Source: Microbispora sp. NBC_01189
GTDB lineage: Bacteria > Actinomycetota > Actinomycetes > Streptosporangiales > Streptosporangiaceae
Length of the DNA: 64,000 nt
Direction of reading: 5' to 3'
Assembly (NCBI RefSeq): GCF_036010665.1
Contig: NZ_CP108581.1
Coordinates: 7,001,501-7,065,500, forward strand
The notes beneath the pieces were generated by a model that had not been told where the DNA came from, made no database searches, and worked only from the letters and a program-made list of their open reading frames with translations. The position numbers were made by a program, and so were the translations under genes. Positions 1 through 64,000 of this stretch are shown here, piece after piece. Numbering within the stretch: the stretch's first letter is position 1; each line of letters begins with the position of its first letter.

Positions 1-393
1 TACCTGCTCAACGGCTTCGGCGTCTTCCTCATGACGCAGTACACCCAGCAGGCCGTGCCCAACGAACTGGTCGAGGCCGCCCGGGTCGACGGCGCGTCCA
101 CCCTGCGCATCTGGTTCAACGTCGTCCTGCCCGCCGTACGGCCGGGCATGGCGGTGCTGGGCATCAACACGTTCATGCTGATCTGGAACGACTTCATGTG
201 GCCGCTGATCGTCCTGACCCCGGACAACCCGACGGTCCAGGTCGCGATCAACTCGCTGAACGCGAAGTACGGAACCGACTACGTGCTGATCTTCAGCGGC
301 ACGCTGATGTCGATTCTCCCGCTCATCGTCGTCTTCATCCTGTTCGGCCGACAGATCATCGGCGGACTCATGGAAGGTGCGGTCAAGGCGTGA
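1..393 (+). CDS. Sugar ABC transporter permease, C-terminal part (MalG/CebG-like)
   Basis: The gene enters from the left edge, so only its last 130 residues are visible; the frame is open from base 1. It is an inner-membrane permease of a carbohydrate importer. The EAA loop that docks on the ATPase is clear (ELVEAARVDGAS followed by LPAVRPG), and two or three hydrophobic segments follow. Its stop overlaps the GTG start of the beta-glucosidase by four bases, so the two are translationally coupled. Permease, then GH1 glucosidase, then LacI regulator matches the cebEFG-bglC/cebR type of cellobiose locus in streptomycetes. The sugar specificity is inferred from these neighbours. Confidence 0.9.
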   Translation, partial: YLLNGFGVFLMTQYTQQAVPNELVEAARVDGASTLRIWFNVVLPAVRPGMAVLGINTFMLIWNDFMWPLIVLTPDNPTVQVAINSLNAKYGTDYVLIFSGTLMSILPLIVVFILFGRQIIGGLMEGAVKA

Positions 394-1826
394 CAACGCA
401 AGACACACGACCAGAGGCGGAGGCGGCTGGCCTGATGTTCCCCACAGGGTTCGTCTGGGGCGCCGCGACCTCCGCGTACCAGATCGAGGGTGGGCTCACC
501 GCGGACGGGCGGGGCACCTCGATCTGGGACAGTTTCTGCCGCCAGGAGGGCCGGATCGTCGGCGGCGACCACGCCGAGACCGCGATCGACCACTACAACC
601 GGTACCGCGACGACGTGAAGCTGATGGCCGACCTCGGCCTGACGGCCTACCGGTTCTCGGTCTCCTGGCCGCGGATCCAGGCCGACGGCTCGGGCGCGTA
701 CAACGCCAAGGGCCTCGACTTCTACAAGAGGCTCGTCGACGAGCTGCTGAGCTACGGCATCGACCCGTGGCTGACGCTCTACCACTGGGACCTCCCGCAG
801 GCCCTGGAAGACGCGGGCGGGTGGCCCGCACGGGACACGTCGAAGCGCTTCGCCGACTTCGCCGCGACCGTCCACGCCGAGCTCGCCGACCGGGTCAGGA
901 ACTGGAGCACGGTCAACGAGCCCTGGTGCTCGGCGTTCCTGGGGTACGCCTCGGGCGAGCACGCGCCGGGCAGGCGTGAGCCGGCCGCCGCGCTGCGCGC
1001 CGCGCACCACCTCAACCTCGCGCACGGCCTGGCCGTGCAGGCGATGCGGGCGCAGAACGCCGATTCGCAGATCGGCGGGTGCGTGAACCTCTACCCGGTC
1101 ACGCCGGCCACCGCCAGCGAGGCCGACCAGGACGCCGCCCGCCGCATCGACGGGCTGCAGAACCGGTTCTTCCTCGACGCGCTGCTCAAGGGCGCGTACC
1201 CGGAGGACGTGCTGGCCGACCTGAGCCACATCTCCGACATGTCCTTCATCCAGGACGGCGACCTGGCCGCCATCGGCGCTCCGCTCGACATGCTGCTGGT
1301 CAACTACTACAGCCGCTTCACCGTGTCGGGCGCCCCCGGCGGGTCCGTGTCGGCCGCGGCCGCCCCGACCGACTCCGGGTCGCCCTGGATCGGCAGCGAG
1401 CACGTCGGGTTCGTCAACGCCGGCCGCCCGGTCACCGCGATGGGCTGGGAGATCGACGACAGCGGGCTGTACGAGACGCTGCGGCGGCTCGCCGACGAGT
1501 ACCCGCGTATCCCCCTCTACATCTCCGAGAACGGCGCGGCGTACGACGACGTGTTCGGCGAGGACGGGACCGTGCACGACCCCGACCGCGTCGCCTACAT
1601 CGAGGCGCACCTGCGCACCTGCCACGCCGCCATCGAGTCCGGCGTCCCGCTCCAGGGCTACTTCGCCTGGTCCCTGATGGACAACTTCGAGTGGGCCTGG
1701 GGATACGGCAAGCGCTTCGGCCTCGTCTACGTGGACTACGAGACCCAGGCGAGGACGATGAAATCGAGCGCGTTGTGGTATGCCGACACCATCAGGCACG
1801 GCGGCCTGCTGGGTCGGGCACAATAA
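390..1826 (+). CDS. GH1 family beta-glucosidase (BglC-like)
   Basis: A cytoplasmic retaining beta-glucosidase of 478 residues, expected to cleave imported cellobiose or aryl-beta-glucosides to glucose. The GH1 landmarks are present: FVWGAATSAYQIEG near residue 21, the acid/base glutamate in NEP (Glu177) and the nucleophile in SENG (Glu380). There is no signal peptide. I chose the GTG at 390 because it overlaps the permease stop (GTGA) and gives a normal GH1 N-terminus; the longer open frame upstream only shadows the permease. It lies 28 bp before the LacI gene on the same strand, consistent with one transport-hydrolysis-regulation unit. Confidence 0.93.
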   Translation: MTTQDTRPEAEAAGLMFPTGFVWGAATSAYQIEGGLTADGRGTSIWDSFCRQEGRIVGGDHAETAIDHYNRYRDDVKLMADLGLTAYRFSVSWPRIQADGSGAYNAKGLDFYKRLVDELLSYGIDPWLTLYHWDLPQALEDAGGWPARDTSKRFADFAATVHAELADRVRNWSTVNEPWCSAFLGYASGEHAPGRREPAAALRAAHHLNLAHGLAVQAMRAQNADSQIGGCVNLYPVTPATASEADQDAARRIDGLQNRFFLDALLKGAYPEDVLADLSHISDMSFIQDGDLAAIGAPLDMLLVNYYSRFTVSGAPGGSVSAAAAPTDSGSPWIGSEHVGFVNAGRPVTAMGWEIDDSGLYETLRRLADEYPRIPLYISENGAAYDDVFGEDGTVHDPDRVAYIEAHLRTCHAAIESGVPLQGYFAWSLMDNFEWAWGYGKRFGLVYVDYETQARTMKSSALWYADTIRHGGLLGRAQ

Positions 1827-1854
1827 GCTCAGACGCGATAAGGGGGCAGTATAG

Positions 1855-2874
1855 ATGAACGGGGACCGCCGTTCCGGAGGTCGGCCGACTCTGGAAGCGG
1901 TCGCCGCGCGTGCCGGTGTCGGCCGCGGCACCGTGTCGCGGGTAATCAACGGCTCACCGAAGGTGAGCGACCGTGCCCGCGACGCGGTGTTACTGGCGAT
2001 CCAGGAGCTCGGCTACGTGCCCAATCGGGCGGCGCGTACCCTTGTGACCAACCGGACCGACACCATCGCCCTGGTGGTGTCGGAATCGGAGCAGCGCGTC
2101 TTCGACGAACCGTACTTCGCCGGGCTGATCCGCGGGATCGGCTCGGCGCTGGGTGAGACCGGCCTCCAGCTGATCCTCACGATGGCGCAGAACCGCGCCG
2201 AGCACGACCGCCTGGAGCACTACCTGACCGGGCAGCACGTGGACGGCGTCCTGCTCACCTCGGTGCACGGCGCCGACCCTCTGCCGGGACGGCTGGAGGA
2301 CTTGGGCGTGCCCACCGTGCTCGGTGGCCGGCCCGTCGGGCTGAACCCCTACAGCTTCGTCGACATGGACAACCGCGCGGGCGCGCGGCAGGCGGTCAAG
2401 TATCTGGTCTCCAAGGGCCGGAGCCGGATCGCCACCATCGCCGGTCCCCAGGACATGGGCGTGGGTGTCGACCGTCTGGCCGGGTACCGCGACGCGCTGC
2501 TCGCCACCGGGATGAGCGAACGCGTCTCGTACGGCGACTTCTCCGAGGAGAGCGGTTCGGCGGCCATGCGTGAGCTGCTGGCCCGCCATCCCGACCTCGA
2601 CGCGGTGTTCACCGCGTCCGACCCCATGGCGGTCGGGGCGCTGCGCGTGCTCAAGGAGAACGGCATGGTGGTGCCGGACGACGTCGCGCTGATCGGTTTC
2701 GAGGACTCGAAGGTCGCCCTGCACACCGAGCCCGCGCTGACCAGCGTGCACCAGCCGACGGAGGCGATGGGCCGGCAGATGGTGCAGCTCCTGATCGCCC
2801 GCATCAACGGCGAGCCGCTGGAGCAGCCGGTCGTCATCCTCGACACCCACCTGGTGATCCGCGCCTCCGCCTGA
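1855..2874 (+). CDS. LacI-family repressor, CebR-like
   Basis: A 339-residue LacI-type regulator. The N-terminal helix-turn-helix and hinge are clear (PTLEAVAARAGVGRGTVSRV from residue 11, LGYVPN hinge near 53), followed by a periplasmic-binding-protein-like sensor domain. By eye the sequence follows the CebR pattern (RTLVTNRTDTIALVV, then an EPYF segment), the family that represses cellobiose genes and is released by cello-oligosaccharides. It sits directly after the beta-glucosidase. Palindromes of the CebR type (TGGGAGCGCTCCCA) occur at 21178, 21376 and 28013, making this protein the best candidate to bind them. The direct link from regulator to those sites is inference. Confidence 0.9.
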   Translation: MNGDRRSGGRPTLEAVAARAGVGRGTVSRVINGSPKVSDRARDAVLLAIQELGYVPNRAARTLVTNRTDTIALVVSESEQRVFDEPYFAGLIRGIGSALGETGLQLILTMAQNRAEHDRLEHYLTGQHVDGVLLTSVHGADPLPGRLEDLGVPTVLGGRPVGLNPYSFVDMDNRAGARQAVKYLVSKGRSRIATIAGPQDMGVGVDRLAGYRDALLATGMSERVSYGDFSEESGSAAMRELLARHPDLDAVFTASDPMAVGALRVLKENGMVVPDDVALIGFEDSKVALHTEPALTSVHQPTEAMGRQMVQLLIARINGEPLEQPVVILDTHLVIRASA

Positions 2875-2890
2875 GGACGCGCCACGAACG

Positions 2891-2931
2891 ACGAGACCGC
2901 CGCACATCCCCGATGTGTGCGGCGGTCTCGT
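2891..2931. terminator. Bidirectional hairpin terminator between lacI and the NRPS operon
   Basis: A perfect 16-bp inverted repeat (acgagaccgccgcaca, nine-base loop, exact complement) followed by ttgt on the plus strand. It lies between the ends of the convergent lacI and NRPS genes and can serve both. Confidence 0.85.
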
Positions 2932-2958
2932 TGTCGTCGGCCCTGCCTTCGAGAGGGC

Positions 2959-5900
2959 TCAGCCGTCGGCGGACGAGAGCAGGCGCTCGGCCTCCTCCTC
3001 CGACATGCCCTCCAGCTCGGCGACCAGCAGGTCCTCCAGCGCGGCCGCCAGGTCGGCCACGGTGCGCCGCTCGAAGATGGTCCGGACCGGCACCTCCACC
3101 CCGGTCGTACGGCGCAGCCGGGCCGCGATCCGCGTCGCGAGCAGCGAGTGCCCGCCGAGGGCGAAGAAGTCGTCGTCGGCGCCGACGGAGGCGACGCCGA
3201 GCAGCTCGGCCCAGACCTCGGCCACCAGCAGCTCCGCGTCCGTGCTCGGCGGGACGTGCCCGGCCGACGGCCCCCGGACCGGCGCGGGCAGCGCCGCGCG
3301 GTCCACCTTGCCGCGGCTGGTGAGCGGCAGCGCGTCGAGACCGACCCAGGCGGTCGGGACGAGATGCCGGGGCAGGGTCCGCGCGAGGTGCGCGGCGAGC
3401 TCCTCCCCGGTCGCGGTCCCCGTCACGTACGCCACGAGTTCCTCGGCGTGGACCGTCACGAACGCCTGGCCGACCCCCGGGTGGTCGAGCAGGCGCGCCT
3501 CGACCTCGCCCGGCTCGATCCGGAAGCCGCGCACCTTGAGCTGCCCGTCGAGCCGGCCCAGGAACTCCAGCTCGCCGTCCTGGTTCCAGCGCGCCCGGTC
3601 CCCGGTGCGGTACCGCCGCGCTCCCGGCGGCCCGGCGGGGTCGGGGACGAAGGCGGCGGCCGTGAGCGCGGGGCGGCGCAGGTAGCCGCGGGCCACGCCG
3701 GCTCCGCCGACGACCAGTTCGCCGATCGCGCCCTTCGGGACCGGGGCTCCGGCGGCGTCGAGCAGGTGGACCGTCGTCGCGCCGACGGGCCGGCCGATCG
3801 GCGGCCTGCCGTACGGCGCCGCGCCGGGGCCCGCCGCGGAACCGCTCCCCAGGCCCGACCCCAGACCGGACCCCCGGCTGGACTCAAGGCCGGACTCAGG
3901 GCCGGCCCCAGGACCGGCACCGAGGTCGGCCCAGGTCGCGATGACCGCGGCCTCGGTCGGGCCGTAGGTGTTCAGCAGGCGGACGCCGTCGCCGAACCGG
4001 CGCCGCCAGCGCGTCCAGGCACCGCCGGACGCCTGCTCGCCGCCGATGATCACCAGGCGCAGCGCGGGCGGCCAGGCGATCTGGTCGATCTCCTCGACCA
4101 GATGGTGCCAGTAGGCGGTGGGCAGGTCGAGCACCGTGATCCGCTCCCCGCCCGGCGCGGCCAGCAGGTCGGGTAGCGTCGCCGCCCCGCCGGGGAGCAG
4201 CACCAGGGTCGCTCCCGCGGCGAGCGCGGGGAACACCTCTTCGAGGTGGGTGTCGAAGCTCAGCGACGCGAACTGGACGACACGGTCGCCGGGCGTCAGG
4301 CCGTACGCGTCGCGCATCCACCGGATGCGGGCCGCGATGGCGCGGTGCTCGACCGCGACGCCCTTGGGGCGGCCGGTGGAGCCGGAGGTGGAGATGACGT
4401 AGGCGACGTCTCCCGGCCGGGTCTCACCCGGCCCGTCCGGCTCCCCTTCGCCCTCCGGTTGCCCGGTGAGCCCCTGCCCGACGTGCCACTGCTCGGTGGG
4501 CCCCTGTGCGTCCCCTCCCCCGCCGACGGTCGGGCCGACGGCGACGAGCCCGGGGGGCGGCGTACGGGTCGTGATCACATGCGTGGCCCCGGCGTCCGCG
4601 AGCGAGAAGGCCATCCGCTCGTCCGGCTCGTCCGGCTCGAACGGCAGGTAGGCCGCACCGGCCCGCCAGACGGCGAGCAGCGCGACGATCGCCTCGGCCG
4701 ATCGGGGCAGGCGGACGCCGACGACGTCGCCGGGGCGGACGCCGGACGCGCGCAGCGACGCGGCGAGCCGGGCCGCCCGCAGGTCCAGCTCGCCGTACGT
4801 GAGCTCGGTCTCCCCGCAGGCCACCGCGACGGCGCCGGGCGTGCGGCGGACGGTCTCGGCGATCATCTCGGGGACCGCCGGCCCGGGAACGTCCGCGCCG
4901 TCGCCGGCCATCGTGTGGATGTCGGCCTCGTCGTCGTCGGTCCAGACGCGCAGCTCGGAGATCCGGCGGTGCGGCTCGGCCGCGGCCGAGGCGAGCAGGA
5001 GCAGGAAGCGCTCGGCGAGCCGCCGGACGGCCTCCGCCTCGTGCGGGGACCCGCTGGACCCGTCGTGACCGAGCGATACGGTGATCCCGCCGCCGTCCCG
5101 CCACGCCTCGGTGTAGAGGCCGAGCTTCACCTGCCGGAAGCCGTCGGGGAAGAAGCCGACGGACAGGTCCCCGAAGGGCCGGGAGGGGCCCACATCCTGG
5201 GTGTGCAGGATGAGCACGGTCGGCATCAGCGCCTGGGCGGGGTGCCCGATCCGCTCGAACGGCACCGACGTCCTGCTCATCGCCGTCAGCGCCTCGCGCC
5301 CGGTGCTCCGCAGCAGGTCGGCGAACGCGGGATCGCCGCCGAGGTCGCCGCGCAGCACGACGGTCTGCGTGAGGTAGCCGATCAGCGGCTCCAGCTCGAC
5401 CCGGTCGCGCCCGGCGACGACCGTCCCGACGAGGACGTCGTCGTGGCCGGAGTGGCGGTGCAGGAGGACCTGGTAGGCCGCCATGAGCACGGTGAACAGG
5501 GTGGTCCGGTGCTCGCGGGCGAGCCGGTCGAGCCGGTCCGCGACCTCCGGGCCGACCCGGACGATCTGGAACCCGCCCGCCCCGTGGCCCGCGCCGCCGT
5601 CGTCCCCGCCGCCGATGCCGCCGATGCCACAGGGCAGATCGGACGGCGGCGGATCGGCCAGCCGCTCCTGCCAGTACGGCACCGCGCGCTCGGCGCGGCG
5701 GCGCTGCCAGCGGGCGTAGTCGGATGGGTGGACCGGCAGCGGCGCCAGTTCCGGCGCGCGGCCGCGCAGCCGCGCGGTGTAGCACTCCGCCAGGTCGTCG
5801 AGGAGGATCCCCAGCGACCAGCCGTCGCCGATGATGTGGTGCATCGTGACGCACAGGACGTGGTCCAGCGGCCCGATCCCGATCACCGCCACGCGCAGCG

Positions 5901-6228
5901 GCACGCCGTCCGCGAGGTCGAACGGCGCGTTGACCCGCTCGGCGACGAGCCGCCCGGCGTGCTCCTCGTCCGTCGCGGCCGGCCACGCCACCGGCGGCGG
6001 GGAGCCGGCCGGCTCCGCGACCGCCCAGGGGACGCCGTCCTCCTCCTCGAACCGGGTGCGCAGGCTCTCGTGCCGGGCCACCACGTCGGCGATCGCCCCT
6101 TCGAGGGCGTCCCGGTCGAGGGGGCCGCGCAGCCGGCGGACGAGATACATACCGAAAGAGGCGTCGCGCGGATCCAGCTTCTGCAGGAGCCAGAGCCGTT
6201 CCTGGTCCGGCGAGAGCGGCGCCCTCAT
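2959..6228 (-). CDS. NRPS module C-A-T, pocket code suggests a basic amino acid
   Basis: A 1089-residue elongation module and the last gene of the operon. The condensation domain starts at residue 4 with an active-site MHHIIGDG (His130-131). The adenylation domain carries TSGSTGRPKGV and TYGPTEA, and its catalytic Lys lies in SRGKVDR. The carrier domain has LGGHSL as pantetheine site. Aligning by eye to PheA gives the pocket DTEDIGTVIK; the acidic Glu239 and Asp278 positions are typical for basic side chains (Lys, Arg or a beta-lysine type), but the exact substrate is uncertain. There is no thioesterase or epimerase. The ATG overlaps the upstream stop (ATGA), showing coupling to the A-T gene; the longer open frame upstream is a shadow. 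Confidence 0.9.
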   Translation of the reverse strand: MRAPLSPDQERLWLLQKLDPRDASFGMYLVRRLRGPLDRDALEGAIADVVARHESLRTRFEEEDGVPWAVAEPAGSPPPVAWPAATDEEHAGRLVAERVNAPFDLADGVPLRVAVIGIGPLDHVLCVTMHHIIGDGWSLGILLDDLAECYTARLRGRAPELAPLPVHPSDYARWQRRRAERAVPYWQERLADPPPSDLPCGIGGIGGGDDGGAGHGAGGFQIVRVGPEVADRLDRLAREHRTTLFTVLMAAYQVLLHRHSGHDDVLVGTVVAGRDRVELEPLIGYLTQTVVLRGDLGGDPAFADLLRSTGREALTAMSRTSVPFERIGHPAQALMPTVLILHTQDVGPSRPFGDLSVGFFPDGFRQVKLGLYTEAWRDGGGITVSLGHDGSSGSPHEAEAVRRLAERFLLLLASAAAEPHRRISELRVWTDDDEADIHTMAGDGADVPGPAVPEMIAETVRRTPGAVAVACGETELTYGELDLRAARLAASLRASGVRPGDVVGVRLPRSAEAIVALLAVWRAGAAYLPFEPDEPDERMAFSLADAGATHVITTRTPPPGLVAVGPTVGGGGDAQGPTEQWHVGQGLTGQPEGEGEPDGPGETRPGDVAYVISTSGSTGRPKGVAVEHRAIAARIRWMRDAYGLTPGDRVVQFASLSFDTHLEEVFPALAAGATLVLLPGGAATLPDLLAAPGGERITVLDLPTAYWHHLVEEIDQIAWPPALRLVIIGGEQASGGAWTRWRRRFGDGVRLLNTYGPTEAAVIATWADLGAGPGAGPESGLESSRGSGLGSGLGSGSAAGPGAAPYGRPPIGRPVGATTVHLLDAAGAPVPKGAIGELVVGGAGVARGYLRRPALTAAAFVPDPAGPPGARRYRTGDRARWNQDGELEFLGRLDGQLKVRGFRIEPGEVEARLLDHPGVGQAFVTVHAEELVAYVTGTATGEELAAHLARTLPRHLVPTAWVGLDALPLTSRGKVDRAALPAPVRGPSAGHVPPSTDAELLVAEVWAELLGVASVGADDDFFALGGHSLLATRIAARLRRTTGVEVPVRTIFERRTVADLAAALEDLLVAELEGMSEEEAERLLSSADG

Positions 6229-8246
6229 CGGTCCGACATCCCGTCGAGCACCGCCGCGAGGTCCTCGGCGCTGAGGCCGTCGAGTTCGTCGCGGAGCGCG
6301 GCGATCTCGGCGAGGTCCAGGTCGTCGTCGTCGAGCCGGTCCATCGCCGCCGCCAGGCCGGCCACCGTGGGGTTCTCGAACAGCTCGACGATCGGCACAC
6401 CGATCGCGAACCGCGCCTGGATCCTGGCGATGATCTGGGTGGCGGTCAGCGAGTGGCCGCCCAGCTCGAAGAAGTCGTCGTCGACGCCGACCGGCTCCGC
6501 GATCCCGAGCACCTCTCCCCACAGCGCCGCGAGATCCTCCTCCAGCGGCGTGGACGGCGGCCGGTACGGCCGGCTCCCGGCGCGGGTCCACTCGGGCGCG
6601 GGCAGGGCGGCGCGGTCGAGCTTCCCGTTGGGGGTGAGCGGCAGGGCGTCCAGCACAACGAGACGCGCCGGCACCATGTATTCGGGGACGCTGAGGCGCA
6701 GCCGGTCCCGCAGGGAGGCCCACAGATCCGCCTCCCCGGCCCCCGAGGGCGTCTCCGGGGAAATCTCCCCGGCGGTCTCCCGGGCAGCCTCTCCGCTGGC
6801 GGTCTCTCCGCTGGCGCGCACGACGTAGGCCACCAGGCGGGCCAGCCCGTCGTGGCCGGCGTGGACGCCGACCGCCGCGCCGGCCACCTCCGGCGCGGCC
6901 CGCAGCACGGTCTCGATCTCGCCGAGCTCGATCCGGAAGCCGCGCACCTTCACCTGCTGGTCGGCCCGGCCGAGATAGCGCAGCCTGCCGTTCTCCAGCG
7001 CGGCCAGGTCGCCCGTGGCGTACAGGCGGGCCCCGGGAACCGCGGAGAACGGGTCGGGCCGGAACCGGTCCGCCGTCTGGCCCGGCATGCCGCGATATCC
7101 CCTGGCCAGGCCGGCGCCGCCGATGTGCAGCTCCCCGGCCTCGCCGGGCGGCACCGGACGCCCGTCGGGCCCGAGGATGTGCACGGTCGTCCTGCCGATC
7201 GGCTCGCCCAGGTCGATGGGGGCGGGCGACCCTCCCTCGTCGACCAGGGCGACCCGCCCGGCCGTGGACCAGACCGTCGTCTCGGTGGGGCCGTACACGT
7301 TCCAGAGGCGGGCACCGTCGGCGAGGAGGGCGTCGGCGAGGTCGCGGGGCAGCGCCTCTCCCCCGCACAGCCGGGTCGCGATGTTCGCGGGGACTCCGCC
7401 GGACTCGATCAGGATGCGCCAGCTCGCCGGGGTCGCCTGCATGATCGTGACGGCGTCGGTCACGGCCCGCGACCGCAGGGCCCGGCCGTCCGTCGTCTCG
7501 TGCGCGGACGCGACCACGACACGGGCGCCGCGGGTCAGCGGCAGGAGCAGCTCCAGCACGGAGATGTCGAACGACAGCGTGGTGACCGCGAGCCAGGCGT
7601 CGCGCGGGCCGAGCTCCAGCAGGGAGGCGAAGGACTCCAGCAGGTTGACCACCGCGCTGTGCGGGACCGCGACCCCCTTGGGCCGGCCGGTGGAGCCGGA
7701 GGTGTACATGAGGTAGGCGAGATCCCCCACCGGCCCCGCACCGTCACCAGTGCCGTCACCAGTGCCGTCGCCGTCCTGCCCCTCGCCCGCGACCGGTACG
7801 CCGTCCCACGCCAGCTCGACGACGTCCGGGACGCCGTCGAGCAGCGCGGAGCCGACGCCCTTGCCGGCCAGCACCAGCCGGATGCCCGCGTCCTCCCGCA
7901 TGTGGCGGAGCCGGTCCTCCGGGAACGCCGGGTCGAGCGGCACGTACGCGCCGCCGGCCCGCCAGACGGCGAGCAGCGCCACGACCATGCCGGGGCACCG
8001 CTCCAGGCACAGGCCCACCGGCACTTCCGGCCCGACGCCGCGGGCGCGCAGCAGCGCCGCCAGCCGGTCGGCCCGGTCGAGCAGCTCCCGGTATGTCAGC
8101 ACGCCGCCGTCGCCGCTCACGGCGACCGCGCCGGGGCTCTCGTCACGCCACCGGCGGATCAGCGCGAGCGCCGTCGCGGCGTCCGTTCCCGGCCGCCCGG
8201 CACCCGGGGCCGCCGGCCCGCCGCTCACCGCGTCACTCACTGTCAT
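6225..8246 (-). CDS. NRPS A-T didomain, predicted glycine-activating
   Basis: A 673-residue protein with an adenylation domain (TSGSTGRPKGV, VYGPTETT, catalytic Lys in PNGKLDR) and a carrier domain (LGGHSL). No condensation domain is attached, so it must work with the free C protein encoded just upstream. The pocket residues read by eye are DILQLGVVWK, very close to the published glycine signature DILQLGLIWK. The start is ATG with GAAAGG upstream, seven bases after the preceding stop. Separate C and A-T proteins are common where loading is done in trans. Confidence 0.9.
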   Translation of the reverse strand: MTVSDAVSGGPAAPGAGRPGTDAATALALIRRWRDESPGAVAVSGDGGVLTYRELLDRADRLAALLRARGVGPEVPVGLCLERCPGMVVALLAVWRAGGAYVPLDPAFPEDRLRHMREDAGIRLVLAGKGVGSALLDGVPDVVELAWDGVPVAGEGQDGDGTGDGTGDGAGPVGDLAYLMYTSGSTGRPKGVAVPHSAVVNLLESFASLLELGPRDAWLAVTTLSFDISVLELLLPLTRGARVVVASAHETTDGRALRSRAVTDAVTIMQATPASWRILIESGGVPANIATRLCGGEALPRDLADALLADGARLWNVYGPTETTVWSTAGRVALVDEGGSPAPIDLGEPIGRTTVHILGPDGRPVPPGEAGELHIGGAGLARGYRGMPGQTADRFRPDPFSAVPGARLYATGDLAALENGRLRYLGRADQQVKVRGFRIELGEIETVLRAAPEVAGAAVGVHAGHDGLARLVAYVVRASGETASGEAARETAGEISPETPSGAGEADLWASLRDRLRLSVPEYMVPARLVVLDALPLTPNGKLDRAALPAPEWTRAGSRPYRPPSTPLEEDLAALWGEVLGIAEPVGVDDDFFELGGHSLTATQIIARIQARFAIGVPIVELFENPTVAGLAAAMDRLDDDDLDLAEIAALRDELDGLSAEDLAAVLDGMSDR

Positions 8247-8253
8247 GCACCTT

Positions 8254-9693
8254 TCACTTCGAGAACGCGCCGCTCAGCGCGGACAGACGGGTCTCCGGGT
8301 CGGCGCCGGCCCGCCGTACGACCTCGGCGAAACCGCGGACGAGGCGGCGCGCGGTCGCGGGCGTGAACAGGTCGGCGCTGTAGTCGAAGACGCCGCCCAG
8401 CCCCTCCGGTCCGCGCCACAGGTCGAGCGAGACCTCGGACTTGGTGTGGCTGGGCGGGATCGTGTGGACCTCGGCGTCGAGGTCGGCGAACCGGGTCCCC
8501 AGCAGGTCGTCCTTGGGCAGGTCGCTGTGCAGGTTGAACATGGCCTGGCACAGCGGCGGCCGGCCGACGTCGCGGGGCACGCGCAGCGCGGCCAGGATGT
8601 GCTCGAACGGCACGTCCGCGTGCCGCATCCCGGCCAGGGTCGTCTCCCGCACGCGGTCCAGCAGCTCGTGGAACGCCGGATCGCCGGACAGGTCGGCCCG
8701 CAGCACCAGCGTGTTGCCGAAGTAGCCGATCAGCGGGGCGAGCTCGCTGCGGGTCCGGCGGGACGCCGGGACGCCGACGCAGAAGTCGGACTGGCCGGAC
8801 GCCAGGGCCAGGGTCGCCTGGTAGGCGGCGACCAGGGCCATGAATGACGTGCAGCGCCGTTTCCTGGCCACCCGCTCCAGCGGCGTGACCTCCTCCGGCG
8901 GCAGCAGCAGCTCCTCGCGCCCGCCGCGCCCCGACCACCGGGACGGCCGGGGATGATCAGGTGGCAGGTCGAGTGCGGGGGCGCCGGCCAGGCGGCCCGC
9001 CCAGTGCTCCACGCCCGCCGTGTGGTCCCGCCGTCTCTCCTGCACGGCGTAGGAGGAGTACTGCATCGGCAGCTCCGCCAGGACGGGCTCACGCCCCTCG
9101 CGCGTCGCCGCGTAACACTCGGCGAGCTCGCGCATGAGCACGTCGAGCGACCAGCCGTCCACCACGATGTGGTGCAGGACGATGCACAGCACCACCTCGT
9201 CCTCTCCCCGCCAGGCCACGCCGACCCGCAGGGGAGGTTCGTTCTCCAGGTCGAACGGGCGCTCGGCGAACTCGCGCAACGCCTCGCCGGAGATCGCGAG
9301 CTCCTCCACCGGCGTCGGCGCGGGTGGCAGCACCACCTGCACGGGGGCGTCCCCGCGCAGCCGGAAGCGGGTCCGCAGCACCTCGTGCCGCTCGGTGACC
9401 CGGGTGAACGCCGCGGCCAGCGCGGCCGTGTCGAGCCGCCCGCGCAGCCGTACGGACCAGGGCGTGTTGTAGCTTGTGTCGGCGGGGTCGAAGCGGCTGA
9501 GAAACCACAGGCGCTCCTGTCCCGGCGACAGCGGCCACTCCTGCCCGCCGGGGTCCGCCGCCGCGCCCCCGAGGGAGCGCAGCAGCGCCGCCCGGCGCTC
9601 GGGGGGCAGCCCGGCCAGCTTCTCGATCAGCGCCGCGCGGCGCTCGGCGCCGCTCACCCGCCCAGTCGTCGGCCCGGTCATCGGCCCGGTCAT
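8254..9693 (-). CDS. Free-standing NRPS condensation domain
   Basis: A 479-residue protein that is one complete C domain with an N-terminal linker. The HHxxxDG motif is intact (LHHIVVDG, His174-175). The linker ([22 protein letters not shown]) resembles docking helices at the front of NRPS proteins. The start overlaps the MbtH stop (ATGA at 9693-9690), which rules out the longer open frame. Its likely job is forming the amide bond for the A-T protein encoded next, giving a split C/A-T module. Partners are inferred from order alone. Confidence 0.88.
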
Positions 9694-9872
9694 CCGCCGC
9701 GTACGCTCAGCGGGCGCATGTCGGTCCACACCGTCTCGATGTGGTCCAGGCATTCCTGCCGGGTGCCGGTGAAGCCGGTGGGCCGCCACCCGGCGGGCGG
9801 CTCGCGGTCGCTCCACCACACCGAATACTGCTCCTCGTCGTTGACGACCACGAGCATCGGGGACTCGGTCAT
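9690..9872 (-). CDS. MbtH-like adenylation chaperone
   Basis: A 60-residue protein with the MbtH signature: [10 protein letters not shown] at the front and [18 protein letters not shown] at the back. MbtH proteins bind A domains and support their folding and activity, so it probably serves one or more of the three A domains in the operon. A longer frame exists, but the ATG at 9872 gives the standard MbtH length. The stop overlaps the start of the free C gene, and the gene begins two bases after the preceding stop. Confidence 0.95.
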
Positions 9873-9874
9873 TT

Positions 9875-11692
9875 TCACCTTCCCAAAGCAGTTATTGCGG
9901 AAGAGGGGACCCGGCCGCCGCCCTCGGTCAGGCGGGGGCGGTCCGGCCAGCCGGAGGGGCCGGCCGGCGGCGCCGGGCACAGCACGTAGTGCCGGGGGGC
10001 GAGCACGCCGGTGCGACCGGCCGCGGCCCGCATCACGGCGGCGTGGACGGCGTCGGGCGTGTCCAGCCCGGGACGCGCCACGAGATAGCCGGTCAGCCGG
10101 GCCGCCCCGTCGTCGCCGGGCTCCACCACGACCGCGGCCGGACCGGTGCCGCAGACCCGGCGCAGCAGCGCCTCGGTCTCCGGCAGGCTCACCCAGTCGG
10201 GGCCGATCCGCGTCCATCCGGCCGGACGCCGCACCGGGTCGAGGCCGGCGACCTCCGCGATCCGGTCCAGCGGCACGTCCGCCGAGACCGCCCGGACCAG
10301 CAGCTCCTCCAGGCCGCCGAGCATCCGCTCGGCGACCCGCCCGGGCAGGAACGCCGTGTCCACCAGCACGAAGAACTCGCAGGTGGACGGGGCCGGGCCG
10401 GTGGCGAAGAAGATCTTCGCCTTGACCTTCGAGTAGGCGCCGACGAAGAACGTCCTGGTCCGGCCCCGCAGCGCGGCCAGCGCCCCGGCGTCACCGGGAT
10501 CGACGTCCGGCAGGCCCGACCAGCGGCCGCCCTGCCGGACATCGTTGAAGAACGCGTCCAGGTCGATGTCGGCGCCGCGGTGCCACGCCTCGGCGTCCCG
10601 GGCGGCGAGCACGAGCGAGGGGTCGTAGTGCCCGTTCCGGTAGGTCGCCAGGGTCCTGCGGTGCCCCGGCCCCAGCGCCTCGGCGAAGGTGCCGGCCCCC
10701 AGATCACCGCGCCCCGGATCCCCGTTGCGCAGGTCACCGGAGCCCAGGTCGATGACGCAGAGCCCGTCCTGCGCGGCCGGCCCGGCCATCGCCCCCGTAC
10801 GGAGGTGGTGCCGGTTCGACACGATGAGCTGCAGCGCGGCGGTGGAGTGCCCGGTGACGGCGGCCAGCAGGGCGGCGCTCGCGACCGTGAGCACGCTGGA
10901 GGTCGTCACGCCGTGCCGGGCGGCCAGCGCCTCGGCGGCGACGGCCGCCGCCGGGGAGTCCATCCCGTAGCGGACGAAACGCGGCTCCTCCGGCTCCCGC
11001 TCGGGGAAGTCGAACATCGAGCGCGGCGCGGACGCCAGGCCGTTCCGCCAGTGACGCAGCGCCTGCGCGCCGGGCGGCGGGTCCGACCGCTCGAAGGCGG
11101 CCTGGTCGAGCGGCTGCCACTCCGGGACGGGCAGGTCCTCCCCGGCGACGAGCCGCGGCCACTCCGCGGCCACCATGTTCAGCGACCAGCCGTCGAGCGC
11201 GAGGTGGGACAGCGCGAGCGCCAGCGCGCGCGGCCGGCCCCTCAGGCAGACCACCGCGCACCGGACCGGCAGCTCCGCGGCGTAGTCGAACCCTGTCGCG
11301 GCCAGTTCGGCGGCCAGCGCCTTGGCCGCGGTCATCGGCTTCGCCGCCGCCTCGTACACGCCCACGGTGATCCGGCCTTCCCGCCACACCCGCTGGACGG
11401 TCCCCTCCCCGGCGCCCTCCCGGACGTACGCCGTGCGCAGCGTCTCGTGCCGCTCGACGAGGCGTCCGACGGCGCGCAGCACGGCGTCCAGGTCGGCGGC
11501 GCCGGTCACCGGCAGGGTCCAGGCCAGGTTGAAGTAGGGATCGCCGTCGTCCAGCCACTGGGTGGAACGCCAGATGCCCTGCTGCCCCCAGGTCAGCGCG
11601 GCCTGCCCGCCCCGCGCGCCGCGGAACTCCACGGTGCGGGGCGGCAGCGCGGTGAGGCCGGGCGCCTGCGCCGCCGGCGGGCTGCCGGTCAC
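9875..11692 (-). CDS. Condensation-like protein with a degenerate A-domain C-terminal tail
   Basis: A 605-residue protein. The first 450 or so residues form a condensation-type fold. The motif reads SHLALDG (Ser162, His163), so the second, catalytic His is kept but the first is Ser. The last ~120 residues resemble the small C-terminal subdomain of an A domain ([20 protein letters not shown], then GYLVARPG and LAPRHYVL). However, the whole A core is missing and the catalytic-lysine region reads SGWPDRPRL, with no Lys. It is therefore not an adenylating enzyme. It may be a C domain with a scaffold tail or a remnant of a C-A protein. The GTG start overlaps the free-carrier stop (GTGA). Confidence 0.8.
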
Positions 11693-11970
11693 CTCCGCTG
11701 CCCGCCGGTGTCTCCGTGACCGTCCGCGTCACCGTCGCCGCCGGTGTGCGCGGCGATGTGCCCGGACAGGCCGTCGAGTGTGTCGAGGTAGCCGCCGTCC
11801 AGGTCGACGTCGCAGCCGAACTCGGTCTCGACCATGTCGATCAGCCGGAGGTAGGCGAGCGAGTTGAGGCCGAGCGCGGGCAGGCTGCAGTCGGCCGCCA
11901 GCACGTCGGCGGCGGCCAGGTCCCCGCCGCTCGCCTTGGACACCAACTCGGCGAGGCGCTCCCTCAGCAT
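11689..11970 (-). CDS. Free-standing acyl/peptidyl carrier protein
   Basis: A 93-residue carrier protein. The pantetheine attachment site is LGLNSL (Ser37), more ACP-like than the LGGHSL of the other carriers in the operon. The C-terminus is a Gly/Asp-rich low-complexity tail. It overlaps the neighbouring gene on both sides (7 bp upstream, 4 bp downstream), so it is made in step with the two condensation proteins. Its acyl partner may come from the AMP ligase or from the divergent lipoyl dehydrogenase complex; both are inference. Confidence 0.85.
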   Translation of the reverse strand: MLRERLAELVSKASGGDLAAADVLAADCSLPALGLNSLAYLRLIDMVETEFGCDVDLDGGYLDTLDGLSGHIAAHTGGDGDADGHGDTGGQRR

Positions 11971-13538
11971 GCCTCCTCCCGGAGGAGGGCGACCTCCGCA
12001 GCCACCCCCGCGATCGTCGGCTCGTCGAAGAACAGGTCGAAGGACAGCTCCACGTCCATCCGCTCGCGCACCTTCGCGATGATCTCGACGATCGTCAGCG
12101 AGTGCCCGCCGAGGTCGAAGAGGTCCTCGTCCGGCCCGATGCCGGGCCGTTTGAACACCTCGCTCCAGATCTCCGCGACCTCCGCCAGGTAGGGCGTGGC
12201 GCCTGCCTCCCCGGCGCGCGGCACCGCGGCCGGTTCCGCTTCACTCCGCCTCGCCTCCGTCCGTACGGAGGAGGACTCGACCGGAGCCGGCAGCGGCAGG
12301 TGGGAGAGGTCGGTGTCGGGGGCGGTGGCCACCGCCTCCAGAAGGTCGAGCAGGTGCCCCACGAGGGACTCGCAGCCGGAGCGGCTGAGGATCGCCGGGT
12401 TGAACTGCAGCCGGGCCGTGCTGCCGTCCGGGGCGTCGACCACCTGCAGGTGCAGCGTGCCGCGCACCTGGTGGTTGAACGACATCCAGTCGACCGACGC
12501 CGCCACCCCGGGGAACTCCGGCGCGCTCCCGTCGCGCCCGCGGTAGCTGACCGAGACCGGCGTCAGCGCGGTGCGCGGGCTCACGCCCCCGACCGCGCGG
12601 GCGAGCGGCACCTGCCGGAACCGGTAGACGGCCCGCAGCTCGCCGCGCACCGACCCGGCGAACTCGGCGAACGTCCCTCCCGGGGCGCCGGCCCGCACCG
12701 GCAGCTCGTTCACGAAGAGGCCGATGAGGTCCCGCGTCTCCTCGGTCCTGGTCGACAGGTCCACCGACACCGCCGCGTCCTCGTTGCCGTACGCGGCGAG
12801 CAGGGTGTGGACGGCGGTGAGCACCAGCTCGAACCGGGTGACGCCCATCTTGTCTGCGGCGACGGCGAGCCCGGCGGGAAGGGCGAAGTCGACGGCCTCG
12901 CCCGCGGCGGCCCGGGTGGAGACGCCCGTGAGCCCGGGGAGCCGCAGGTCCTGCCGGTCCTGCCAGCGGTCCCGCCAGAACGCGGCGGCCTCGTCGAGCA
13001 GCTCGGCCACCCGGGTGTTCTCCCGCTCGACGGCCTCGCCGTACGTCAGGGGAAGGGCCGGCAGCGGCCGCCCGGCGTAGGCGTCGGCCAGGCCGCGCAC
13101 CAGGAGGTCCTTGGACATGCCGTCGAAGACCGCGTGGTGGGCGACGACGACCAGGAGGTGCCGCTCCGGCGCGAGCCGGAAGAGCCTGAACCGGGCCGTC
13201 GGGCCGGTCTCCAGGTCCAGGTCGAGGGACGCCTCGCGGTCGACCAGTTCACCGGCCCCGCGCCCGGTGGCGTCCTCGAACCCGATCGGCGGCGGCACGG
13301 CGGCCGGGGCGGGGCGCAGCACGGCGTCCCGCTCGGCCAGCGCCGCGGCCAGCTGGGGATGCGCGCGGACCACGTCGTGGCAGGCGGCCAGCAGCCGGTC
13401 CGCGTCGAGAGGGCCGTCGAACCGGATCGCGAGCGGCATGTGGTACACCTGACCGCCGCAGCCCATCCGCTCCGTTACCCACATGCCGTGCTGCGCGAGG
13501 GACGACTGCTCCCCCTCGCCCGTGAGCGTCGGTGACAT
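11964..13538 (-). CDS. NRPS C-T didomain
   Basis: A 524-residue protein with a condensation domain (AHHAVFDG, His134-135 intact), a Ser/Ala/Glu-rich linker near residues 395-435 and a carrier domain (LGGHSL near residue 488). There is no adenylation domain, so its carrier must be loaded in trans, most simply by the AMP ligase encoded immediately upstream (one-base gap). This split loading unit would suit an acyl or aryl cap or an unusual amino acid. The start is an ATG. Confidence 0.87.
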   Translation of the reverse strand: MSPTLTGEGEQSSLAQHGMWVTERMGCGGQVYHMPLAIRFDGPLDADRLLAACHDVVRAHPQLAAALAERDAVLRPAPAAVPPPIGFEDATGRGAGELVDREASLDLDLETGPTARFRLFRLAPERHLLVVVAHHAVFDGMSKDLLVRGLADAYAGRPLPALPLTYGEAVERENTRVAELLDEAAAFWRDRWQDRQDLRLPGLTGVSTRAAAGEAVDFALPAGLAVAADKMGVTRFELVLTAVHTLLAAYGNEDAAVSVDLSTRTEETRDLIGLFVNELPVRAGAPGGTFAEFAGSVRGELRAVYRFRQVPLARAVGGVSPRTALTPVSVSYRGRDGSAPEFPGVAASVDWMSFNHQVRGTLHLQVVDAPDGSTARLQFNPAILSRSGCESLVGHLLDLLEAVATAPDTDLSHLPLPAPVESSSVRTEARRSEAEPAAVPRAGEAGATPYLAEVAEIWSEVFKRPGIGPDEDLFDLGGHSLTIVEIIAKVRERMDVELSFDLFFDEPTIAGVAAEVALLREEAC

Positions 13539-13539
13539 C

Positions 13540-15183
13540 TCACTCGCCTTCTTTGCTGATCATGGAGTCGCCCAGCAACGTGAGCAGTTCCTTCTTGATG
13601 ACCTTTCCTGACTGGTTCCTGGGCAGGTCGTCGACCACGAGGATGCGTTCGGGCAGCTCGTGCCAGGCCAGCCGGTCCATCAGGAAGGCGCGTACCTCGC
13701 TCGCCGACAATCCCGGCCCCGGAACCGGAACCGGTGCCGAGCCCGGCACCGGGACCGATGGGAGGCCGGATCTGGCCACGACCGCGGCGCCCAGCACGGA
13801 GCCCAGCACCGGGTGCGGGAGGCCGAACACGGCCGCCTCGGCGATCTCCGGGTGCTCGTACAGCGCCGCCTCCACCTGGAGCGTGGACACCTTGTACGCG
13901 CCCGTCTTGACCACGTCGCTCTCCCGGTCGACGAGGTAGAGGTAGCCGTCGGCGTCCACGTATCCGATGTCGCCCATCCGCACCCAGCCGTCGCGGAACG
14001 CGCGGGCGCTGGCCTCCTCGTCGCCGTAGTAGGACCTGCTGGCGGCGGGCGACCGCATCCACACCTCGCCGGTCTCCCCGGGCGGGAGCGGGCCGCCCTC
14101 CTCGTCGGCGATGCGCAGCGACCCGTCGAACGCGGGCCGCCCCAGCGCGGCCGGGCGGGCCCGGTCGTAGATCATGATGGTCTGGGCGGGGGCGGCCTCG
14201 GTGGACGTGTAGTAGTTCGTCACCGTCGCGTTCGGGAAGGCCGCCGCCAGCCGCTCCGCCAGAGCGGGGGGCAGCGCCGCCGCCGCCGAGCCCAGCAGCA
14301 TCACGCCGGACATGTCGTGCCGCTCGTGCAGCCCCGCGTCGAGGAGTTCGACCGCCATGGAGGGCACCAGGAAGACGGTGCCGGGGCGGTAGGTCTCGAT
14401 GAGCCGGGCGAACCTGCCGGGGGTGAACCGCGCGGGGGTCAGCACGGTGGGCCGGGCGTCCAGCGCGTTGATCAGCATCGTCTGGCCGGCGTTGGTGCCG
14501 ATCGGGAAGGCGTGCAGCAGGTGCCGCGAGTGGGCGAACCTGCGGTGCCTGGGCTGCGTGACGCACCCGTAGGCCAGGTTCGCGTGGCTCGCGCCCACTC
14601 CCTTGGGCCGCCCGGTCGTGCCCGAGGTGTAGAGGATCTGCGCCAGGTCGCCGGGCCGCACCGGCGGCGCGGCCGGGCGGGAGCCGTGCCCGGCGACGGA
14701 TACGCCGCCGGATACGCGCGATTCGAGCTCCGCCGGGGTCGCGGTCCACGGTTCCGGCGCCGCCGGGGCCGCTGACTCGTCCGAGCGGGCCGCCGGCAGG
14801 GCCGGCGGGAGAGCGAGGTCCCGGCCGAGCAGCACCGCCGACGCCGAGCAGTGCCCGACCATGTAGCGGATCTCGGCCGGCGCCAGCCGGTCCGACATCG
14901 GCACGGCCACCGCGCCCGCTTCGAGCACCCCGCAGAACGCCACCGCGAAGTCGATCCAGTCACGGCTGCCGAAGTGCAGCGCCACCCGGTCGCCCGGGAC
15001 GACGCCCTGCTCCGCCAGCCCGGCGGCGAGCGCCGCCGACCTGCGCTCCCACTCCGCGAAGGTGAGCGTCCCCTGCCCCTCGACGATCATCGCGACGCCG
15101 TCCGGCTCCTGCTGGGCGCGCAGCCGCAGCAACTCCGGCACGGTGAGCGCGGGCATCCTCCGCGTCCTCGTCGTGCGCGTCAT
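13540..15183 (-). CDS. AMP-dependent acyl/aryl acid ligase
   Basis: A 547-residue stand-alone adenylate-forming enzyme. The P-loop-like motif YTSGTTGRPKGV, the TEA region (YYTSTEAAPAQ), WVRMGDIGYVD and the catalytic Lys in NQSGKVIKKE are all present. It reads more like an acyl-CoA synthetase or fatty acyl-AMP ligase than an amino-acid A domain. A short Pro/Val/Gly repeat (near residues 475-493) lengthens the C-terminal subdomain. The ATG overlaps the stop of the large NRPS gene (ATGA). It probably activates a carboxylic acid for the C-T or the free carrier; the substrate is not readable from sequence. Confidence 0.88.
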   Translation of the reverse strand: MTRTTRTRRMPALTVPELLRLRAQQEPDGVAMIVEGQGTLTFAEWERRSAALAAGLAEQGVVPGDRVALHFGSRDWIDFAVAFCGVLEAGAVAVPMSDRLAPAEIRYMVGHCSASAVLLGRDLALPPALPAARSDESAAPAAPEPWTATPAELESRVSGGVSVAGHGSRPAAPPVRPGDLAQILYTSGTTGRPKGVGASHANLAYGCVTQPRHRRFAHSRHLLHAFPIGTNAGQTMLINALDARPTVLTPARFTPGRFARLIETYRPGTVFLVPSMAVELLDAGLHERHDMSGVMLLGSAAAALPPALAERLAAAFPNATVTNYYTSTEAAPAQTIMIYDRARPAALGRPAFDGSLRIADEEGGPLPPGETGEVWMRSPAASRSYYGDEEASARAFRDGWVRMGDIGYVDADGYLYLVDRESDVVKTGAYKVSTLQVEAALYEHPEIAEAAVFGLPHPVLGSVLGAAVVARSGLPSVPVPGSAPVPVPGPGLSASEVRAFLMDRLAWHELPERILVVDDLPRNQSGKVIKKELLTLLGDSMISKEGE

Positions 15184-18100
15184 ACCTGCTCCTTCTCGGG
15201 CACCCGGCCGGACGTGGAGGCGGCTACGGGCGCGGGCTCGCGGGCCGCCTCACGGACCGACGCGATCCGCCGGGTGAGGGCCTGGTAGCCGACGACGTCG
15301 TCCGGCAGAGCGTCGGGCACCTCGTCGTCGAACCGGCGCAGCACCCCGATCCGCATGCCGACCAGCGCCACGGCGGCGATCGCCAGGGCGAAGCAGGCGT
15401 ACATGAAGCCGATCCCGCGACCGGGGCCGGTGCCGAGCACCGCGCCCACCGTCCCGGCGAGCGGCCCGCCGGGGGCGAGCAGCGGCTCGAAGACCTGCGC
15501 GCCGTACGGCGCGACCAGGCCGAACCCGATGGGCAGGGTGGACCAGGCCACCAGCGTGTTCAGCGCGATGACCCGGCCGTGGAACCGCTGCGGCACCTTG
15601 ACCTGGATGATCGTGGCGTAGACGCCGTTCAGCAGGGTGAGGCACAGCGACATGCCGAACGCGCCCGCGGCGATCGGGAACAGGTCCGGGCGCAGCCCGG
15701 TCAGCAGGCAGAACACCGACAGGGCGAGCGTGGACAGCAGCACTCCGTGCAGCCTCCGGCGGCGCGGACCGCCCCAGGCGGCCATGGCGAGGCCGCCGAG
15801 GAAGGCGCCCAGACCGCCCGCGAACGACACCCGGCCGACCTCGGCCAGCGACGCGAACGACAGCACCAGCGGCGAGATCATCAGGAACAGCGGGGACAGG
15901 AAGATGTTCAGCACCGCGAAGTAGAACAGCATCGCGCGGAAGCCCCGGTTGCCCCAGGAGTGGCGGATGCCGCCCATCATCTCCGCGAGCACGCTCTCCC
16001 GCCGCTTCCACGCCATCGTCGCCGGGAAGCGGACCAGCAGGAGGGTGAGGGTGGCGACGACGTAGCTCGCCACGTCGATGACGAGGATGCCCTCCAGCCC
16101 GATCGCTGCCATCAGCCCGACGGCGATCAGCGGCACGATGAGCTGCGCGGTGCCGGCGACCATCTGGACGACGCCGTTGGCGTGCCCGAGGAACCGTTTC
16201 GGCACGAGCTGCGGGATCGCGGAGCCGTACGCGAGCCGCTGGAAGGTCAGCGCGACGGACAGGCAGACCAGCAGCGGATAGATGTGCCAGACGTGCAGGT
16301 TGCCGGTCCACAGCAGGACTCCCAGCGCGAGCTGGGTGCCGCCGGCCGCCACGTCGCCGGCGAGCATGACCCTGCGCCGGTCGAACCGGTCGACGATGGC
16401 GCCGGCCAGGGGCGCGACGAGCATGCCGGGCAGCAGGCCGAGCACGGAGAACAGCGCGAACCTGGCCAGCGACCCCGTCGTGAGATAGATCCACAGTGGG
16501 ATGGCGAACTCGGTCAGCGCGGAGCCGGTGATCGAGACGAGCTGGCCCGCCGCGACGACGAGGAAGCGGCGCATGCTGGGGGGCGGGCCGACTCGTGGCG
16601 ACGAATCCGGCGAACCGACCGGCGCCTCCCGCTCGGGCCGCCCGTCGCCCCCGGCCCGCCCGTTCCGCATGGTGTCTGCCGGGCCGTCCTGGGTGATGAC
16701 GGTATCCGCAGCGGCCTCGGCGGGCCGGCGCGAGACGCCCTGGAGCCACCAGGTGCGGCTCTCGTCCCGGGTCATCCCCTCGGTACGCCCGGAGGCGAGG
16801 GCGGCGTGCGTGCCGGTGACGATGTCGGCCAGCTCGGTGTTCCGGTAGCGGAGGAAGAAGTGCCCGGCCTCGTCGAGCACGACGCACGCCGTCTCGTCCG
16901 ACAGGCAGTGCCACTCCTTGTAACGTTCCTGGTAGAACTCGGCCGCCGGATCGCGTTCGCCGACCACGGCGATCACCGGCGCGCGCAGCGCCGGGCCGCC
17001 GCCCTCCTCGAAGATCCGGGTGAAGTACCGCTCGGCGGCGCGGGTGCCCTCGCGGCGGTTGCGCACGATCAGCTTGACCTGTTCCCGGCCGAGATCCTCC
17101 ACGTCGAGCCCGGCCGCGGTGAGCATGTTCACCCGCTGCTGGTCGCTGGTGAGGTGATCGAAGAACGTCCCGATCCAGCTCATGCCGCGGCCCGGCCGGG
17201 CGAAGGGGAACACGCCGCCGAGATACAGCGCGTCGACGGCGTGGCCGTCCGCCTCCAGCTTCCGGGTGATCTCGGCGGACAGCATGACGCCGAGGCCGCA
17301 GTGACCGTACAGCACGAGCGAGCCGCCGTCGCGGTCCATGATCTCGGCGATCTCGGCCACGCAGCCGAGGACGACCTCGTCGAACGGCCGGGGCTCCTCG
17401 CCCAGTTCGTGGCCCGGCACGGCGACCGAGTAGAGCGCCCAGTCGGCGGGCAGCGCGTCGGCGAGCGGCTGGTAGACGACCGCGCTGCCCCCGCCGTACG
17501 GCACGCAGACCAGGGTGGTGGTGGCGGCCCGGGCAGGGGTGAGCCGGTGCAGCAGGGAGCGCGGCACGTCCCCCTCGGCCGTGAGCAGCCGGGCCAGCTC
17601 GCGCACGGTGCGGTGCTTGAACACGTCGAGCACGGTGACCGGCCGGTCCGGGTAGGCCCGGCGCAGCCGGGCGATGACCCGCATCGCGAGCAGCGAGTGG
17701 CCGCCCAGCGCGAAGAAGTCGTCGTGGGCCCCGACCCGCTCGACCTCCAGCACCTCCGCCCAGACGCGCGCCACGTCCTCCTCGGGGCCGGGCTCCGGGG
17801 CGACGTACTCGGCCGCCGGGACGTCGGCCTCCGGCTCGGGCAGGCGCGAGCGGTCCACCTTGCCGTGCGACTTGAGCGGCAGTTCGTCCAGCCAGGCGTA
17901 GCGGGAGGGGATCATGTAGGCGGGCAGCCGGTCGGCCAGCCAGGCGCGCACGGCCGCGGCGCCGGGCCGTTCCCCGGACCCGCCGTCCGGCGTGCTCCCG
18001 GCGGCGGCTTCGGGCGTGCCTCCGGTCGTGCCTCCGGCGGCGGGGACGAGGTAGGCGACGAGCTGTTCCCCGCGCGGCTCGACGACGGCCTGCGCAACGT

Positions 18101-20957
18101 CCGGGTGGTCGGTCAGCACCGACTCGATCTCGCCGAGCTCGACGCGGTAACCGCGGATCTTCACCTGCAGGTCGCGGCGGCCCAGGAACTCCAGGTCGCC
18201 GGAGTCGGTCCACCGGCCGAGGTCCCCGGTGCGGTACATGCGCGCGCCGGGCGGGCCGTACGGGTCGGGGACGAACCGGTCGGCGGTGAGGCCCGGGCGG
18301 TTGAGGTAGCCGCGGGCCAGCCGGTCGCCGCCGAGGTAGACCTCGCCCGGCACCCCGGCGGGCACCGGCCGCAGCCGCTCGTCCAGCACGTACGCCCGCG
18401 CCCCGGGCAGCGGCGAGCCGATCGGCAGGCTCACGCTCGCCTCGGCCGGGCCGTCGGGAGCCGGGAGCCGGGCGACGTCGTAGGTGGTGACGCCGACGGT
18501 CGCCTCGGTGGGCCCGTAGTGGTTGACGACCCGGCAGCGGCCCGCCGCCTCCAGCTCGGCCGCCCAGCCGCGCGGGGCCGCCTCGCCGCCCAGCAGCAGC
18601 AGCTTCCTGGGCAGCAGGCCGGCCGAACCGGCGTCGGCGAGCCGGCCGGACGCGGGCTCGGTGGCCTCGCTCACCGACGCGAGCAAAGTGGCGAGGTGCG
18701 ACGGGGTGATCTTGAGGTAGTCGATCCCGGTCCGGCGGAAGATCTCCGCCAGCTCCGGGCCGGCGGTGCGCGAGGGAACCAGGTGCAACGTGCCGCCGGT
18801 CATCAGGCACAGGTAGAAGACCGTGACGCCGAAGTCGAAGGCGAGGGACTGGAGCAGGGCGAAGGACGAGGCGGGCTCCACGCCCAGCCTCTCGCGCACC
18901 CCGGCGAGGTAGACCAGCACCTCGTGGTGCTGCACGGCGACGCCCTTGGGCCGCCCGGTGGTGCCGGAGGTGTAGATCACGTACGCGAGGTCGCCCGGCG
19001 TCCCGGTCTCCCCGTCGGCGGCGGAGGGCTCCGGCGCGTGGTCGTCGCCGAGGTACACGGGGGTGACGTCGCCTGGGAGACGATCCAGCAGGTCGGCGCT
19101 GGTGACGACGAGCGTGGCCCCGGCGTCGGCCAGCACGTAGCCGAGCCGGCTCTTCGGGTGCTCCGGGTCGAGCGGCAGATAGGCGGCGCCGGACTTCAGC
19201 ACGCCGAGCACCGCGACCGCGAGCCCGGTGGACTGCTCCAGGCAGATCGCCACCCGGTCGTCGCGCCGCGCGCCGAGCGCGCGCAGCCGCCGGGCGAGCC
19301 GGTCGGCCGCCGCGTCCAGCTCGGCGTACGTGAGGGCGTCGTCGCCGCACACGACGGCGGTCGCGGACGGAGTGCGGGCCGCCTGCGCCGCGATCACCTC
19401 GTGGAGGCGGGCGGCGTTCCACTCGTGCGGCCGCACGGCAGTCGGCTCGTGCGGCCGCGCGGCGACCGGCACGGGCGCGGCCGGGGATGTGCCGGACGCG
19501 CCGGATGTGCCGGCGGCGGGCAGGTCCACCGGCGCGCCGGCGAAGCCGAGCACGCGGCGCCGCTCCGTCTCCGGGAGCAGCTCCAGGTCCGGCACCCGGG
19601 CGTCCGGGGCGGCGACGATCGACCGCAGCAGGTTCTCGAAGCACTCCGCCAGGCGGGCGACGGTGGCCGGGCGGAACAGCTCGGTGCGGTAGGTGAGGTT
19701 GCCGTGCAGGCCGTCGCCCAGATCCATCAGGTACAGCCCGAGGTCGAACCGGCTCGCGGTCACCTCGAACGGGTACGCCGACAGCGTCAGCCCCTGCCCG
19801 CGCAGCGGGGCCGACCGGTAGTTCTGCAGCGCGAACATCACCTGGAACACCGGTGACCTGCTCACGTCGCGCTCGACCCCGAGCTCGCCGACGAGCCGGT
19901 CGAAGGGCAGCTCCTGGTGGGCGTAGGCGTCCAGCGCCGTCTCGCGCACCCGGCCGAGCAGCTCGGTGAAGGCCGGGTCACCGGACAGGTCGGCCCGCAT
20001 CGGCAGCGAGTTGATGAAGAGGCCGACCACCCGCTCCAGCTCCGGGAGCTCGCGCCCGGACACCGGGGATCCCACCGCGAAGTCGTCCTGGCCGGAATAC
20101 CGCGCGAGCAGCACCTCGAACGCCGCGAGCAGCGTCATGTACAGCGTCGCGCCGTTCGCCCGGCCCAGCTCGGTCAGCGCGTCCGCGAGCGCGCGGTCGA
20201 GCACGAAGCGGTGGGCGGCGCCCGCGGCGCCCTGCTCCGGCGGGCGCGGCAGGTCGGTCGGCAGCTCCAGCGGCGGCAGCCCGGCCAGCCGCTCCCGCCA
20301 GTAACGGATGTCGTCGTCGTGGATCCGTCCGCGTTCCCACACGGCGTAGTCGCCGTACTGCACCGGCGGGGCGGCGAGATCGGCCTCCGTCCCGGTCCGG
20401 TACGCCTCGTGCAGGGCGAGCAGTTCCTCCATCACGATGTCGCAGGACCAGCCGTCGGTCACGGCGTGGTGCATCGTCAGGAGCAGCACGTGCTCCCGGG
20501 CGCCGAGCCGGACCAGGAGCACCCGCAGCAGCGGGCCGTTCGCGAGGTCGAACGGCCGGTCCAGCTCCTCCTGCACGATCTCGTGCGCGGTGGCGGCATC
20601 GCCGGACACCCGGAACCCGACCGGCGGATCGTCGTCCAGCACGATCTCCGGCGTGCCGTCCTCGGTGGTGACGAACCGGGTGCGCAGGCTCTCGTGACGC
20701 CGGGCGACCTCGGTGAGGGCGCGCTCCAGGGCCGCCTCGTCGATCTCGCCGCCCTCCAGCCGTACGGCGAAGGCGACGGTGTAGGCGGTGGTGCCCGGCG
20801 CGTACTGCTCCAGGAACCACAGACGCTCTTGGGCGTGTGAGAGCGGCGGGTGGATGCCGGCCGGCCGCGGCGGCACGGTGACCCTCGCGGCTTTCCCGGC
20901 CTTGAGCCGCTGCGCCAGCAGGGCCTGCTTGGCAGGTGAGAGACCGGTTCGGGTCAC
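15180..20957 (-). CDS. NRPS C-A-T-TE fused to an MFS exporter
   Basis: A 1925-residue fusion and the first large gene of the operon. Domain order: C (residues 38-465, MHHAVTDG at 162), A (515-1040, YTSGTTGRPKGV, HYGPTEAT, catalytic Lys in HGKVDR), T (LGGHSL, Ser1088), thioesterase (1145-1390) and a 12-helix-type MFS exporter resembling siderophore exporters (1462-1905). The pocket DFTKLGHVGK is Asp-like (compare DLTKVGHIGK). The thioesterase elbow is GHCGLG, so Cys1220 replaces the usual Ser; a candidate His is in GHFFL (1366). The GTG at 20957 overlaps the stop of a 13-codon leader ORF and has GAGGTG upstream. The fusion implies release and export at the membrane. Confidence 0.92.
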   Translation of the reverse strand: MTRTGLSPAKQALLAQRLKAGKAARVTVPPRPAGIHPPLSHAQERLWFLEQYAPGTTAYTVAFAVRLEGGEIDEAALERALTEVARRHESLRTRFVTTEDGTPEIVLDDDPPVGFRVSGDAATAHEIVQEELDRPFDLANGPLLRVLLVRLGAREHVLLLTMHHAVTDGWSCDIVMEELLALHEAYRTGTEADLAAPPVQYGDYAVWERGRIHDDDIRYWRERLAGLPPLELPTDLPRPPEQGAAGAAHRFVLDRALADALTELGRANGATLYMTLLAAFEVLLARYSGQDDFAVGSPVSGRELPELERVVGLFINSLPMRADLSGDPAFTELLGRVRETALDAYAHQELPFDRLVGELGVERDVSRSPVFQVMFALQNYRSAPLRGQGLTLSAYPFEVTASRFDLGLYLMDLGDGLHGNLTYRTELFRPATVARLAECFENLLRSIVAAPDARVPDLELLPETERRRVLGFAGAPVDLPAAGTSGASGTSPAAPVPVAARPHEPTAVRPHEWNAARLHEVIAAQAARTPSATAVVCGDDALTYAELDAAADRLARRLRALGARRDDRVAICLEQSTGLAVAVLGVLKSGAAYLPLDPEHPKSRLGYVLADAGATLVVTSADLLDRLPGDVTPVYLGDDHAPEPSAADGETGTPGDLAYVIYTSGTTGRPKGVAVQHHEVLVYLAGVRERLGVEPASSFALLQSLAFDFGVTVFYLCLMTGGTLHLVPSRTAGPELAEIFRRTGIDYLKITPSHLATLLASVSEATEPASGRLADAGSAGLLPRKLLLLGGEAAPRGWAAELEAAGRCRVVNHYGPTEATVGVTTYDVARLPAPDGPAEASVSLPIGSPLPGARAYVLDERLRPVPAGVPGEVYLGGDRLARGYLNRPGLTADRFVPDPYGPPGARMYRTGDLGRWTDSGDLEFLGRRDLQVKIRGYRVELGEIESVLTDHPDVAQAVVEPRGEQLVAYLVPAAGGTTGGTPEAAAGSTPDGGSGERPGAAAVRAWLADRLPAYMIPSRYAWLDELPLKSHGKVDRSRLPEPEADVPAAEYVAPEPGPEEDVARVWAEVLEVERVGAHDDFFALGGHSLLAMRVIARLRRAYPDRPVTVLDVFKHRTVRELARLLTAEGDVPRSLLHRLTPARAATTTLVCVPYGGGSAVVYQPLADALPADWALYSVAVPGHELGEEPRPFDEVVLGCVAEIAEIMDRDGGSLVLYGHCGLGVMLSAEITRKLEADGHAVDALYLGGVFPFARPGRGMSWIGTFFDHLTSDQQRVNMLTAAGLDVEDLGREQVKLIVRNRREGTRAAERYFTRIFEEGGGPALRAPVIAVVGERDPAAEFYQERYKEWHCLSDETACVVLDEAGHFFLRYRNTELADIVTGTHAALASGRTEGMTRDESRTWWLQGVSRRPAEAAADTVITQDGPADTMRNGRAGGDGRPEREAPVGSPDSSPRVGPPPSMRRFLVVAAGQLVSITGSALTEFAIPLWIYLTTGSLARFALFSVLGLLPGMLVAPLAGAIVDRFDRRRVMLAGDVAAGGTQLALGVLLWTGNLHVWHIYPLLVCLSVALTFQRLAYGSAIPQLVPKRFLGHANGVVQMVAGTAQLIVPLIAVGLMAAIGLEGILVIDVASYVVATLTLLLVRFPATMAWKRRESVLAEMMGGIRHSWGNRGFRAMLFYFAVLNIFLSPLFLMISPLVLSFASLAEVGRVSFAGGLGAFLGGLAMAAWGGPRRRRLHGVLLSTLALSVFCLLTGLRPDLFPIAAGAFGMSLCLTLLNGVYATIIQVKVPQRFHGRVIALNTLVAWSTLPIGFGLVAPYGAQVFEPLLAPGGPLAGTVGAVLGTGPGRGIGFMYACFALAIAAVALVGMRIGVLRRFDDEVPDALPDDVVGYQALTRRIASVREAAREPAPVAASTSGRVPEKEQV

Positions 20958-20995
20958 GTCGCCGGCACCTCGGGTGAATCCTGTGTTATGAACAT
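20954..20995 (-). CDS. 13-codon leader ORF coupled to the NRPS operon
   Basis: A short ORF encoding MFITQDSPEVPAT. Its ATG has a much better ribosome site (AGAGGA, seven bases upstream) than the NRPS gene itself, and its TGA overlaps the NRPS GTG (GTGA). This is the same coupling style used throughout the operon. It most likely loads ribosomes and passes them to the NRPS start; a regulatory leader peptide is an alternative. No run of one amino acid suggests classical attenuation. Confidence 0.5.
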   Translation of the reverse strand: MFITQDSPEVPAT

Positions 20996-21018
20996 GGCGA
21001 TTCCTCTGTGCGCTTCGC

Positions 21019-21091
21019 GCCCCGGCACGCCGGCGGGCCGGGGCGGATACGCGGGCGGCCGACGATCCGGCGGTGACCGAATCACCGCCGG
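21019..21091 (-). promoter_or_regulatory. Structured 5' leader of the NRPS operon (two hairpins)
   Basis: Between the proposed start site (~21192) and the leader ORF lie two inverted repeats. One is a perfect 10-bp stem at 21067-21091 whose transcript loop is TTCGG. The other is an 8-bp stem at 21019-21044 (gccccggc/gccggggc), ending 24 bases before the leader ATG. Neither has a T tract, so a simple terminator is unlikely. They could stabilise the mRNA or tune access to the ribosome site. Confidence 0.45.
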
Positions 21092-21177
21092 CGGGCCTCC
21101 CGCCTGATGCCGGCGTGCGCGGCGTGAAATTCGCCGCTGTCCGCGCCGGTAAATCCCCCTCAAACAAGACGCATAAG

Positions 21178-21191
21178 TGGGAACGCTCCCA
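21178..21191. promoter_or_regulatory. CebR-type LacI operator in the NRPS promoter
   Basis: TGGGAACGCTCCCA, one base off the perfect palindrome TGGGAGCGCTCCCA known as the CebR box in streptomycetes. On the minus strand it begins nine bases after the proposed -10, so it covers the expected start site and bound repressor would block the NRPS operon. Confidence 0.8.
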
Positions 21192-21200
21192 CGGGAACGG

Positions 21201-21230
21201 AGGCTATGGACGGGACCTTTCGTTCGTCAA
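21201..21230 (-). promoter_or_regulatory. Proposed promoter of the NRPS operon
   Basis: On the minus strand, TTGACG (21230-21225) and TAGCCT (21206-21201) are separated by 18 bases, a fair vegetative-type promoter. The operator at 21178-21191 follows at the start site, with the same spacing as at the epimerase promoter. Confidence 0.6.
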
Positions 21231-21343
21231 GAGTCATGGAAGTTTCTGTCCGTTATTAGACCCAGGAGGGGGAATGTGAGGATATTGCCGCAGATCACGG
21301 ACAATATGGGCCACAACCCGCCAAATCGCCCTATCGCTGAGGA

Positions 21344-21372
21344 TTGACAGCACCCCTTACCCCACCTACGCT
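21344..21372 (+). promoter_or_regulatory. Proposed promoter of the 2-oxo acid dehydrogenase operon
   Basis: A consensus -35 TTGACA (21344-21349), a 17-base spacer and TACGCT (21367-21372). The perfect LacI-type operator begins three bases downstream. The 21231-21343 stretch between this and the NRPS promoter holds no gene or motif that I recognise. Confidence 0.65.
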
Positions 21373-21375
21373 CCG

Positions 21376-21389
21376 TGGGAGCGCTCCCA
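21376..21389. promoter_or_regulatory. Perfect CebR-type LacI operator before the E1alpha gene
   Basis: TGGGAGCGCTCCCA, a perfect 14-bp palindrome just after the -10 and 85 bases before the E1alpha start. It is placed to repress transcription of the dehydrogenase operon. Confidence 0.88.
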
Positions 21390-21474
21390 GAATGGGTGCT
21401 CCTGTCCCTGAGGCCGGGAACGCCGGTGACCGAGCGCGCCCCTCCGTCAGTGACGCACCAGGAGCGGACCACCT

Positions 21475-22467
21475 TTGACCGTCACCGCCGCCGCACCCCC
21501 TCGGAGCCCACGGCCAACCGTGGGCGACCAGGATCTCCGCTCGCTGCTACTCATCCGGCACTTCGAGCGAGCCCTGCTGCGCCTGTTCGAGCGGGGTGTG
21601 CTGAGCGGCACCACCCACACCTGCCTCGGGCAGGAGTACGTCCCGGTCGTCCTGTCGGCGCTGCTCCGGGACGACGACTTCGTGTTCAGCAACCACCGCG
21701 GGCACGGCCACTTCCTCGCCCGCCATCCGGATCCGCACGGCCTGCTCGCCGAGATCATGGGGCGGGAGGGCGCCCTGTGCGGCGGCGTCGGCGGCAGTCA
21801 GCACATCTACCACCAGCGCTTCCTGTCCACCGGCGTGCAGGGCGAGAGCCTGCCGGTGGCGACCGGGGTGGCCCTGAAACTGGCCGGCACGGGCGCGCTG
21901 GCCTGCGCGTACATCGGGGACGGCACCTGGGGTGAGGGCGCCGTCTACGAGGCGCTCAACATGGCGTCCCTGTGGCGGGTGCCGCTGCTGGTCGTGGTCG
22001 AGCACAACGGCATCGCCCAGTCGACCCCCACGTCCGTCCAGATGGCCGGCACGATCGCCGCCCGGGCGGCGGCCTTCGGCGTCCGCCACCACCACGTCGC
22101 GTCCACCGACGTGGAGGAGATCAGGGCGGGCCTCGCCCCGCTGCTGGACGCCGTACGGGCCGAGCCGTCCCCGCTGGTCGTGGAGTTCGCCACGCACCGT
22201 CTCGGACCGCACAGCAAGGGCGACGACACCCGCTCGCCGGAGGAGATCCGCCGGGTCCGGGAGTCCGACTGGTACGACCGGTACGCCGAGGCCGATCCCG
22301 AGCGGTTCGCCCGGATCGACGCGGAGCAGCGAGATCTCGTCGAACGGGTGGTCGCCGAGGTCTCCGCCCGGCCCGCCGCCCCGGCCGCGTCCGTCACCCT
22401 CTCAGCCCCGTCAGCCCCGTCGGCTCCGTCAGCCCCGTTGGCTCCGTCGCCGGAGGCGCGGCCGTGA
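21475..22467 (+). CDS. 2-oxo acid dehydrogenase E1 alpha subunit
   Basis: A 330-residue thiamine-diphosphate E1alpha subunit of the pyruvate / branched-chain 2-oxo acid dehydrogenase type. The ThDP motif runs from IGDGTWGEG to VEHNGIAQST, and FSNHRGHGHFLA and GGVGGSQHIY are family hallmarks. The likely start is TTG at 21475, with AGGAG nine bases upstream; no ATG is suitably placed. The C-terminus has an extra Ala/Pro/Ser repeat tail. It is the first gene of a three-gene operon, divergent from the NRPS operon and behind a LacI operator. The substrate (pyruvate, branched keto acid or a pathway-specific 2-oxo acid) cannot be told from sequence. Confidence 0.9.
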   Translation: MTVTAAAPPRSPRPTVGDQDLRSLLLIRHFERALLRLFERGVLSGTTHTCLGQEYVPVVLSALLRDDDFVFSNHRGHGHFLARHPDPHGLLAEIMGREGALCGGVGGSQHIYHQRFLSTGVQGESLPVATGVALKLAGTGALACAYIGDGTWGEGAVYEALNMASLWRVPLLVVVEHNGIAQSTPTSVQMAGTIAARAAAFGVRHHHVASTDVEEIRAGLAPLLDAVRAEPSPLVVEFATHRLGPHSKGDDTRSPEEIRRVRESDWYDRYAEADPERFARIDAEQRDLVERVVAEVSARPAAPAASVTLSAPSAPSAPSAPLAPSPEARP

Positions 22468-23441
22468 CCAGAGTCTCCGAGCACATCAACCAGGCGCTGC
22501 ACGATCTCATGGAGTCCGACCCCTCGGTCCACCTGCTCGGCGAGGACGTCAGCGACCCGTACGGCGGCGCGTTCAAGGTGACCCGGGGGCTGTCCAGCCG
22601 GTTCGGTTCCCGGGTGCGGTCCACTCCGCTCAGCGAGGGCGCCATCGCGGGGGTCGGCGCCGGTCTGGCCCTGGCCGGCGACAAGGCCATCGTCGAGATC
22701 ATGTTCGCCGATTTCGTGGCCCTGGCGTTCGACCAGATCACGAACTTCGCCGCCAAGTCCACCGCGATGTACGGCAGGCCCGTGCCGGTGCCGCTCGTGG
22801 TCCGCTGCCCCACGGGCGGCAACCGCGGCTACGGCCCCACCCACAGCCAGAACCCGCAGAAGCACTTCATCGGGGTGCCGGGGCTGTCCCTGTTCGAGAT
22901 GACGCCGTTCCACGACGCCGGCGACCTGCTCACCCGGATGTTCGCCCTGGCCCGGCCCTGCCTGTTCTTCGAGGACAAGGTCCTCTACACCCGGCAGATG
23001 CACGACACCGGCGACCTGTTCCGGTTCGAGGTGGCCGACGACGTGGCGCGGGTGTACGTCGACGGCGCGGGCCCGCCCGACTGCACGCTGGTGACCCACG
23101 GCGGGCTCGTCCATCGGACGCTCGACGCCATGCGGGCGCTGCTGCTGGAGGACGAGCTGGTCTGCGAACTGCTCGTGCCGGCCCAGCTCTACCCGGTGCC
23201 CCACCTGCCGGGGCTGGAGAACGCGCCGCACGTCTGCGTGGTGGACGACGGCACCGAGGGCGGCACCTGGGCGGCCGAGGTGGCCACGGCGCTCTACCCG
23301 CGCCTGTGGGGCCGCCTGCGCCGCCCGATCACCCTGGTCAACTCGGCGGACAGCGTGATTCCCGCCGCCCCCCATCTCGAACGCGAGGTGCTCGTGCAGG
23401 CCGGCCACATCCGGGCCGCAGTCAGGGAGGCCCTGTCGTGA
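22464..23441 (+). CDS. 2-oxo acid dehydrogenase E1 beta subunit
   Basis: A 325-residue E1beta subunit pairing with the E1alpha just upstream. Typical segments are LLGEDVSDPYGGAFKVTRGL, TPLSEGAIAGVGAGLAL and the FADFVALAFDQI stretch, plus the C-terminal transketolase-like domain. The GTG start overlaps the E1alpha stop (GTGA); the longer open frame upstream is a shadow. The protein stops with a GTGA overlap onto E2, so all three subunits are coupled. No E3 (dihydrolipoyl dehydrogenase) is nearby; a housekeeping E3 would be needed for a redox cycle, but not for direct acyl transfer. Confidence 0.92.
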   Translation: MTRVSEHINQALHDLMESDPSVHLLGEDVSDPYGGAFKVTRGLSSRFGSRVRSTPLSEGAIAGVGAGLALAGDKAIVEIMFADFVALAFDQITNFAAKSTAMYGRPVPVPLVVRCPTGGNRGYGPTHSQNPQKHFIGVPGLSLFEMTPFHDAGDLLTRMFALARPCLFFEDKVLYTRQMHDTGDLFRFEVADDVARVYVDGAGPPDCTLVTHGGLVHRTLDAMRALLLEDELVCELLVPAQLYPVPHLPGLENAPHVCVVDDGTEGGTWAAEVATALYPRLWGRLRRPITLVNSADSVIPAAPHLEREVLVQAGHIRAAVREALS

Positions 23442-25030
23442 CCGGCTTCCCCGTGCCCAAGCTCAACAACAACGACACGACGTACGTCCTGGTGGAATGG
23501 CTGGCCGAGGACGGCCAGGCGGTGCGCGACGGCGATCCGGTCGTGCTGCTGGAGACGTCGAAGGCGACCGAGGAGGTCGTCGCCCCGCACGACGGCGTCC
23601 TGCGGCGGCTGCTCGCCGAGGGGGCCGAATGCGAGCCGGGGCAGGTCATCGCCCACCTGCTCGGGCCCGGTGACGAGGCGGCCCCGCACGACCCGGCAGG
23701 CACCGGAAGCACAGAGAGCGCGGGAAGCACAGAGAGCGCGGGAAGCACAGAGAGCGCGGGAAGCACAGAGAGCGCGGGAAGCACAGAGAGCGCGGGAAGC
23801 ACAGAGAGCGCGGGAAGCACAGAGAGCGCGGGAAGCACGGGCGGCGACGTGCGCGGGCCGGGCCTCCCGGCGGCGCCCGGCGACTCCGCGCCGGGCGGTC
23901 CCGGCGCCCCAGTGCCGGGCGGGCCAGTGCCGGGCGGTCCCGGCGGCGCTGACGGCGTGGGTGTTGGCGATGGCTCCGGCGTGATCGTCACCATGCCCGC
24001 CCGCGAGTTGATCGAGGCGCACGGCGTCGCCATGGAGCGGGTGTACGCCCTCGGCCGCAAGGTGATCAGGCGGGCCGACGTCGAGGAGCTGCTCGGCGGC
24101 AAGGCGCTCCCCTCTCCCACGGCGCCCGGAACCACCGCCACAGCCGGAACCACCGCCACAGCCGGGACGACCGTCACGGCGGGGGACGCCTCCGAAAGCG
24201 CTCCGCGGTCGACGGCGGGCCAGGCGAACGGCCGGCCGGCCCCGGCCCACTCGGCAGCTCACTCGGCGACCGACTCGGCCCTGAACGGCGCGGGGCGTGC
24301 CGGTGCCGCCCTGGACGGGGCGGGGCTGGACGACGACGCGCAGTGGATCACGCTGTCCCGGGCGCAGCAGCGGACGGCGGAGGTCGTCGAGCGGTCCCGG
24401 CGCGAGATTCCCGCGGCGTTCACCGTGATGACCGTCGACGTGACCGAGGTGCTCTCGCTCGCCCGCGACCTCACCCGGCGGCTGCGCGCCCTGATCGGCC
24501 TGCCCGAGATGGTGGTGAAGGCGACGGGCGGGCTGCTCGACCGATTCCCGGTCTTCTTCGCCGAGCCCACCCCCGGCCCCCGCCCGCGCCTGCGGCGGGC
24601 CGCCACCGCCGACGTTGGCGTGACCGTCGACGTCGGCCGGGGGCTGTTCATCCCGGTCGTCCGCGACGTGGGCGACCGGCCGCTCTCCGAGATCGCCGGC
24701 GACCTGGCCGGTTTCCGCAGGACGGCCCTCACCGGGTCGTTCCGGGAAAGCGACCTCCAAGGAGGCAATATCACGCTAACCCTCCACACCCACGACGGCA
24801 TCGTGCACGCCGTCCCGATCGTCTTCCCCGGCCAGACGTGCGCGCTGTCGCTGACCGCGCCCCGCCCGGAGGTCGTCCCCGACGGCTCGGGCTTCGCCGT
24901 ACGGAAGACCGCCGCGATCGGCCTCGCGTACGACCACCGCTTCGTCAACGGTCGCGATGCCGCGGAGTTCCTCGGCGAACTCCGGTCGGCGCTCGAATCA
25001 CCCGCGCGTTTCCTCACCGAGAATGGTTGA
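23438..25030 (+). CDS. Lipoyl-dependent E2 acyltransferase
   Basis: A 530-residue E2. Its N-terminal lipoyl domain carries the lysine for lipoylation in ETSKAT (Lys42). A long linker contains seven exact GSTESA repeats (residues 90-131). The E1/E3-binding domain lies at about 183-220 and the catalytic domain at about 290-525, with DHRFVNG (His500). E2 passes the acyl group from E1 to CoA, or possibly to a carrier protein. The GTG start overlaps the E1beta stop. The stop codon lies at the junction with the TnpB element, so the last residues may be altered by that insertion. Confidence 0.92.
   Translation: MTGFPVPKLNNNDTTYVLVEWLAEDGQAVRDGDPVVLLETSKATEEVVAPHDGVLRRLLAEGAECEPGQVIAHLLGPGDEAAPHDPAGTGSTESAGSTESAGSTESAGSTESAGSTESAGSTESAGSTESAGSTGGDVRGPGLPAAPGDSAPGGPGAPVPGGPVPGGPGGADGVGVGDGSGVIVTMPARELIEAHGVAMERVYALGRKVIRRADVEELLGGKALPSPTAPGTTATAGTTATAGTTVTAGDASESAPRSTAGQANGRPAPAHSAAHSATDSALNGAGRAGAALDGAGLDDDAQWITLSRAQQRTAEVVERSRREIPAAFTVMTVDVTEVLSLARDLTRRLRALIGLPEMVVKATGGLLDRFPVFFAEPTPGPRPRLRRAATADVGVTVDVGRGLFIPVVRDVGDRPLSEIAGDLAGFRRTALTGSFRESDLQGGNITLTLHTHDGIVHAVPIVFPGQTCALSLTAPRPEVVPDGSGFAVRKTAAIGLAYDHRFVNGRDAAEFLGELRSALESPARFLTENG
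23705..23830 (+). repeat. Seven 18-bp tandem repeats in the E2 linker
   Basis: Seven copies of ggaagcacagagagcgcg, identical by eye, encoding (GSTESA)7, followed by a partial eighth. In-frame units allow expansion and contraction without frameshift. The lack of silent changes suggests recent expansion or gene conversion. Confidence 0.9.
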
Positions 25031-25148
25031 CCTCCTCCCCTCCCTGCAGGGAGGGCATTCCGACCGTCACCGGGCGGGCTTCCTGCTTCGCCGCCGGTTG
25101 CCCGCTCGGAGGACTCCGTTGAGGTCTTACACCAGCTCCACAGGCGTT
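25024..25148 (-). ncRNA. Candidate omega (guide) RNA of the TnpB element
   Basis: The non-coding 3' flank of tnpB contains GC-rich hairpins, including the perfect palindrome ccctccctgcagggaggg, and ends in GGAGGTCAAC at the element edge. In characterised elements the omega RNA covers the tnpB 3' end and this right end, and the next ~16-20 bases outside act as guide. Here those bases are the last codons of the E2 gene read on the minus strand. The assignment is by position and structure only. Confidence 0.4.
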
Positions 25149-26291
25149 TCACCTCTCCGCCAGCCCGGCGGCGAGGATGTTCCTGGCGGCGTTGACGTCC
25201 CGGTCATGGACCGCGCCGCAGGCGCACTCCCAGGCCCGGATGTTCAACGACATCGACTTCTGCAGTGTCCCGCAGGCCGAGCACAGCTTGGAGGAGGGGA
25301 ACCACCGGTCGATCACCACGAGTTCCCGCCCGTACCACTGCGATTTGTATTCCAGCATCGACCGCAGCTCCCGCCACGAGGCGTCGGAGATGGCGCGGGC
25401 CAGCGAGCGGTTCTTGACCATGGCGCGGACGGTCAGGTCCTCGATCACGACCGTTTGGTTCTCGCGGACGAGTCGAGTCGACAGTTTGTGCAGGAAGTCC
25501 CGGCGCCGGTCGCTGATCCGGGCGTGGGCGCGGGCGACCTTGAGCCGGGCCTTGGCCCGGTTCGCGCTGCCCCAGGATTTGCGGGCCAGCGCACGCTGGG
25601 CCTTGGCCAGAGCGCGCCGGTCGGCCCGCTCATGCCGGGGGTTGGCGACCTTTCCGTCCTGGTCGGTCACTCCGGGGATCGGGTGGGACAAGGTCACCAG
25701 GCTGGTGATCCCCGCATCCATCCCGACGACGTCCCCGCCGGGGGTGAGGGGGCGGATCGTCTCTTCCACCAGGAGGGACACGAACCACCGACCGGCCGCG
25801 TCCCTGCTCACCGTCACCGTGGACGGCTCCGCCCCTTCCGGGAGTGGACGCGACCACACGATGTCCAGCGGGGCGTCCATCTTCGCCAGCGTGAGCCGGC
25901 CGTCGCGCCAGCGGAACGCCGAGCGGGTGTACTCGGCCGACGCCCGCGACCTCTTCCGCGACTTGAACACCGGATAGCCGGCCCGCTTGGCGAAGAAATT
26001 CGCGAACGCCGCCTGCAGGTGCCGCAACGCCTGCTGCAACGGCACACTGGACACCCCGTTGAGGAACGCCAGTTCCTCCTCGCGCTTCCACGCCGTCAGC
26101 AAGGCCGAGGACTCCGCGTAGGAGACCCGGCGGCCCTCCAGGGTGTAAGCGCGACTCCGTTCTTCCAGCGCCTTGTTGTAGACCAGGCGCACACACCCGA
26201 ACGTCCGGGCAAGCTCGGACGCCTGCTCGGGAGTCGGGTAGAAGCGGTACCGGTAAGCCCGCCTCACGCTCTGCGCCACGCCGCACATCAT
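25149..26291 (-). CDS. tnpB: TnpB RNA-guided nuclease (IS605 OrfB family)
   Basis: A 380-residue, apparently intact TnpB. It has the N-terminal YRYRFYPTPEQ segment. The RuvC acidic residues are present: Asp192 in GMDAG, Glu284 in VVIEDL and Asp365 in HDRDVNAARN. The zinc-finger cysteines are CSAC and CAC (337, 340, 356, 358). TnpB proteins cut DNA guided by the element's right-end RNA and help keep the element in place. Two adjacent ATGs (26291, 26288) are possible starts, with only a weak ribosome site; the long N-terminal extension of the open frame is not part of the family. Confidence 0.88.
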   Translation of the reverse strand: MMCGVAQSVRRAYRYRFYPTPEQASELARTFGCVRLVYNKALEERSRAYTLEGRRVSYAESSALLTAWKREEELAFLNGVSSVPLQQALRHLQAAFANFFAKRAGYPVFKSRKRSRASAEYTRSAFRWRDGRLTLAKMDAPLDIVWSRPLPEGAEPSTVTVSRDAAGRWFVSLLVEETIRPLTPGGDVVGMDAGITSLVTLSHPIPGVTDQDGKVANPRHERADRRALAKAQRALARKSWGSANRAKARLKVARAHARISDRRRDFLHKLSTRLVRENQTVVIEDLTVRAMVKNRSLARAISDASWRELRSMLEYKSQWYGRELVVIDRWFPSSKLCSACGTLQKSMSLNIRAWECACGAVHDRDVNAARNILAAGLAER

Positions 26292-26427
26292 GCCACTCGC
26301 CCGGCCAAGAATCGCACGATTGTTCGTACGGCGTTCCGCCTGGCAGACAACCGCCTGCCCATGCCCCGCTCCGCAAGGGGTCCGATTCCGCTCCCGCCCG
26401 CAGGCGGGGGTATCCACGGAGGTTCCC

Positions 26428-27750
26428 ATGAACTCACCCGCACGGTTTCCGACCGACTTCGTCTGGGGCGCGTCGACCGCGGCGTACCAGGTCGAAGGCG
26501 CGACCACGGAGGACGGCCGCGGGCCCTCGGTGTGGGACACGTTCTGCGCGGTCCCGGGGAACGTGCTCGACGGCGACAACGGTGACCAGGCCGCCGACCA
26601 CTACCACCGCTACAACGAGGACCTGGACCTGATCGCCGATCTCGGCCTGGGCAGCTACCGCTTCTCGATCGCGTGGCCGCGGATCCAGCCGACCGGCTCG
26701 GGGAAGGCCAACCAGAAGGGCCTCGACTTCTACCGCAGGCTGGTCGACGGGCTCGTCGAACGCGGCGTCCGGCCGATGGCCACGCTCTTCCACTGGGACC
26801 TGCCGCAGGAGCTGCAGGACCGAGGGGGCTGGGAGAACAGGGACACGGCCGAGCGCTTCGCCGAGTACGCCGGGATCTGCTTCGACGCCCTGGAGATCCG
26901 TGACTGGCTGACGATCAACGAGCCGAAGACGGTCGTCGACTGCGGCTACCGGGAGGGCCAGCACGCGCCGGGCTTCAAGGACGACGCGCGCGCGTTCGTC
27001 GCCTGCCACCACCTGCTGCTCGCCCACGGCCTCGCCTCGCGGGTGCTGCACGAGCGGCACCCGGGACGCCGGATCGGGCCGGCGCTCAACCTCCACCCGA
27101 CGTATCCGGCCGACGACACCCCCGAGGCGCTCGAGGCGGCCCGCCACCAGGACGGCCTGGAGAACCGGCTCTACCTGGACCCGATCTTCAAGGGCTCCTA
27201 TCCCGAGGACACGCTGCGCTGGATCTCCGAGCGCGGCCCGATGGCCGACCACATCCTGGACGGCGACCTCGCCGTCATCAGCGAGCCCATCGACGTGCTC
27301 GGCGTGCAGTACTACACGCCGATCTTCGTGGACGCCAAGGGCGAGCGGGTCTTCCTGCACGAGCGGACCCAGGCCGAGTGGCTGGAGGTCTACCCCGAGG
27401 GCTTCCACGACATCCTGATGCGGGTGCAGCGCGACTACCCCGGCGTGCCGATGATCATCACGGAGAACGGCCTGCCCACCGAGGACGTGCCCGGCCCCGA
27501 CGGCCGCGTCCGCGACGAGCGGCGCATCACCTACCTCCGCGACCACCTGGCCGCCATGCACCGCGCCATGGAGGAGGGCGCGCGGGTCGAGGGCTACCAC
27601 GTGTGGTCGCTGCTCGACAACTTCGAGTGGGCGCAGGGCTACAGCCAGCGCTTCGGCATCGTGTACGTGGACTACTCGACCCAGAAGCGCACCCCCAAGG
27701 ACAGCGCGCTCTGGTACCGCGACGTCGTGAAGAGCGGCGAACTGCGCTGA
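26428..27750 (+). CDS. Second GH1 family beta-glucosidase
   Basis: A 440-residue cytoplasmic GH1 enzyme with the FVWGASTAAYQVEG start motif, acid/base Glu165 in NEP and nucleophile Glu346 in TENG. It is similar to but clearly distinct from the first GH1, about 40 residues shorter without the Ala/Ser-rich insert near residue 320. The ATG is preceded by GGAGG at a good distance. It lies just beyond the TnpB element on the same strand as the dehydrogenase operon. Before the insertion it may have been the fourth gene of that operon. It could hydrolyse cello-oligosaccharides or remove a protective glucose from the peptide product; both are inference. Confidence 0.92.
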   Translation: MNSPARFPTDFVWGASTAAYQVEGATTEDGRGPSVWDTFCAVPGNVLDGDNGDQAADHYHRYNEDLDLIADLGLGSYRFSIAWPRIQPTGSGKANQKGLDFYRRLVDGLVERGVRPMATLFHWDLPQELQDRGGWENRDTAERFAEYAGICFDALEIRDWLTINEPKTVVDCGYREGQHAPGFKDDARAFVACHHLLLAHGLASRVLHERHPGRRIGPALNLHPTYPADDTPEALEAARHQDGLENRLYLDPIFKGSYPEDTLRWISERGPMADHILDGDLAVISEPIDVLGVQYYTPIFVDAKGERVFLHERTQAEWLEVYPEGFHDILMRVQRDYPGVPMIITENGLPTEDVPGPDGRVRDERRITYLRDHLAAMHRAMEEGARVEGYHVWSLLDNFEWAQGYSQRFGIVYVDYSTQKRTPKDSALWYRDVVKSGELR

Positions 27751-27756
27751 CGCGCC

Positions 27757-27775
27757 CGCGCGGGAAGCCCGCGCG
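27757..27775 (+). terminator. Hairpin after the second GH1 gene
   Basis: An 8-bp GC-only stem (cgcgcggg/cccgcgcg) with a three-base loop, starting six bases after the stop and lacking a T tract. It probably ends or stabilises the transcript. Confidence 0.5.
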
Positions 27776-27861
27776 TCCGCCTTCGGGGTGTCACGCCACC
27801 CGCCCGCCGCCCGCCCGCCGCCCCTCGCCCGGCGCGAGGGCGGCGACGCGTGCCACGAGCG

Positions 27862-27876
27862 GCTGAAACTTTCAGC
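27862..27876. promoter_or_regulatory. Palindrome GCTGAAACTTTCAGC
   Basis: A perfect 7-bp inverted repeat around one C. The core GAAACTTTC is the style recognised by another LacI subgroup (xylose/xylobiose-type repressors). It lies 100 bases ahead of the epimerase promoter. Apart from this and the promoter/operator pair, the 27776-28134 gap holds nothing I recognise. Confidence 0.35.
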
Positions 27877-27974
27877 GTGGTCAGGTGGGCGATTTCCCAT
27901 GCACGTGCAGCGGAACACGCCGAACGGCAAATTCAGGGCCGTTATACCGATCTACACCACAATCCCGGAATAAG

Positions 27975-28003
27975 TTGACGCGTTCCTCGGCAAGACTTAG
28001 CTT
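27975..28003 (+). promoter_or_regulatory. Proposed promoter of the epimerase-kinase operon
   Basis: TTGACG (27975-27980), a 17-base spacer and TAGCTT (27998-28003). The operator starts nine bases after the -10, the same spacing as in the NRPS promoter. Confidence 0.6.
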
Positions 28004-28012
28004 TACCTCCGG

Positions 28013-28026
28013 TGGGAGCGCTCCCA
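28013..28026. promoter_or_regulatory. Perfect CebR-type LacI operator before the epimerase gene
   Basis: TGGGAGCGCTCCCA, identical to the site at 21376, at the expected start site of the epimerase-kinase operon and 108 bases before its GTG. Confidence 0.88.
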
Positions 28027-28134
28027 CGTATCGCCCACCCCACTTGGATCAAGGGCGATGAGCTGGGATAAAGTCCCTGCACACCGGCAGATGACCTATG
28101 TTCTTGACCTCGCGTCAGCGAAAGGACTCCCCCC

Positions 28135-29025
28135 GTGCCTGATTACACGATCACCGGCGGCGGCTACCAGGCCACGATCAGCGAGCGGGGCGGCGCGCTC
28201 CGGGTGCTGCGGCATGGAGACCGCGACCTGGTGACGAGCTGGCCGGAGGGCGGGCCGGTCCCCTACTACAGCGGCACGATGCTCGCCCCCTGGCCGAACC
28301 GGGTGGTCGGGGCCGAGTACGCCTTCGACGGGCGGCGTCACCGCCTGCCGGTGAACGAGCCCGACCGCGGGCACGCCCTGCACGGCCTGGTCTCCGACCG
28401 CGACTGGGAGTGCGCGGAGCTGCTCGTGGTGGAGGACCACCACGGCCACGTGCGGCTGACGCACATCGTGGAGCCGGTCGAGGGCTATCCCCACCGGATC
28501 GCCCTGGAGGTGCGGCATGCGCTCTCCGAGGCGGGCCTGTCCACCACGCTGACCGCGCAGAACGTCGGCGAGAGCGCCGCGCCGTACGGCTGCGGGCCGC
28601 ACCCCTGGCTGCTGGCCGGGCCGGACGTGACCACCTACGAGCTGGAGCTTCCGGCCGGCCGGGTGCTGCTCACCGACGACCTGCTCGCCCCCACCGACCT
28701 GGTCGACGTGGCGGGCACGCCGTACGACTTCCGGGCGCCGCGCGTCGTCGGGGAGACGGCGGTCGACCACGCCTTCACCGGCGTGGCGGAGGGACGGGTG
28801 CGCGTGCGCGGCCCGGAAGGCGCGGTGGACCTGACCTGGGACCCGGCGGTCATGCCGTGGGTCCAGGTCTGCACCGGCACGGGGCTCGGCCACCGGGGGC
28901 TGGCCGTGGAGCCCATGACCTGCCCGCCCGACGCGTTCAACTCGGGCACCGATCTGGTCGTTCTGCAGCCGGGGGACAAGCACGAGGCCACGTGGACCAT
29001 CGCGGCCGCCAACGAGGAAGACTGA
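28135..29025 (+). CDS. Aldose 1-epimerase family protein
   Basis: A 296-residue protein of the galactose-mutarotase fold, which interconverts alpha and beta anomers of free sugars. Family landmarks include LAPWPNRVVGAEYAFDG, HALHGL, the GCGPHPWL histidine and AVEPMTCPPDAFNSG. It would act on glucose released by the two beta-glucosidases. The GTG start has AAAGGA upstream. The gene is under the LacI operator at 28013 and lies one base before the following kinase gene. Confidence 0.9.
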   Translation: MPDYTITGGGYQATISERGGALRVLRHGDRDLVTSWPEGGPVPYYSGTMLAPWPNRVVGAEYAFDGRRHRLPVNEPDRGHALHGLVSDRDWECAELLVVEDHHGHVRLTHIVEPVEGYPHRIALEVRHALSEAGLSTTLTAQNVGESAAPYGCGPHPWLLAGPDVTTYELELPAGRVLLTDDLLAPTDLVDVAGTPYDFRAPRVVGETAVDHAFTGVAEGRVRVRGPEGAVDLTWDPAVMPWVQVCTGTGLGHRGLAVEPMTCPPDAFNSGTDLVVLQPGDKHEATWTIAAANEED

Positions 29026-29026
29026 A

Positions 29027-30055
29027 TTGGACAGCAGGACCAAGAGACGACTGTCCCCCGCGCAGCTCGACGAGATCGCCCGTGACGCCCTGGGCCGCGC
29101 ACTGACCACTTCGGAAGAGCTCACCGACGGCTTCGCCAACGCCGCGTGGCGGCTCGGGCTCGACGACGGAAGTCAGGTGGTGCTCAAGGTGGGGCCGCCG
29201 CCGGACCTCCGGATGCTGACCTACGAACGGCACCTGCTGCGCACCGAGGCGATGGTCTACCACCTGGCCAAGCCCGCCGGGCTGCCGATGCCCGACCTGC
29301 TGCACGCCTCGTTCGACGACTCGGCGCTCGGCGGCGACTACCTCGTCCTGTCCGCCCTCGACGGCGTCGCGTGGAGCGCCACCTCGCTCGGCCCGGCGGA
29401 GGAGAGCGCGATCCGGTTCGAGCTGGGCCGCCATCTCGCCCGGCTGCACGCGATCCCGGGCACCGGCGTCTTTGGCTACCCGTACGCCGGGCTCACCGGC
29501 CGGACGTGGCGGGACGCGTTCCTCGTCATGATGGGCGCGATGCTGGACGACGCCGTCCACTACAACACCCGGCTCCCCGCGACGATCGTGGAGATCGCCG
29601 GGCTCGTCCACAGGAACGCGCACGCCCTCGACGAGGTGGTCACCCCGGCTCTGGTCCACTTCGACGTGTGGCCCGGCAACGTGTTCCTCGACGGCGACCG
29701 GCGCATCCAGGCGATCATCGACTTCGAGAGGGCCTTCTGGGGCGATCCGCTGGCCGATTTCATCACTCCCACCCTGTTCGGCGAGCTACGCGAGGACGAC
29801 CCCCTGCTCACCGGATATCGGAGTGAGGGCGGCAGGGCGGACCTCGGCGACGGCGCCCGGATCAGGCTCGCCCTCTACCGGGTCTACCTCTATCTGATCA
29901 TGCTCGTGGAGGACGGCCCGCGGCAGTACCCGGAGGAGTCCTACGGCCGCATCCGTGACCTGTGCACCCGATCACTCGCGAGCTGCCTCGACACCCTGAG
30001 GACCGGCCCGCGGCAGCACGGGCCACACGCCCGCGTGTCAGCTTCTCGGCCGTAA
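29027..30055 (+). CDS. Aminoglycoside phosphotransferase-fold kinase
   Basis: A 342-residue protein of the APH/choline kinase fold. It shows the catalytic loop LVHFDVWPGNVF and the metal-binding IIDFERAFWGDP. Proteins of this family phosphorylate sugars, homoserine, choline or antibiotics; the substrate cannot be read here. The start appears to be TTG with GAGGAAG upstream, one base after the epimerase stop. Co-expression with an epimerase under a cellobiose-type operator suggests a sugar kinase, but a self-resistance kinase for the neighbouring peptide pathway is also possible. Confidence 0.85.
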   Translation: MDSRTKRRLSPAQLDEIARDALGRALTTSEELTDGFANAAWRLGLDDGSQVVLKVGPPPDLRMLTYERHLLRTEAMVYHLAKPAGLPMPDLLHASFDDSALGGDYLVLSALDGVAWSATSLGPAEESAIRFELGRHLARLHAIPGTGVFGYPYAGLTGRTWRDAFLVMMGAMLDDAVHYNTRLPATIVEIAGLVHRNAHALDEVVTPALVHFDVWPGNVFLDGDRRIQAIIDFERAFWGDPLADFITPTLFGELREDDPLLTGYRSEGGRADLGDGARIRLALYRVYLYLIMLVEDGPRQYPEESYGRIRDLCTRSLASCLDTLRTGPRQHGPHARVSASRP

Positions 30056-30108
30056 ACGACCGGGCTTGCAGCTCCTCGCCGTCGATGGCCTCGACGGTCT
30101 GGTCCGCG

Positions 30109-30384
30109 TCAGGCAGCGTGACTCACTGCCCAGCCCGCGACACCGCGTGAGGCGATGTTGCGGGCTGCGTTGACGTCGGCGTGCTCAGCGAAGCCGCACG
30201 ACGTACAGGAGAACGTTTCCCGGTCTGGCCGGTTCTTCTTGTCCACGTGCCCGCAGGCCGAGCACTGCTGGGAGCTGTAGGCCGGATCCACATGGATCAC
30301 GGCGACTCCCCGGCGAGCCGCCTTGTAGGCGATGAAGCCTCCCAGCTGGTGGAAGCTCCACGCGTGCAGCGTGACCCGCTGGGG
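30109..30384 (-). pseudogene. C-terminal remnant of an IS605-type tnpB
   Basis: The last ~91 codons read as a TnpB tail: LHAWSFHQLGGFIAYKA, then the zinc finger CSAC and CTSC, and HADVNAARNI with the last RuvC Asp. Upstream the similarity ends abruptly and the frame runs into unrelated sequence, so the N-terminal three quarters are gone. It is a different lineage from the intact tnpB at 25149. The 30385-30502 interval beyond it has no gene I can support. Confidence 0.8.
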
Positions 30385-30502
30385 CTTCAAGTCAGGGAAG
30401 CGATTCCTCCCCGGCGTGAACGCCCCGGGTTGCTCGATAGATGAGGCTGAACCGGGCTCCGGCCCAGCGCGGCCCGGCCCGTCCCACCGGCCGACGGGCA
30501 CG

Positions 30503-30540
30503 CCACACCCCCGTGACCACCCAGGGTCACGGGGGTGTGG
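30503..30540 (-). terminator. Strong hairpin after the small secreted peptide gene
   Basis: A perfect 16-bp stem (ccacacccccgtgacc and its complement) with a six-base loop, 12 bases after the stop of the small minus-strand gene. Confidence 0.8.
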
Positions 30541-30551
30541 TCCGTTCCGGA

Positions 30552-30719
30552 TCAGGCGTCCAGCACGAGCGACTGCGAGCCGCAGCCGGTGCCGGTGTGC
30601 GGTTCGGCGTCTCCGGTCGCCGCGACGGCCGCCGGGGCGCCGATGGTCACCGAGGCCACGAGGGCCAGGACCATCGCTCCGGCCGCGACGCGCGGCGCGC
30701 GGGGGACACGAGCAATCAC
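30552..30719 (-). CDS. Small secreted peptide, 55 residues
   Basis: A short gene with a strong ribosome site (GAGGAG, five bases before GTG) and a strong hairpin right after its stop, so it looks real. The product has Arg-rich N-terminal residues, a hydrophobic core (GAMVLALVASVTIGAPAA) and an AVAA-type signal-peptidase site near residue 34. About 21 mature residues remain (TGDAEPHTGTGCGSQSLVLD plus a final Ala), with a single Cys. No family is recognised. A secreted signal, a dimerising peptide or a surface factor are all possible. Confidence 0.65.
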   Translation of the reverse strand: MIARVPRAPRVAAGAMVLALVASVTIGAPAAVAATGDAEPHTGTGCGSQSLVLDA

Positions 30720-30890
30720 GACGACTCCTCACAGCCGATATTCCGTTGATCACAAAATAGCGCGCCGGCGGCCGCTCCGGTAGGCCCGCTTCGCCCCGCT
30801 CCGCCGGCCCGCGGCGGGTCAGCAGGTGCTCCCCCTCCGGGTATGGAGTCCCCGAGCCGCTCGTGCGACAATTTCAGCGGGTGATGAATT

Positions 30891-32141
30891 ATGGACACGA
30901 CATGCGTGATCGCGGGCGGCGGGCCCGCGGGGGCCGTGCTCGGGCTGCTGCTGGCCCGTGCGGGCGTCGACGTCACACTCCTGGAGAAACACGCGGACTT
31001 CCTGCGCGACTTCCGCGGTGACACGATCCATCCCTCCACCCTTCAGGTGCTGGACGAGATCGGGCTGGCCGAGGCGTTCCACCGGCTGCCGCACTTCCAG
31101 GCGCACACCCTGTCCGTGGAGACCGACGAGGGCCGGGTGCCCATCGCCGACCTGCGCGGGCTTCCTGGCAAGTACAAGTACATCGCCTTCGTCCCGCAGT
31201 GGGACTTCCTCGACCTCGTGACCGGCGAGGCGCGCCGCTACCCCAACTTCCGTCTGCTCATGAACGCGACGGTCACCGACCTCGTACGGGACGACGGCGT
31301 CGTCCGGGGGGTGCGCTACCGCGACGAACACGGCGCGGAGCACGAGATCAGGGCGGCGCTGACGGTCGCGGCGGACGGCCGGAGCTCCGTCCTGCGGCAG
31401 GCGGCCGGTTTCGCGCCCCGGCGGTTCGGCGCGCCGATGGACGTCGTCTGGTTCCGGCTGCCGCGCGAGGACGGCGATCCGGGGCAGCCGTTCCTGCGGG
31501 CCTCGGCCGGTGAGCTCATGGTCGCCATCGTGAGGGAGACGCACTGGCAGCTCGCCTACGTCATCCCCAAGGGGGGCTTCGAGGCGCTGCGGGCGCAGGG
31601 AGTGGCGGAACTGCGCGGCCGGGTGCGGCGGCTGCTGCCCTTCCTCGGCGGCCGGGTGGACGAACTGCGCTCCTTCGAGGAAACCGGCGTGCTGCGGGTG
31701 GAGGTGAACCGGATCTCCCGCTGGCACCTCCCCGGCCTGCTGCTGATCGGCGACGCGGCCCACGCGATGTCGCCGGTCTTCGGCGTCGGGATCAACCTGG
31801 CGGTGCAGGACGCGGTCGCGACGGCCAACATCGTCGGGCCGGCCCTGCTGCGCGGCCGGGCGCCCTCGGCGCTGCTGGCGAGGGTGCAGCGCCGCCGCCG
31901 GATACCCACGGTCGTCGTCCAGACCGCGCAGCGGGTGGTGCAGGACCGGTTCATCCGGCCCACTCTCGCCACCCGTGCCGTACGGACCGTGCCCGATCTC
32001 ACCCGTGTGCCGGTGGTCCGCTCGCTGCTGCCCAGATTCATCGGCCTCGGCGTGCTTCCCGAGCACGTCCGTCTTCCGCCACGAGTGAAAGGATCTCAGC
32101 AGATGGACAAGGAGGAGGCCACAGGGGACGCGGTGCAATAA
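30891..32141 (+). CDS. FAD-dependent monooxygenase (PHBH type)
   Basis: A 416-residue group A flavin monooxygenase or related oxidoreductase. The FAD-binding Rossmann motif is IAGGGPAGAVLG at the N-terminus, and the second FAD motif is LIGDAAHAMSPVFGVGIN. The substrate-binding middle domain is present and the length is normal. It hydroxylates or oxidises an aromatic or isoprenoid substrate in related proteins; the substrate is unknown here. It ends two bases before the DAHP synthase gene, so the two may share a transcript. The ribosome site before the ATG is weak. Confidence 0.85.
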   Translation: MDTTCVIAGGGPAGAVLGLLLARAGVDVTLLEKHADFLRDFRGDTIHPSTLQVLDEIGLAEAFHRLPHFQAHTLSVETDEGRVPIADLRGLPGKYKYIAFVPQWDFLDLVTGEARRYPNFRLLMNATVTDLVRDDGVVRGVRYRDEHGAEHEIRAALTVAADGRSSVLRQAAGFAPRRFGAPMDVVWFRLPREDGDPGQPFLRASAGELMVAIVRETHWQLAYVIPKGGFEALRAQGVAELRGRVRRLLPFLGGRVDELRSFEETGVLRVEVNRISRWHLPGLLLIGDAAHAMSPVFGVGINLAVQDAVATANIVGPALLRGRAPSALLARVQRRRRIPTVVVQTAQRVVQDRFIRPTLATRAVRTVPDLTRVPVVRSLLPRFIGLGVLPEHVRLPPRVKGSQQMDKEEATGDAVQ

Positions 32142-32143
32142 CC

Positions 32144-33487
32144 TTGGTGTCCGTGAGCGCATCGAACCTGGACTCCTGGCGTGACCTGTCCGCGGCCCAG
32201 CAGCCCGACTGGCCCGACCGCGGTGAGCTCGACAAGGTCGTCGCGGAGCTGGCGAGTCTGCCGCCGCTGGTCTTCGCGGGCGAATGCGACCAGCTCAAGG
32301 ACAGCCTGGCCGCGGTCGCCCGCGGCGAGGCGTTCGTCCTGCAGGGCGGCGACTGCGCCGAGACCTTCGCGGGCGCCACGGCCGAGAACGTGCGCAACAA
32401 GCTCAAGACGCTGTTGCAGATGGCGATCGTGCTGACCTACGCCGGCCGCGTCCCGGTCGTCAAGATCGGGCGGCTGGCGGGCCAGTTCGCCAAGCCGCGC
32501 TCCAAGCCCACCGAGGTCCGCGACGGCGTCGAACTGCCCGCCTACCGGGGCGACATGGTCAACGGGTTCGACTTCACCCCCGAGGCCCGCCGCCCCGACC
32601 CGAACCGGCTGCTGCGCGCCTACCACTCCTCGGCCGTCACGCTGAACCTCGCGCGGGCCTTCACCAAGGGCGGCTACGCCGACCTCCGCCAGGCGCACGC
32701 GTGGAACCAGGACTTCGTCGCCGAGTCCCCGGCCGGGCGGCGCTACGAGCAGCTCGCGCGGGAGATCGACCAGGCGCTCGCGTTCATGCGGGCCTGCGGG
32801 GCCGACCCCGAGGAGTTCCACACCGTCGAGTTCTACTCCTCGCACGAGTCTCTGCTCCTCGACTACGACCGGGCGCTCACCCGGATCGACTCGCGTACGG
32901 GCCTGCCGTACGACGTGTCGGCGCACATGGTCTGGATCGGTGAGCGCACCCGGCAGCTCGACGGGGCGCACGTGGAGTTCTTCAGCCGCATCCGCAACCC
33001 GATCGGCGTGAAGCTCGGCCCGACGACCACGCCGGAAGAGGCCATCAGCCTGATCGACAAGCTGAACCCCGACAACGAGCCGGGGCGGCTCACCTTCATC
33101 ACCCGGATGGGCGCAGGGAAGGTCCGCGACGCGCTGCCCACGCTCGTCGAGAAGGTCAACGCGAGCGGCGCGACGGTGGCCTGGGTGTGCGACCCCATGC
33201 ACGGCAACACGTTCGAGGCGCCGAGCGGCCACAAGACCCGCCGGCTCGACGACGTGCTCGACGAGGTCGCGGGCTTCTTCGAGGTCCACCACGCCCTCGG
33301 CACCCACCCCGGCGGCATCCACATCGAGTTCACCGGCGACGACGTGACCGAGTGCGTCGGCGGCGGGCACGCGATCGTGGAGGAGGACCTGGCGCTGCGG
33401 TACGAGACCGCCTGCGACCCCCGCCTCAACCGCGGCCAGTCGCTCGACCTCGCCTTCCGCGTCGCGGAGCTGTACCGAGCCAGCTGA
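32144..33487 (+). CDS. Class II DAHP synthase
   Basis: A 447-residue plant/actinobacterial-type 3-deoxy-D-arabino-heptulosonate 7-phosphate synthase. It joins phosphoenolpyruvate and erythrose 4-phosphate as the first shikimate step. Clear family segments are FVLQGGDCAETF, the Arg/Lys phosphate site KIGRLAGQFAKPRS, VWIGERTRQLDGAHVEF, and the metal ligands in CDPMHGNT and FTGDDVTEC. The start is ambiguous between TTG 32144, GTG 32147 and GTG 32153, all with weak ribosome sites. Housekeeping aromatic synthesis is the default role; precursor supply for a secondary pathway is only a possibility. Confidence 0.93.
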   Translation: MVSVSASNLDSWRDLSAAQQPDWPDRGELDKVVAELASLPPLVFAGECDQLKDSLAAVARGEAFVLQGGDCAETFAGATAENVRNKLKTLLQMAIVLTYAGRVPVVKIGRLAGQFAKPRSKPTEVRDGVELPAYRGDMVNGFDFTPEARRPDPNRLLRAYHSSAVTLNLARAFTKGGYADLRQAHAWNQDFVAESPAGRRYEQLAREIDQALAFMRACGADPEEFHTVEFYSSHESLLLDYDRALTRIDSRTGLPYDVSAHMVWIGERTRQLDGAHVEFFSRIRNPIGVKLGPTTTPEEAISLIDKLNPDNEPGRLTFITRMGAGKVRDALPTLVEKVNASGATVAWVCDPMHGNTFEAPSGHKTRRLDDVLDEVAGFFEVHHALGTHPGGIHIEFTGDDVTECVGGGHAIVEEDLALRYETACDPRLNRGQSLDLAFRVAELYRAS

Positions 33488-33598
33488 GCCCGACGCCGTC
33501 ACCCCCCGGCCCGCGCGACTCCTGGTCTGCGGTGAGGGGCCGGGGTGAGGGGGGCCGGAATGCGGGGCGGCCGGGACGAAGGCGGACCGGGCGACGGA

Positions 33599-33617
33599 GG
33601 CCGGGCCGATCCCGGCC
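33599..33617. terminator. Weak hairpin between DAHP synthase and thioredoxin genes
   Basis: A 7-bp GC stem (ggccggg/cccggcc) with a five-base loop in the gap between convergent genes. There is no T tract. Confidence 0.3.
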
Positions 33618-33634
33618 CGGCGCGGCCCGGCGCC

Positions 33635-34000
33635 TCAGCCGTTCTTGGCCTCCGCCTCGATCTGGGCGCGGATGGAGTCCATGTCCAGTGCGCGGAGCTG
33701 ACTGATCAAGTCCTCAAGCGCCGGCTTGGGCAGCGCGCCCGGCTGCGCGAACACCACGATACCGTCCCGGATCGCCATGATCGTGGGGATCGCGGTGATC
33801 TCGAATCCCTCCGACAGGCCCGGCTGCGCCTCGGTGTCGATCTTGCCGAACGTGATGTCCGCGTGCTCTTCGGACGTCTTTTCGAAGATCGGTGCGAACG
33901 ATCGGCAGGGGCCACACCAGGACGCCCAGAAATCGAGCAGTACGATGCCGTTGTCGGCGATGTCGTTGAAGTTCTTCTCGGTCACCTCGACGGTTGCCAT
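33635..34000 (-). CDS. Thioredoxin
   Basis: A 121-residue thioredoxin with the redox site WASWCGPC and the cis-proline in ITAIPTIM. It is a cytoplasmic disulfide reductase, slightly longer than classical thioredoxin because of a charged C-terminal helix. The ATG has a good AAAGGAG site. It is divergent from ctaD, with 127 bp between them. Confidence 0.93.
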   Translation of the reverse strand: MATVEVTEKNFNDIADNGIVLLDFWASWCGPCRSFAPIFEKTSEEHADITFGKIDTEAQPGLSEGFEITAIPTIMAIRDGIVVFAQPGALPKPALEDLISQLRALDMDSIRAQIEAEAKNG

Positions 34001-34127
34001 GGGCGACTCCTTTCAGTCGGTCTTCAGCGGGCATAACCAGCCGGACGATCCCAGCATTCCATTCGCGATGAGCCTCATGTCACCGGGCAGGAGACCCCCT
34101 TGAGCTGACTCTAGAAGGAGCAGGCGG

Positions 34128-35810
<1,683 letters not shown>

Positions 35811-35813
35811 GCC

Positions 35814-37619
35814 TCAGCCCTCGCCGCGGGGCAGGTTCAGCCCGATCAGCAGCGGGTCGTGGTCGGAGGAGCGGAACGCGTCGGGCTGGTAGAGCCCCGG
35901 CGGGTTGACCTCGGTGTTGTAGTCGAGGATGCGGGACTCGTCGGAGTTGACGTGCCAGATCGTCGCCCCGGTGACCCGGCTCGCCAGCCGGCGGCCGGCG
36001 AAAGCGTGGTCGAGCTCGCCCGACCGCCCGCCGAACAGATAGCTGTAGCGCAGGGGCTCCGGGACGAACCGCTTGGTCAGGCTGGTCAGCCCGCCCTGCT
36101 CCAGCGTGTGGATCGGGTCCTCCTCGCCGTACGCGTTCAGGTCGCCGATCAGCAGCGGGCCGGGCAGGTCCATGCTGTCGATCAGCCCGAGCACGGCCCT
36201 GGCCTGCCGGACCCTCTCGTCGTTGTAACAGCCCTGACCGTGCTCCTGGTCGGGAGCGGGCGCGTCCACACCGCAGCCCTTCGACTTGAAGTGGTTGACG
36301 ACCAGCGTGAACGGCCGGCCGCCGCCGGCCCTGCGGAACTCCTGGATGAGCGGCGGACGGCGGAAGACGGGGTCGGCGGACGACCGGGCGGCGCCGACCG
36401 GGGTGACCCTGGCCGGCTTGTAGATCGCCGCCACGTGGATGGCGTCGCCGCCCGGGTACGGGTGGACCAGCGCCTTGTAGGTTCCCGCGCCGGCCTTGGC
36501 GTTGAGCGCGTCCACGAGCGCCTGGAGCGCGGTCTGGCCGTTGTTCTCGACCTCCATCAGGCCGACGACGTCGGCGTCGAGGCCCTGCAGCGTGGCCACG
36601 ATCTTGGCGAGCTGGCGCCGCTGTTCGGCGGCCGTGGTGGCGCCCCGGGAGCCGAGGGTGGTGAACCAGTTGAGCGTGTTCAGGCCGGCCACCCGCACGT
36701 TGCCGCCGACCGGCAGGGGGGCGCTCAGTCGGGGGTTGGCGCGGAGGAAGCGGATCTCCTGGGTGGGCTCCAGGCGGTACGCGCCGAAGCCGTGGGTGAG
36801 GACTCCGGTGATCCCGGGGGCGGTGTCGCCCAGACGGGGAACCCCTTGGGACCCGGCGTACGGGATCGTGACGGGGTTCTGCACGGTGGAGCCGTCGTCG
36901 ACGAGCAGGGACCGGCGCGCGTCGAGCGCCGGGTCGACGCCCTCGCGGTCGGTCGGCTGGAAGAGCCGGCCTCCGGCCGCGACGGTCACCTCGCCGTACC
37001 GGCCGAGGTCGTAGTGGTCGGTGAGGGTCAGCGGCTCGGGGAACGTCACAAGCATGTTCTCCAGCGGCTCGAAGGTGGCGCCCGCGGCCCTCGGCAGGAC
37101 GACGACGGCGGGCCCGATGGTCCCGGTGCCGCAGACGTCGACGGCGGTGACCGGGGAGAGCTCGGTCAGGCCATCGAACTCGGCCACCCGGCCGGTGACG
37201 AACACCCGGTCACCGACCTTGACGTCCTTGACGGATTCACGGGCGACCGCGAACAGGCCGTCGGAGGTGGCGGGGTCGGCGTCGGGCGTGGGGTCCTGGA
37301 AGTAGAACCCGCTGAGCTGGTCGGCGCGCTGGAAGTCGCCGGTCACGACGCCTTCGACCCGGACCGTCCGCCCGGTGAGCGGGGAGGCGGTCCCGCTGCC
37401 CTGCACCTCGGCGATCCGCCGGTCCGGGGGCACCGCGCAGGCCCGGCTGATCACGACGGTGCCCGGCTCGGCCGAGACGGGCACCAGGGCGATGACCGTG
37501 ACGAGGACGGGCAGCAGGCCGGCCGGGGCGAGCACGGCGACCGCCCGGCCGCGGATACGGCGGCGGAGGCCTCGACCACCAGGGTGGCCGGCGGGGCTGA
37601 CTCGGCGGAGAGCACGCAT
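35814..37619 (-). CDS. Secreted ExeM/NucH-type endonuclease/exonuclease/phosphatase
   Basis: A protein of about 601 residues with a long Arg-rich signal segment (hydrophobic VAVLAPAGLLPVLVTVIALV) and a DNA-binding OB-like region. The C-terminal endonuclease/exonuclease/phosphatase domain shows VGLMEVENNG, VNHFKSKG, LIGDLNAYG and SDHDPLL with catalytic Glu, Asp, Asn and His. It is an extracellular nuclease probably used for phosphate or nucleotide scavenging. I chose ATG 37619 because the signal segment follows; ATG 37652 is an alternative. Confidence 0.88.
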   Translation of the reverse strand: MRALRRVSPAGHPGGRGLRRRIRGRAVAVLAPAGLLPVLVTVIALVPVSAEPGTVVISRACAVPPDRRIAEVQGSGTASPLTGRTVRVEGVVTGDFQRADQLSGFYFQDPTPDADPATSDGLFAVARESVKDVKVGDRVFVTGRVAEFDGLTELSPVTAVDVCGTGTIGPAVVVLPRAAGATFEPLENMLVTFPEPLTLTDHYDLGRYGEVTVAAGGRLFQPTDREGVDPALDARRSLLVDDGSTVQNPVTIPYAGSQGVPRLGDTAPGITGVLTHGFGAYRLEPTQEIRFLRANPRLSAPLPVGGNVRVAGLNTLNWFTTLGSRGATTAAEQRRQLAKIVATLQGLDADVVGLMEVENNGQTALQALVDALNAKAGAGTYKALVHPYPGGDAIHVAAIYKPARVTPVGAARSSADPVFRRPPLIQEFRRAGGGRPFTLVVNHFKSKGCGVDAPAPDQEHGQGCYNDERVRQARAVLGLIDSMDLPGPLLIGDLNAYGEEDPIHTLEQGGLTSLTKRFVPEPLRYSYLFGGRSGELDHAFAGRRLASRVTGATIWHVNSDESRILDYNTEVNPPGLYQPDAFRSSDHDPLLIGLNLPRGEG

Positions 37620-37838
37620 GCCCCGGACCTTAGGGGCAGGCCCCCTCAACATCAGGACCAAGCGGTGGCTTTGGGAAAATGTTGGCCTTATTTGACGAGC
37701 TGTGTACGGCACAGCAGTGCGCGTGCCGCCGTCGCGCGGTGCTGCTGTCGCGCGGTGCGGCCGGCGCCGGATCGGTCCACCGGACAGGCCCAGCCGCACC
37801 GGTTCGGGCGGGTCGAGGGGCGTGTGGTGGCGGGCGGG

Positions 37839-38747
37839 TCAGGGATGCACGACCGCCACCGGGCAGGTGACGGCGTCGATGAGCGGCCGGGTGACCGACC
37901 CGAGCCTCGCGAGCACGCCCTTCTCCCGGGTCGCGCCGACGACCAGCATCGTCGCGCCGGAAGAGGTGTCAGCCAGGACGTCGAGCACCGGGCCCCCGCC
38001 GGGCTGGAGCACCGTCTCCACGTGCGGGAACCGCTCCCGCCAGGGCCGTACGGCGGCTTCCAGGAGCTCGACCGCCTCCCGTCCGGGGACGCCGGCCATC
38101 ACCATGGGCGCCATGCCCGCGCTCCAGACGGCGGCCGGGTGGCGCATGGCGTGCACCGCGATCAGCGACAGCCCGCGCAGGGCGGCCTCGCGGTAGGCGA
38201 AGGCGAGGACGTGGTCGTCGCCGCCCCCGACGCCCGCGACGATCGGGCCGGGATGGCGCGGATGCGGCAGCGATCCCGCGCCGCGCACCACGATCACGGG
38301 ACAGCGCGCGTGTGTGGCGACGTGCCCGGCGACCGAGCCCATCACACGGCGGGCCGGTCCGCTCAGGCCCCGGGACCCCACCACGACGAGACCGGCCGTG
38401 GCCGACAGTTCGACGAGCCGCTCGGTGGCCGGGCCCTCGAACAGGTCCTCCCGCACGCGGACGCCGCTCGTGCACTGGCGCGCGCACTCGGCGCCGTGCC
38501 ACAGCACGTGCTCGGCCGCGTGGTGGAGCGACTTGCGCGCCTCCTCGTCGCCCAGGGCGTACGGCGACTGCCAGGCGTGACACACGGTGATGGGAGCCCG
38601 GCGGAACTCGGCCTCGTCCATCGCCCAGTCGAGCGCCTGCATGGCGTAGTCGGAGCCGTCGTATCCGACGACGATCCCCCGCCCTGTTTCCTCGCCGGTC
38701 TCCTGGCTGTTCCCTTGGCTGGTCCCCTGCTGCCTGTCAGCATCCAT
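37839..38747 (-). CDS. Universal stress protein, tandem UspA domains
   Basis: A 302-residue protein with two UspA domains. The first has a complete ATP-binding motif (VGSRGLSGPARRVMGS); the second is similar (VGATREKGVLARLGS). Both end in the usual CPVxVV strand. The first 20 residues are a Gln/Gly/Glu-rich tail. Such proteins are often induced by hypoxia in actinobacteria; a candidate DevR/DosR half-palindrome lies 36 bases upstream. Confidence 0.92.
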   Translation of the reverse strand: MDADRQQGTSQGNSQETGEETGRGIVVGYDGSDYAMQALDWAMDEAEFRRAPITVCHAWQSPYALGDEEARKSLHHAAEHVLWHGAECARQCTSGVRVREDLFEGPATERLVELSATAGLVVVGSRGLSGPARRVMGSVAGHVATHARCPVIVVRGAGSLPHPRHPGPIVAGVGGGDDHVLAFAYREAALRGLSLIAVHAMRHPAAVWSAGMAPMVMAGVPGREAVELLEAAVRPWRERFPHVETVLQPGGGPVLDVLADTSSGATMLVVGATREKGVLARLGSVTRPLIDAVTCPVAVVHP

Positions 38748-38782
38748 GTCCCCAGGCTGCCCCGGAGCCGTACGGCCGGGCA

Positions 38783-38800
38783 GGGCGGAAAGTCCCGAAA
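38783..38800 (-). promoter_or_regulatory. Candidate DevR/DosR box
   Basis: On the minus strand TTTCGGGACTTTCCGCCC, of which GGGACTTT matches one half of the DosR consensus (GGGACTWWAGTCCC) and the second half only partly. It lies 36 bases before the tandem Usp gene, a normal distance. Confidence 0.35.
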
Positions 38801-38839
38801 CGGGGAGGACGTCCGGCCCAGGGCCGGATCAGCGCCGGG

Positions 38840-39310
38840 TCAGGAGCGGCTGCCGGCGAGCATCCCGGGACGGCGGTCGTGCTCCATGCCGGGCAGCACG
38901 ACGACGACCGGGCACCTGGCCCGCAGCAGACAGGCGGAGACGACGGGGTTGAGCACGGGGTAGGGCTCGGACTCGGCCTCGTGGGCGCCCAGCACCAGCA
39001 GGTCCGCGCCGTCCGTCGCGCGGAGCAGCACCTGTGCCGGGGGGCCCTCCACGACGACGGGCTCGACGTGGCGCTCGCCGAGCTCGGCGACCGCCTTCCC
39101 GGCGATGTCCAGGGCGGCCCGGCGTTCCTCCTCCCGGGAGGTGCGGCCCGCGATCGGCGCGTAGTGCGCGTGCAGCCCGCCCGTCCACTCCCAGGCGTAC
39201 ACCGCCTCCACCACCGAGCCGCGCAGCGAACCCTCGGCGGCGGCCCACCGAAGTGCGGCCTGCGACGCCATCGACCCGTTGATTCCCACCACGATCTTCG
39301 GCTGGTTCAC
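38840..39310 (-). CDS. Universal stress protein, single domain
   Basis: A 156-residue UspA-fold protein (IVVGINGSMASQAALRWA start, ARCPVVVV end). The glycine-rich ATP loop is degenerate (LGAHEAESEPYPVLNP), so it may not bind ATP as its neighbour does. It lies upstream of the tandem Usp gene in the same direction with a 92-bp gap. The region 39311-39737 before it has no gene or motif I can support. Confidence 0.88.
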   Translation of the reverse strand: MNQPKIVVGINGSMASQAALRWAAAEGSLRGSVVEAVYAWEWTGGLHAHYAPIAGRTSREEERRAALDIAGKAVAELGERHVEPVVVEGPPAQVLLRATDGADLLVLGAHEAESEPYPVLNPVVSACLLRARCPVVVVLPGMEHDRRPGMLAGSRS

Positions 39311-39737
39311 GTCCCGCCTCGCTCTCCGCTCTCAGTCTCGCCCACCGGGGTTAACGGCATGTTGCCGTGGCGAAACGGTCAGAAGACAGGGGTCCACGAG
39401 CATCCTCGTACCCACAAAGCCTTTCTGCCCCTCTCGCCCCACGGGGAACAGGCCATGTTTTGAATGCGGCCCGGCCTGAGGACAGGGTATCGGTGGACCG
39501 GAGCGGTGCCCCTCCGCCGTTTACTCAATCGGGAGCACTTCTTTCCCGGTCCTTGCCACGCCTCAAGGAGATCGCGGCGCGGCGAGCCGGCGCCAGTGCC
39601 GTACGGCTCGTGCGGGAGTGGCGCAGGTCCCCGCGGCCCGGGACCTTCGCCCAGGGCGGCCGGCGGGCCGGCGGGGATCGCCCTGATGCGCCCCGTCCGC
39701 CCGGACCGTACGCTGGCCCTGGCCGGGGAGGGAGTCC

Positions 39738-40325
39738 ATGGCGGGGGCGGGTGTGATCGACGAGTACGTCGCGGCGCTGCGGGGTGCGCTGCGCGGGCCG
39801 TACGGCGCGCGGATCGAGCAGGCCAAGCCGGACTGGTTCGGATTCCTGGCCAAGGCGGTCGACCTGCTGCAGCTCGGCGTGGGAGTCGTGGGCGGGCTCA
39901 CGCTGCTCGCGCTCGGCCGCGGCCTGCGGCGGGCGCCGCGCCCAAAGCGACAGGAGCTAGCGCAGCGGATCGAGAACGCTCCCTATCGCGCTGGTGAACG
40001 ACCGCCAGGCCGACCGCTCCCCCGCGAGGGCTCCGCGCCCCGCGTCGGTGAGCCGGTAGGTCCGCCGTCGGCGCCCGCCGTCGGCGGCCCACTCCCCGGC
40101 GAGCAGCCCGGCCCGCTCCAGGCGCCGCAGCGCGGGATAGACCGTCCCGGTGGGCACGTCGAGCGCGCCGCCGCTGCGCTCGCGCAGCGCCTCGATGATC
40201 GCGTAGCCGTGCAGCGGCTCGCGCTCCAGCACGGAGAGCAACAGGGCGTCCATGTGGCCCCGGAGCGCGTCGGCGTTCACGATCGCAGCCTATCCAGGTT
40301 AGTCACGGCCCCAGTCTATATGTAG
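39738..40325 (+). CDS. Small membrane-associated protein, probably frameshifted
   Basis: A strong ribosome site (GGAGGGAG) precedes the ATG. The first 73 codons look genuine: VIDEYVAALRGALRGP resembles the N-terminus of HAAS/permease-prefix proteins that pair with PadR regulators, followed by one hydrophobic helix (LLQLGVGVVGGLTLLALG). Beyond 39957 the frame merely runs antisense through padR and reads as random. A one-base shift would end the gene at TAG 39958-39960, exactly opposite the padR stop, so the intact protein was probably about 74 residues. Function unknown. Confidence 0.4.
   Translation: MAGAGVIDEYVAALRGALRGPYGARIEQAKPDWFGFLAKAVDLLQLGVGVVGGLTLLALGRGLRRAPRPKRQELAQRIENAPYRAGERPPGRPLPREGSAPRVGEPVGPPSAPAVGGPLPGEQPGPLQAPQRGIDRPGGHVERAAAALAQRLDDRVAVQRLALQHGEQQGVHVAPERVGVHDRSLSRLVTAPVYM
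39957..40280 (-). CDS. PadR-family transcriptional regulator
   Basis: A 107-residue PadR repressor with the winged-helix signature LHGYAIIEALRERSGGALDVPTGTVYPALRRLERAGLL; only the short C-terminal helix follows (PadR-s2 size). The GTG start at 40280 is divergent from cydA with 89 bp between. A triple repeat of GTCTATATGTAG type lies in that gap, so it probably controls itself and the cyd operon. Confidence 0.9.
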   Translation of the reverse strand: MNADALRGHMDALLLSVLEREPLHGYAIIEALRERSGGALDVPTGTVYPALRRLERAGLLAGEWAADGGRRRRTYRLTDAGRGALAGERSAWRSFTSAIGSVLDPLR

Positions 40326-40349
40326 GCTGTCTATATGTAGACTGTCTAC
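40314..40349. promoter_or_regulatory. Triple 15-bp repeat, probable PadR operator
   Basis: GTCTATATGTAG starts at 40314 and 40329, and a shortened GTCTAC at 40344, a constant 15-bp period. The middle unit, GTCTATATGTAGAC, is a near palindrome. The block ends 20 bases before the cydA ATG. Confidence 0.65.
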
Positions 40350-40369
40350 GCTTGTCCCCCTGGAGAATC

Positions 40370-41554
40370 ATGGATGTCGTCGACCTCGCCCGGCTGCAGT
40401 TCGCCGTAACGGGAAATCTCCATTTCCTGTTCGTCGTGCTGACACTCGGGCTGGCGCCCCTGGTGGCGATCATGCACACCCGCCTTGCCATCAGCGGAAA
40501 CCCCCTGCACGAGCGGATGACCCGCTTCTGGGGACAGATTTACGTGATCAACTACGCGCTCGGCATCTTCACGGGCCTGGTGATGGAGTTCCAGTTCGGG
40601 CTGAACTGGAGCGGGCTGACCTCCTACGCGGGCGACGTGTTCGGCACGCCGCTCGCCCTGGAGACGCTGCTCGCCTTCTTCCTGGAGTCCACCTTCCTGG
40701 GGTTGTGGATCTTCGGGTGGCACCGCCTGCCGCGCGGGCTCCACGTGGCATGCATCTGGCTGGTGACGCTGACGGCGTACGCTTCGGCCCTGTTCATCAT
40801 GGTCGCCAACTCGTTCCTGCAGCACCCGGTGGGCGCGGCCGAAGAGGGCGGGCGCCTGGTGCTGCGGGACTTCGGCGCACTGTTCACCAACCCCAGCCTC
40901 GTCGCCGCCCTCCCCCACGTGCTGGGCGCGGGAGTATGGGCGGGAGGCTCCTTCGTCATGGGCGCCAGCGCCTATCACCTGTTCCGGCGCACCGCCGAGC
41001 GGGAGTTCTTCACGCGCTCGCTGCGCATCGGCGTGATCACCGCGTCCGTCGGGTCGTTCGTCACGGTCTGGTTCGGCTACACCCAGCTCGACCTGGTGGA
41101 CCGCGTCCAGCCCGGCAAGCTCAACGGCGCGATCCCGGCGTTGGGAGTCGACCTGATGTCGACCCTCGGCCAGCTGGTCCTGCTGGTCGTGTGGGCCACG
41201 CTGCCGCTACTCTTCCGCGACCTGCTCACCCGCTGGCGCTGGACCCATCCGGTCCTGATGGTCATCGCCCCGGCCCCGTTCGGCCTGGTGATCGCCGGCT
41301 GGCTCACCCGCGAGGTGGGCCGCCAGCCCTGGCTGGTGTACGGCAAGCTCACCGTGGCCGACGCCCTCACCCCCGGGCTGACCCCGGCGACCATCACGGC
41401 CTCCTTCGCCGCCTTCGCCGGCGTGCTCGGGTTGCTCGCCGTCGTGGACTGGGCCCTGATCATCCGCGCCGTACGGCGGGGTCCCGGGGAGGTCTCCCTC
41501 GGCGCGCCCGACCAGTCCGCCGACCCCGCTCCCGCCCCCGCCCACTCGTTCTGA
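40370..41554 (+). CDS. cydA: Cytochrome bd oxidase subunit I
   Basis: A 394-residue quinol oxidase subunit I, shorter than the 440-520 residues of most CydA proteins. The short type lacks much of the Q-loop insertion. Visible landmarks are DLARLQFAVTGNLHFLFV with the heme His, GLVMEFQFGLNW with the conserved Glu, and AYASALFIMVANSFLQHPVG. It is a membrane-bound, high-oxygen-affinity terminal oxidase. ATG 40370 has TGGAG upstream; a TTG 18 bases earlier is less likely. First gene of cydABDC. Confidence 0.93.
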   Translation: MDVVDLARLQFAVTGNLHFLFVVLTLGLAPLVAIMHTRLAISGNPLHERMTRFWGQIYVINYALGIFTGLVMEFQFGLNWSGLTSYAGDVFGTPLALETLLAFFLESTFLGLWIFGWHRLPRGLHVACIWLVTLTAYASALFIMVANSFLQHPVGAAEEGGRLVLRDFGALFTNPSLVAALPHVLGAGVWAGGSFVMGASAYHLFRRTAEREFFTRSLRIGVITASVGSFVTVWFGYTQLDLVDRVQPGKLNGAIPALGVDLMSTLGQLVLLVVWATLPLLFRDLLTRWRWTHPVLMVIAPAPFGLVIAGWLTREVGRQPWLVYGKLTVADALTPGLTPATITASFAAFAGVLGLLAVVDWALIIRAVRRGPGEVSLGAPDQSADPAPAPAHSF

Positions 41555-41564
41555 GGACCCCCGC

Positions 41565-42302
41565 ATGGAGATTGTCTGGTTCACGACGTTCGCCGTCCTG
41601 CTGGCCGGTTACTTCGCCCTGGAGGGCTTCGACATCGGCCTCGGCGTGCTGCTGCCCGTTCTCGGGCGCTCGCCCGCCGCTCGGGACCGTCTCGTCGGCG
41701 CGATGGCCCCGTTCGTGCTCGCCAACGAGGTGTGGCTGCTCGCGCTCGCGGGAGTGCTGTTCGGTGCGTTCCCGGCGCTGGAGGGCCCGGTCCTGAGCGG
41801 CCTCTATCCCCTGGTCGTCATCGTGCTGCTGGCCTGGATCGTGCGCGACGCCGGGCTGTGGTTCCGGCGCAGGGCCGGCGGCGCGCGCTGGCGGCTGGTG
41901 TGGGACGGCGCGGTGTGCGCGGGCTCCGCCGGGCTGGCCCTCGGCTGGGGCGCCGCGCTGACGGCCGTCGCACGCGGCCTGCCCGGCTCGCCCCTCGACC
42001 CGCTCGGCCTGGCGGGAGGCGTCGTGCTGCTGGCGCTGCTCGCCTGGCACGGGCGGACGTTCGCGGCCTGGCGGCTCGACGGCGCCCGGGGCGGTGCGCT
42101 GCTGCTCTCGGCCTGCGCCGCCGCGCTCCCCGCCGTGCTGGTCGCGGCGGGGGCGGCCGGGCGGATGCTCGGCGACGCCGCCCCGGATCAGACACTGACG
42201 GTGCTGGGTGTCATGGTGGTGCCGTTCGTCCCGTTCCTCGTGGGCGCGCAAGTATGGGTGTGGCGCACCTTCTCGAAGGGCGCCCTGCCGACGTTCTTCT
42301 GA
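41565..42302 (+). CDS. cydB: Cytochrome bd oxidase subunit II, short form
   Basis: A 245-residue CydB, clearly below the usual 330-380 residues. The N-terminal family segment is kept (ALEGFDIGLGVLLPVL, then ANEVWLLALAGVLFGAFP). About seven hydrophobic segments follow and the protein ends WRTFSKGALPTFF. The C-terminal part seems compressed rather than cut by a frameshift. It follows cydA after 10 bp. Its stop lies inside a three-unit 16-bp repeat. Confidence 0.88.
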   Translation: MEIVWFTTFAVLLAGYFALEGFDIGLGVLLPVLGRSPAARDRLVGAMAPFVLANEVWLLALAGVLFGAFPALEGPVLSGLYPLVVIVLLAWIVRDAGLWFRRRAGGARWRLVWDGAVCAGSAGLALGWGAALTAVARGLPGSPLDPLGLAGGVVLLALLAWHGRTFAAWRLDGARGGALLLSACAAALPAVLVAAGAAGRMLGDAAPDQTLTVLGVMVVPFVPFLVGAQVWVWRTFSKGALPTFF

Positions 42303-42334
42303 GCCCACGTCCTTCTGGGCCGACGTTCTTCTGG
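42287..42334 (+). repeat. Three imperfect 16-bp tandem repeats across the cydB stop
   Basis: Units gccgacgttcttctga (holding the cydB stop), gcccacgtccttctgg and gccgacgttcttctgg, end to end. They fill the cydB-cydD gap and look like a slippage duplication of the cydB 3' end. Confidence 0.7.
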
Positions 42335-42345
42335 ATGGGTGACCG

Positions 42346-44037
42346 TTGCACAAGGATCTCCTGCGACTGGCCCGCGCCGAGCGGAGCGTCCGCCGCCACC
42401 TCGCCTGCTGCCTGGCGGCGGCGGTGGCGGCCGGGCTGCTCGTGCTCGTGCAGGCGGAACTGCTCGCCGGGGTGCTGTCGGGCCGTTTCGCCGTCGCCGC
42501 GCTGTTCCCCCTGGCGCTCGTCGTCGCGGCGCGCGGGCTGTTCGGCTGGGCACAGGGGGTTTTCGCGGGCCGGGCGGCGACCGCGCTGAAGTCGGCCCTG
42601 CGGCGGCTACTGCTGGGACGCGTCGACGATCTCGGGCCGTCGTACCGGTCGGGTGAGGTGGTGACGCTCGCGGGGCGGGGGCTCGACGCGCTCGATCCGT
42701 ACCTGACCGGCTATCTTCCGTCGGCCGCCGTGGCCGCGGTCGTGCCGTTCGCGGTCGTGGTGCGGCTGTTCGCCGCCGATCTCGCCACGGCGGTGATCGT
42801 GGTGCTCACGCTGCCGCTGATCCCGATCTTCGGGGCGCTCGTCGGCTGGACCACCAGGGCGGTGACCGAGCGCCAGTGGCGCGCCCTGGCCCGCCTCGGC
42901 GGCCACTTCCTCGACGTGGTGCGCGGCCTGCCGACGCTGCGGGCCTTCGGCCGGGCCCGCTACCAGGCCTCGGTGATCCGCGAGGTCGCCGAGGCGCACC
43001 GCGCCGCGACCATGCGCACGCTGCGGGTGGCCTTCCTGTCGTCGCTGGTGCTCGAACTCGTGGCCTCGCTGTCACTCGCCCTGGTGGCGGTGCCCGTGGG
43101 CCTGCGGCTGCTGTCGGGCTCGCTCGACCTGCACACGGCGCTGCTCGTGCTGCTGCTGGCGCCGGAGGCGTACCTGCCCCTGCGGGCGATGGGCACCCGG
43201 TTCCACGCCGCGATGGAGGGCGTCGCCGCCGCCGACGAGGCGTTCGCCGTCATCGCGCCCCCGGCGCCGGCGGAACGCGCCGCGTCCGCCGGGACGACGC
43301 GGGCGAGGGGCACCACTGCGCCCGGTGGTCCCGAGCCCCCGGAGATCCGCCTGGAGAACGTCACCGTGCGCTATCCGGGTCGGGCCGAGGCCGCGCTCGA
43401 CCGGGTCTCTCTGGTCGTCGGGCCGGGTGAGCGGGTGGCGATCGTGGGCCCGAGCGGCGCGGGGAAGAGCACGCTGCTGCACCTGCTGCTCGGATTCGTG
43501 ACCCCCGACGAGGGACGGGTGCTCGTCGGCGGGGAGGACCTCACGAGCCTCGACCTCGGCGAGTGGCGGCGGCGGCTCGCGTTCGTGCCGCAGCGCCCGC
43601 ACCTGTTCGCGACCTCGGTGGCCCGCAACATCGCGCTCGGCTCGGCCGCCACGGCCGGGGAGATCCGGGCCGCCGCCGAGGCGGCCCAGGTGGCGGAGTT
43701 CGCCGAGGCCCTGCCCCAGGGGTACGACACCCCGCTCGGCGAGCGGGGGGCGAACCTGTCGGCGGGCCAGCGTCAGCGGGTCGCGCTGGCCCGTGCCTTC
43801 TGCCGCACCGGGACCGAGGTGCTGCTGCTGGACGAACCCACGGCCCGGCTCGACGGCAGGAGCGAGGCGGCCGTCGTGGCGGCCACGCGAGGGCTGGCGC
43901 GGGACCGTACGGCCATCATCGTCGCGCACCGCCCAGCGATGATCCATCTGGCCGACCGGGTCGTCCGCCTCGACGGCGGCGCCCTCGTCACCCCCGCCCG
44001 GACGGGATCGGCGGAGCGACGCGAGGAGGCGGGATGA
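42346..44037 (+). CDS. cydD: Heme/thiol ABC exporter, CydD-like subunit
   Basis: A 563-residue half-transporter with an N-terminal six-helix membrane domain and a C-terminal ATPase: Walker A GPSGAGKST, signature LSAGQRQRVALARA, Walker B VLLLDEPTARLD. CydDC exports thiols or heme-related compounds needed to assemble cytochrome bd. The start is TTG 42346, with a poor ribosome site; coupling to cydB through the repeat region may help. The stop overlaps cydC (ATGA). Confidence 0.9.
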   Translation: MHKDLLRLARAERSVRRHLACCLAAAVAAGLLVLVQAELLAGVLSGRFAVAALFPLALVVAARGLFGWAQGVFAGRAATALKSALRRLLLGRVDDLGPSYRSGEVVTLAGRGLDALDPYLTGYLPSAAVAAVVPFAVVVRLFAADLATAVIVVLTLPLIPIFGALVGWTTRAVTERQWRALARLGGHFLDVVRGLPTLRAFGRARYQASVIREVAEAHRAATMRTLRVAFLSSLVLELVASLSLALVAVPVGLRLLSGSLDLHTALLVLLLAPEAYLPLRAMGTRFHAAMEGVAAADEAFAVIAPPAPAERAASAGTTRARGTTAPGGPEPPEIRLENVTVRYPGRAEAALDRVSLVVGPGERVAIVGPSGAGKSTLLHLLLGFVTPDEGRVLVGGEDLTSLDLGEWRRRLAFVPQRPHLFATSVARNIALGSAATAGEIRAAAEAAQVAEFAEALPQGYDTPLGERGANLSAGQRQRVALARAFCRTGTEVLLLDEPTARLDGRSEAAVVAATRGLARDRTAIIVAHRPAMIHLADRVVRLDGGALVTPARTGSAERREEAG

Positions 44038-45761
44038 GCCGCGCGAAGGCAGCCGGCCCGTCGCCGCTGTCCGTGGTCGCGGTCGCCGGGACGGGGCGGC
44101 GGCTGGTGCTCGCCGCGCTCGCCGGGTCGGCCGCCGACCTCGCGGGCGTGGCGCTCATCGCGTCGGCCGCCTGGCTGATCACCAGGGCGGCCGAGCAGCC
44201 GCCGCTGGCGGCCCTGTCGGTCGCCATCGTGGCCGTGCGGGCGTTCGCCACCACCCGGGGGATCTTCCGCTACGGGGAGCGGCTGGCCGGGCACGACGTC
44301 GCGCTGCGCGCCCAGGCGGGCACCCGCGAACGCCTCTACCAGGCGCTGATCCCCGCCGGGCCGCTGCCACAGCGCGGCGCCGACCTGCTCAGCCGCATGG
44401 TGGACGACACCGACGCCGTGCAGGACCTGCTCGTGCGGTGCCTGCTCCCGGCCGTCGCGGCCCTGGTCACCGGGCTCACCGCCGTCGTGGTCGCGGGCTT
44501 CCTGCTGCCGGTCGCCGCGCCGGTGCTGGCCGCCGGCCTGCTCGCCGCCGGGTTGGCCCTGCCGGCCGGCACGGCCGCCGCCGCGCGCCGCTGGTCGGCG
44601 CGGATCGCTCCGGCCCGCGCCGGCCTCGCCGCCCGGGTGGCCGACCTGGTGCACGGCGCGGCCGACCTCGCGGCGTACGGCGCGCGCGATGAGGCCCTGT
44701 CTGCCGCGATGGACGCCGACAGCCGGCTCGCCCGCCTGGAGCGGGGCCAGGCCCGGATCAACGCCGCGGCGCTCGGGATCGGCGTGCTGGCCCAGGGGCT
44801 GACCGTCGCGGCGGTGGTCTGGGTGGCCCAGGGCGCCGGGCTGGACCGGGTGGCGACGGCCGTGCTCGCCCTGACCTCGCTGGTGGCCTTCGAGCCCGCG
44901 CTCGCACTGGGCGCCGCGGGCGAGCGGTTCGCGGCGGTGCTCGCGGCGCTGCGCAGGCTGCGGGAGACGGCCGCCACACCCCCGGCGGTCCGCGAGCCGG
45001 ACGAGCCGGCGCCGCCCCCGGAGCCGCCGCTGACGATCGAGGTGGACGACCTGGTGGTGCGGCACGGCGGGCGCGAGCCCGCGCTGAACGGCGTGAGCCT
45101 GACGTTGACGCCGGGCCGCCGGGTCGCGGTGGTCGGGCCGAGCGGCGCCGGGAAGAGCACGCTGCTGTCCGCGCTGATGCGCACGGTGGAGATCGAGTCG
45201 GGGGCGATCCGCCTCAACGGGACGGATGTGCGCCGCCTGTCGTCCGACGACGTGCGGGCCCGCGTCACCGGCCTCACGCAGGATCCGTACGTGTTCCAGG
45301 CCTCGTTCACGGACAACCTGCGCCTCGCCGGGCCAGGCGCCTCCACCGGCGAGATCGAGGCGGCCGTGCGGCGGGCCCGCCTGGACGCCTGGGCGGGGCG
45401 CACCGGGTGGGACACGGTGCTCGGCGAGGACGGCCGCACGGTCTCCGGCGGCCAGCTCCAGCGGCTCGCGCTGGCCCGGGCCCTGCTGTACGACCCGCCC
45501 GTGCTGCTGCTGGACGAACCCGCCGAGGCGCTGGACGAGGAGACGGCCGACCTGCTGACGGCCGACCTGCTGGACGCCACCCGGGGCCGCACCACGCTGC
45601 TGGTCACCCACCGGCTGCGCGGCCTGGAGCAGGTCGACGAGATCGTGGTGCTGGAGGGCGGCCGGGTCACCCAGCGCGGTGCCCACGCCGACCTCGTCGG
45701 CGTGCCCGGCTACTACCGGGATCTGTGGGAGTCCGAGGCGCTGATCCGGCGCCACGCCTGA
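44034..45761 (+). CDS. cydC: Heme/thiol ABC exporter, CydC-like subunit
   Basis: A 575-residue partner half-transporter: membrane domain at residues 20-290, then an ATPase with GPSGAGKST, VSGGQLQRLALARA and VLLLDEPAEALDEE. The ATG overlaps the cydD stop, fixing the start; the longer open frame upstream is a shadow. Last gene of cydABDC, followed by a strong hairpin. Confidence 0.9.
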   Translation: MSRAKAAGPSPLSVVAVAGTGRRLVLAALAGSAADLAGVALIASAAWLITRAAEQPPLAALSVAIVAVRAFATTRGIFRYGERLAGHDVALRAQAGTRERLYQALIPAGPLPQRGADLLSRMVDDTDAVQDLLVRCLLPAVAALVTGLTAVVVAGFLLPVAAPVLAAGLLAAGLALPAGTAAAARRWSARIAPARAGLAARVADLVHGAADLAAYGARDEALSAAMDADSRLARLERGQARINAAALGIGVLAQGLTVAAVVWVAQGAGLDRVATAVLALTSLVAFEPALALGAAGERFAAVLAALRRLRETAATPPAVREPDEPAPPPEPPLTIEVDDLVVRHGGREPALNGVSLTLTPGRRVAVVGPSGAGKSTLLSALMRTVEIESGAIRLNGTDVRRLSSDDVRARVTGLTQDPYVFQASFTDNLRLAGPGASTGEIEAAVRRARLDAWAGRTGWDTVLGEDGRTVSGGQLQRLALARALLYDPPVLLLDEPAEALDEETADLLTADLLDATRGRTTLLVTHRLRGLEQVDEIVVLEGGRVTQRGAHADLVGVPGYYRDLWESEALIRRHA

Positions 45762-45769
45762 ACGCCGAT

Positions 45770-45804
45770 CGCCGGCGGGCCATCCCCCCGGAGGCCCGCC
45801 GGCG
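45770..45804. terminator. Bidirectional terminator between cydC and the HtrA gene
   Basis: A perfect 12-bp stem (cgccggcgggcc/ggcccgccggcg) with an 11-base loop, in the 59-bp gap between convergent genes. Confidence 0.8.
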
Positions 45805-45820
45805 AAGATCGTGGACGCCG

Positions 45821-47125
45821 TCAGTTCGTCGGCGTCTGCTCGGCGAGCGGGGTGGTGATGGTGTTCTCCTTGCCGTCGCGGGTGAAGGTGACGGTCACCT
45901 TGTCGCCGGGACGGGAGCTGCGGATGACGCCGACGAGCGCCTCCGCGCTGTCCACCAGCTTGTCGTTGATCTTGGTGATGAGGTCGCCCTCCTTGAGGCC
46001 GGCCTTCTCCGCGGGGCTGCCCGCCGTGATCGAGCTGACCACCGCGCCGGGCGAGCCGCCGACCGAGTCGGCCACGCTCACGCCGAAGAACGCGTGGGTC
46101 GCCTTGCCCGTCTTGATCAGCTGCTCGGAGACCAGCTTCGCGGTGTTGATGGGGATCGCGAAGCCGACGCCGATGTTGCCTGAGCTGGAGCCCGAGGTGG
46201 CGATCGCGGTGTTGACGCCGACGACCTCGCCGGCCGCGTTGACCAGCGCACCGCCCGAGTTGCCGGGGTTGATGGCGGCGTCCGTCTGGATCATCCCGCC
46301 GATCGTGGTGCCCTGGCTCTGCTGCTGCGGTTCCTGCTGTCCCATTCCCCAGGGGAGCTGCGGCTGCTGCTCCTCCGGGCTCTCGGTCAGGGTGCGGTCG
46401 AGAGCGCTGACGATGCCGGAGGTGACCGAACCCTCCAGGCCGAGCGGGCTGCCGATCGCGAGCACCGCGTCGCCGACCTGGAGCTTGTCGCTGTCGCCGA
46501 GCGAGGCGGGGGTGAGCCCGGAGACGCCCTGCGCCTGGATGACCGCGAGGTCGGTGGTGGGGTCGGTGCCCTTGACGACGGCGTCCGCCGTCTTGCCGTC
46601 GCTGAACTTGACCCGCACCGTGCCGCCGCCCGCGCCGCCGGCCGTCACCACGTGGTTGTTGGTCAGGATCAGGCCGTCGGCGGACAGGATGACGCCGGAA
46701 CCCTCGCCGCCACCCGTGGAGGTCTTCACCTCGATCGACACGACCGAGGGCATGATCGCCTTGGCCACCGCCGCGATGGTGTTGCCGGAGGAGTTGGAGA
46801 CCCCCCTGACCACCGGGCTCGCGATCACCGGCCGGTCGCCGTTCAGACTGTTGGCGACGAGGGCCCCGGTGACCCCGCCGCCCAGCGCCACGGCCACGAG
46901 AGCGAGACCCGCGCCCGCCTTCTGGCGAGCGGTCAACGTGCCCTTCCGCGCCGGAGGCGCCGGGAACTGCGCCGTGTCATAAGAACCGGTGCCGTACGAG
47001 CCGTACGACTGATAGGCCCCGGTGTACTGCCCGTGCTGCGGCGGAGTGCTGCCGAACTGGCTCCAGCCGTGGCCGGGGAGCACATCGGTGTTCTCGTTGC
47101 CGGGAACGTGCTCAGGTGAGCTCAT
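45821..47125 (-). CDS. Membrane-anchored HtrA-like serine protease with PDZ domain
   Basis: A 434-residue trypsin-like S1C protease. A cytoplasmic Gln/Tyr/Gly-rich N-tail is followed by one membrane helix (GLALVAVALGGGVTGALVA). The protease domain has His in LTNNHVVTAGG, Asp in TDLAVI and Ser in NPGNSGGALVN, and a C-terminal PDZ domain follows. A Gln-rich loop lies near residues 250-275. It handles misfolded envelope proteins. I chose ATG 47125 because GAGGGGG lies six bases upstream; the two earlier in-frame Mets overlap that site. Confidence 0.92.
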   Translation of the reverse strand: MSSPEHVPGNENTDVLPGHGWSQFGSTPPQHGQYTGAYQSYGSYGTGSYDTAQFPAPPARKGTLTARQKAGAGLALVAVALGGGVTGALVANSLNGDRPVIASPVVRGVSNSSGNTIAAVAKAIMPSVVSIEVKTSTGGGEGSGVILSADGLILTNNHVVTAGGAGGGTVRVKFSDGKTADAVVKGTDPTTDLAVIQAQGVSGLTPASLGDSDKLQVGDAVLAIGSPLGLEGSVTSGIVSALDRTLTESPEEQQPQLPWGMGQQEPQQQSQGTTIGGMIQTDAAINPGNSGGALVNAAGEVVGVNTAIATSGSSSGNIGVGFAIPINTAKLVSEQLIKTGKATHAFFGVSVADSVGGSPGAVVSSITAGSPAEKAGLKEGDLITKINDKLVDSAEALVGVIRSSRPGDKVTVTFTRDGKENTITTPLAEQTPTN

Positions 47126-47282
47126 CGCCATCCCCCTCAATGGATCCGCCGGTCATCCCGGCTCTCCGCCGGTACAGGTAATACGATGGCGCATCGGCGA
47201 TAAGGTCACGCTAAGCGATCAGCCGCCGGGCCCCCCAAGCGCCCTACGCGTACTTTATGCGAGGCCGCCCGATGCTCCCGGC

Positions 47283-48818
47283 TCAGGCCGTACGCTGCAG
47301 GTATTCGTCCCTGAGCAGCCGCTTGTACAGCTTGCCACTGGCGTGGCGGGGCAGTTCGTCGCGGAAGTCGACCGACTTCGGGCACTTGTAGTGCGCCAGG
47401 CGCTCCCGGCAGTAGGCGATGAGCTCCGCCTCCAGGCCGGAACCGGCCTCCGCCGGGTCGAGCGGCTGCACGACGGCCTTGACCTGCTCGCCCATCTCCG
47501 GGTCCGGCACCCCGAAGACGGCCACGTCGGCCACCTTGGGGTGCACCGCCAGCACGTTCTCCGCCTCCTGCGGGTAGATGTTCACGCCACCGGAGATGAT
47601 CATGTACGCGCGCCGGTCGGTGAGGTAGAGGAACCCGTCCTCGTCCACATAACCGATGTCTCCGAGCGTGGTCCAGCCGCGGCCCCTGGGGTCCCGCGCC
47701 GACGCGGTCTTCTCCGGGTCGCCGTGGTACTCGAACCGCGGCCCTTCGGAGAAGTAGACGATGCCGCGCTCACCCGGCGGCAGTTCGCCGCCGTCCTCGT
47801 CGCAGACGTGGGCGACCCCGAGCAGCGGGCGGCCGACCGTGCCCCGGTGGGCGAGCCAGTCCTCCGGCGAGGCGTACAGGAAGCAGTTGCCCTCCGTGCC
47901 CGCGTAGTACTCGTGGATGATCGGGCCCCACCACTCCATCATCCGTTCCTTGACCTCGGCGGGGCAGGGCGCGGCGGAGTGGACGGCGCAGCGCAGCGAC
48001 GAAAGGTCGTGGCGCTCGCGCACCGCCCGCGGCAGCTTGAGCATCTTGACGAACATGGTGGGCACCCACTGCGCGTGGGTGACCCGGTGCCGCTCGACGA
48101 GCGCCAGCGCCTCCTCCGGGTCGAACCGCTCCATCACGACGACGGTCGCGCCGAGGCGCAGGAAGGTCAGGCAGTAGCGCAGCGGGGCGGCGTGGTAGAG
48201 CGGCGCGGGCGACAGGTACACGCTGTCGGCCGCCGGCGCGAACATGTGCGCGATCAGCCGGAACAGGACCCCGGGAGCGTCCAGCGGCGCCAGGCTGAGC
48301 GGCGGCTTCACCCCCTTGGGCCGGCCGGTGGTGCCGGAGGAGTAGAGCATGTCGATGCCCTGGCACTCGTCCTCGACCGGCGTCGCGGGCTGCCCGGCCA
48401 CCGCCTCCTCGTACGACGTGAAGCCCGGGGCGACGCCGTCGAGCATCAGCCGCACCTCGACGCGGGGCGTGGCCTGGGTGACGGCGCTCGCGACCTCGGC
48501 GAGCCGCGCCGAGGAGATGAAGACCCGTGCCTCGCAGTTGCCGACGATGTACGACAGTTCGTCCGCCTGGAGGTGGGAGTTGATCGCCGTGTAGTACAGC
48601 CCGGAGCGGTGCGCGGCCCACGCGATCACCAGGAAGAGCGGGTGGTTCTCCAGCATGAAGGCGACGTGGTCGCCGGGACGCAGGCCGGCGGCCCGCAGCA
48701 GGTGCGCGAGACGGTTGGACTCCTCGTCGAGCTCCCGGTAGGTGATCACACGGCCGGAGCCCGCCATGATCACCGCCGGCTTGTCCGGCGTCACCGCCGC
48801 GATCGCCCCAGGGTGCAT
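47283..48818 (-). CDS. Acyl-CoA synthetase (FadD-like)
   Basis: A 511-residue AMP-dependent acyl-CoA ligase with the motifs LYSSGTTGRPKGVK, YYAGTEGN, GWTTLGDIGYVDEDG, IISGGVNIYPQEAENVL and a catalytic Lys in HASGKLYKR. It resembles the FadD4-type ligases of actinobacteria. It activates a fatty or aromatic acid; the substrate is unknown. It stands alone on the minus strand. Confidence 0.9.
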   Translation of the reverse strand: MHPGAIAAVTPDKPAVIMAGSGRVITYRELDEESNRLAHLLRAAGLRPGDHVAFMLENHPLFLVIAWAAHRSGLYYTAINSHLQADELSYIVGNCEARVFISSARLAEVASAVTQATPRVEVRLMLDGVAPGFTSYEEAVAGQPATPVEDECQGIDMLYSSGTTGRPKGVKPPLSLAPLDAPGVLFRLIAHMFAPAADSVYLSPAPLYHAAPLRYCLTFLRLGATVVVMERFDPEEALALVERHRVTHAQWVPTMFVKMLKLPRAVRERHDLSSLRCAVHSAAPCPAEVKERMMEWWGPIIHEYYAGTEGNCFLYASPEDWLAHRGTVGRPLLGVAHVCDEDGGELPPGERGIVYFSEGPRFEYHGDPEKTASARDPRGRGWTTLGDIGYVDEDGFLYLTDRRAYMIISGGVNIYPQEAENVLAVHPKVADVAVFGVPDPEMGEQVKAVVQPLDPAEAGSGLEAELIAYCRERLAHYKCPKSVDFRDELPRHASGKLYKRLLRDEYLQRTA

Positions 48819-48878
48819 GACCGAAAGTTACCCGGTCCACCACCCGTGCGGTAGGCGCGAGTTCCCGATGGCGCGCTC

Positions 48879-50018
48879 TCAGCGCTCCAGCGCCCGGTAG
48901 GGGTCGCGCAGCGGCTTGACCCGCTCGGCGAACGCGGCCTTGATCTCCGTCATCTTCGGCCCCGGGGCGTAGAAGCGGCCCTTCGTCTCGCCGTACGGCT
49001 GGAGCCATCCGGTGGCCGTCAGTTCGCGCAGGTCGCGGGCGGCCTGGCCCTGGCTCAGCCCCTCGTCGGCCTGGTACATGCCGCGGCGCAGCCGCCGGGA
49101 GACGAACACCTGGTAGAGCGCCGAGACCGTGCGCGGGTTCAGGCCCTGCTCCCCGGTCCGCTCCTCCAGCAGCATCCACACCTCGCCGGCCTCCGCGAGC
49201 CGGCGCCCCACCCGCTGCGCTTGCATGTGGTGGCAGCGCAGGACGAACCGCACCCACGACAGGGTGTCCCCGTGCGGGCTCCACCGGCCGCGCCCGACCA
49301 CGCCGAGCACGTCGTAGTAGTCGTAGGTGGTGCGGCCCTCGCCGAGCCACTCCTCGATCGAGGCGAACTCCGGCGTGGTGATCTGGTCGCGGCCGAGCAC
49401 GAGCGTCTGCAGCGCCCGCGACCCGCGCCCGTTCCCGTCCCGCCACGGGTGGATCTTCACGAGGTTGAGGTGTGCCATCGCGCCGCGCACGTAGCCGGCG
49501 GCGTCGGGATCGCCCTCGTTGAGCCACTCGACCAGCTCCGCGAGCAGGCCGGGCACCTGCTCGCGGTCCGGGCCCTCGTAGACCACCTCGCCGGTGGCGG
49601 AGTTCCGCACGTAGATCCCACCGGGCCGCACCGTGCCCGGGGTCTTGTTCACGTGGTGACCGATCATCATGAAGTTCAGCGCGTGCAGCAGGCCGGCGTC
49701 GTAGCGGAAGGCCCACGCCCGCGAGAGGGTGCCGATGTAGGTGAGCGCCTGCTGGTACCCCGAGATCTCGCGGGCGACGGCCGCCGGCGTCTCCAGGGGG
49801 TCCTCCCCCGACATGATCGACTCGATGTCCTCGACGCTGGCGTGGTAGCCCTCGATGGAGTTCGACCCCTGGATCGCCCGCGCCTGCAACTGCCGTCGCA
49901 GCAGGCCGTCCCAGCGGTGCGCCTCGGCCAGCCGGTATTTCAGGTCGCGCCGCATCTCCTCGATCTCGGCGAGCACCTTCTCGTCCTCGGCCTCCAGGGC
50001 CGGTGTCCCGTACAACAT
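48879..50018 (-). CDS. Fic-domain protein
   Basis: A protein of about 379 residues with a Fic core (HPWRDGNGR, a variant of HPFxDGNGR with Trp for Phe), which normally transfers AMP from ATP to a protein hydroxyl. An inhibition-type helix motif (SNSIEGY) lies in the N-terminal Fic_N-like region, and a winged-helix-like segment follows the core. ATG 50018 gives a natural N-terminus; ATG 50045 lies in a palindromic stem. The target is unknown. It could be part of a toxin-like or a housekeeping regulatory system. Confidence 0.88.
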   Translation of the reverse strand: MLYGTPALEAEDEKVLAEIEEMRRDLKYRLAEAHRWDGLLRRQLQARAIQGSNSIEGYHASVEDIESIMSGEDPLETPAAVAREISGYQQALTYIGTLSRAWAFRYDAGLLHALNFMMIGHHVNKTPGTVRPGGIYVRNSATGEVVYEGPDREQVPGLLAELVEWLNEGDPDAAGYVRGAMAHLNLVKIHPWRDGNGRGSRALQTLVLGRDQITTPEFASIEEWLGEGRTTYDYYDVLGVVGRGRWSPHGDTLSWVRFVLRCHHMQAQRVGRRLAEAGEVWMLLEERTGEQGLNPRTVSALYQVFVSRRLRRGMYQADEGLSQGQAARDLRELTATGWLQPYGETKGRFYAPGPKMTEIKAAFAERVKPLRDPYRALER

Positions 50019-50036
50019 GGGGCCATGACAGCACGA

Positions 50037-50070
50037 ACGAATCATCCGGTCAAGCGACCGGATGATTCGT
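50037..50070. terminator. Perfect 15-bp inverted repeat between metQ and fic
   Basis: acgaatcatccggtc, loop aagc, then the exact complement. It starts 16 bases after the metQ stop and 19 before the fic ATG. It lacks a strong T tract, so it could be a met terminator or an operator for fic. Confidence 0.6.
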
Positions 50071-50085
50071 CCATTTATGTGCGCA

Positions 50086-50919
50086 TCAGGAGACGGGGAT
50101 GACCGAGCCCGTGAACGTCTCCTCGATGTACTTCTTCACTTCGGGGCCGGTCAGCAGCTCGACCAGCGTCTTCACCCGCGGGTCGCTCTCGTGTCCCTGG
50201 GCGATCACCAGGCCGTTGACGTACGGGTTGCCCTCGGCCTTCTCCAGAACCAGCGCGTCGGAGGACGGGTTGAGGTTCAAGTCCATCGCGTAGTTGCCGT
50301 TGATCACGGCGGCGTCCACGTCGTCGAGCGAGCGCGGGAGCTGCGCGGCCTCCAGCGGGCGGAAGGTCAGGTTCTTCGGGTTGCCGGCCACGTCGCGCTC
50401 GGTCGCGGCGATGCCCACGCCGTCCTTCAGCGTGACCACGCCGTTGTCGGCGAGCAGCCCGAGCGCCCGGCCGAGGTTGGTGGCGTCGTTGGGCACCGCC
50501 ACCGTGCCGCCCTGCGGCAGCGAGGCGAGGTCCTTGACCTTCCTCGAATACAGGCCGAGCGGCTCCAGGTGCACCGGGGCGACGAAGCTCAGCTTGGTGC
50601 CCTTGGACGCGTTGAAATCGTCCAGGTACGGCTTGTGCTGGAAGTAGTTGGCGTCGAGCCGGCCATCCTGGAGCTGCAGGTTGGGCTGCACGTAGTCGCT
50701 GAACTCGACGATCTCCAGCTTCAGCCCCCTGGTGGCGGCCAGGTTGTCGGCCACGTACTTCAGGATCTGCGCGTGCGGCACCGGGCTCACGCCGACCCTG
50801 AGCGGGGCGTCCGCCGCCGCCGTACCGGAGGCGGTCGCCGTGTCCGGAGACGAGGACCCGCAGGCGGACAACACGAGCGCGACCACGGCGCCGATGACGA
50901 GGCCGAGTGTTCTACGCAT
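50086..50919 (-). CDS. metQ: Methionine-binding lipoprotein
   Basis: A 277-residue NlpA/MetQ lipoprotein with signal peptide and lipobox LSAC (Cys20). The binding-protein fold shows VGVSPVPHAQIL, NYFQHKPYLDDFN and VAVPNDATNLGRAL. It captures methionine outside the membrane and feeds MetNI. Last gene of metNIQ; 32 bp after metI. Confidence 0.92.
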   Translation of the reverse strand: MRRTLGLVIGAVVALVLSACGSSSPDTATASGTAAADAPLRVGVSPVPHAQILKYVADNLAATRGLKLEIVEFSDYVQPNLQLQDGRLDANYFQHKPYLDDFNASKGTKLSFVAPVHLEPLGLYSRKVKDLASLPQGGTVAVPNDATNLGRALGLLADNGVVTLKDGVGIAATERDVAGNPKNLTFRPLEAAQLPRSLDDVDAAVINGNYAMDLNLNPSSDALVLEKAEGNPYVNGLVIAQGHESDPRVKTLVELLTGPEVKKYIEETFTGSVIPVS

Positions 50920-50951
50920 GGGACAGAACTCCTTTGCAAAGGAACAACAGG

Positions 50952-51608
50952 TCAGCGGTGGGAAAGGCGGCGGGCGACGACGTCGCCCAGGGTCTGGGCG
51001 AGCTGCACCACGACGACCAGGACGACCACGGTGACGACCATGAGCGTGGTCTCGAAGCGCTGGTAGCCGTAGCGGACGGCGAGGTCGCCGAGGCCGCCAC
51101 CGCCGATCACGCCGGCCATCGCCGAGTAGGAGATGAGCGTGACCACGGTGACGGTCAGCCCGGCGACCAGGCCGGGCAGCGCCTCGGGCAGCAGGACGCG
51201 CGTCACGATCGTCACCCGGCCCGCCCCCATCGCCTCGGCCGCCTGCACGACGTCGCGGCCCACCTCACGCAGCGCCGTCTCGACCAGCCGGGCGAAGAAG
51301 GGCGCCGCGCCGATCGTGAGCGGGACCACCGCGGCGGTGGTCCCGATCGTCGTGCCGGTGAGCACGCGGGTCAGCGGGATGACCGCGATCATGAGGACGA
51401 TGAACGGCAGCGACCGCCCGACGTTGACGATCAGACCGAGCACGCGCCGCACGGCGGGGGCGGGGAACAGCCCGCCGCGGTCCGTCCCGGCGAGGCAGAC
51501 GCCGAGCGGGAGCCCGAACAGCACGGTGAACAGCGTGGACCAGCTCACCATCACCGCCGTCTGCCCGGTGGCCTCCCACAGCAGGGGGCTCATCTCCGAC
51601 CAGGTCAC
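50952..51608 (-). CDS. metI: Methionine ABC transporter permease
   Basis: A 218-residue permease with five or six helices and the ATPase-docking loop ([26 protein letters not shown] split by the EAA consensus). The GTG start overlaps the metN stop (GTGA). Neighbouring metN and metQ confirm the assignment. Confidence 0.92.
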
Positions 51609-52549
51609 GCGTCCTCCTCCACCAGCAGGCCGCGCTCGCGCAGGCCGGCGAGGGCGGCCGCCGCACCGGCTCCGGTGATCCGCAGCCGCAGCCGGCCCGC
51701 CGGAGCCCCCGCCACCTGTTCGACCGCGCCGCCCACGACCGCGATGTCCACGTCGTACGTACGCGCGAGACGCGACAGCAGGGTCTCGTCCGCGGCCAGG
51801 GCGACCGTCACGGTGCCGGCCTCGGCGGGAGGCAGCGGGAACAGTTCGGCCGCCAGCCGCGATCCGGGGCTGGCGAGCAGGCCGGGCAGGGAGCCCGCCT
51901 CGGCGATCCGCCCGTCGCTCATGATCGCCGCGGAGTCGCAGACGGCCTTGATGACGTCCATCTCATGGGTGATGAGCAGGATGGTCAGCCCCAGCTCCCG
52001 GTTGAGCCGCCGCAGCAGGGCCAGGATCGACTGGGTCGTGGCGGGGTCGAGCGCGGAGGTGGCCTCGTCCGACAGCAGCACCGACGGCTCGGCCGCGAGC
52101 GCCCGCGCGATGCCGACCCGCTGCTTCTGCCCGCCGGACAACTGCGCGGGGTAGGCCCCCGCGCGGTCGGCCAGGCCCACGAGGTCGAGCATCTCCGCGA
52201 CCCGCCGGGCCCGGGCGGCCCGGCCGACGCCCATGACCTCCAGCGGGAAGGCCACGTTGCCCACCACCGTGCGCGACGACAGCAGCGCGAAGTGCTGGTG
52301 GATCATGCCGATCCGCTGGCGGGCGCGGCGCAGATCGGCCGCGCCGAGGGTGGTCAGCTCGCGTCCGTCGACGGTCACGCCGCCCTCGTCGGGGCGTTCG
52401 AGCAGGTTGACGCAGCGCAGCAGGGTGCTCTTGCCGGCGCCGCTGCGCCCGAGCACGCCGAAGACCTTCCCCCTGCCGACGTGCAGGTCGACGCCGTCGA
52501 GCGCGACGACGTCGCCGTAGGCCTTGCGCAGGCCGGTAACCGTGATCAC
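51605..52549 (-). CDS. metN: Methionine ABC transporter ATP-binding protein
   Basis: A 314-residue ATPase: Walker [10 protein letters not shown], signature [14 protein letters not shown], Walker [13 protein letters not shown], and a C-terminal NIL-type regulatory domain (from about residue 230) that binds methionine. I chose GTG 52549 because GGAGA lies upstream and it gives the family N-terminus ([13 protein letters not shown]); the longer frame extends into the leader. First gene of metNIQ. Confidence 0.92.
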
Positions 52550-52559
52550 TTGCTGTCTC

Positions 52560-52790
52560 CGGAGAACACGTACGGCTGCTGCGTGCCGGTCGGGGAGGGC
52601 GGACGCCTGATCCGGTGCGGGACCGGATCGGACGGCGAGGAGAGCGTCATCGGGTGTGTGCCTTCGTGGGAGGGACGGGAGGATCATGGGCTCAGCCCCC
52701 GGGACACTCCCGTCGAGGCGGGTTCATCAGGTTCGATACGCTCATGACCAGCTCGAACGCCCTGCGATGCTTCCGGTATTCCAGATCAGG
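52560..52790 (-). promoter_or_regulatory. Long structured leader of metNIQ
   Basis: About 240 non-coding bases precede metN. A block on the minus strand starts GGTCATGAGCG (near 52750) and closes with CATGATCC (near 52681), enclosing GC hairpins. The opening words resemble the first stem of SAM-IV riboswitches of actinobacteria, but the conserved GGCAACC core is absent, so I do not assign a class. Confidence 0.3.
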
Positions 52791-52806
52791 AATGTGCCCT
52801 TTCTCA

Positions 52807-52855
52807 CACGAGAAGGCCCGCGGCCCCGGGACGGGGACGCGGGCCCTCCCTCGTG
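52807..52855 (-). terminator. Hairpin terminator downstream of lon
   Basis: Nested stems ggcccgcg/cgcgggcc and outer cacgag/ctcgtg, 89 bases after the lon stop and upstream of the met leader. Confidence 0.75.
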
Positions 52856-52943
52856 AAGCTCCGGAGGCGCCGGGTGGCGGCGCCGCGCACCGGCCCGGCG
52901 CCCGGCGGCGCGCGCCCTGATGCCGCCGACGGTCAGGCGACGG

Positions 52944-55304
52944 TCAGGCGACGGCCTGCCGGCTGACCGTCGCGGGGGTCAGCGCCAGGTCGAGGACCTC
53001 GCGGACGTCGCTCACGGCGTGGACGGTGAGGTCGGCCAGCACCTCGGCCGGCACGTCGTCCAGGTCGGGCTCGTTCCGCGCGGGGATGAGCACGGTGGTG
53101 ACCCCGGCCCGGTGAGCGGCCAGCAGCTTCTGCTTCACCCCGCCGATCGGCAGCACCCGGCCGGTCAGGGACACCTCACCGGTCATCGCCACGTCGCTGC
53201 GGACCGGGCGGCCCGACAGCAGGGAGGCGAGGGCCGTGGTCATCGTGACGCCCGCCGACGGGCCGTCCTTCGGGACCGCGCCCGCGGGCACGTGGATGTG
53301 CACCGACCGGTCCCGGAGCGACCCGACCGGCAGCTCCAGCTCCGCGCCGCGTGACCGCAGGAAGGACAGCGCGATCTGGGCCGACTCCTTCATCACGTCG
53401 CCGAGCTGTCCGGTGAGCGTGACGCCGGTCGCCCCGGTCTCCGGGTCGGCCAGCGACGCCTCGACGTAGAGGACGTCGCCGCCCGCGCCGGTCACCGCGA
53501 GGCCCGTGGCCACGCCCGGCACTGCCGTACGCTGACGGGCCTCCGGCAGGGACGACTCGGGCACGTGCCGCGGCCGGCCCAGGTGGGCGACCAGGTCGCC
53601 GGGGGCGACCGTCACCGGCAGCTCCGTCTCCCCGAGGGCGACCTTCGCCGTCACCCGGCGCAGGACGCGGGCGATCGACCGCTCCAGCGAGCGGACGCCG
53701 GCCTCGCGGGTGTACTCGCCCGCCAGGCGGCGCAGCGCGGCCTCCTCCACCGTCACGTCGGCGGTGGTGAGGCCCGCCTTCTCCAGCTGGCGCGGCAGCA
53801 GGTGGTCGCGGGCGATGGCGACCTTCTCGTCCTCGGTGTAACCGTCCAGCGTGACGAGCTCCATCCGGTCGAGCAGCGGCCCGGGCACCTGCTCCAGGAC
53901 GTTGGCCGTCGCGAGGAACAGCACGTCGCTGAGGTCGAGCTCGACCTCCAGGTAGTGGTCGCGGAAGGTGTGGTTCTGCGCCGGGTCGAGCACCTCCAGC
54001 AGCGCCGCCGTGGGATCGCCCCGGTAGTCCGCGCCGACCTTGTCGATCTCGTCGAGCAGCACGACGGGGTTCATCGAGCCCGCCTCGCGGATCGCCCGGA
54101 CGATGCGGCCCGGCAGCGCCCCGACGTACGTGCGCCGGTGTCCGCGGATCTCCGCCTCGTCGCGCACGCCGCCCAGGGCGACCCGGACGAACTTCCTGCC
54201 CATGGCGCGGGCGACCGACTCGCCGAGGGAGGTCTTGCCGACCCCGGGAGGGCCGGCCAGCGCGAGCACGGCGCCGCTGCGGCGCCCGCCGACCACGCCG
54301 AGTCCCTGGTCGGCCCGGCGCTTGCGGACCGCGAGATACTCCACGATGCGGTCCTTCACGTCGTCGAGGCCGGTGTGGTCGGCGTCGAGCACCGCGCGGG
54401 CGCCCGCGATGTCGTAGGAGTCGGTCGTGTGGACGTTCCACGGGACGTCCAGCACCGTGTCGAGCCAGGTGCGGATCCAGCCGGTCTCGGGCGACTGGTC
54501 GGAGGTCCGCTCCAGCTTGGCGACCTCCTTGAGCGCCGCCTCCCTGACCTTCTCGGGCAGGCCGGCGGCCTCGATGCGGGCCCGGTAGTCCTCCTCCTCG
54601 TCGGAGGGGTCGCCGCTCAGCTCGCCCAGCTCCTTGCGTACGGCGGCGAGCTGCTGGCGCAGCAGGAACTCGCGCTGCTGCTTCTCCATGCCCTCCTGGA
54701 CGTCCTTGCGGATGGTCTCCGCGACATCCATCTCGGCGAGGTGGTCACGGGCCCAGCCGACGAGCTTGTCGAGACGCTCCGCGGGGTCGTCTATCTCCAG
54801 CAGCAGCAGCTTCTGCTGGATGGTCAGCCAGGGGGCGTACCCCGAGCTGTCGGCGAGGACGGCGGGGTCGGTGATCTGGTTGACGGCGTCGACGACCTGC
54901 CATGCGCCCCGCTTCTGCAGGATCGTGGTGGTCAGGGCCTTGTACTCCTTGGCCAGCTCTCCGGCTCTCGGCCCGGCGGCGACCGGCTCCAGCACCGTCG
55001 CCTCGACCCACAGCGCCGCGCCGGGGCCGGTGGTGCCGGTGCCGACGCGCATGCGGTGCACGCCGCGCACGACGGCCGCGGGCTCGCCGCCCGGCAGCCG
55101 TCCGACCTGCTCCACGACGGCGCTCACCCCCACCGGGCCGTAGCGGCCGTCCACCCGGGGCACCAGCAGGACCGTGCTCTCTCCACCGGCCCTGGCGGCG
55201 TCGATGGCGGCGCGGACCTCCGAGTCCGACAGGTCGAAGGGAACGACCATGCCGGGCAGGACAACTTCGTCGTCGAGCGGGAGGACGGGAAGGACCTGGG
55301 ACAT
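52944..55304 (-). CDS. lon: ATP-dependent Lon protease
   Basis: A 786-residue LonA protease: N-terminal substrate-binding domain (VLPVLPLDDEVVLPGMVVPF), AAA+ ATPase (GPPGVGKTSLGESVA; LLDEIDKVG), and a C-terminal Ser-Lys peptidase domain (KDGPSAGVTM; GGVKQKLLAAHRAG). It degrades misfolded and regulatory proteins. ATG 55304 has GGAG five bases upstream. An HspR-type inverted repeat lies immediately upstream, matching heat-shock control of lon in streptomycetes. Confidence 0.95.
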   Translation of the reverse strand: MSQVLPVLPLDDEVVLPGMVVPFDLSDSEVRAAIDAARAGGESTVLLVPRVDGRYGPVGVSAVVEQVGRLPGGEPAAVVRGVHRMRVGTGTTGPGAALWVEATVLEPVAAGPRAGELAKEYKALTTTILQKRGAWQVVDAVNQITDPAVLADSSGYAPWLTIQQKLLLLEIDDPAERLDKLVGWARDHLAEMDVAETIRKDVQEGMEKQQREFLLRQQLAAVRKELGELSGDPSDEEEDYRARIEAAGLPEKVREAALKEVAKLERTSDQSPETGWIRTWLDTVLDVPWNVHTTDSYDIAGARAVLDADHTGLDDVKDRIVEYLAVRKRRADQGLGVVGGRRSGAVLALAGPPGVGKTSLGESVARAMGRKFVRVALGGVRDEAEIRGHRRTYVGALPGRIVRAIREAGSMNPVVLLDEIDKVGADYRGDPTAALLEVLDPAQNHTFRDHYLEVELDLSDVLFLATANVLEQVPGPLLDRMELVTLDGYTEDEKVAIARDHLLPRQLEKAGLTTADVTVEEAALRRLAGEYTREAGVRSLERSIARVLRRVTAKVALGETELPVTVAPGDLVAHLGRPRHVPESSLPEARQRTAVPGVATGLAVTGAGGDVLYVEASLADPETGATGVTLTGQLGDVMKESAQIALSFLRSRGAELELPVGSLRDRSVHIHVPAGAVPKDGPSAGVTMTTALASLLSGRPVRSDVAMTGEVSLTGRVLPIGGVKQKLLAAHRAGVTTVLIPARNEPDLDDVPAEVLADLTVHAVSDVREVLDLALTPATVSRQAVA

Positions 55305-55318
55305 CAGCACTCCAATGG

Positions 55319-55339
55319 GTTGAGTTATGCCGACTCAAC
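55319..55339. promoter_or_regulatory. HAIR-type HspR operator before lon
   Basis: GTTGAGT, seven bases, ACTCAAC: the HspR-associated inverted repeat (CTTGAGT-N7-ACTCAAG) with only the outermost base pair changed. It ends 15 bases before the lon ATG. Confidence 0.8.
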
Positions 55340-55446
55340 TAACAGGAGCCCGCCCCTGTTCCCTGTTCTGCGTCAGTTCGCTGTGAGCGATCGTAATCGT
55401 GTAATTCCTGATGCCGTGGTGGGGCCGCTCCTTCGGATGGCGCATG

Positions 55447-56922
55447 ATGACCTGCATGACATCCGGGCATATCCGACTCCGCTCGGCGACGGGCCGCTGG
55501 GTGCTGCTCACCACGGTCCTCGGGTCGTCCCTCGCGACCCTCGACGGCACCGTGGTCAACGTGGCCCTCCCCGCCCTCGGCCGCGACCTCGACGCCGGAA
55601 TGTCCGGCCTCCAGTGGACGGTGAACGGCTACACGCTCACGATGGCCGCGCTGATCCTGCTCGGCGGGTCCCTGGGCGACCGGCTCGGCCGACGCAAGAT
55701 CTTCGTCGTCGGAGTGGTGTGGTTCGCCCTGGCCTCCGCCCTCTGCGGGCTCGCGCCGAGCGCCCCCGTGCTCGTGCTCGCCCGCGCGCTACAGGGCGTC
55801 GGGGCGGCCCTGCTGATCCCCGGCAGCCTCGCGATCATCCAGGCGAGCTACGTGCCGGACGACCGGCCCCGCGCCGTCGGCGCCTGGTCGGGTCTGGGCG
55901 GCGTGGCCGCCGCCGTCGGGCCGCTGCTCGGCGGGTGGCTGGTCGAGGCGGCCGGCTGGCGGTGGGTGTTCCTGCTCAACCTGCCGCTCGCCGCCGTCGT
56001 GGTCGGCGTCGCCGCCCGGCACGTGCCCGAGACCCGGGACGCCGGGCCGCACGGCCGCTTCGACGTGCTCGGGACCTTCCTCGCCGCCCCCGCCCTGGCC
56101 GGGCTGACGTACGGCCTGATCCTGGCAGGCGACGGGCTGGTGCCGCTGGCCGCCGGGATCATCCTGTCCGTCTGCTTCGTGGTGGTGGAGATCCGGCGCT
56201 CCCCCCGGTCGCTCGTCCCCGTGGGAGTGTTCGCCTCGCGGGAGTTCACCGCGGTCAACGTCGTCACGCTGGTCATGTACGCGGCGATGGGACTGGTGTT
56301 CTTCCTGCTGGTCGTCCAGCTGCAGGTGTCGGCCGGGCTGTCTCCCATCGCCGCCGGGTCGGCGATGCTGCCGGTCACGATCCTCATGCTGCTGCTGTCG
56401 TCCCGGGCCGGCGAGCTGGCGAGGAGGATCGGCCCACGCCTCCCCATGACGGGCGGCATCCTGCTGTGCGCGGCCGGGCTGCTGCTCATGAGCCGCATCG
56501 GCCCGGGCACCTCGTACCTGACCGACGTGCTGCCCGCGGCGGCCGTGTTCGGGCTCGGGCTGTCCGCCGCCGTCGCCCCGCTCACCGCGACCGTGCTCGC
56601 CACCGCGGAGGAGCGGTACGCGGGTATCGCGAGCGGGGTCAACAACGCCCTGGCCAGGACGGGCGGCCTGCTGGCCGTCGCCGCCGTGCCGCCGCTCGTG
56701 GGGCTGACGGGCGACGCCTACGAGTCGCCCGCCGCGTTCACCCGGGGATATCACACCTCGATGCTGGTCTGCGCGGTCATGATGGCCGTCGCGGCGGTCA
56801 TCGCCTTCGCCACGATCAGGACGAACGTCCTCGCCGCGCAGGAGGCCGGGCCGCCCGCCCCCGAACGCCCGGGCGAGGCGTCGCCGCTCGGCTCCCGCCC
56901 GCCGGCGGGTTCGGGCACCTGA
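55447..56922 (+). CDS. MFS drug exporter (DHA2, 14-helix type)
   Basis: A protein of about 491 residues of the EmrB/QacA type. It contains LDGTVVNVALPALGRDL (motif D1), GDRLGRRKIFVVGV (motif A), RALQGVGAALLIPGSLAII and WRWVFLLNLPLA. It expels drugs or small metabolites by proton antiport. The start is uncertain among ATG 55444, 55447 and 55456; 55447 has GGATGG six bases upstream. It is divergent from lon. Confidence 0.9.
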   Translation: MTCMTSGHIRLRSATGRWVLLTTVLGSSLATLDGTVVNVALPALGRDLDAGMSGLQWTVNGYTLTMAALILLGGSLGDRLGRRKIFVVGVVWFALASALCGLAPSAPVLVLARALQGVGAALLIPGSLAIIQASYVPDDRPRAVGAWSGLGGVAAAVGPLLGGWLVEAAGWRWVFLLNLPLAAVVVGVAARHVPETRDAGPHGRFDVLGTFLAAPALAGLTYGLILAGDGLVPLAAGIILSVCFVVVEIRRSPRSLVPVGVFASREFTAVNVVTLVMYAAMGLVFFLLVVQLQVSAGLSPIAAGSAMLPVTILMLLLSSRAGELARRIGPRLPMTGGILLCAAGLLLMSRIGPGTSYLTDVLPAAAVFGLGLSAAVAPLTATVLATAEERYAGIASGVNNALARTGGLLAVAAVPPLVGLTGDAYESPAAFTRGYHTSMLVCAVMMAVAAVIAFATIRTNVLAAQEAGPPAPERPGEASPLGSRPPAGSGT

Positions 56923-56975
56923 CGCCGGGGTTCACGTCCACCCTCCTGCGCCCCCGGGCACGGGTGGCCGCGCGC

Positions 56976-57566
56976 TCAGCCGAGAAGCGTCTTCAGGTCC
57001 TCGCGCAGGGCGGCGGCGTCGCGGAAGTGGACGGCGGCGAGCCCGGCCCGCTCGGCCGCCGCGACGTTCTCCAGCCGGTCGTCCACGAAGACGAGGTCGC
57101 CGGGAGCGACCCCGAGCCAGGCCACGGTCTCGTGGAAGATCTCCGCCTCCGGCTTCACCAGGCCCATCCGGCCGCTGTAGAAGCGCGGGCCGATCGGCCG
57201 CATGAACGGCAGGGTGTCGATGCCCTCGGCGACACAGACCGGCATGTTGGACAGCAGCGCCATCGGCACCCCGACCTTGGCCAGCTCGTCGACGATCGCC
57301 ACCGTCTCCTCGTTGGGCCGCGACCAGCTCGCCACGTCGATGGCGACGACCTCGTCGAGGCCCGCGCCGTCCATCGGCCTGCCGTACACGTGGGACCAGT
57401 ACGCGGCCGGGTCGAGCGAGCCGCGGTCGAAGTCGAGCCGCACCTCCCAGTAGCGGTCCTCGAACCCGGGCTCGGCCCCCGTGACGTACGAGGCCAGGCG
57501 GGCGACGTCCTCGGGAGCCTGGGGCAGCGAGACGACGTTGCCGTAGTCGAAAAGCACAGTCTTCAT
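56976..57566 (-). CDS. HAD-superfamily phosphatase
   Basis: A 196-residue HAD-IA hydrolase. The nucleophile motif is VLFDYGNVV, motif II is LLSNMP, the Lys is in LVKPEAEIF and the acidic motif IV is FVDDRLENV. It likely dephosphorylates a small metabolite; the substrate is unknown. ATG start; a separate minus-strand gene follows upstream. Confidence 0.85.
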   Translation of the reverse strand: MKTVLFDYGNVVSLPQAPEDVARLASYVTGAEPGFEDRYWEVRLDFDRGSLDPAAYWSHVYGRPMDGAGLDEVVAIDVASWSRPNEETVAIVDELAKVGVPMALLSNMPVCVAEGIDTLPFMRPIGPRFYSGRMGLVKPEAEIFHETVAWLGVAPGDLVFVDDRLENVAAAERAGLAAVHFRDAAALREDLKTLLG

Positions 57567-57596
57567 GGTCGTACGACCATATCGTGTGTGCGTGTC

Positions 57597-58430
57597 TCAG
57601 GTCACGAAGGGCTTCAGATACTCGTTGGCGCCCCCGCAGCGCAGGTAGTTGCGCACGGTGTGGAAGTCGAGCCAGTCGATGTCACAGGAGACGTCCCGCT
57701 CGACGCCGTCGAAGCACGACGCCAGCGCGGCCGGGATGGCGGCGATGTCGTCCTTGTCGGCGATGTTGATCCAGCGGCGCACGCCCGGCGGGCGCGCTCC
57801 CCGGCCCCGGACCGGCACTGGCGCGAGCCTCTCGAACACGACGCGGCGCATGCCGAGCGGGCTGCCCAGCGTGACCAGCAGGTCGACGGACAGGTCGGGA
57901 TGTGCCCACAGGGCCTCGTACGTCACGACACTGCCGAGGGAGTGCGCGACGACCGCCCTGGGGCGGCGCCGGCGGATGACGTCGGCCACGGTGTCGCGGG
58001 CCCGTACGCGCGGGGAGCCGCCGCCGAGGTAGGTGGCCACCTCCGGGCAGAAGTCCTGCGCGAAGCGCACCGCCGCGGGGCCCAGCCTCGCCAGCAGCCA
58101 CTCGGCGAGCAGGTGCGCGACACCGGTCAGCGACTCCCCCGCCGCGTCCCGGAACGGGCCGCGGAGCTGGGCGGCCCAGTCGGCGAGGACCAGCTTCGAC
58201 GGAGTCGCCATCTGCCGGACCGGCCGGGGCGGGCCGCTGTGGAGATGATGGGCGTAGTAGGCGATCTCGGTGAAGTAGTCACCCGCGCCGCCCGCCCGTC
58301 CGCCCAGCCCCTGGTGCAGGTAGGCGTTCCACTTGGCCCGGACGGCCGCGGCGGCGCCGTCCGCCGATCCGCCGGCGTCCTCGTAGTAGTGGTACTTGCC
58401 GATGCCGTGCACGCCGACGATCGAGGTCAT
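57597..58430 (-). CDS. Alpha/beta-hydrolase-fold protein
   Basis: A 277-residue protein starting TSIVGVHGIGKYHYY, with a nucleophile elbow AHSLGS (a variant of GxSxG with Ala first). A catalytic Asp/His is plausible in DWLDFHTVRNY. It resembles serine esterases or lipases that act intracellularly. ATG 58430 is preceded by a G-rich ribosome site. No pathway context. Confidence 0.75.
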   Translation of the reverse strand: MTSIVGVHGIGKYHYYEDAGGSADGAAAAVRAKWNAYLHQGLGGRAGGAGDYFTEIAYYAHHLHSGPPRPVRQMATPSKLVLADWAAQLRGPFRDAAGESLTGVAHLLAEWLLARLGPAAVRFAQDFCPEVATYLGGGSPRVRARDTVADVIRRRRPRAVVAHSLGSVVTYEALWAHPDLSVDLLVTLGSPLGMRRVVFERLAPVPVRGRGARPPGVRRWINIADKDDIAAIPAALASCFDGVERDVSCDIDWLDFHTVRNYLRCGGANEYLKPFVT

Positions 58431-58634
58431 GCTCCCGCCCCACCATGTCGCCCGTTTTCCGGAACCCACCGGTTTCCGGAGGTCACTGTGCACGACGTGC
58501 TGGACCGCGACAACCGTAAGCCGCGTTTACGGTGGTAAATGACGCGCGCCGGTGGTATCTACGCGGATAAGTTGTTCGTCCTGTCCGTTTGTTTCGCCCG
58601 TTCGTCCCGTCCGTTCGACCGTAGAGGAATCGTC

Positions 58635-59057
58635 ATGCCAGGCCCGTTGCCCGTCCGCGGCTCGATCGTCGTGCCCGAGGCCGAGTTGACCTGGCGTTTC
58701 TCCCGTTCGTCGGGCCCGGGCGGCCAAGGCGTCAACACCACCGACAGCCGGGTCGAGCTCGGCTTCGACGTCGCGCGCACGACCGCCTTCGGTCCGGCGC
58801 TCCGGGCCCGGGCGCTCGAACGCCTCGCCGTCCGGCTGGTGGACGGCGTGATCACGGTGACGGCCTCGGAGCACCGATCGCAGTTGCGCAACCGCGAGGC
58901 GGCGCTGGAACGGCTGGCGGCCCTGCTCCGCGACGCTATCGCGCCGCCGCCCAAACGGCGCCGTTCCACAAAGCCCTCCAAGGGCTCGGTCGAGCGCCGC
59001 CTGGCGGCCAAGAAGCACCGCTCCGACCTCAAGCGCCTGCGCCGTACGGAGGACTGA
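58635..59057 (+). CDS. arfB: ArfB-like peptidyl-tRNA hydrolase (release-factor fold)
   Basis: A 140-residue protein with the release-factor GGQ loop (SGPGGQGVNTTDSRVEL, Gly29-Gly30-Gln31) and a basic C-terminal tail (KRRRSTKPSKGSVERRLAAKK) that enters the mRNA channel of stalled ribosomes. It rescues ribosomes without a stop codon. ATG 58635 has GAGGAA upstream; the in-frame extension is not family-like. Confidence 0.92.
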   Translation: MPGPLPVRGSIVVPEAELTWRFSRSSGPGGQGVNTTDSRVELGFDVARTTAFGPALRARALERLAVRLVDGVITVTASEHRSQLRNREAALERLAALLRDAIAPPPKRRRSTKPSKGSVERRLAAKKHRSDLKRLRRTED

Positions 59058-59162
59058 GCCGCTCGGCCGGCAGACCCCCGTCACGTCGCTGTGCCCACCC
59101 TCGACCCACTCGCGCTCGCCGCTCGCGACGCGCAGGCCGCCGGTGAGGCGGCGGCGCGGCGC

Positions 59163-59405
59163 TCACCCCTCCTCCAGCAGGTGGGCGTCGGCGGCCGTGA
59201 GCGTCAGGCCGTAGACCTCCCTGAGCTGCCCGATCTTCGTGAGGGTCTCCGGCCCGAACGGCGCCTTGCCCTCGAAGGCGTGCAGGACGATCCCCTCAAC
59301 GAGGTCGCCGAGGGAGATGTCCAGGTATTCGGCCAGGCCCTTGAGCACCTTCAGCGTGTTGCGCTCGACGCGGAGGCCGGTCTGGGTTCGCTCTACTGTT
59401 ACCAT
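59163..59405 (-). CDS. Hypothetical small protein, possible ribbon-helix-helix
   Basis: An 80-residue protein of unknown function (VERNTLKVLKGLAEYLDISLGDLVEGIVLHAFEGK, then a helical tail). The N-terminal strand-helix-helix pattern could be a ribbon-helix-helix DNA-binding fold. The ATG lies inside the palindrome GTTACCATGGTAAC with no ribosome site, so it may be translated from a leaderless mRNA and be autoregulated. It lies 17 bp after the DinB-like gene. Confidence 0.6.
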   Translation of the reverse strand: MVTVERTQTGLRVERNTLKVLKGLAEYLDISLGDLVEGIVLHAFEGKAPFGPETLTKIGQLREVYGLTLTAADAHLLEEG

Positions 59406-59420
59406 GGTAACAAGTTACCA
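59398..59420. promoter_or_regulatory. Palindrome GTTACCATGGTAAC plus a third half-site
   Basis: A perfect 14-bp palindrome centred on the start codon of the small gene, followed two bases later by another GTTACCA. The arrangement of three half-sites looks like a repressor operator. Confidence 0.6.
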
Positions 59421-59422
59421 TG

Positions 59423-60058
59423 CTAGACCCTACGATCCTCCATCTCCCAGATGTGGTCGGCCACGTGCCAGACGATCCGGCGGGCGGCGTAGCGGGCCGG
59501 CCATCCGCCCTCGGCGAGCGGCCCGCCGTCCGACGGCCGCGACAGGACGCGGGCGATGTCCTCGCGCAGGGCGGCCAGGCCGGCCGTGTCCTTGAACGGC
59601 CTGTGCCGCACGCCGATCTTCCTGGCGTAGGACCGCTCGGCCTCGACGACGTGGGAGACCATCTTGTCCCGGTCCCTGCCGCCGCCCCTCGGGCCCTTGC
59701 GCAGCTCCTCGGGGGACGCCGCGGCCACGCCGGCGAAGACGTCCCACGCCGCCCGGGCGAGGGCGACCGTACGGGCGGCCTCCGGCGCGCCCACCGGCTC
59801 CCGGTCGAGGCCGGGGATCGCGGCGATCGCGCCGAAGTCCGTGTTGCGGTCGCCCGTGACCCGCTCGACGACCTCGGGGTCCCCCGGGGCGAACTCCAGC
59901 CCGGCCCGCCCGGCGATCACGCGGTAGCGCGGCGTGTAGTCCAGGAGGGCCTCGATCGCGGCCTCCTCGGTCCTGCCGATGCGGCACCAGCCCGGCCAGT
60001 CGGCCGAGCAGGCGAAGACCCTCTTAGGCCCGATCTCCAGATAGACGCGGTGGTTCAT
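59423..60058 (-). CDS. DinB-like protein with a HicB-like N-terminus
   Basis: A 211-residue protein. The first ~55 residues (VYLEIGPKRVFACSADWPGWCRIGRTEEAAIEALLDY) resemble a HicB-type antitoxin fold. The remainder is a four-helix DinB-like domain (HVVEAERSYARKIG; RRIVWHVADHIWEMEDR). DinB-like proteins often bind metal and act in thiol-dependent transfers. Function unknown. ATG start. Confidence 0.75.
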   Translation of the reverse strand: MNHRVYLEIGPKRVFACSADWPGWCRIGRTEEAAIEALLDYTPRYRVIAGRAGLEFAPGDPEVVERVTGDRNTDFGAIAAIPGLDREPVGAPEAARTVALARAAWDVFAGVAAASPEELRKGPRGGGRDRDKMVSHVVEAERSYARKIGVRHRPFKDTAGLAALREDIARVLSRPSDGGPLAEGGWPARYAARRIVWHVADHIWEMEDRRV

Positions 60059-60110
60059 GGGGCCAGCATGGCAGCGGTACCTGCCAGCCCCTGTCAGGTT
60101 CCCCGCCGGC

Positions 60111-60890
60111 TCAGACGAGGTCGATGAGGTCGGCCACGGAGTTGACCACCTGGGTGGGCCGGAAGGGGTACCGGTCGATCTGGTCCTTCTGGATGACGCC
60201 GGTGAGCACCAGGATCGTGTTCAGGCCCGCCTCGATGCCGCAGACCACGTCGGTGTCCATGCGGTCGCCGATCATCGCGGTGCTCTCGCTGTGCGCGTCG
60301 ATCTGGTTGAGCGCGCTGCGCATCATCATCGGGTTCGGCTTGCCGACGAAGTACGGCTCGACCCCGGTCGCCTTGGTGATCATGGCGGCGACCGCGCCGC
60401 AGGCCGGCAGCGAGCCCTCGGTCGACGGGCCGACGGGGTCGGGGTTGGTAGCGATGAACCGGGCGCCGTTGTCGATCAGCCGGATCGCCCGGGTTATCGA
60501 GGTGAAGCTGTAGGTGCGGGTCTCCCCCAGCACCACGTAGTCGGGGTCGAGGTCGGTCAGCACGTAGCCGACCTCGTGCAGGGCCGTGGTCAGCCCCGCC
60601 TCGCCGATGACGTACGCCGAGCCCTCGGGCCGCTGGTCGGCCAGGAACTTGGCGGTGGCCAGCGCGGAGGTCCAGATCGATTCGGCGGGCACGTCCAGCC
60701 CCGCCGCGCGCAGCCGCACGGACAGGTCGCGGGCGGTGTAGATCGAGTTGTTGGTGAGGACGAGGAACCTCTTCCCCGACTCCTTCAGCCGCCTGATGAA
60801 CTCGTCGGCGCCCGGCACCGGCTGGCCCTCGTGGACCAGTACGCCATCCATATCAGACAACCACGACTCAATGGGCTTTCGCTCGCTCAT
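60111..60890 (-). CDS. HAD-IIA sugar phosphatase (NagD-like)
   Basis: A 259-residue HAD hydrolase: [10 protein letters not shown] (nucleophile Asp), FLVLTNNS, the Lys in [10 protein letters not shown] and [17 protein letters not shown]. This order (cap type C2) is typical for NagD/PGP-like phosphatases acting on sugar phosphates or nucleotides. ATG 60890 starts [10 protein letters not shown]. The same first words (ATGAGCGAGCGAAA) recur on the other strand at 60981. Confidence 0.88.
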
Positions 60891-60980
60891 GCGTCCAAGC
60901 ATGGCAGGTGGCGGGGCACCGAAGCACATTTCGCCCGGGCACCGGGAAATATCCGGATGCGACCTCAGGTTGGGGCGAAC

Positions 60981-61094
60981 ATGAGCGAGCGAAACAGGCA
61001 GGACAGCACGCACGGCCCGACCGGCCCACGCGATCCCGGCCCACGCGATCCCGGCCCGCGCGATCCCGGCCCGCGCGGCGAGGGGGTGGCATGA
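60981..61094 (+). CDS. 37-residue GPRDP-repeat micro-ORF coupled to an oxidoreductase
   Basis: A short ORF starting [15 protein letters not shown], then repeats of GPRDP (four units counting the last, degenerate one) and ending GEGVA. Its stop overlaps the start of the following oxidoreductase (ATGA). The repeats come from 15-bp DNA units. It has only a weak ribosome site (GGGGCGA). It may be a translational leader; a protein product is unproven. Confidence 0.4.
61021..61077 (+). repeat. Four 15-bp tandem repeats (ccggcccRcgcgatc)
   Basis: Three full units and a partial fourth, directly upstream of the oxidoreductase start. They encode the GPRDP repeats of the micro-ORF. Confidence 0.85.
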
Positions 61095-62152
61095 GCGGCG
61101 GGGACGAGATCCGCGGCGTGCCGCGCGGGACGGCGGGAGTGCCGCTGTCGATCCTGGAGCTCGCGACCGTCGGCGAGGGCCAGACGGCCGCCGAGTCGCT
61201 GCGCGACGCCACCGAGCTGGCCCGGCGGGCCGAAGAGTGGGGGTATCACCGCATCTGGGTCGCCGAGCACCACGGCATGCCGGGGGTGGCGAGCTCCTCC
61301 CCGGCCGTGCTCATCGCGCATCTCGCGGCGGCCACCCGGACGATCCGGATCGGGTCGGGCGGCGTGATGCTCCCCAACCACGCCCCGCTGGTGATCGCCG
61401 AGCAGTTCGGCACGCTGCACGCGCTGCACCCCGGCCGCGTCGACCTCGGCCTCGGCCGCGCCCCGGGCACCGACATGGCGACGGCGAACGCGCTGCGCCG
61501 CTCCGCCGAGGTGGACCCCGACGACTTCCCCCGGCAGGTGGCCGAGCTGACCGGGTTCCTCGACGGCTCCTTCCCGCCCGGTCACCCGTACGAGAAGATC
61601 AGGGCCGTGCCGGGCGGACCCGACGCGGCGACCACGGGCCGGCCGCCGATCTGGCTGCTCGGATCCAGCGGGTTCAGCGCCAGGCTGGCCGGGCTGCTGG
61701 GGCTGCCGTTCGCCTTCGCCCACCACTTCAGCGCCGCCAACACCGAGCCCGCGCTCGACCTCTACCGCTCCTCCTTCCGCCCCTCCGAGGTGCTCGACCG
61801 CCCGTACGCGCTGATCGGGGTGGCGGCGGTCGCCGCCGACACCGAGGAGGAGGCGCTGCGGCAGGTCATGCCGGGCGCGCTGTCGTGGCTGCGGATGCGC
61901 CACGGCTGGCCCGGCCGGATGCCGACCCCCGAAGAGGCGCTGGCCTATCCGTACACCCCGATCGAGCGGGAGTTCGTCCGCGACCGGCTGTCGGCCGTCG
62001 TGCACGGCGACGCCGGGACCGTGCGGGCCGGGCTGGAGGAGCTGCGCAAGCGCACCGGGGCCGACGAGCTGATGATCACCACGATGGTCCACGGCGCCCC
62101 GGCACGGCTGCGCTCCCACGAGCTCGTCGCCCGCGCGTACGGCATGATCTAG
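61091..62152 (+). CDS. Luciferase-like (LLM) flavin-dependent oxidoreductase
   Basis: A 353-residue enzyme of the bacterial-luciferase superfamily, group with [14 protein letters not shown] and the [24 protein letters not shown] signature (alkanal monooxygenase-like, YhbW type). The cofactor could be FMN or F420. I chose ATG 61091 because it overlaps the micro-ORF stop and has GAGGGGG upstream. Substrate unknown. It is convergent with the next oxidoreductase gene, 17 bp apart. Confidence 0.88.
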
Positions 62153-62169
62153 CGTCGCGGCCGCGCCCG

Positions 62170-63060
62170 CTACGGGGCGAGGGCGTCAAGGGCCTCCTCG
62201 GCACGGCGCAGGGACTCTCCGGGGTCAGCCTCCGGGTCGCCGATCTCGGGGTCGAAGTTGAGGTCGTGGAAGACCTCGGTCACCCCCCTGGCCGCGAGCT
62301 CCTCGACGTCCCGCCGGATCTTGTCGTACGGCCCGGTCAGCGGGCCCTCGTCCGCCGGGCGGACGCGGGTGACGCCGCGTACGACGAACCGCAGCGCGTC
62401 CGGGTCGCGCCCGGCCCCCCGGGCCGCCTCCTTCACAATGGCGATCTGCTGGTCGATGGTGCCGAGGTCGGCGCGGCTGGAGCTGATCCAGCCGTCGGCG
62501 ATCCGCCCGGCGCGCTCCAGCGCGACCCGCGCGGTGCCGCCCAGCAGGACGGGCGGCGGCGAGGCGGGCCGGGGGTCCTGGTGGGAGCGCGGCACCTCGT
62601 AGAACTCGCCCCTGTGCTCGACGACGTCCTCGGTCCACAGCCGCCGCAGCAGGCCGACGTACTCCTCCGCGCGCCTGCCCCGCCGCTCCATCGGCACGCC
62701 GGACGCGGTGAACTCCTCCGGCAGCCAGCCCAGCCCGAGGCCCACGTCGAGCCTGCCTCCGGACACCTGCTGCAGGGTGGAGAGCTGCTTGGCCAGCAGC
62801 ACCGGGCTGACGAACGGCAGGTTGAGCACGGCCACGCCGAGCCGTACCCGCTCGGTGATCCCCGCCAGGTACGCGAGCGTGACGACCGGGTCCTGCACGC
62901 TCCGGTAGACGGGCCCCATCGCGTGGCCCTCGGGGTAGAGCAGCCGCTGGAACGCCCACACCCCGTGGTAGCCGAGCTCGTCGGCGCGGCGGGCGATCCG
63001 CCTCATGTTCTCCGGCGTCGCCCACGAGCCCGACACCGGCACGGCAAATCCAATCCTCAT
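62170..63060 (-). CDS. LLM-class oxidoreductase, probably F420-dependent
   Basis: A 296-residue luciferase-like protein (MRIGFAVPVSGSWATPENM; RVRLGVAVLNLPFVSPVLLAKQL; VGLGLGWLPEEFTASGVP). This subgroup in actinobacteria usually uses coenzyme F420. Substrate unknown. It is divergent from the kinase-like gene at 63075 with a 14-bp gap, so the promoters overlap. Confidence 0.85.
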   Translation of the reverse strand: MRIGFAVPVSGSWATPENMRRIARRADELGYHGVWAFQRLLYPEGHAMGPVYRSVQDPVVTLAYLAGITERVRLGVAVLNLPFVSPVLLAKQLSTLQQVSGGRLDVGLGLGWLPEEFTASGVPMERRGRRAEEYVGLLRRLWTEDVVEHRGEFYEVPRSHQDPRPASPPPVLLGGTARVALERAGRIADGWISSSRADLGTIDQQIAIVKEAARGAGRDPDALRFVVRGVTRVRPADEGPLTGPYDKIRRDVEELAARGVTEVFHDLNFDPEIGDPEADPGESLRRAEEALDALAP

Positions 63061-63074
63061 ACCCGCACACTAGG

Positions 63075-63965
63075 GTGTCCGCCGTGGACGATCATCGTTT
63101 ACAGGCCGGCGACCTGGCCCGTCTGGCGGGACACGACGGGCCGGTGACGGTGCTCAAGCGGACCATGGTTCTCCAGCGGACCAAGGTGCTCGTGGTCCGG
63201 GCCGGCGACGTGGTCGTCAAGGCGCACCCGCCCGGCACCGGCGAGGAGGAACTGCGCGCCCGGCTCGACGCGGCCCGCGCGCTCGACGGCGTCATGCTCG
63301 CCCCGCTCGGCCTCGAACGGCTGGACGGCCGCCTGGTCACGATCTGGCCCGCCGGCGAGCCGCTGACCATGGACGACGTGGAGGCGGGGGCGACGCCGTG
63401 GGAGGAGGGCGGCCGGCTGCTCGCGCTGCTGCACGCCCGGCCGGTCCCGGCGGGCCTGCCGCCCGCCGGGGGGCCGTCGCGGCTGCCGCGGGCCATGGCC
63501 GACCTGGCGTCGGCCGGCGTTCCCGCCCCCGTCGCGGCGCCGATCCTGGAGGCGTACGCGACGCTGCCGCCGGCCCGGGAGGGTGGCGCGCTGACGCACG
63601 GCGACTGGCACCTCGGCCAGCTGGTCCGGCACGGCGGCGGCTGGCTGCTGATCGACCCCGACGATCTCGGAGCGGGCGACCCGGCGTGGGACCTGGCCCG
63701 CCCCGCCGCCTGGTTCGCCGCCGGCCTGCTCGCCCCGGACGACTGGGAGCGGCTGCTCACCGCCTACCTCGCGGCGGGCGGGACCGCGGTGTCCGCGGAC
63801 GACCCGTGGCGGGAACTCGACGCGCCGGCCCGGGCGTTGACCGTTCAGCTGGCCGCGACGGCGGTGGCCGCGGGGGCGAGAGCCGGGGAACCACCCGACG
63901 ACGCCGCCGAGGCACTGGTGTCCGCCTGCGGGAGGATCGTCGCGGCCGCCCGTGCCGGGACCTGA
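63075..63965 (+). CDS. APH-fold phosphotransferase
   Basis: A 296-residue protein of the aminoglycoside-phosphotransferase fold with catalytic loop LTHGDWHLGQLV and metal motif LIDPDDLGAGDPAWDLA. ATP-binding Lys is likely in VVVKAHPPG. Substrate unknown. Start GTG 63075 or GTG 63084. Confidence 0.83.
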   Translation: MSAVDDHRLQAGDLARLAGHDGPVTVLKRTMVLQRTKVLVVRAGDVVVKAHPPGTGEEELRARLDAARALDGVMLAPLGLERLDGRLVTIWPAGEPLTMDDVEAGATPWEEGGRLLALLHARPVPAGLPPAGGPSRLPRAMADLASAGVPAPVAAPILEAYATLPPAREGGALTHGDWHLGQLVRHGGGWLLIDPDDLGAGDPAWDLARPAAWFAAGLLAPDDWERLLTAYLAAGGTAVSADDPWRELDAPARALTVQLAATAVAAGARAGEPPDDAAEALVSACGRIVAAARAGT

Positions 63966-63983
63966 CCTAGGGAGAGTTCGTCC

Positions 63984-64000
63984 ATGCAGTGCCCCAAGTG
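63984..64000 (+). CDS. Start of a zinc-ribbon protein (truncated by the window)
   Basis: Only the first codons are visible (ATG, then QCPK and the start of a Cys codon), preceded by GGGAGA. The CPxC spacing suggests a TFIIB-type zinc-ribbon protein. Confidence 0.4.

Follow-up and report, generated by a model that had tools for sequence, protein, structure and literature searches.

The control of a peptide pathway by a sensor of cellulose breakdown has a precedent in thaxtomin. In S. scabiei, CebR represses the NRPS cluster of this compound (txt) and cello-oligosaccharides relieve the repression, as described in the accessible part of PMC8914351. The txt sites, according to the accessible part of PMC12527672, are one-mismatch versions of the palindrome presented below; one location is within txtB, the other at 786-900 nt upstream from txtR/txtA, whereas the sites of the present locus lie just beyond the core promoters. 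Within the same excerpts, both sources name thaxtomin as the direct CebR target among the clusters, and PMC8914351 adds that most of the cello-oligosaccharide-responsive clusters of S. scabiei are CebR-independent. A sequence-only reading of the DNA studied here had named thaxtomin as the known example of CebR control of an NRPS and had considered its own case to be different, as is also found here. The lipopeptide NRPS of rotihibin, also in S. scabiei, shows protein levels that change with cellobiose or glucose and are unaffected by the loss of cebR (excerpts of PMC8552735), and its expression is slightly lowered by cello-oligosaccharides (excerpts of PMC8914351). In Thermobifida fusca and its relatives, the same palindrome precedes the ABC transporter, beta-glucosidase, regulator and cellulase genes of the CelR/CebR regulon, and a CelR site is located inside a PKS gene of A. 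mirum (accessible part of PMC3377646); the text of this source, searched for "nonribosomal" and "peptide synth", gave no match. In the accessible parts of the open-licence literature searched, thaxtomin is the sole natural product whose cluster is documented as being under the direct control of CebR, and no title or abstract among the matches listed describes the wiring reported here between CebR and an NRPS.

The locus belongs to Microbispora sp. NBC_01189, whose genome consists of one contig of 7.37 Mb and whose closest named relatives belong to Microbispora (92% with M. triticiradicis for a single NRPS protein). The window, i.e. the whole stretch of 64,000 nucleotides that was analysed, corresponds to bases 7,001,501-7,065,500. 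As judged from sequence, it contains in all likelihood a cellobiose-utilisation locus carrying a CebR-repressed NRPS cluster; unlike txt, this cluster lies within the ceb locus itself. A solute-binding protein and two permeases, in the position of cebEFG, are encoded immediately upstream of the window, and two perfect palindromes precede cebE, just outside the window on this side. Downstream of cebEFG, the plus strand carries a GH1 beta-glucosidase in the BglC position (198-1826; Pfam GH1 6.8e-160 from residue 80), the true start of which is probably near 420, followed by a LacI-family repressor of the CebR/CelR type (1855-2874; Pfam LacI and Peripla_BP_3). The NRPS operon occupies the minus strand from about 20957 to 2959. 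Beyond it, the plus-strand order is E1-alpha, E1-beta and E2 of a 2-oxoacid-dehydrogenase-like complex, an IS605-type TnpB ORF on the opposite strand, a second GH1 beta-glucosidase (26290-27750; Pfam 1.3e-157; NCBIfam BGL above cutoff), then an aldose 1-epimerase (28135-29025; Pfam 1.2e-44) and an APH/fructosamine-kinase-like kinase (29027-30055; Pfam). The GH1 domain of the second glucosidase starts near residue 51, so that its real start may be later. The CebR-like repressor, the two flanking beta-glucosidases and the dehydrogenase operon (21475-25030) of the sequence-only reading were thus all recovered; its nine-gene NRPS operon stands as an operon and comprises eight ORFs rather than nine. 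A DAHP synthase and an FAD monooxygenase are located just beyond the interval 198-30055.

The first of these eight ORFs encodes a C-A-T-TE protein whose open frame extends without a break through an MFS exporter (15180-20957; Pfam), with the adenylation code DFT(K)LGHVG, presumably Asp-like. It is followed on the minus strand by a FadD-like acyl ligase/adenylation protein (13540-15183; Pfam AMP-binding), whose top NCBIfam matches, all under cutoff among the 25 listed, are to acyl-CoA ligase models, by a C-T protein without adenylation domain (11964-13538; Pfam), and by a small carrier protein (11689-11970; Pfam PP-binding 6.5e-05, above the curated cutoff, with a GLNSL serine motif). Then come a diverged stand-alone condensation-like protein (9875-11692; Pfam 7.9e-21), a stand-alone condensation domain (8254-9693, in an ORF extending to 9819; Pfam 8.4e-83), an A-T protein (6225-8246; Pfam) of code DIL(Q)LGVVW, which we take to be Gly-like, and a C-A-T protein of uncertain start (2959-6252; Pfam) of code DTEDIGTVI, which reads, we assume, as Lys/beta-Lys type. 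The scripted fourth letter of the codes was unreliable and is given by eye in DIL(Q)LGVVW and DFT(K)LGHVG; this letter set aside, the codes are constant over 13 orthologous loci except for an I/V change. C, A, T and TE domains are therefore all found within one operon, as in an NRPS assembly line, and the HxxxDG motif is present in all five C domains, the two stand-alone ones included. Thaxtomin-type clusters are presumably defined by P450 tailoring and by the AraC-type activator TxtR. The Pfam scan of the proteins of 198-30055 returned no AraC-type domain and no P450, the latter as the sequence-only reading had claimed, so that the cluster is not of this type; for a siderophore, no obvious hydroxylase or aryl-acid gene was seen among the same scanned proteins.

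The dehydrogenase operon raises the question of what it contributes to this pathway. NapB/NapD and DinU/DinS are, we assume, E1/E2-like pairs. In the accessible part of PMC7570522, these two-component transketolase-type proteins of naphthyridinomycin (NapB/NapD) and dnacin (DinU/DinS) give a hydroxyethyl unit to an NRPS carrier. The pepteridine cluster of Photorhabdus, as described in the accessible part of PMC5384830, has, next to T and C domains, subunits that resemble E1 and E2, lacks an E3 gene, and is proposed to prime its T domain directly; there the E2 forms a single protein with T and C, in a pathway leading to a pteridine, whereas here a separate C-T protein takes part in a peptide assembly line. 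The present operon comprises a TPP-type E1-alpha (21475-22467; Pfam E1_dh 6.7e-43, GDG...N motif), an E1-beta (22464-23441; Pfam Transket_pyr and Transketolase_C in a longer frame; the NCBIfam model of PDH E1 beta does not reach its cutoff) and an E2 (23423-25030; Pfam) with a lipoyl domain and an acyltransferase domain, i.e. the partners expected for carrier priming. The NRPS operon has five carrier domains and four activating domains, so that one carrier needs another loader, and E1/E2 is a candidate for the loading of this spare carrier by analogy with the pepteridine and NapB/NapD-type systems. With a chance judged to be just short of even, E1/E2 feeds the NRPS with an acyl group, and the ligase, the modules, the TE and the MFS domain make and export an acyl-peptide. 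In this mechanism, E1-alpha/beta and the lipoyl E2 would take an acyl group provided by the catabolism of sugar and load it on the small ACP or the C-T protein, neither of which has an A domain of its own; the FadD-like ligase would contribute a second acid; the modules would add Gly-, Lys- and Asp-type residues, as the codes suggest; and the TE would free the acyl-peptide for export by the fused MFS domain.

The alternative, which concerns the chemistry only, is that E1/E2 is an ordinary acyl-CoA-forming 2-oxoacid dehydrogenase (acetyl- or branched acyl-CoA) charging no carrier at all. E1 and E2 do match the PDH/BCKDH families, and the FadD-like ligase could work from free acids and CoA, which makes this a genuine, if minority, possibility. 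However, the NCBIfam PDH models are far under cutoff for E1/E2, the E2 has no Pfam E3-binding match, and a C-T protein without A domain together with a free ACP require a loader. Moreover, an alignment to a solved E2, in which the motif is DHRIIDG, shows that DHRxxNG replaces here the canonical DHRxxDG. This form is present in 114 of the 119 loci compared; other variants occur in two, the motif was not found in three, and DHRxxDG occurs in none. Asn in the place of the usual catalytic Asp suggests an altered transfer.

The proposed link between the NRPS pathway and cellobiose rests on the palindromes. The three CebR-type palindromes TGGGAGCGCTCCCA claimed by the sequence-only reading on the NRPS, dehydrogenase and epimerase promoters are present there; those at 21376-21389 (dehydrogenase operon) and 28013-28026 (epimerase operon) are perfect, and the one at 21178-21191 (NRPS operon; TGGGAACGCTCCCA) has one mismatch. 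These predicted operators all begin 3-9 bp beyond the -10 box of a putative TTGAC[AG]-17/18-TAnnnT promoter: the NRPS promoter on the minus strand (21201-21230; -35 TTGACG at 21225-21230, 18 bp, -10 TAGCCT at 21201-21206), the E1 promoter (21344-21372, plus strand; -35 TTGACA at 21344-21349, 17 bp, -10 TACGCT at 21367-21372) and the epimerase promoter (27975-28003, plus strand; TTGACG, 17 bp, TAGCTT). In a scan tolerating a single mismatch in TTGAC and a spacer length of 16-19, the promoter pattern was found at 51 of 74 sites, versus 16 of 4000 positions drawn at random and 21 of 1396 shifted ones; it was found at 47 of 69 once the duplicate loci (L027/L102, L028/L103) and the overlapping ones (L046/L106) were counted once, and at 46 of the 53 distinct sites of these clusters. 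Just 1 of the 16 sites of the same genome outside the window has the pattern, so the signal comes from these clusters and a roadblock position is a peculiarity of this locus. An alignment was also made of 26 divergent promoter regions from eight genus codes, picked for holding two sites. Operator conservation is partly a matter of choice in such a sample, and the promoter elements were no selection criterion. Over the 25 other regions, these elements are 0.93-0.97 identical to the window (0.96 and 0.96 for the NRPS promoter, 0.97 and 0.93 for the E1 promoter), versus 0.53 for the remaining 230 positions; when only the 15 non-Microbispora rows are considered, the mean is 0.955 for all elements taken together with the operators and 0.385 for the other positions. 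The NRPS-side site is mismatched in each of the 12 orthologous loci where it is present and may be bound weakly. The operator pair is spaced by 198 bp in the window and by 212-229 bp in L107, L133 and L135.

From this arrangement, the following regulation can be proposed. Without cello-oligosaccharides, CebR (1855-2874) would occupy the palindromes past the -10 boxes and block the transcription of the NRPS, dehydrogenase and epimerase operons. Cellulases of the same regulon would release cellobiose and cellotriose, CebEFG would import them, and CebR would let go of its sites, so that all three operons would start together.

The distribution of the cluster was then considered. When the stand-alone C protein was used to scan the named genomes, 43 loci were obtained, 13 of which were taken as orthologous clusters (10 Microbispora and 3 Microtetraspora); Thermocatellispora (L046) has part of the cluster and Sphaerimonospora (L033) a contig-end fragment. 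The NRPS adjoins cebR and bglC in 10 of 10 Microbispora loci. Both sites are present 198-200 bp apart in 11 of the 13 orthologous loci, and the remaining two, which both end at the edge of the stretch, show one site (L016) or none (L024). The double-operator pattern was found in 12 of 15 Microbispora genomes, three having none, and in 73 of 297 genomes sampled from the order, in some cases at places other than this cluster; a control pattern occurred in none among the matches listed. A family sample of 297 genomes contains E1-alpha relatives in 91 of them, with 123 matches in total; in a class sample of 394 genomes, the gene is present in 16, of which 14 belong to this family. Three contig-end or partial loci being left out, 119 were analysed besides the window. 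Forty-six of them have at least one site in the stretch and are called wired (45 with two or more); the other 73 are site-less. A site lies at most 600 bp upstream of E1-alpha in 27 wired loci, with two sites there in 25, and the other 19 have their sites elsewhere in the stretch. The wired loci span 12 genus codes, and the NRPS/dehydrogenase pair is conserved across genera. On the E1-alpha/beta tree, built by a quick method without bootstrap, the site label needs two changes versus a shuffled mean of about 37; 45 wired rows, window included, form one group (SH-aLRT 99) in which all carry sites, and two wired loci of genus code g4 lie outside it.

The wiring accompanies a split of the pathway over two strands. 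The genes for E1-alpha, E1-beta and E2 adjoin one another in all 46 wired loci and in 71 of the 73 site-less ones. A C-T gene had no match in 16 site-less and 22 wired loci; where one was found, it shares the strand of E1 in 57 of 57 site-less loci (directly before it in 56), whereas it is encoded on the other strand in 24 of 24 wired loci. This arrangement in both kinds of loci indicates that E1/E2 has its place within the NRPS pathway. The split takes, in the window and its orthologues, the form of a divergent pair with one operator apiece. NRPS adenylation matches, which are of differing kinds, accompany 44 of the 46 wired loci and 62 of the 73 site-less ones; the NRPS cassettes are not the same from one wired locus to another, and in 11 of them C-A-T-TE-MFS proteins are 62-64% identical to the second NRPS of the genome of the window. 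In the extra flank obtained for 15 wired loci, cebR (81-91% identity) is present with cebE in seven (L258-L262, L269 and L270) and absent in eight, of which at least L264 was covered on the wrong side. Tentatively, and with less than an even chance, the Streptosporangiaceae cellobiose locus could be a slot for swapped NRPS cassettes between constant flanks, with cebEFG-bglC-cebR on one side and E1/E2-glucosidase-epimerase-kinase on the other. A CebR-induced E1/E2 would make the acyl unit of the peptide from sugar catabolites, so that cellulose breakdown would both trigger and feed the production of a family of secreted acyl-peptides.

The same loci allow the evaluation of another explanation, in which the sites serve the sugar-catabolic genes only (beta-glucosidase, epimerase, kinase and the pyruvate-dehydrogenase-like complex) and the NRPS is a bystander. 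All of bglC, bgl2, the epimerase and the kinase are indeed present in the locus, relatives of bgl2 and of the epimerase accompany 27 and 29 of the 46 wired loci versus 0 of the 73 site-less ones, and CelR sites near pyruvate-dehydrogenase-related genes are reported in Streptosporangium roseum (accessible part of PMC3377646). Yet the site at 21178 stands 9 bp past the -10 box of the NRPS operon's own promoter, both being kept in the compared regions, and in the wired loci L104, L105 and L108-L112 both sites lie between the NRPS and E1 in stretches with no bgl2, epimerase or kinase match. In addition, E1/E2 co-occurs in the site-less loci with the ligase (56 of 73) and with C-T (57 of 73), and a second NRPS cluster likewise carries a site. 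This explanation is consequently very unlikely. The reading as a CebR-repressed NRPS cluster, and with it the proposal of the sequence-only reading that plant-polymer sensing controls a peptide product, is supported at the sequence level by the recognition helix, the sites, the promoters and the wired clade.

The repressor at 1855-2874 has a recognition helix identical to that of its closest solved relative, PDB 5ysz (E 8.7e-123), which we take to be T. fusca CelR. It is encoded inside the cebEFG-bglC locus, as expected of a CebR/CelR protein, and is 94-100% identical across the nine Microbispora loci compared. The action at these palindromes of a different LacI-family regulator could be imagined, since the genome has 19 LacI-type matches, the closest paralogue of the 1855-2874 protein being 53% identical, and since a LacI gene (L067) adjoins two such palindromes. 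However, the GRGTVSRVINGS helix, common to the closest solved relative, is found in the 1855-2874 protein only among the 19, and its gene sits within the locus where sites precede cebE; another regulator is thus most improbable.

At the scale of the genome, these palindromes delineate a putative regulon. With up to three mismatches, the window has five matches versus a shuffled mean of 7.98, i.e. no enrichment; loose matching is therefore no proof, and the case rests on the class with 0-1 mismatch. This class counts 19 sites in the 7.37 Mb versus 1 for the reversed pattern, by which chance palindromes were rejected. Five of the 19 fall within about 31 kb here, two of these being just upstream of the window. 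In 14 relatives, 13-21 sites per genome were found versus 1-5 for the control. The sites of the genome adjoin cebE/F/G and genes for GH48-CBM2, two GH6-CBM2, GH9-CBM2 and LPMO10-CBM2 proteins. The 14-bp palindrome is thus found above chance at target promoters and on cellulase genes, as in a CebR/CelR regulon. Other neighbours are a polysaccharide lyase, a LacI gene with a protein kinase, an anti-sigma-type ATPase and a LuxR-type regulator, and some sites are near genes without evident cellulose link (aldehyde dehydrogenase, CofD, MscL). The position of the sites in a cellobiose-use locus suggests that the breakdown of plant material switches a small peptide on. CebR-type sites are present here in other clusters over 12 genus codes; if this reading is true, cellobiose and cellotriose would be an elicitor for dozens of clusters, and cellulose decomposers would release a defined class of peptides while feeding.

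The second NRPS cluster of the genome has a perfect palindrome at 1,317,727, with an operon on the minus strand to one side and an NRPS on the plus strand to the other. TauD, a carrier-domain protein and a glycosyltransferase are encoded by this operon; the second of these is presumably FkbH-like, a name given from a motif seen by eye, Pfam recognizing its carrier domain only. For the second half of the NRPS, Pfam gives A-T-TE-MFS, and this NRPS shares 42% identity with nrpsA along 1946 aligned positions. In L115, L116, L137, L151 and L184, and in the flanks L258-L262, the glycosyltransferase, TauD and second-NRPS genes stand beside E1/E2 with no FkbH match, a pattern that fits, without proving it, the idea that starters of the FkbH and E1/E2 types might be interchangeable. 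The FkbH-like protein is present in 14 of 15 Microbispora genomes, with a perfect palindrome in 14 of 14 of these loci, and in two genomes of another genus among the 200 family genomes sampled, both with the palindrome.

The NRPS operon of the window is not the only one for which CebR control can be predicted in this genome. Another NRPS cluster, located apart from it, is apparently wired to CebR by a predicted site, a perfect match to the 14-bp CebR palindrome at position 4728 of the own-genome stretch L062 (G000:C1:1317727). The coordinates of this second cluster are L062:4728, L240:12972-17728 and L241:11-3499. It combines genes for TauD, a protein that we take to be FkbH-like from a motif seen by eye, with a carrier, and a glycosyltransferase, and a C-A-T-TE-MFS NRPS is transcribed divergently from these. 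The palindrome is perfect in all of the 14 Microbispora loci and in both loci from another genus. An additional inverted repeat, TATCACG-TAT-CGTGATA, lies 9 bp ahead of it (L062:4702-4718).

Perfect CebR sites are also found in the stretch L067, at 5275 and 7847, on either side of a protein kinase gene adjoining another LacI gene; CelR sites at protein kinases are likewise reported in PMC3377646. Genomes G114, G285, G305, G679 and G687 each carry three double-operator places, and in G114 one extra place of this kind (L265) precedes another C-A-T-TE-MFS NRPS.

Within the window, a minus-strand leader ORF of 13 codons (20954-20995) ends in a stop overlapping the GTG start of nrpsA, the first gene of the NRPS operon. 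By-eye comparison revealed a comparable short ORF in the Microbispora and Microtetraspora loci that were compared with it, and none in L108/L110. In the divergent operon, the E2 protein (23423-25030) has the acyltransferase motif DHRxxNG in place of DHRxxDG, as in 114 of the 119 family loci. Two more E1-alpha/beta/E2 sets of the own genome (L119, L120), both site-less, lie close to other NRPS genes.

Just past the kinase-like gene (29027-30055), a FAD-binding monooxygenase and a class-II DAHP synthase are neighbours on the plus strand (30891-33487), and the palindrome scan of the window found no CebR site ahead of this pair. An IS605-type TnpB ORF (25149-26579), between E2 and the second beta-glucosidase gene, may separate the latter from the E1 promoter, and a TnpB fragment follows the kinase-like gene (30109-30753).
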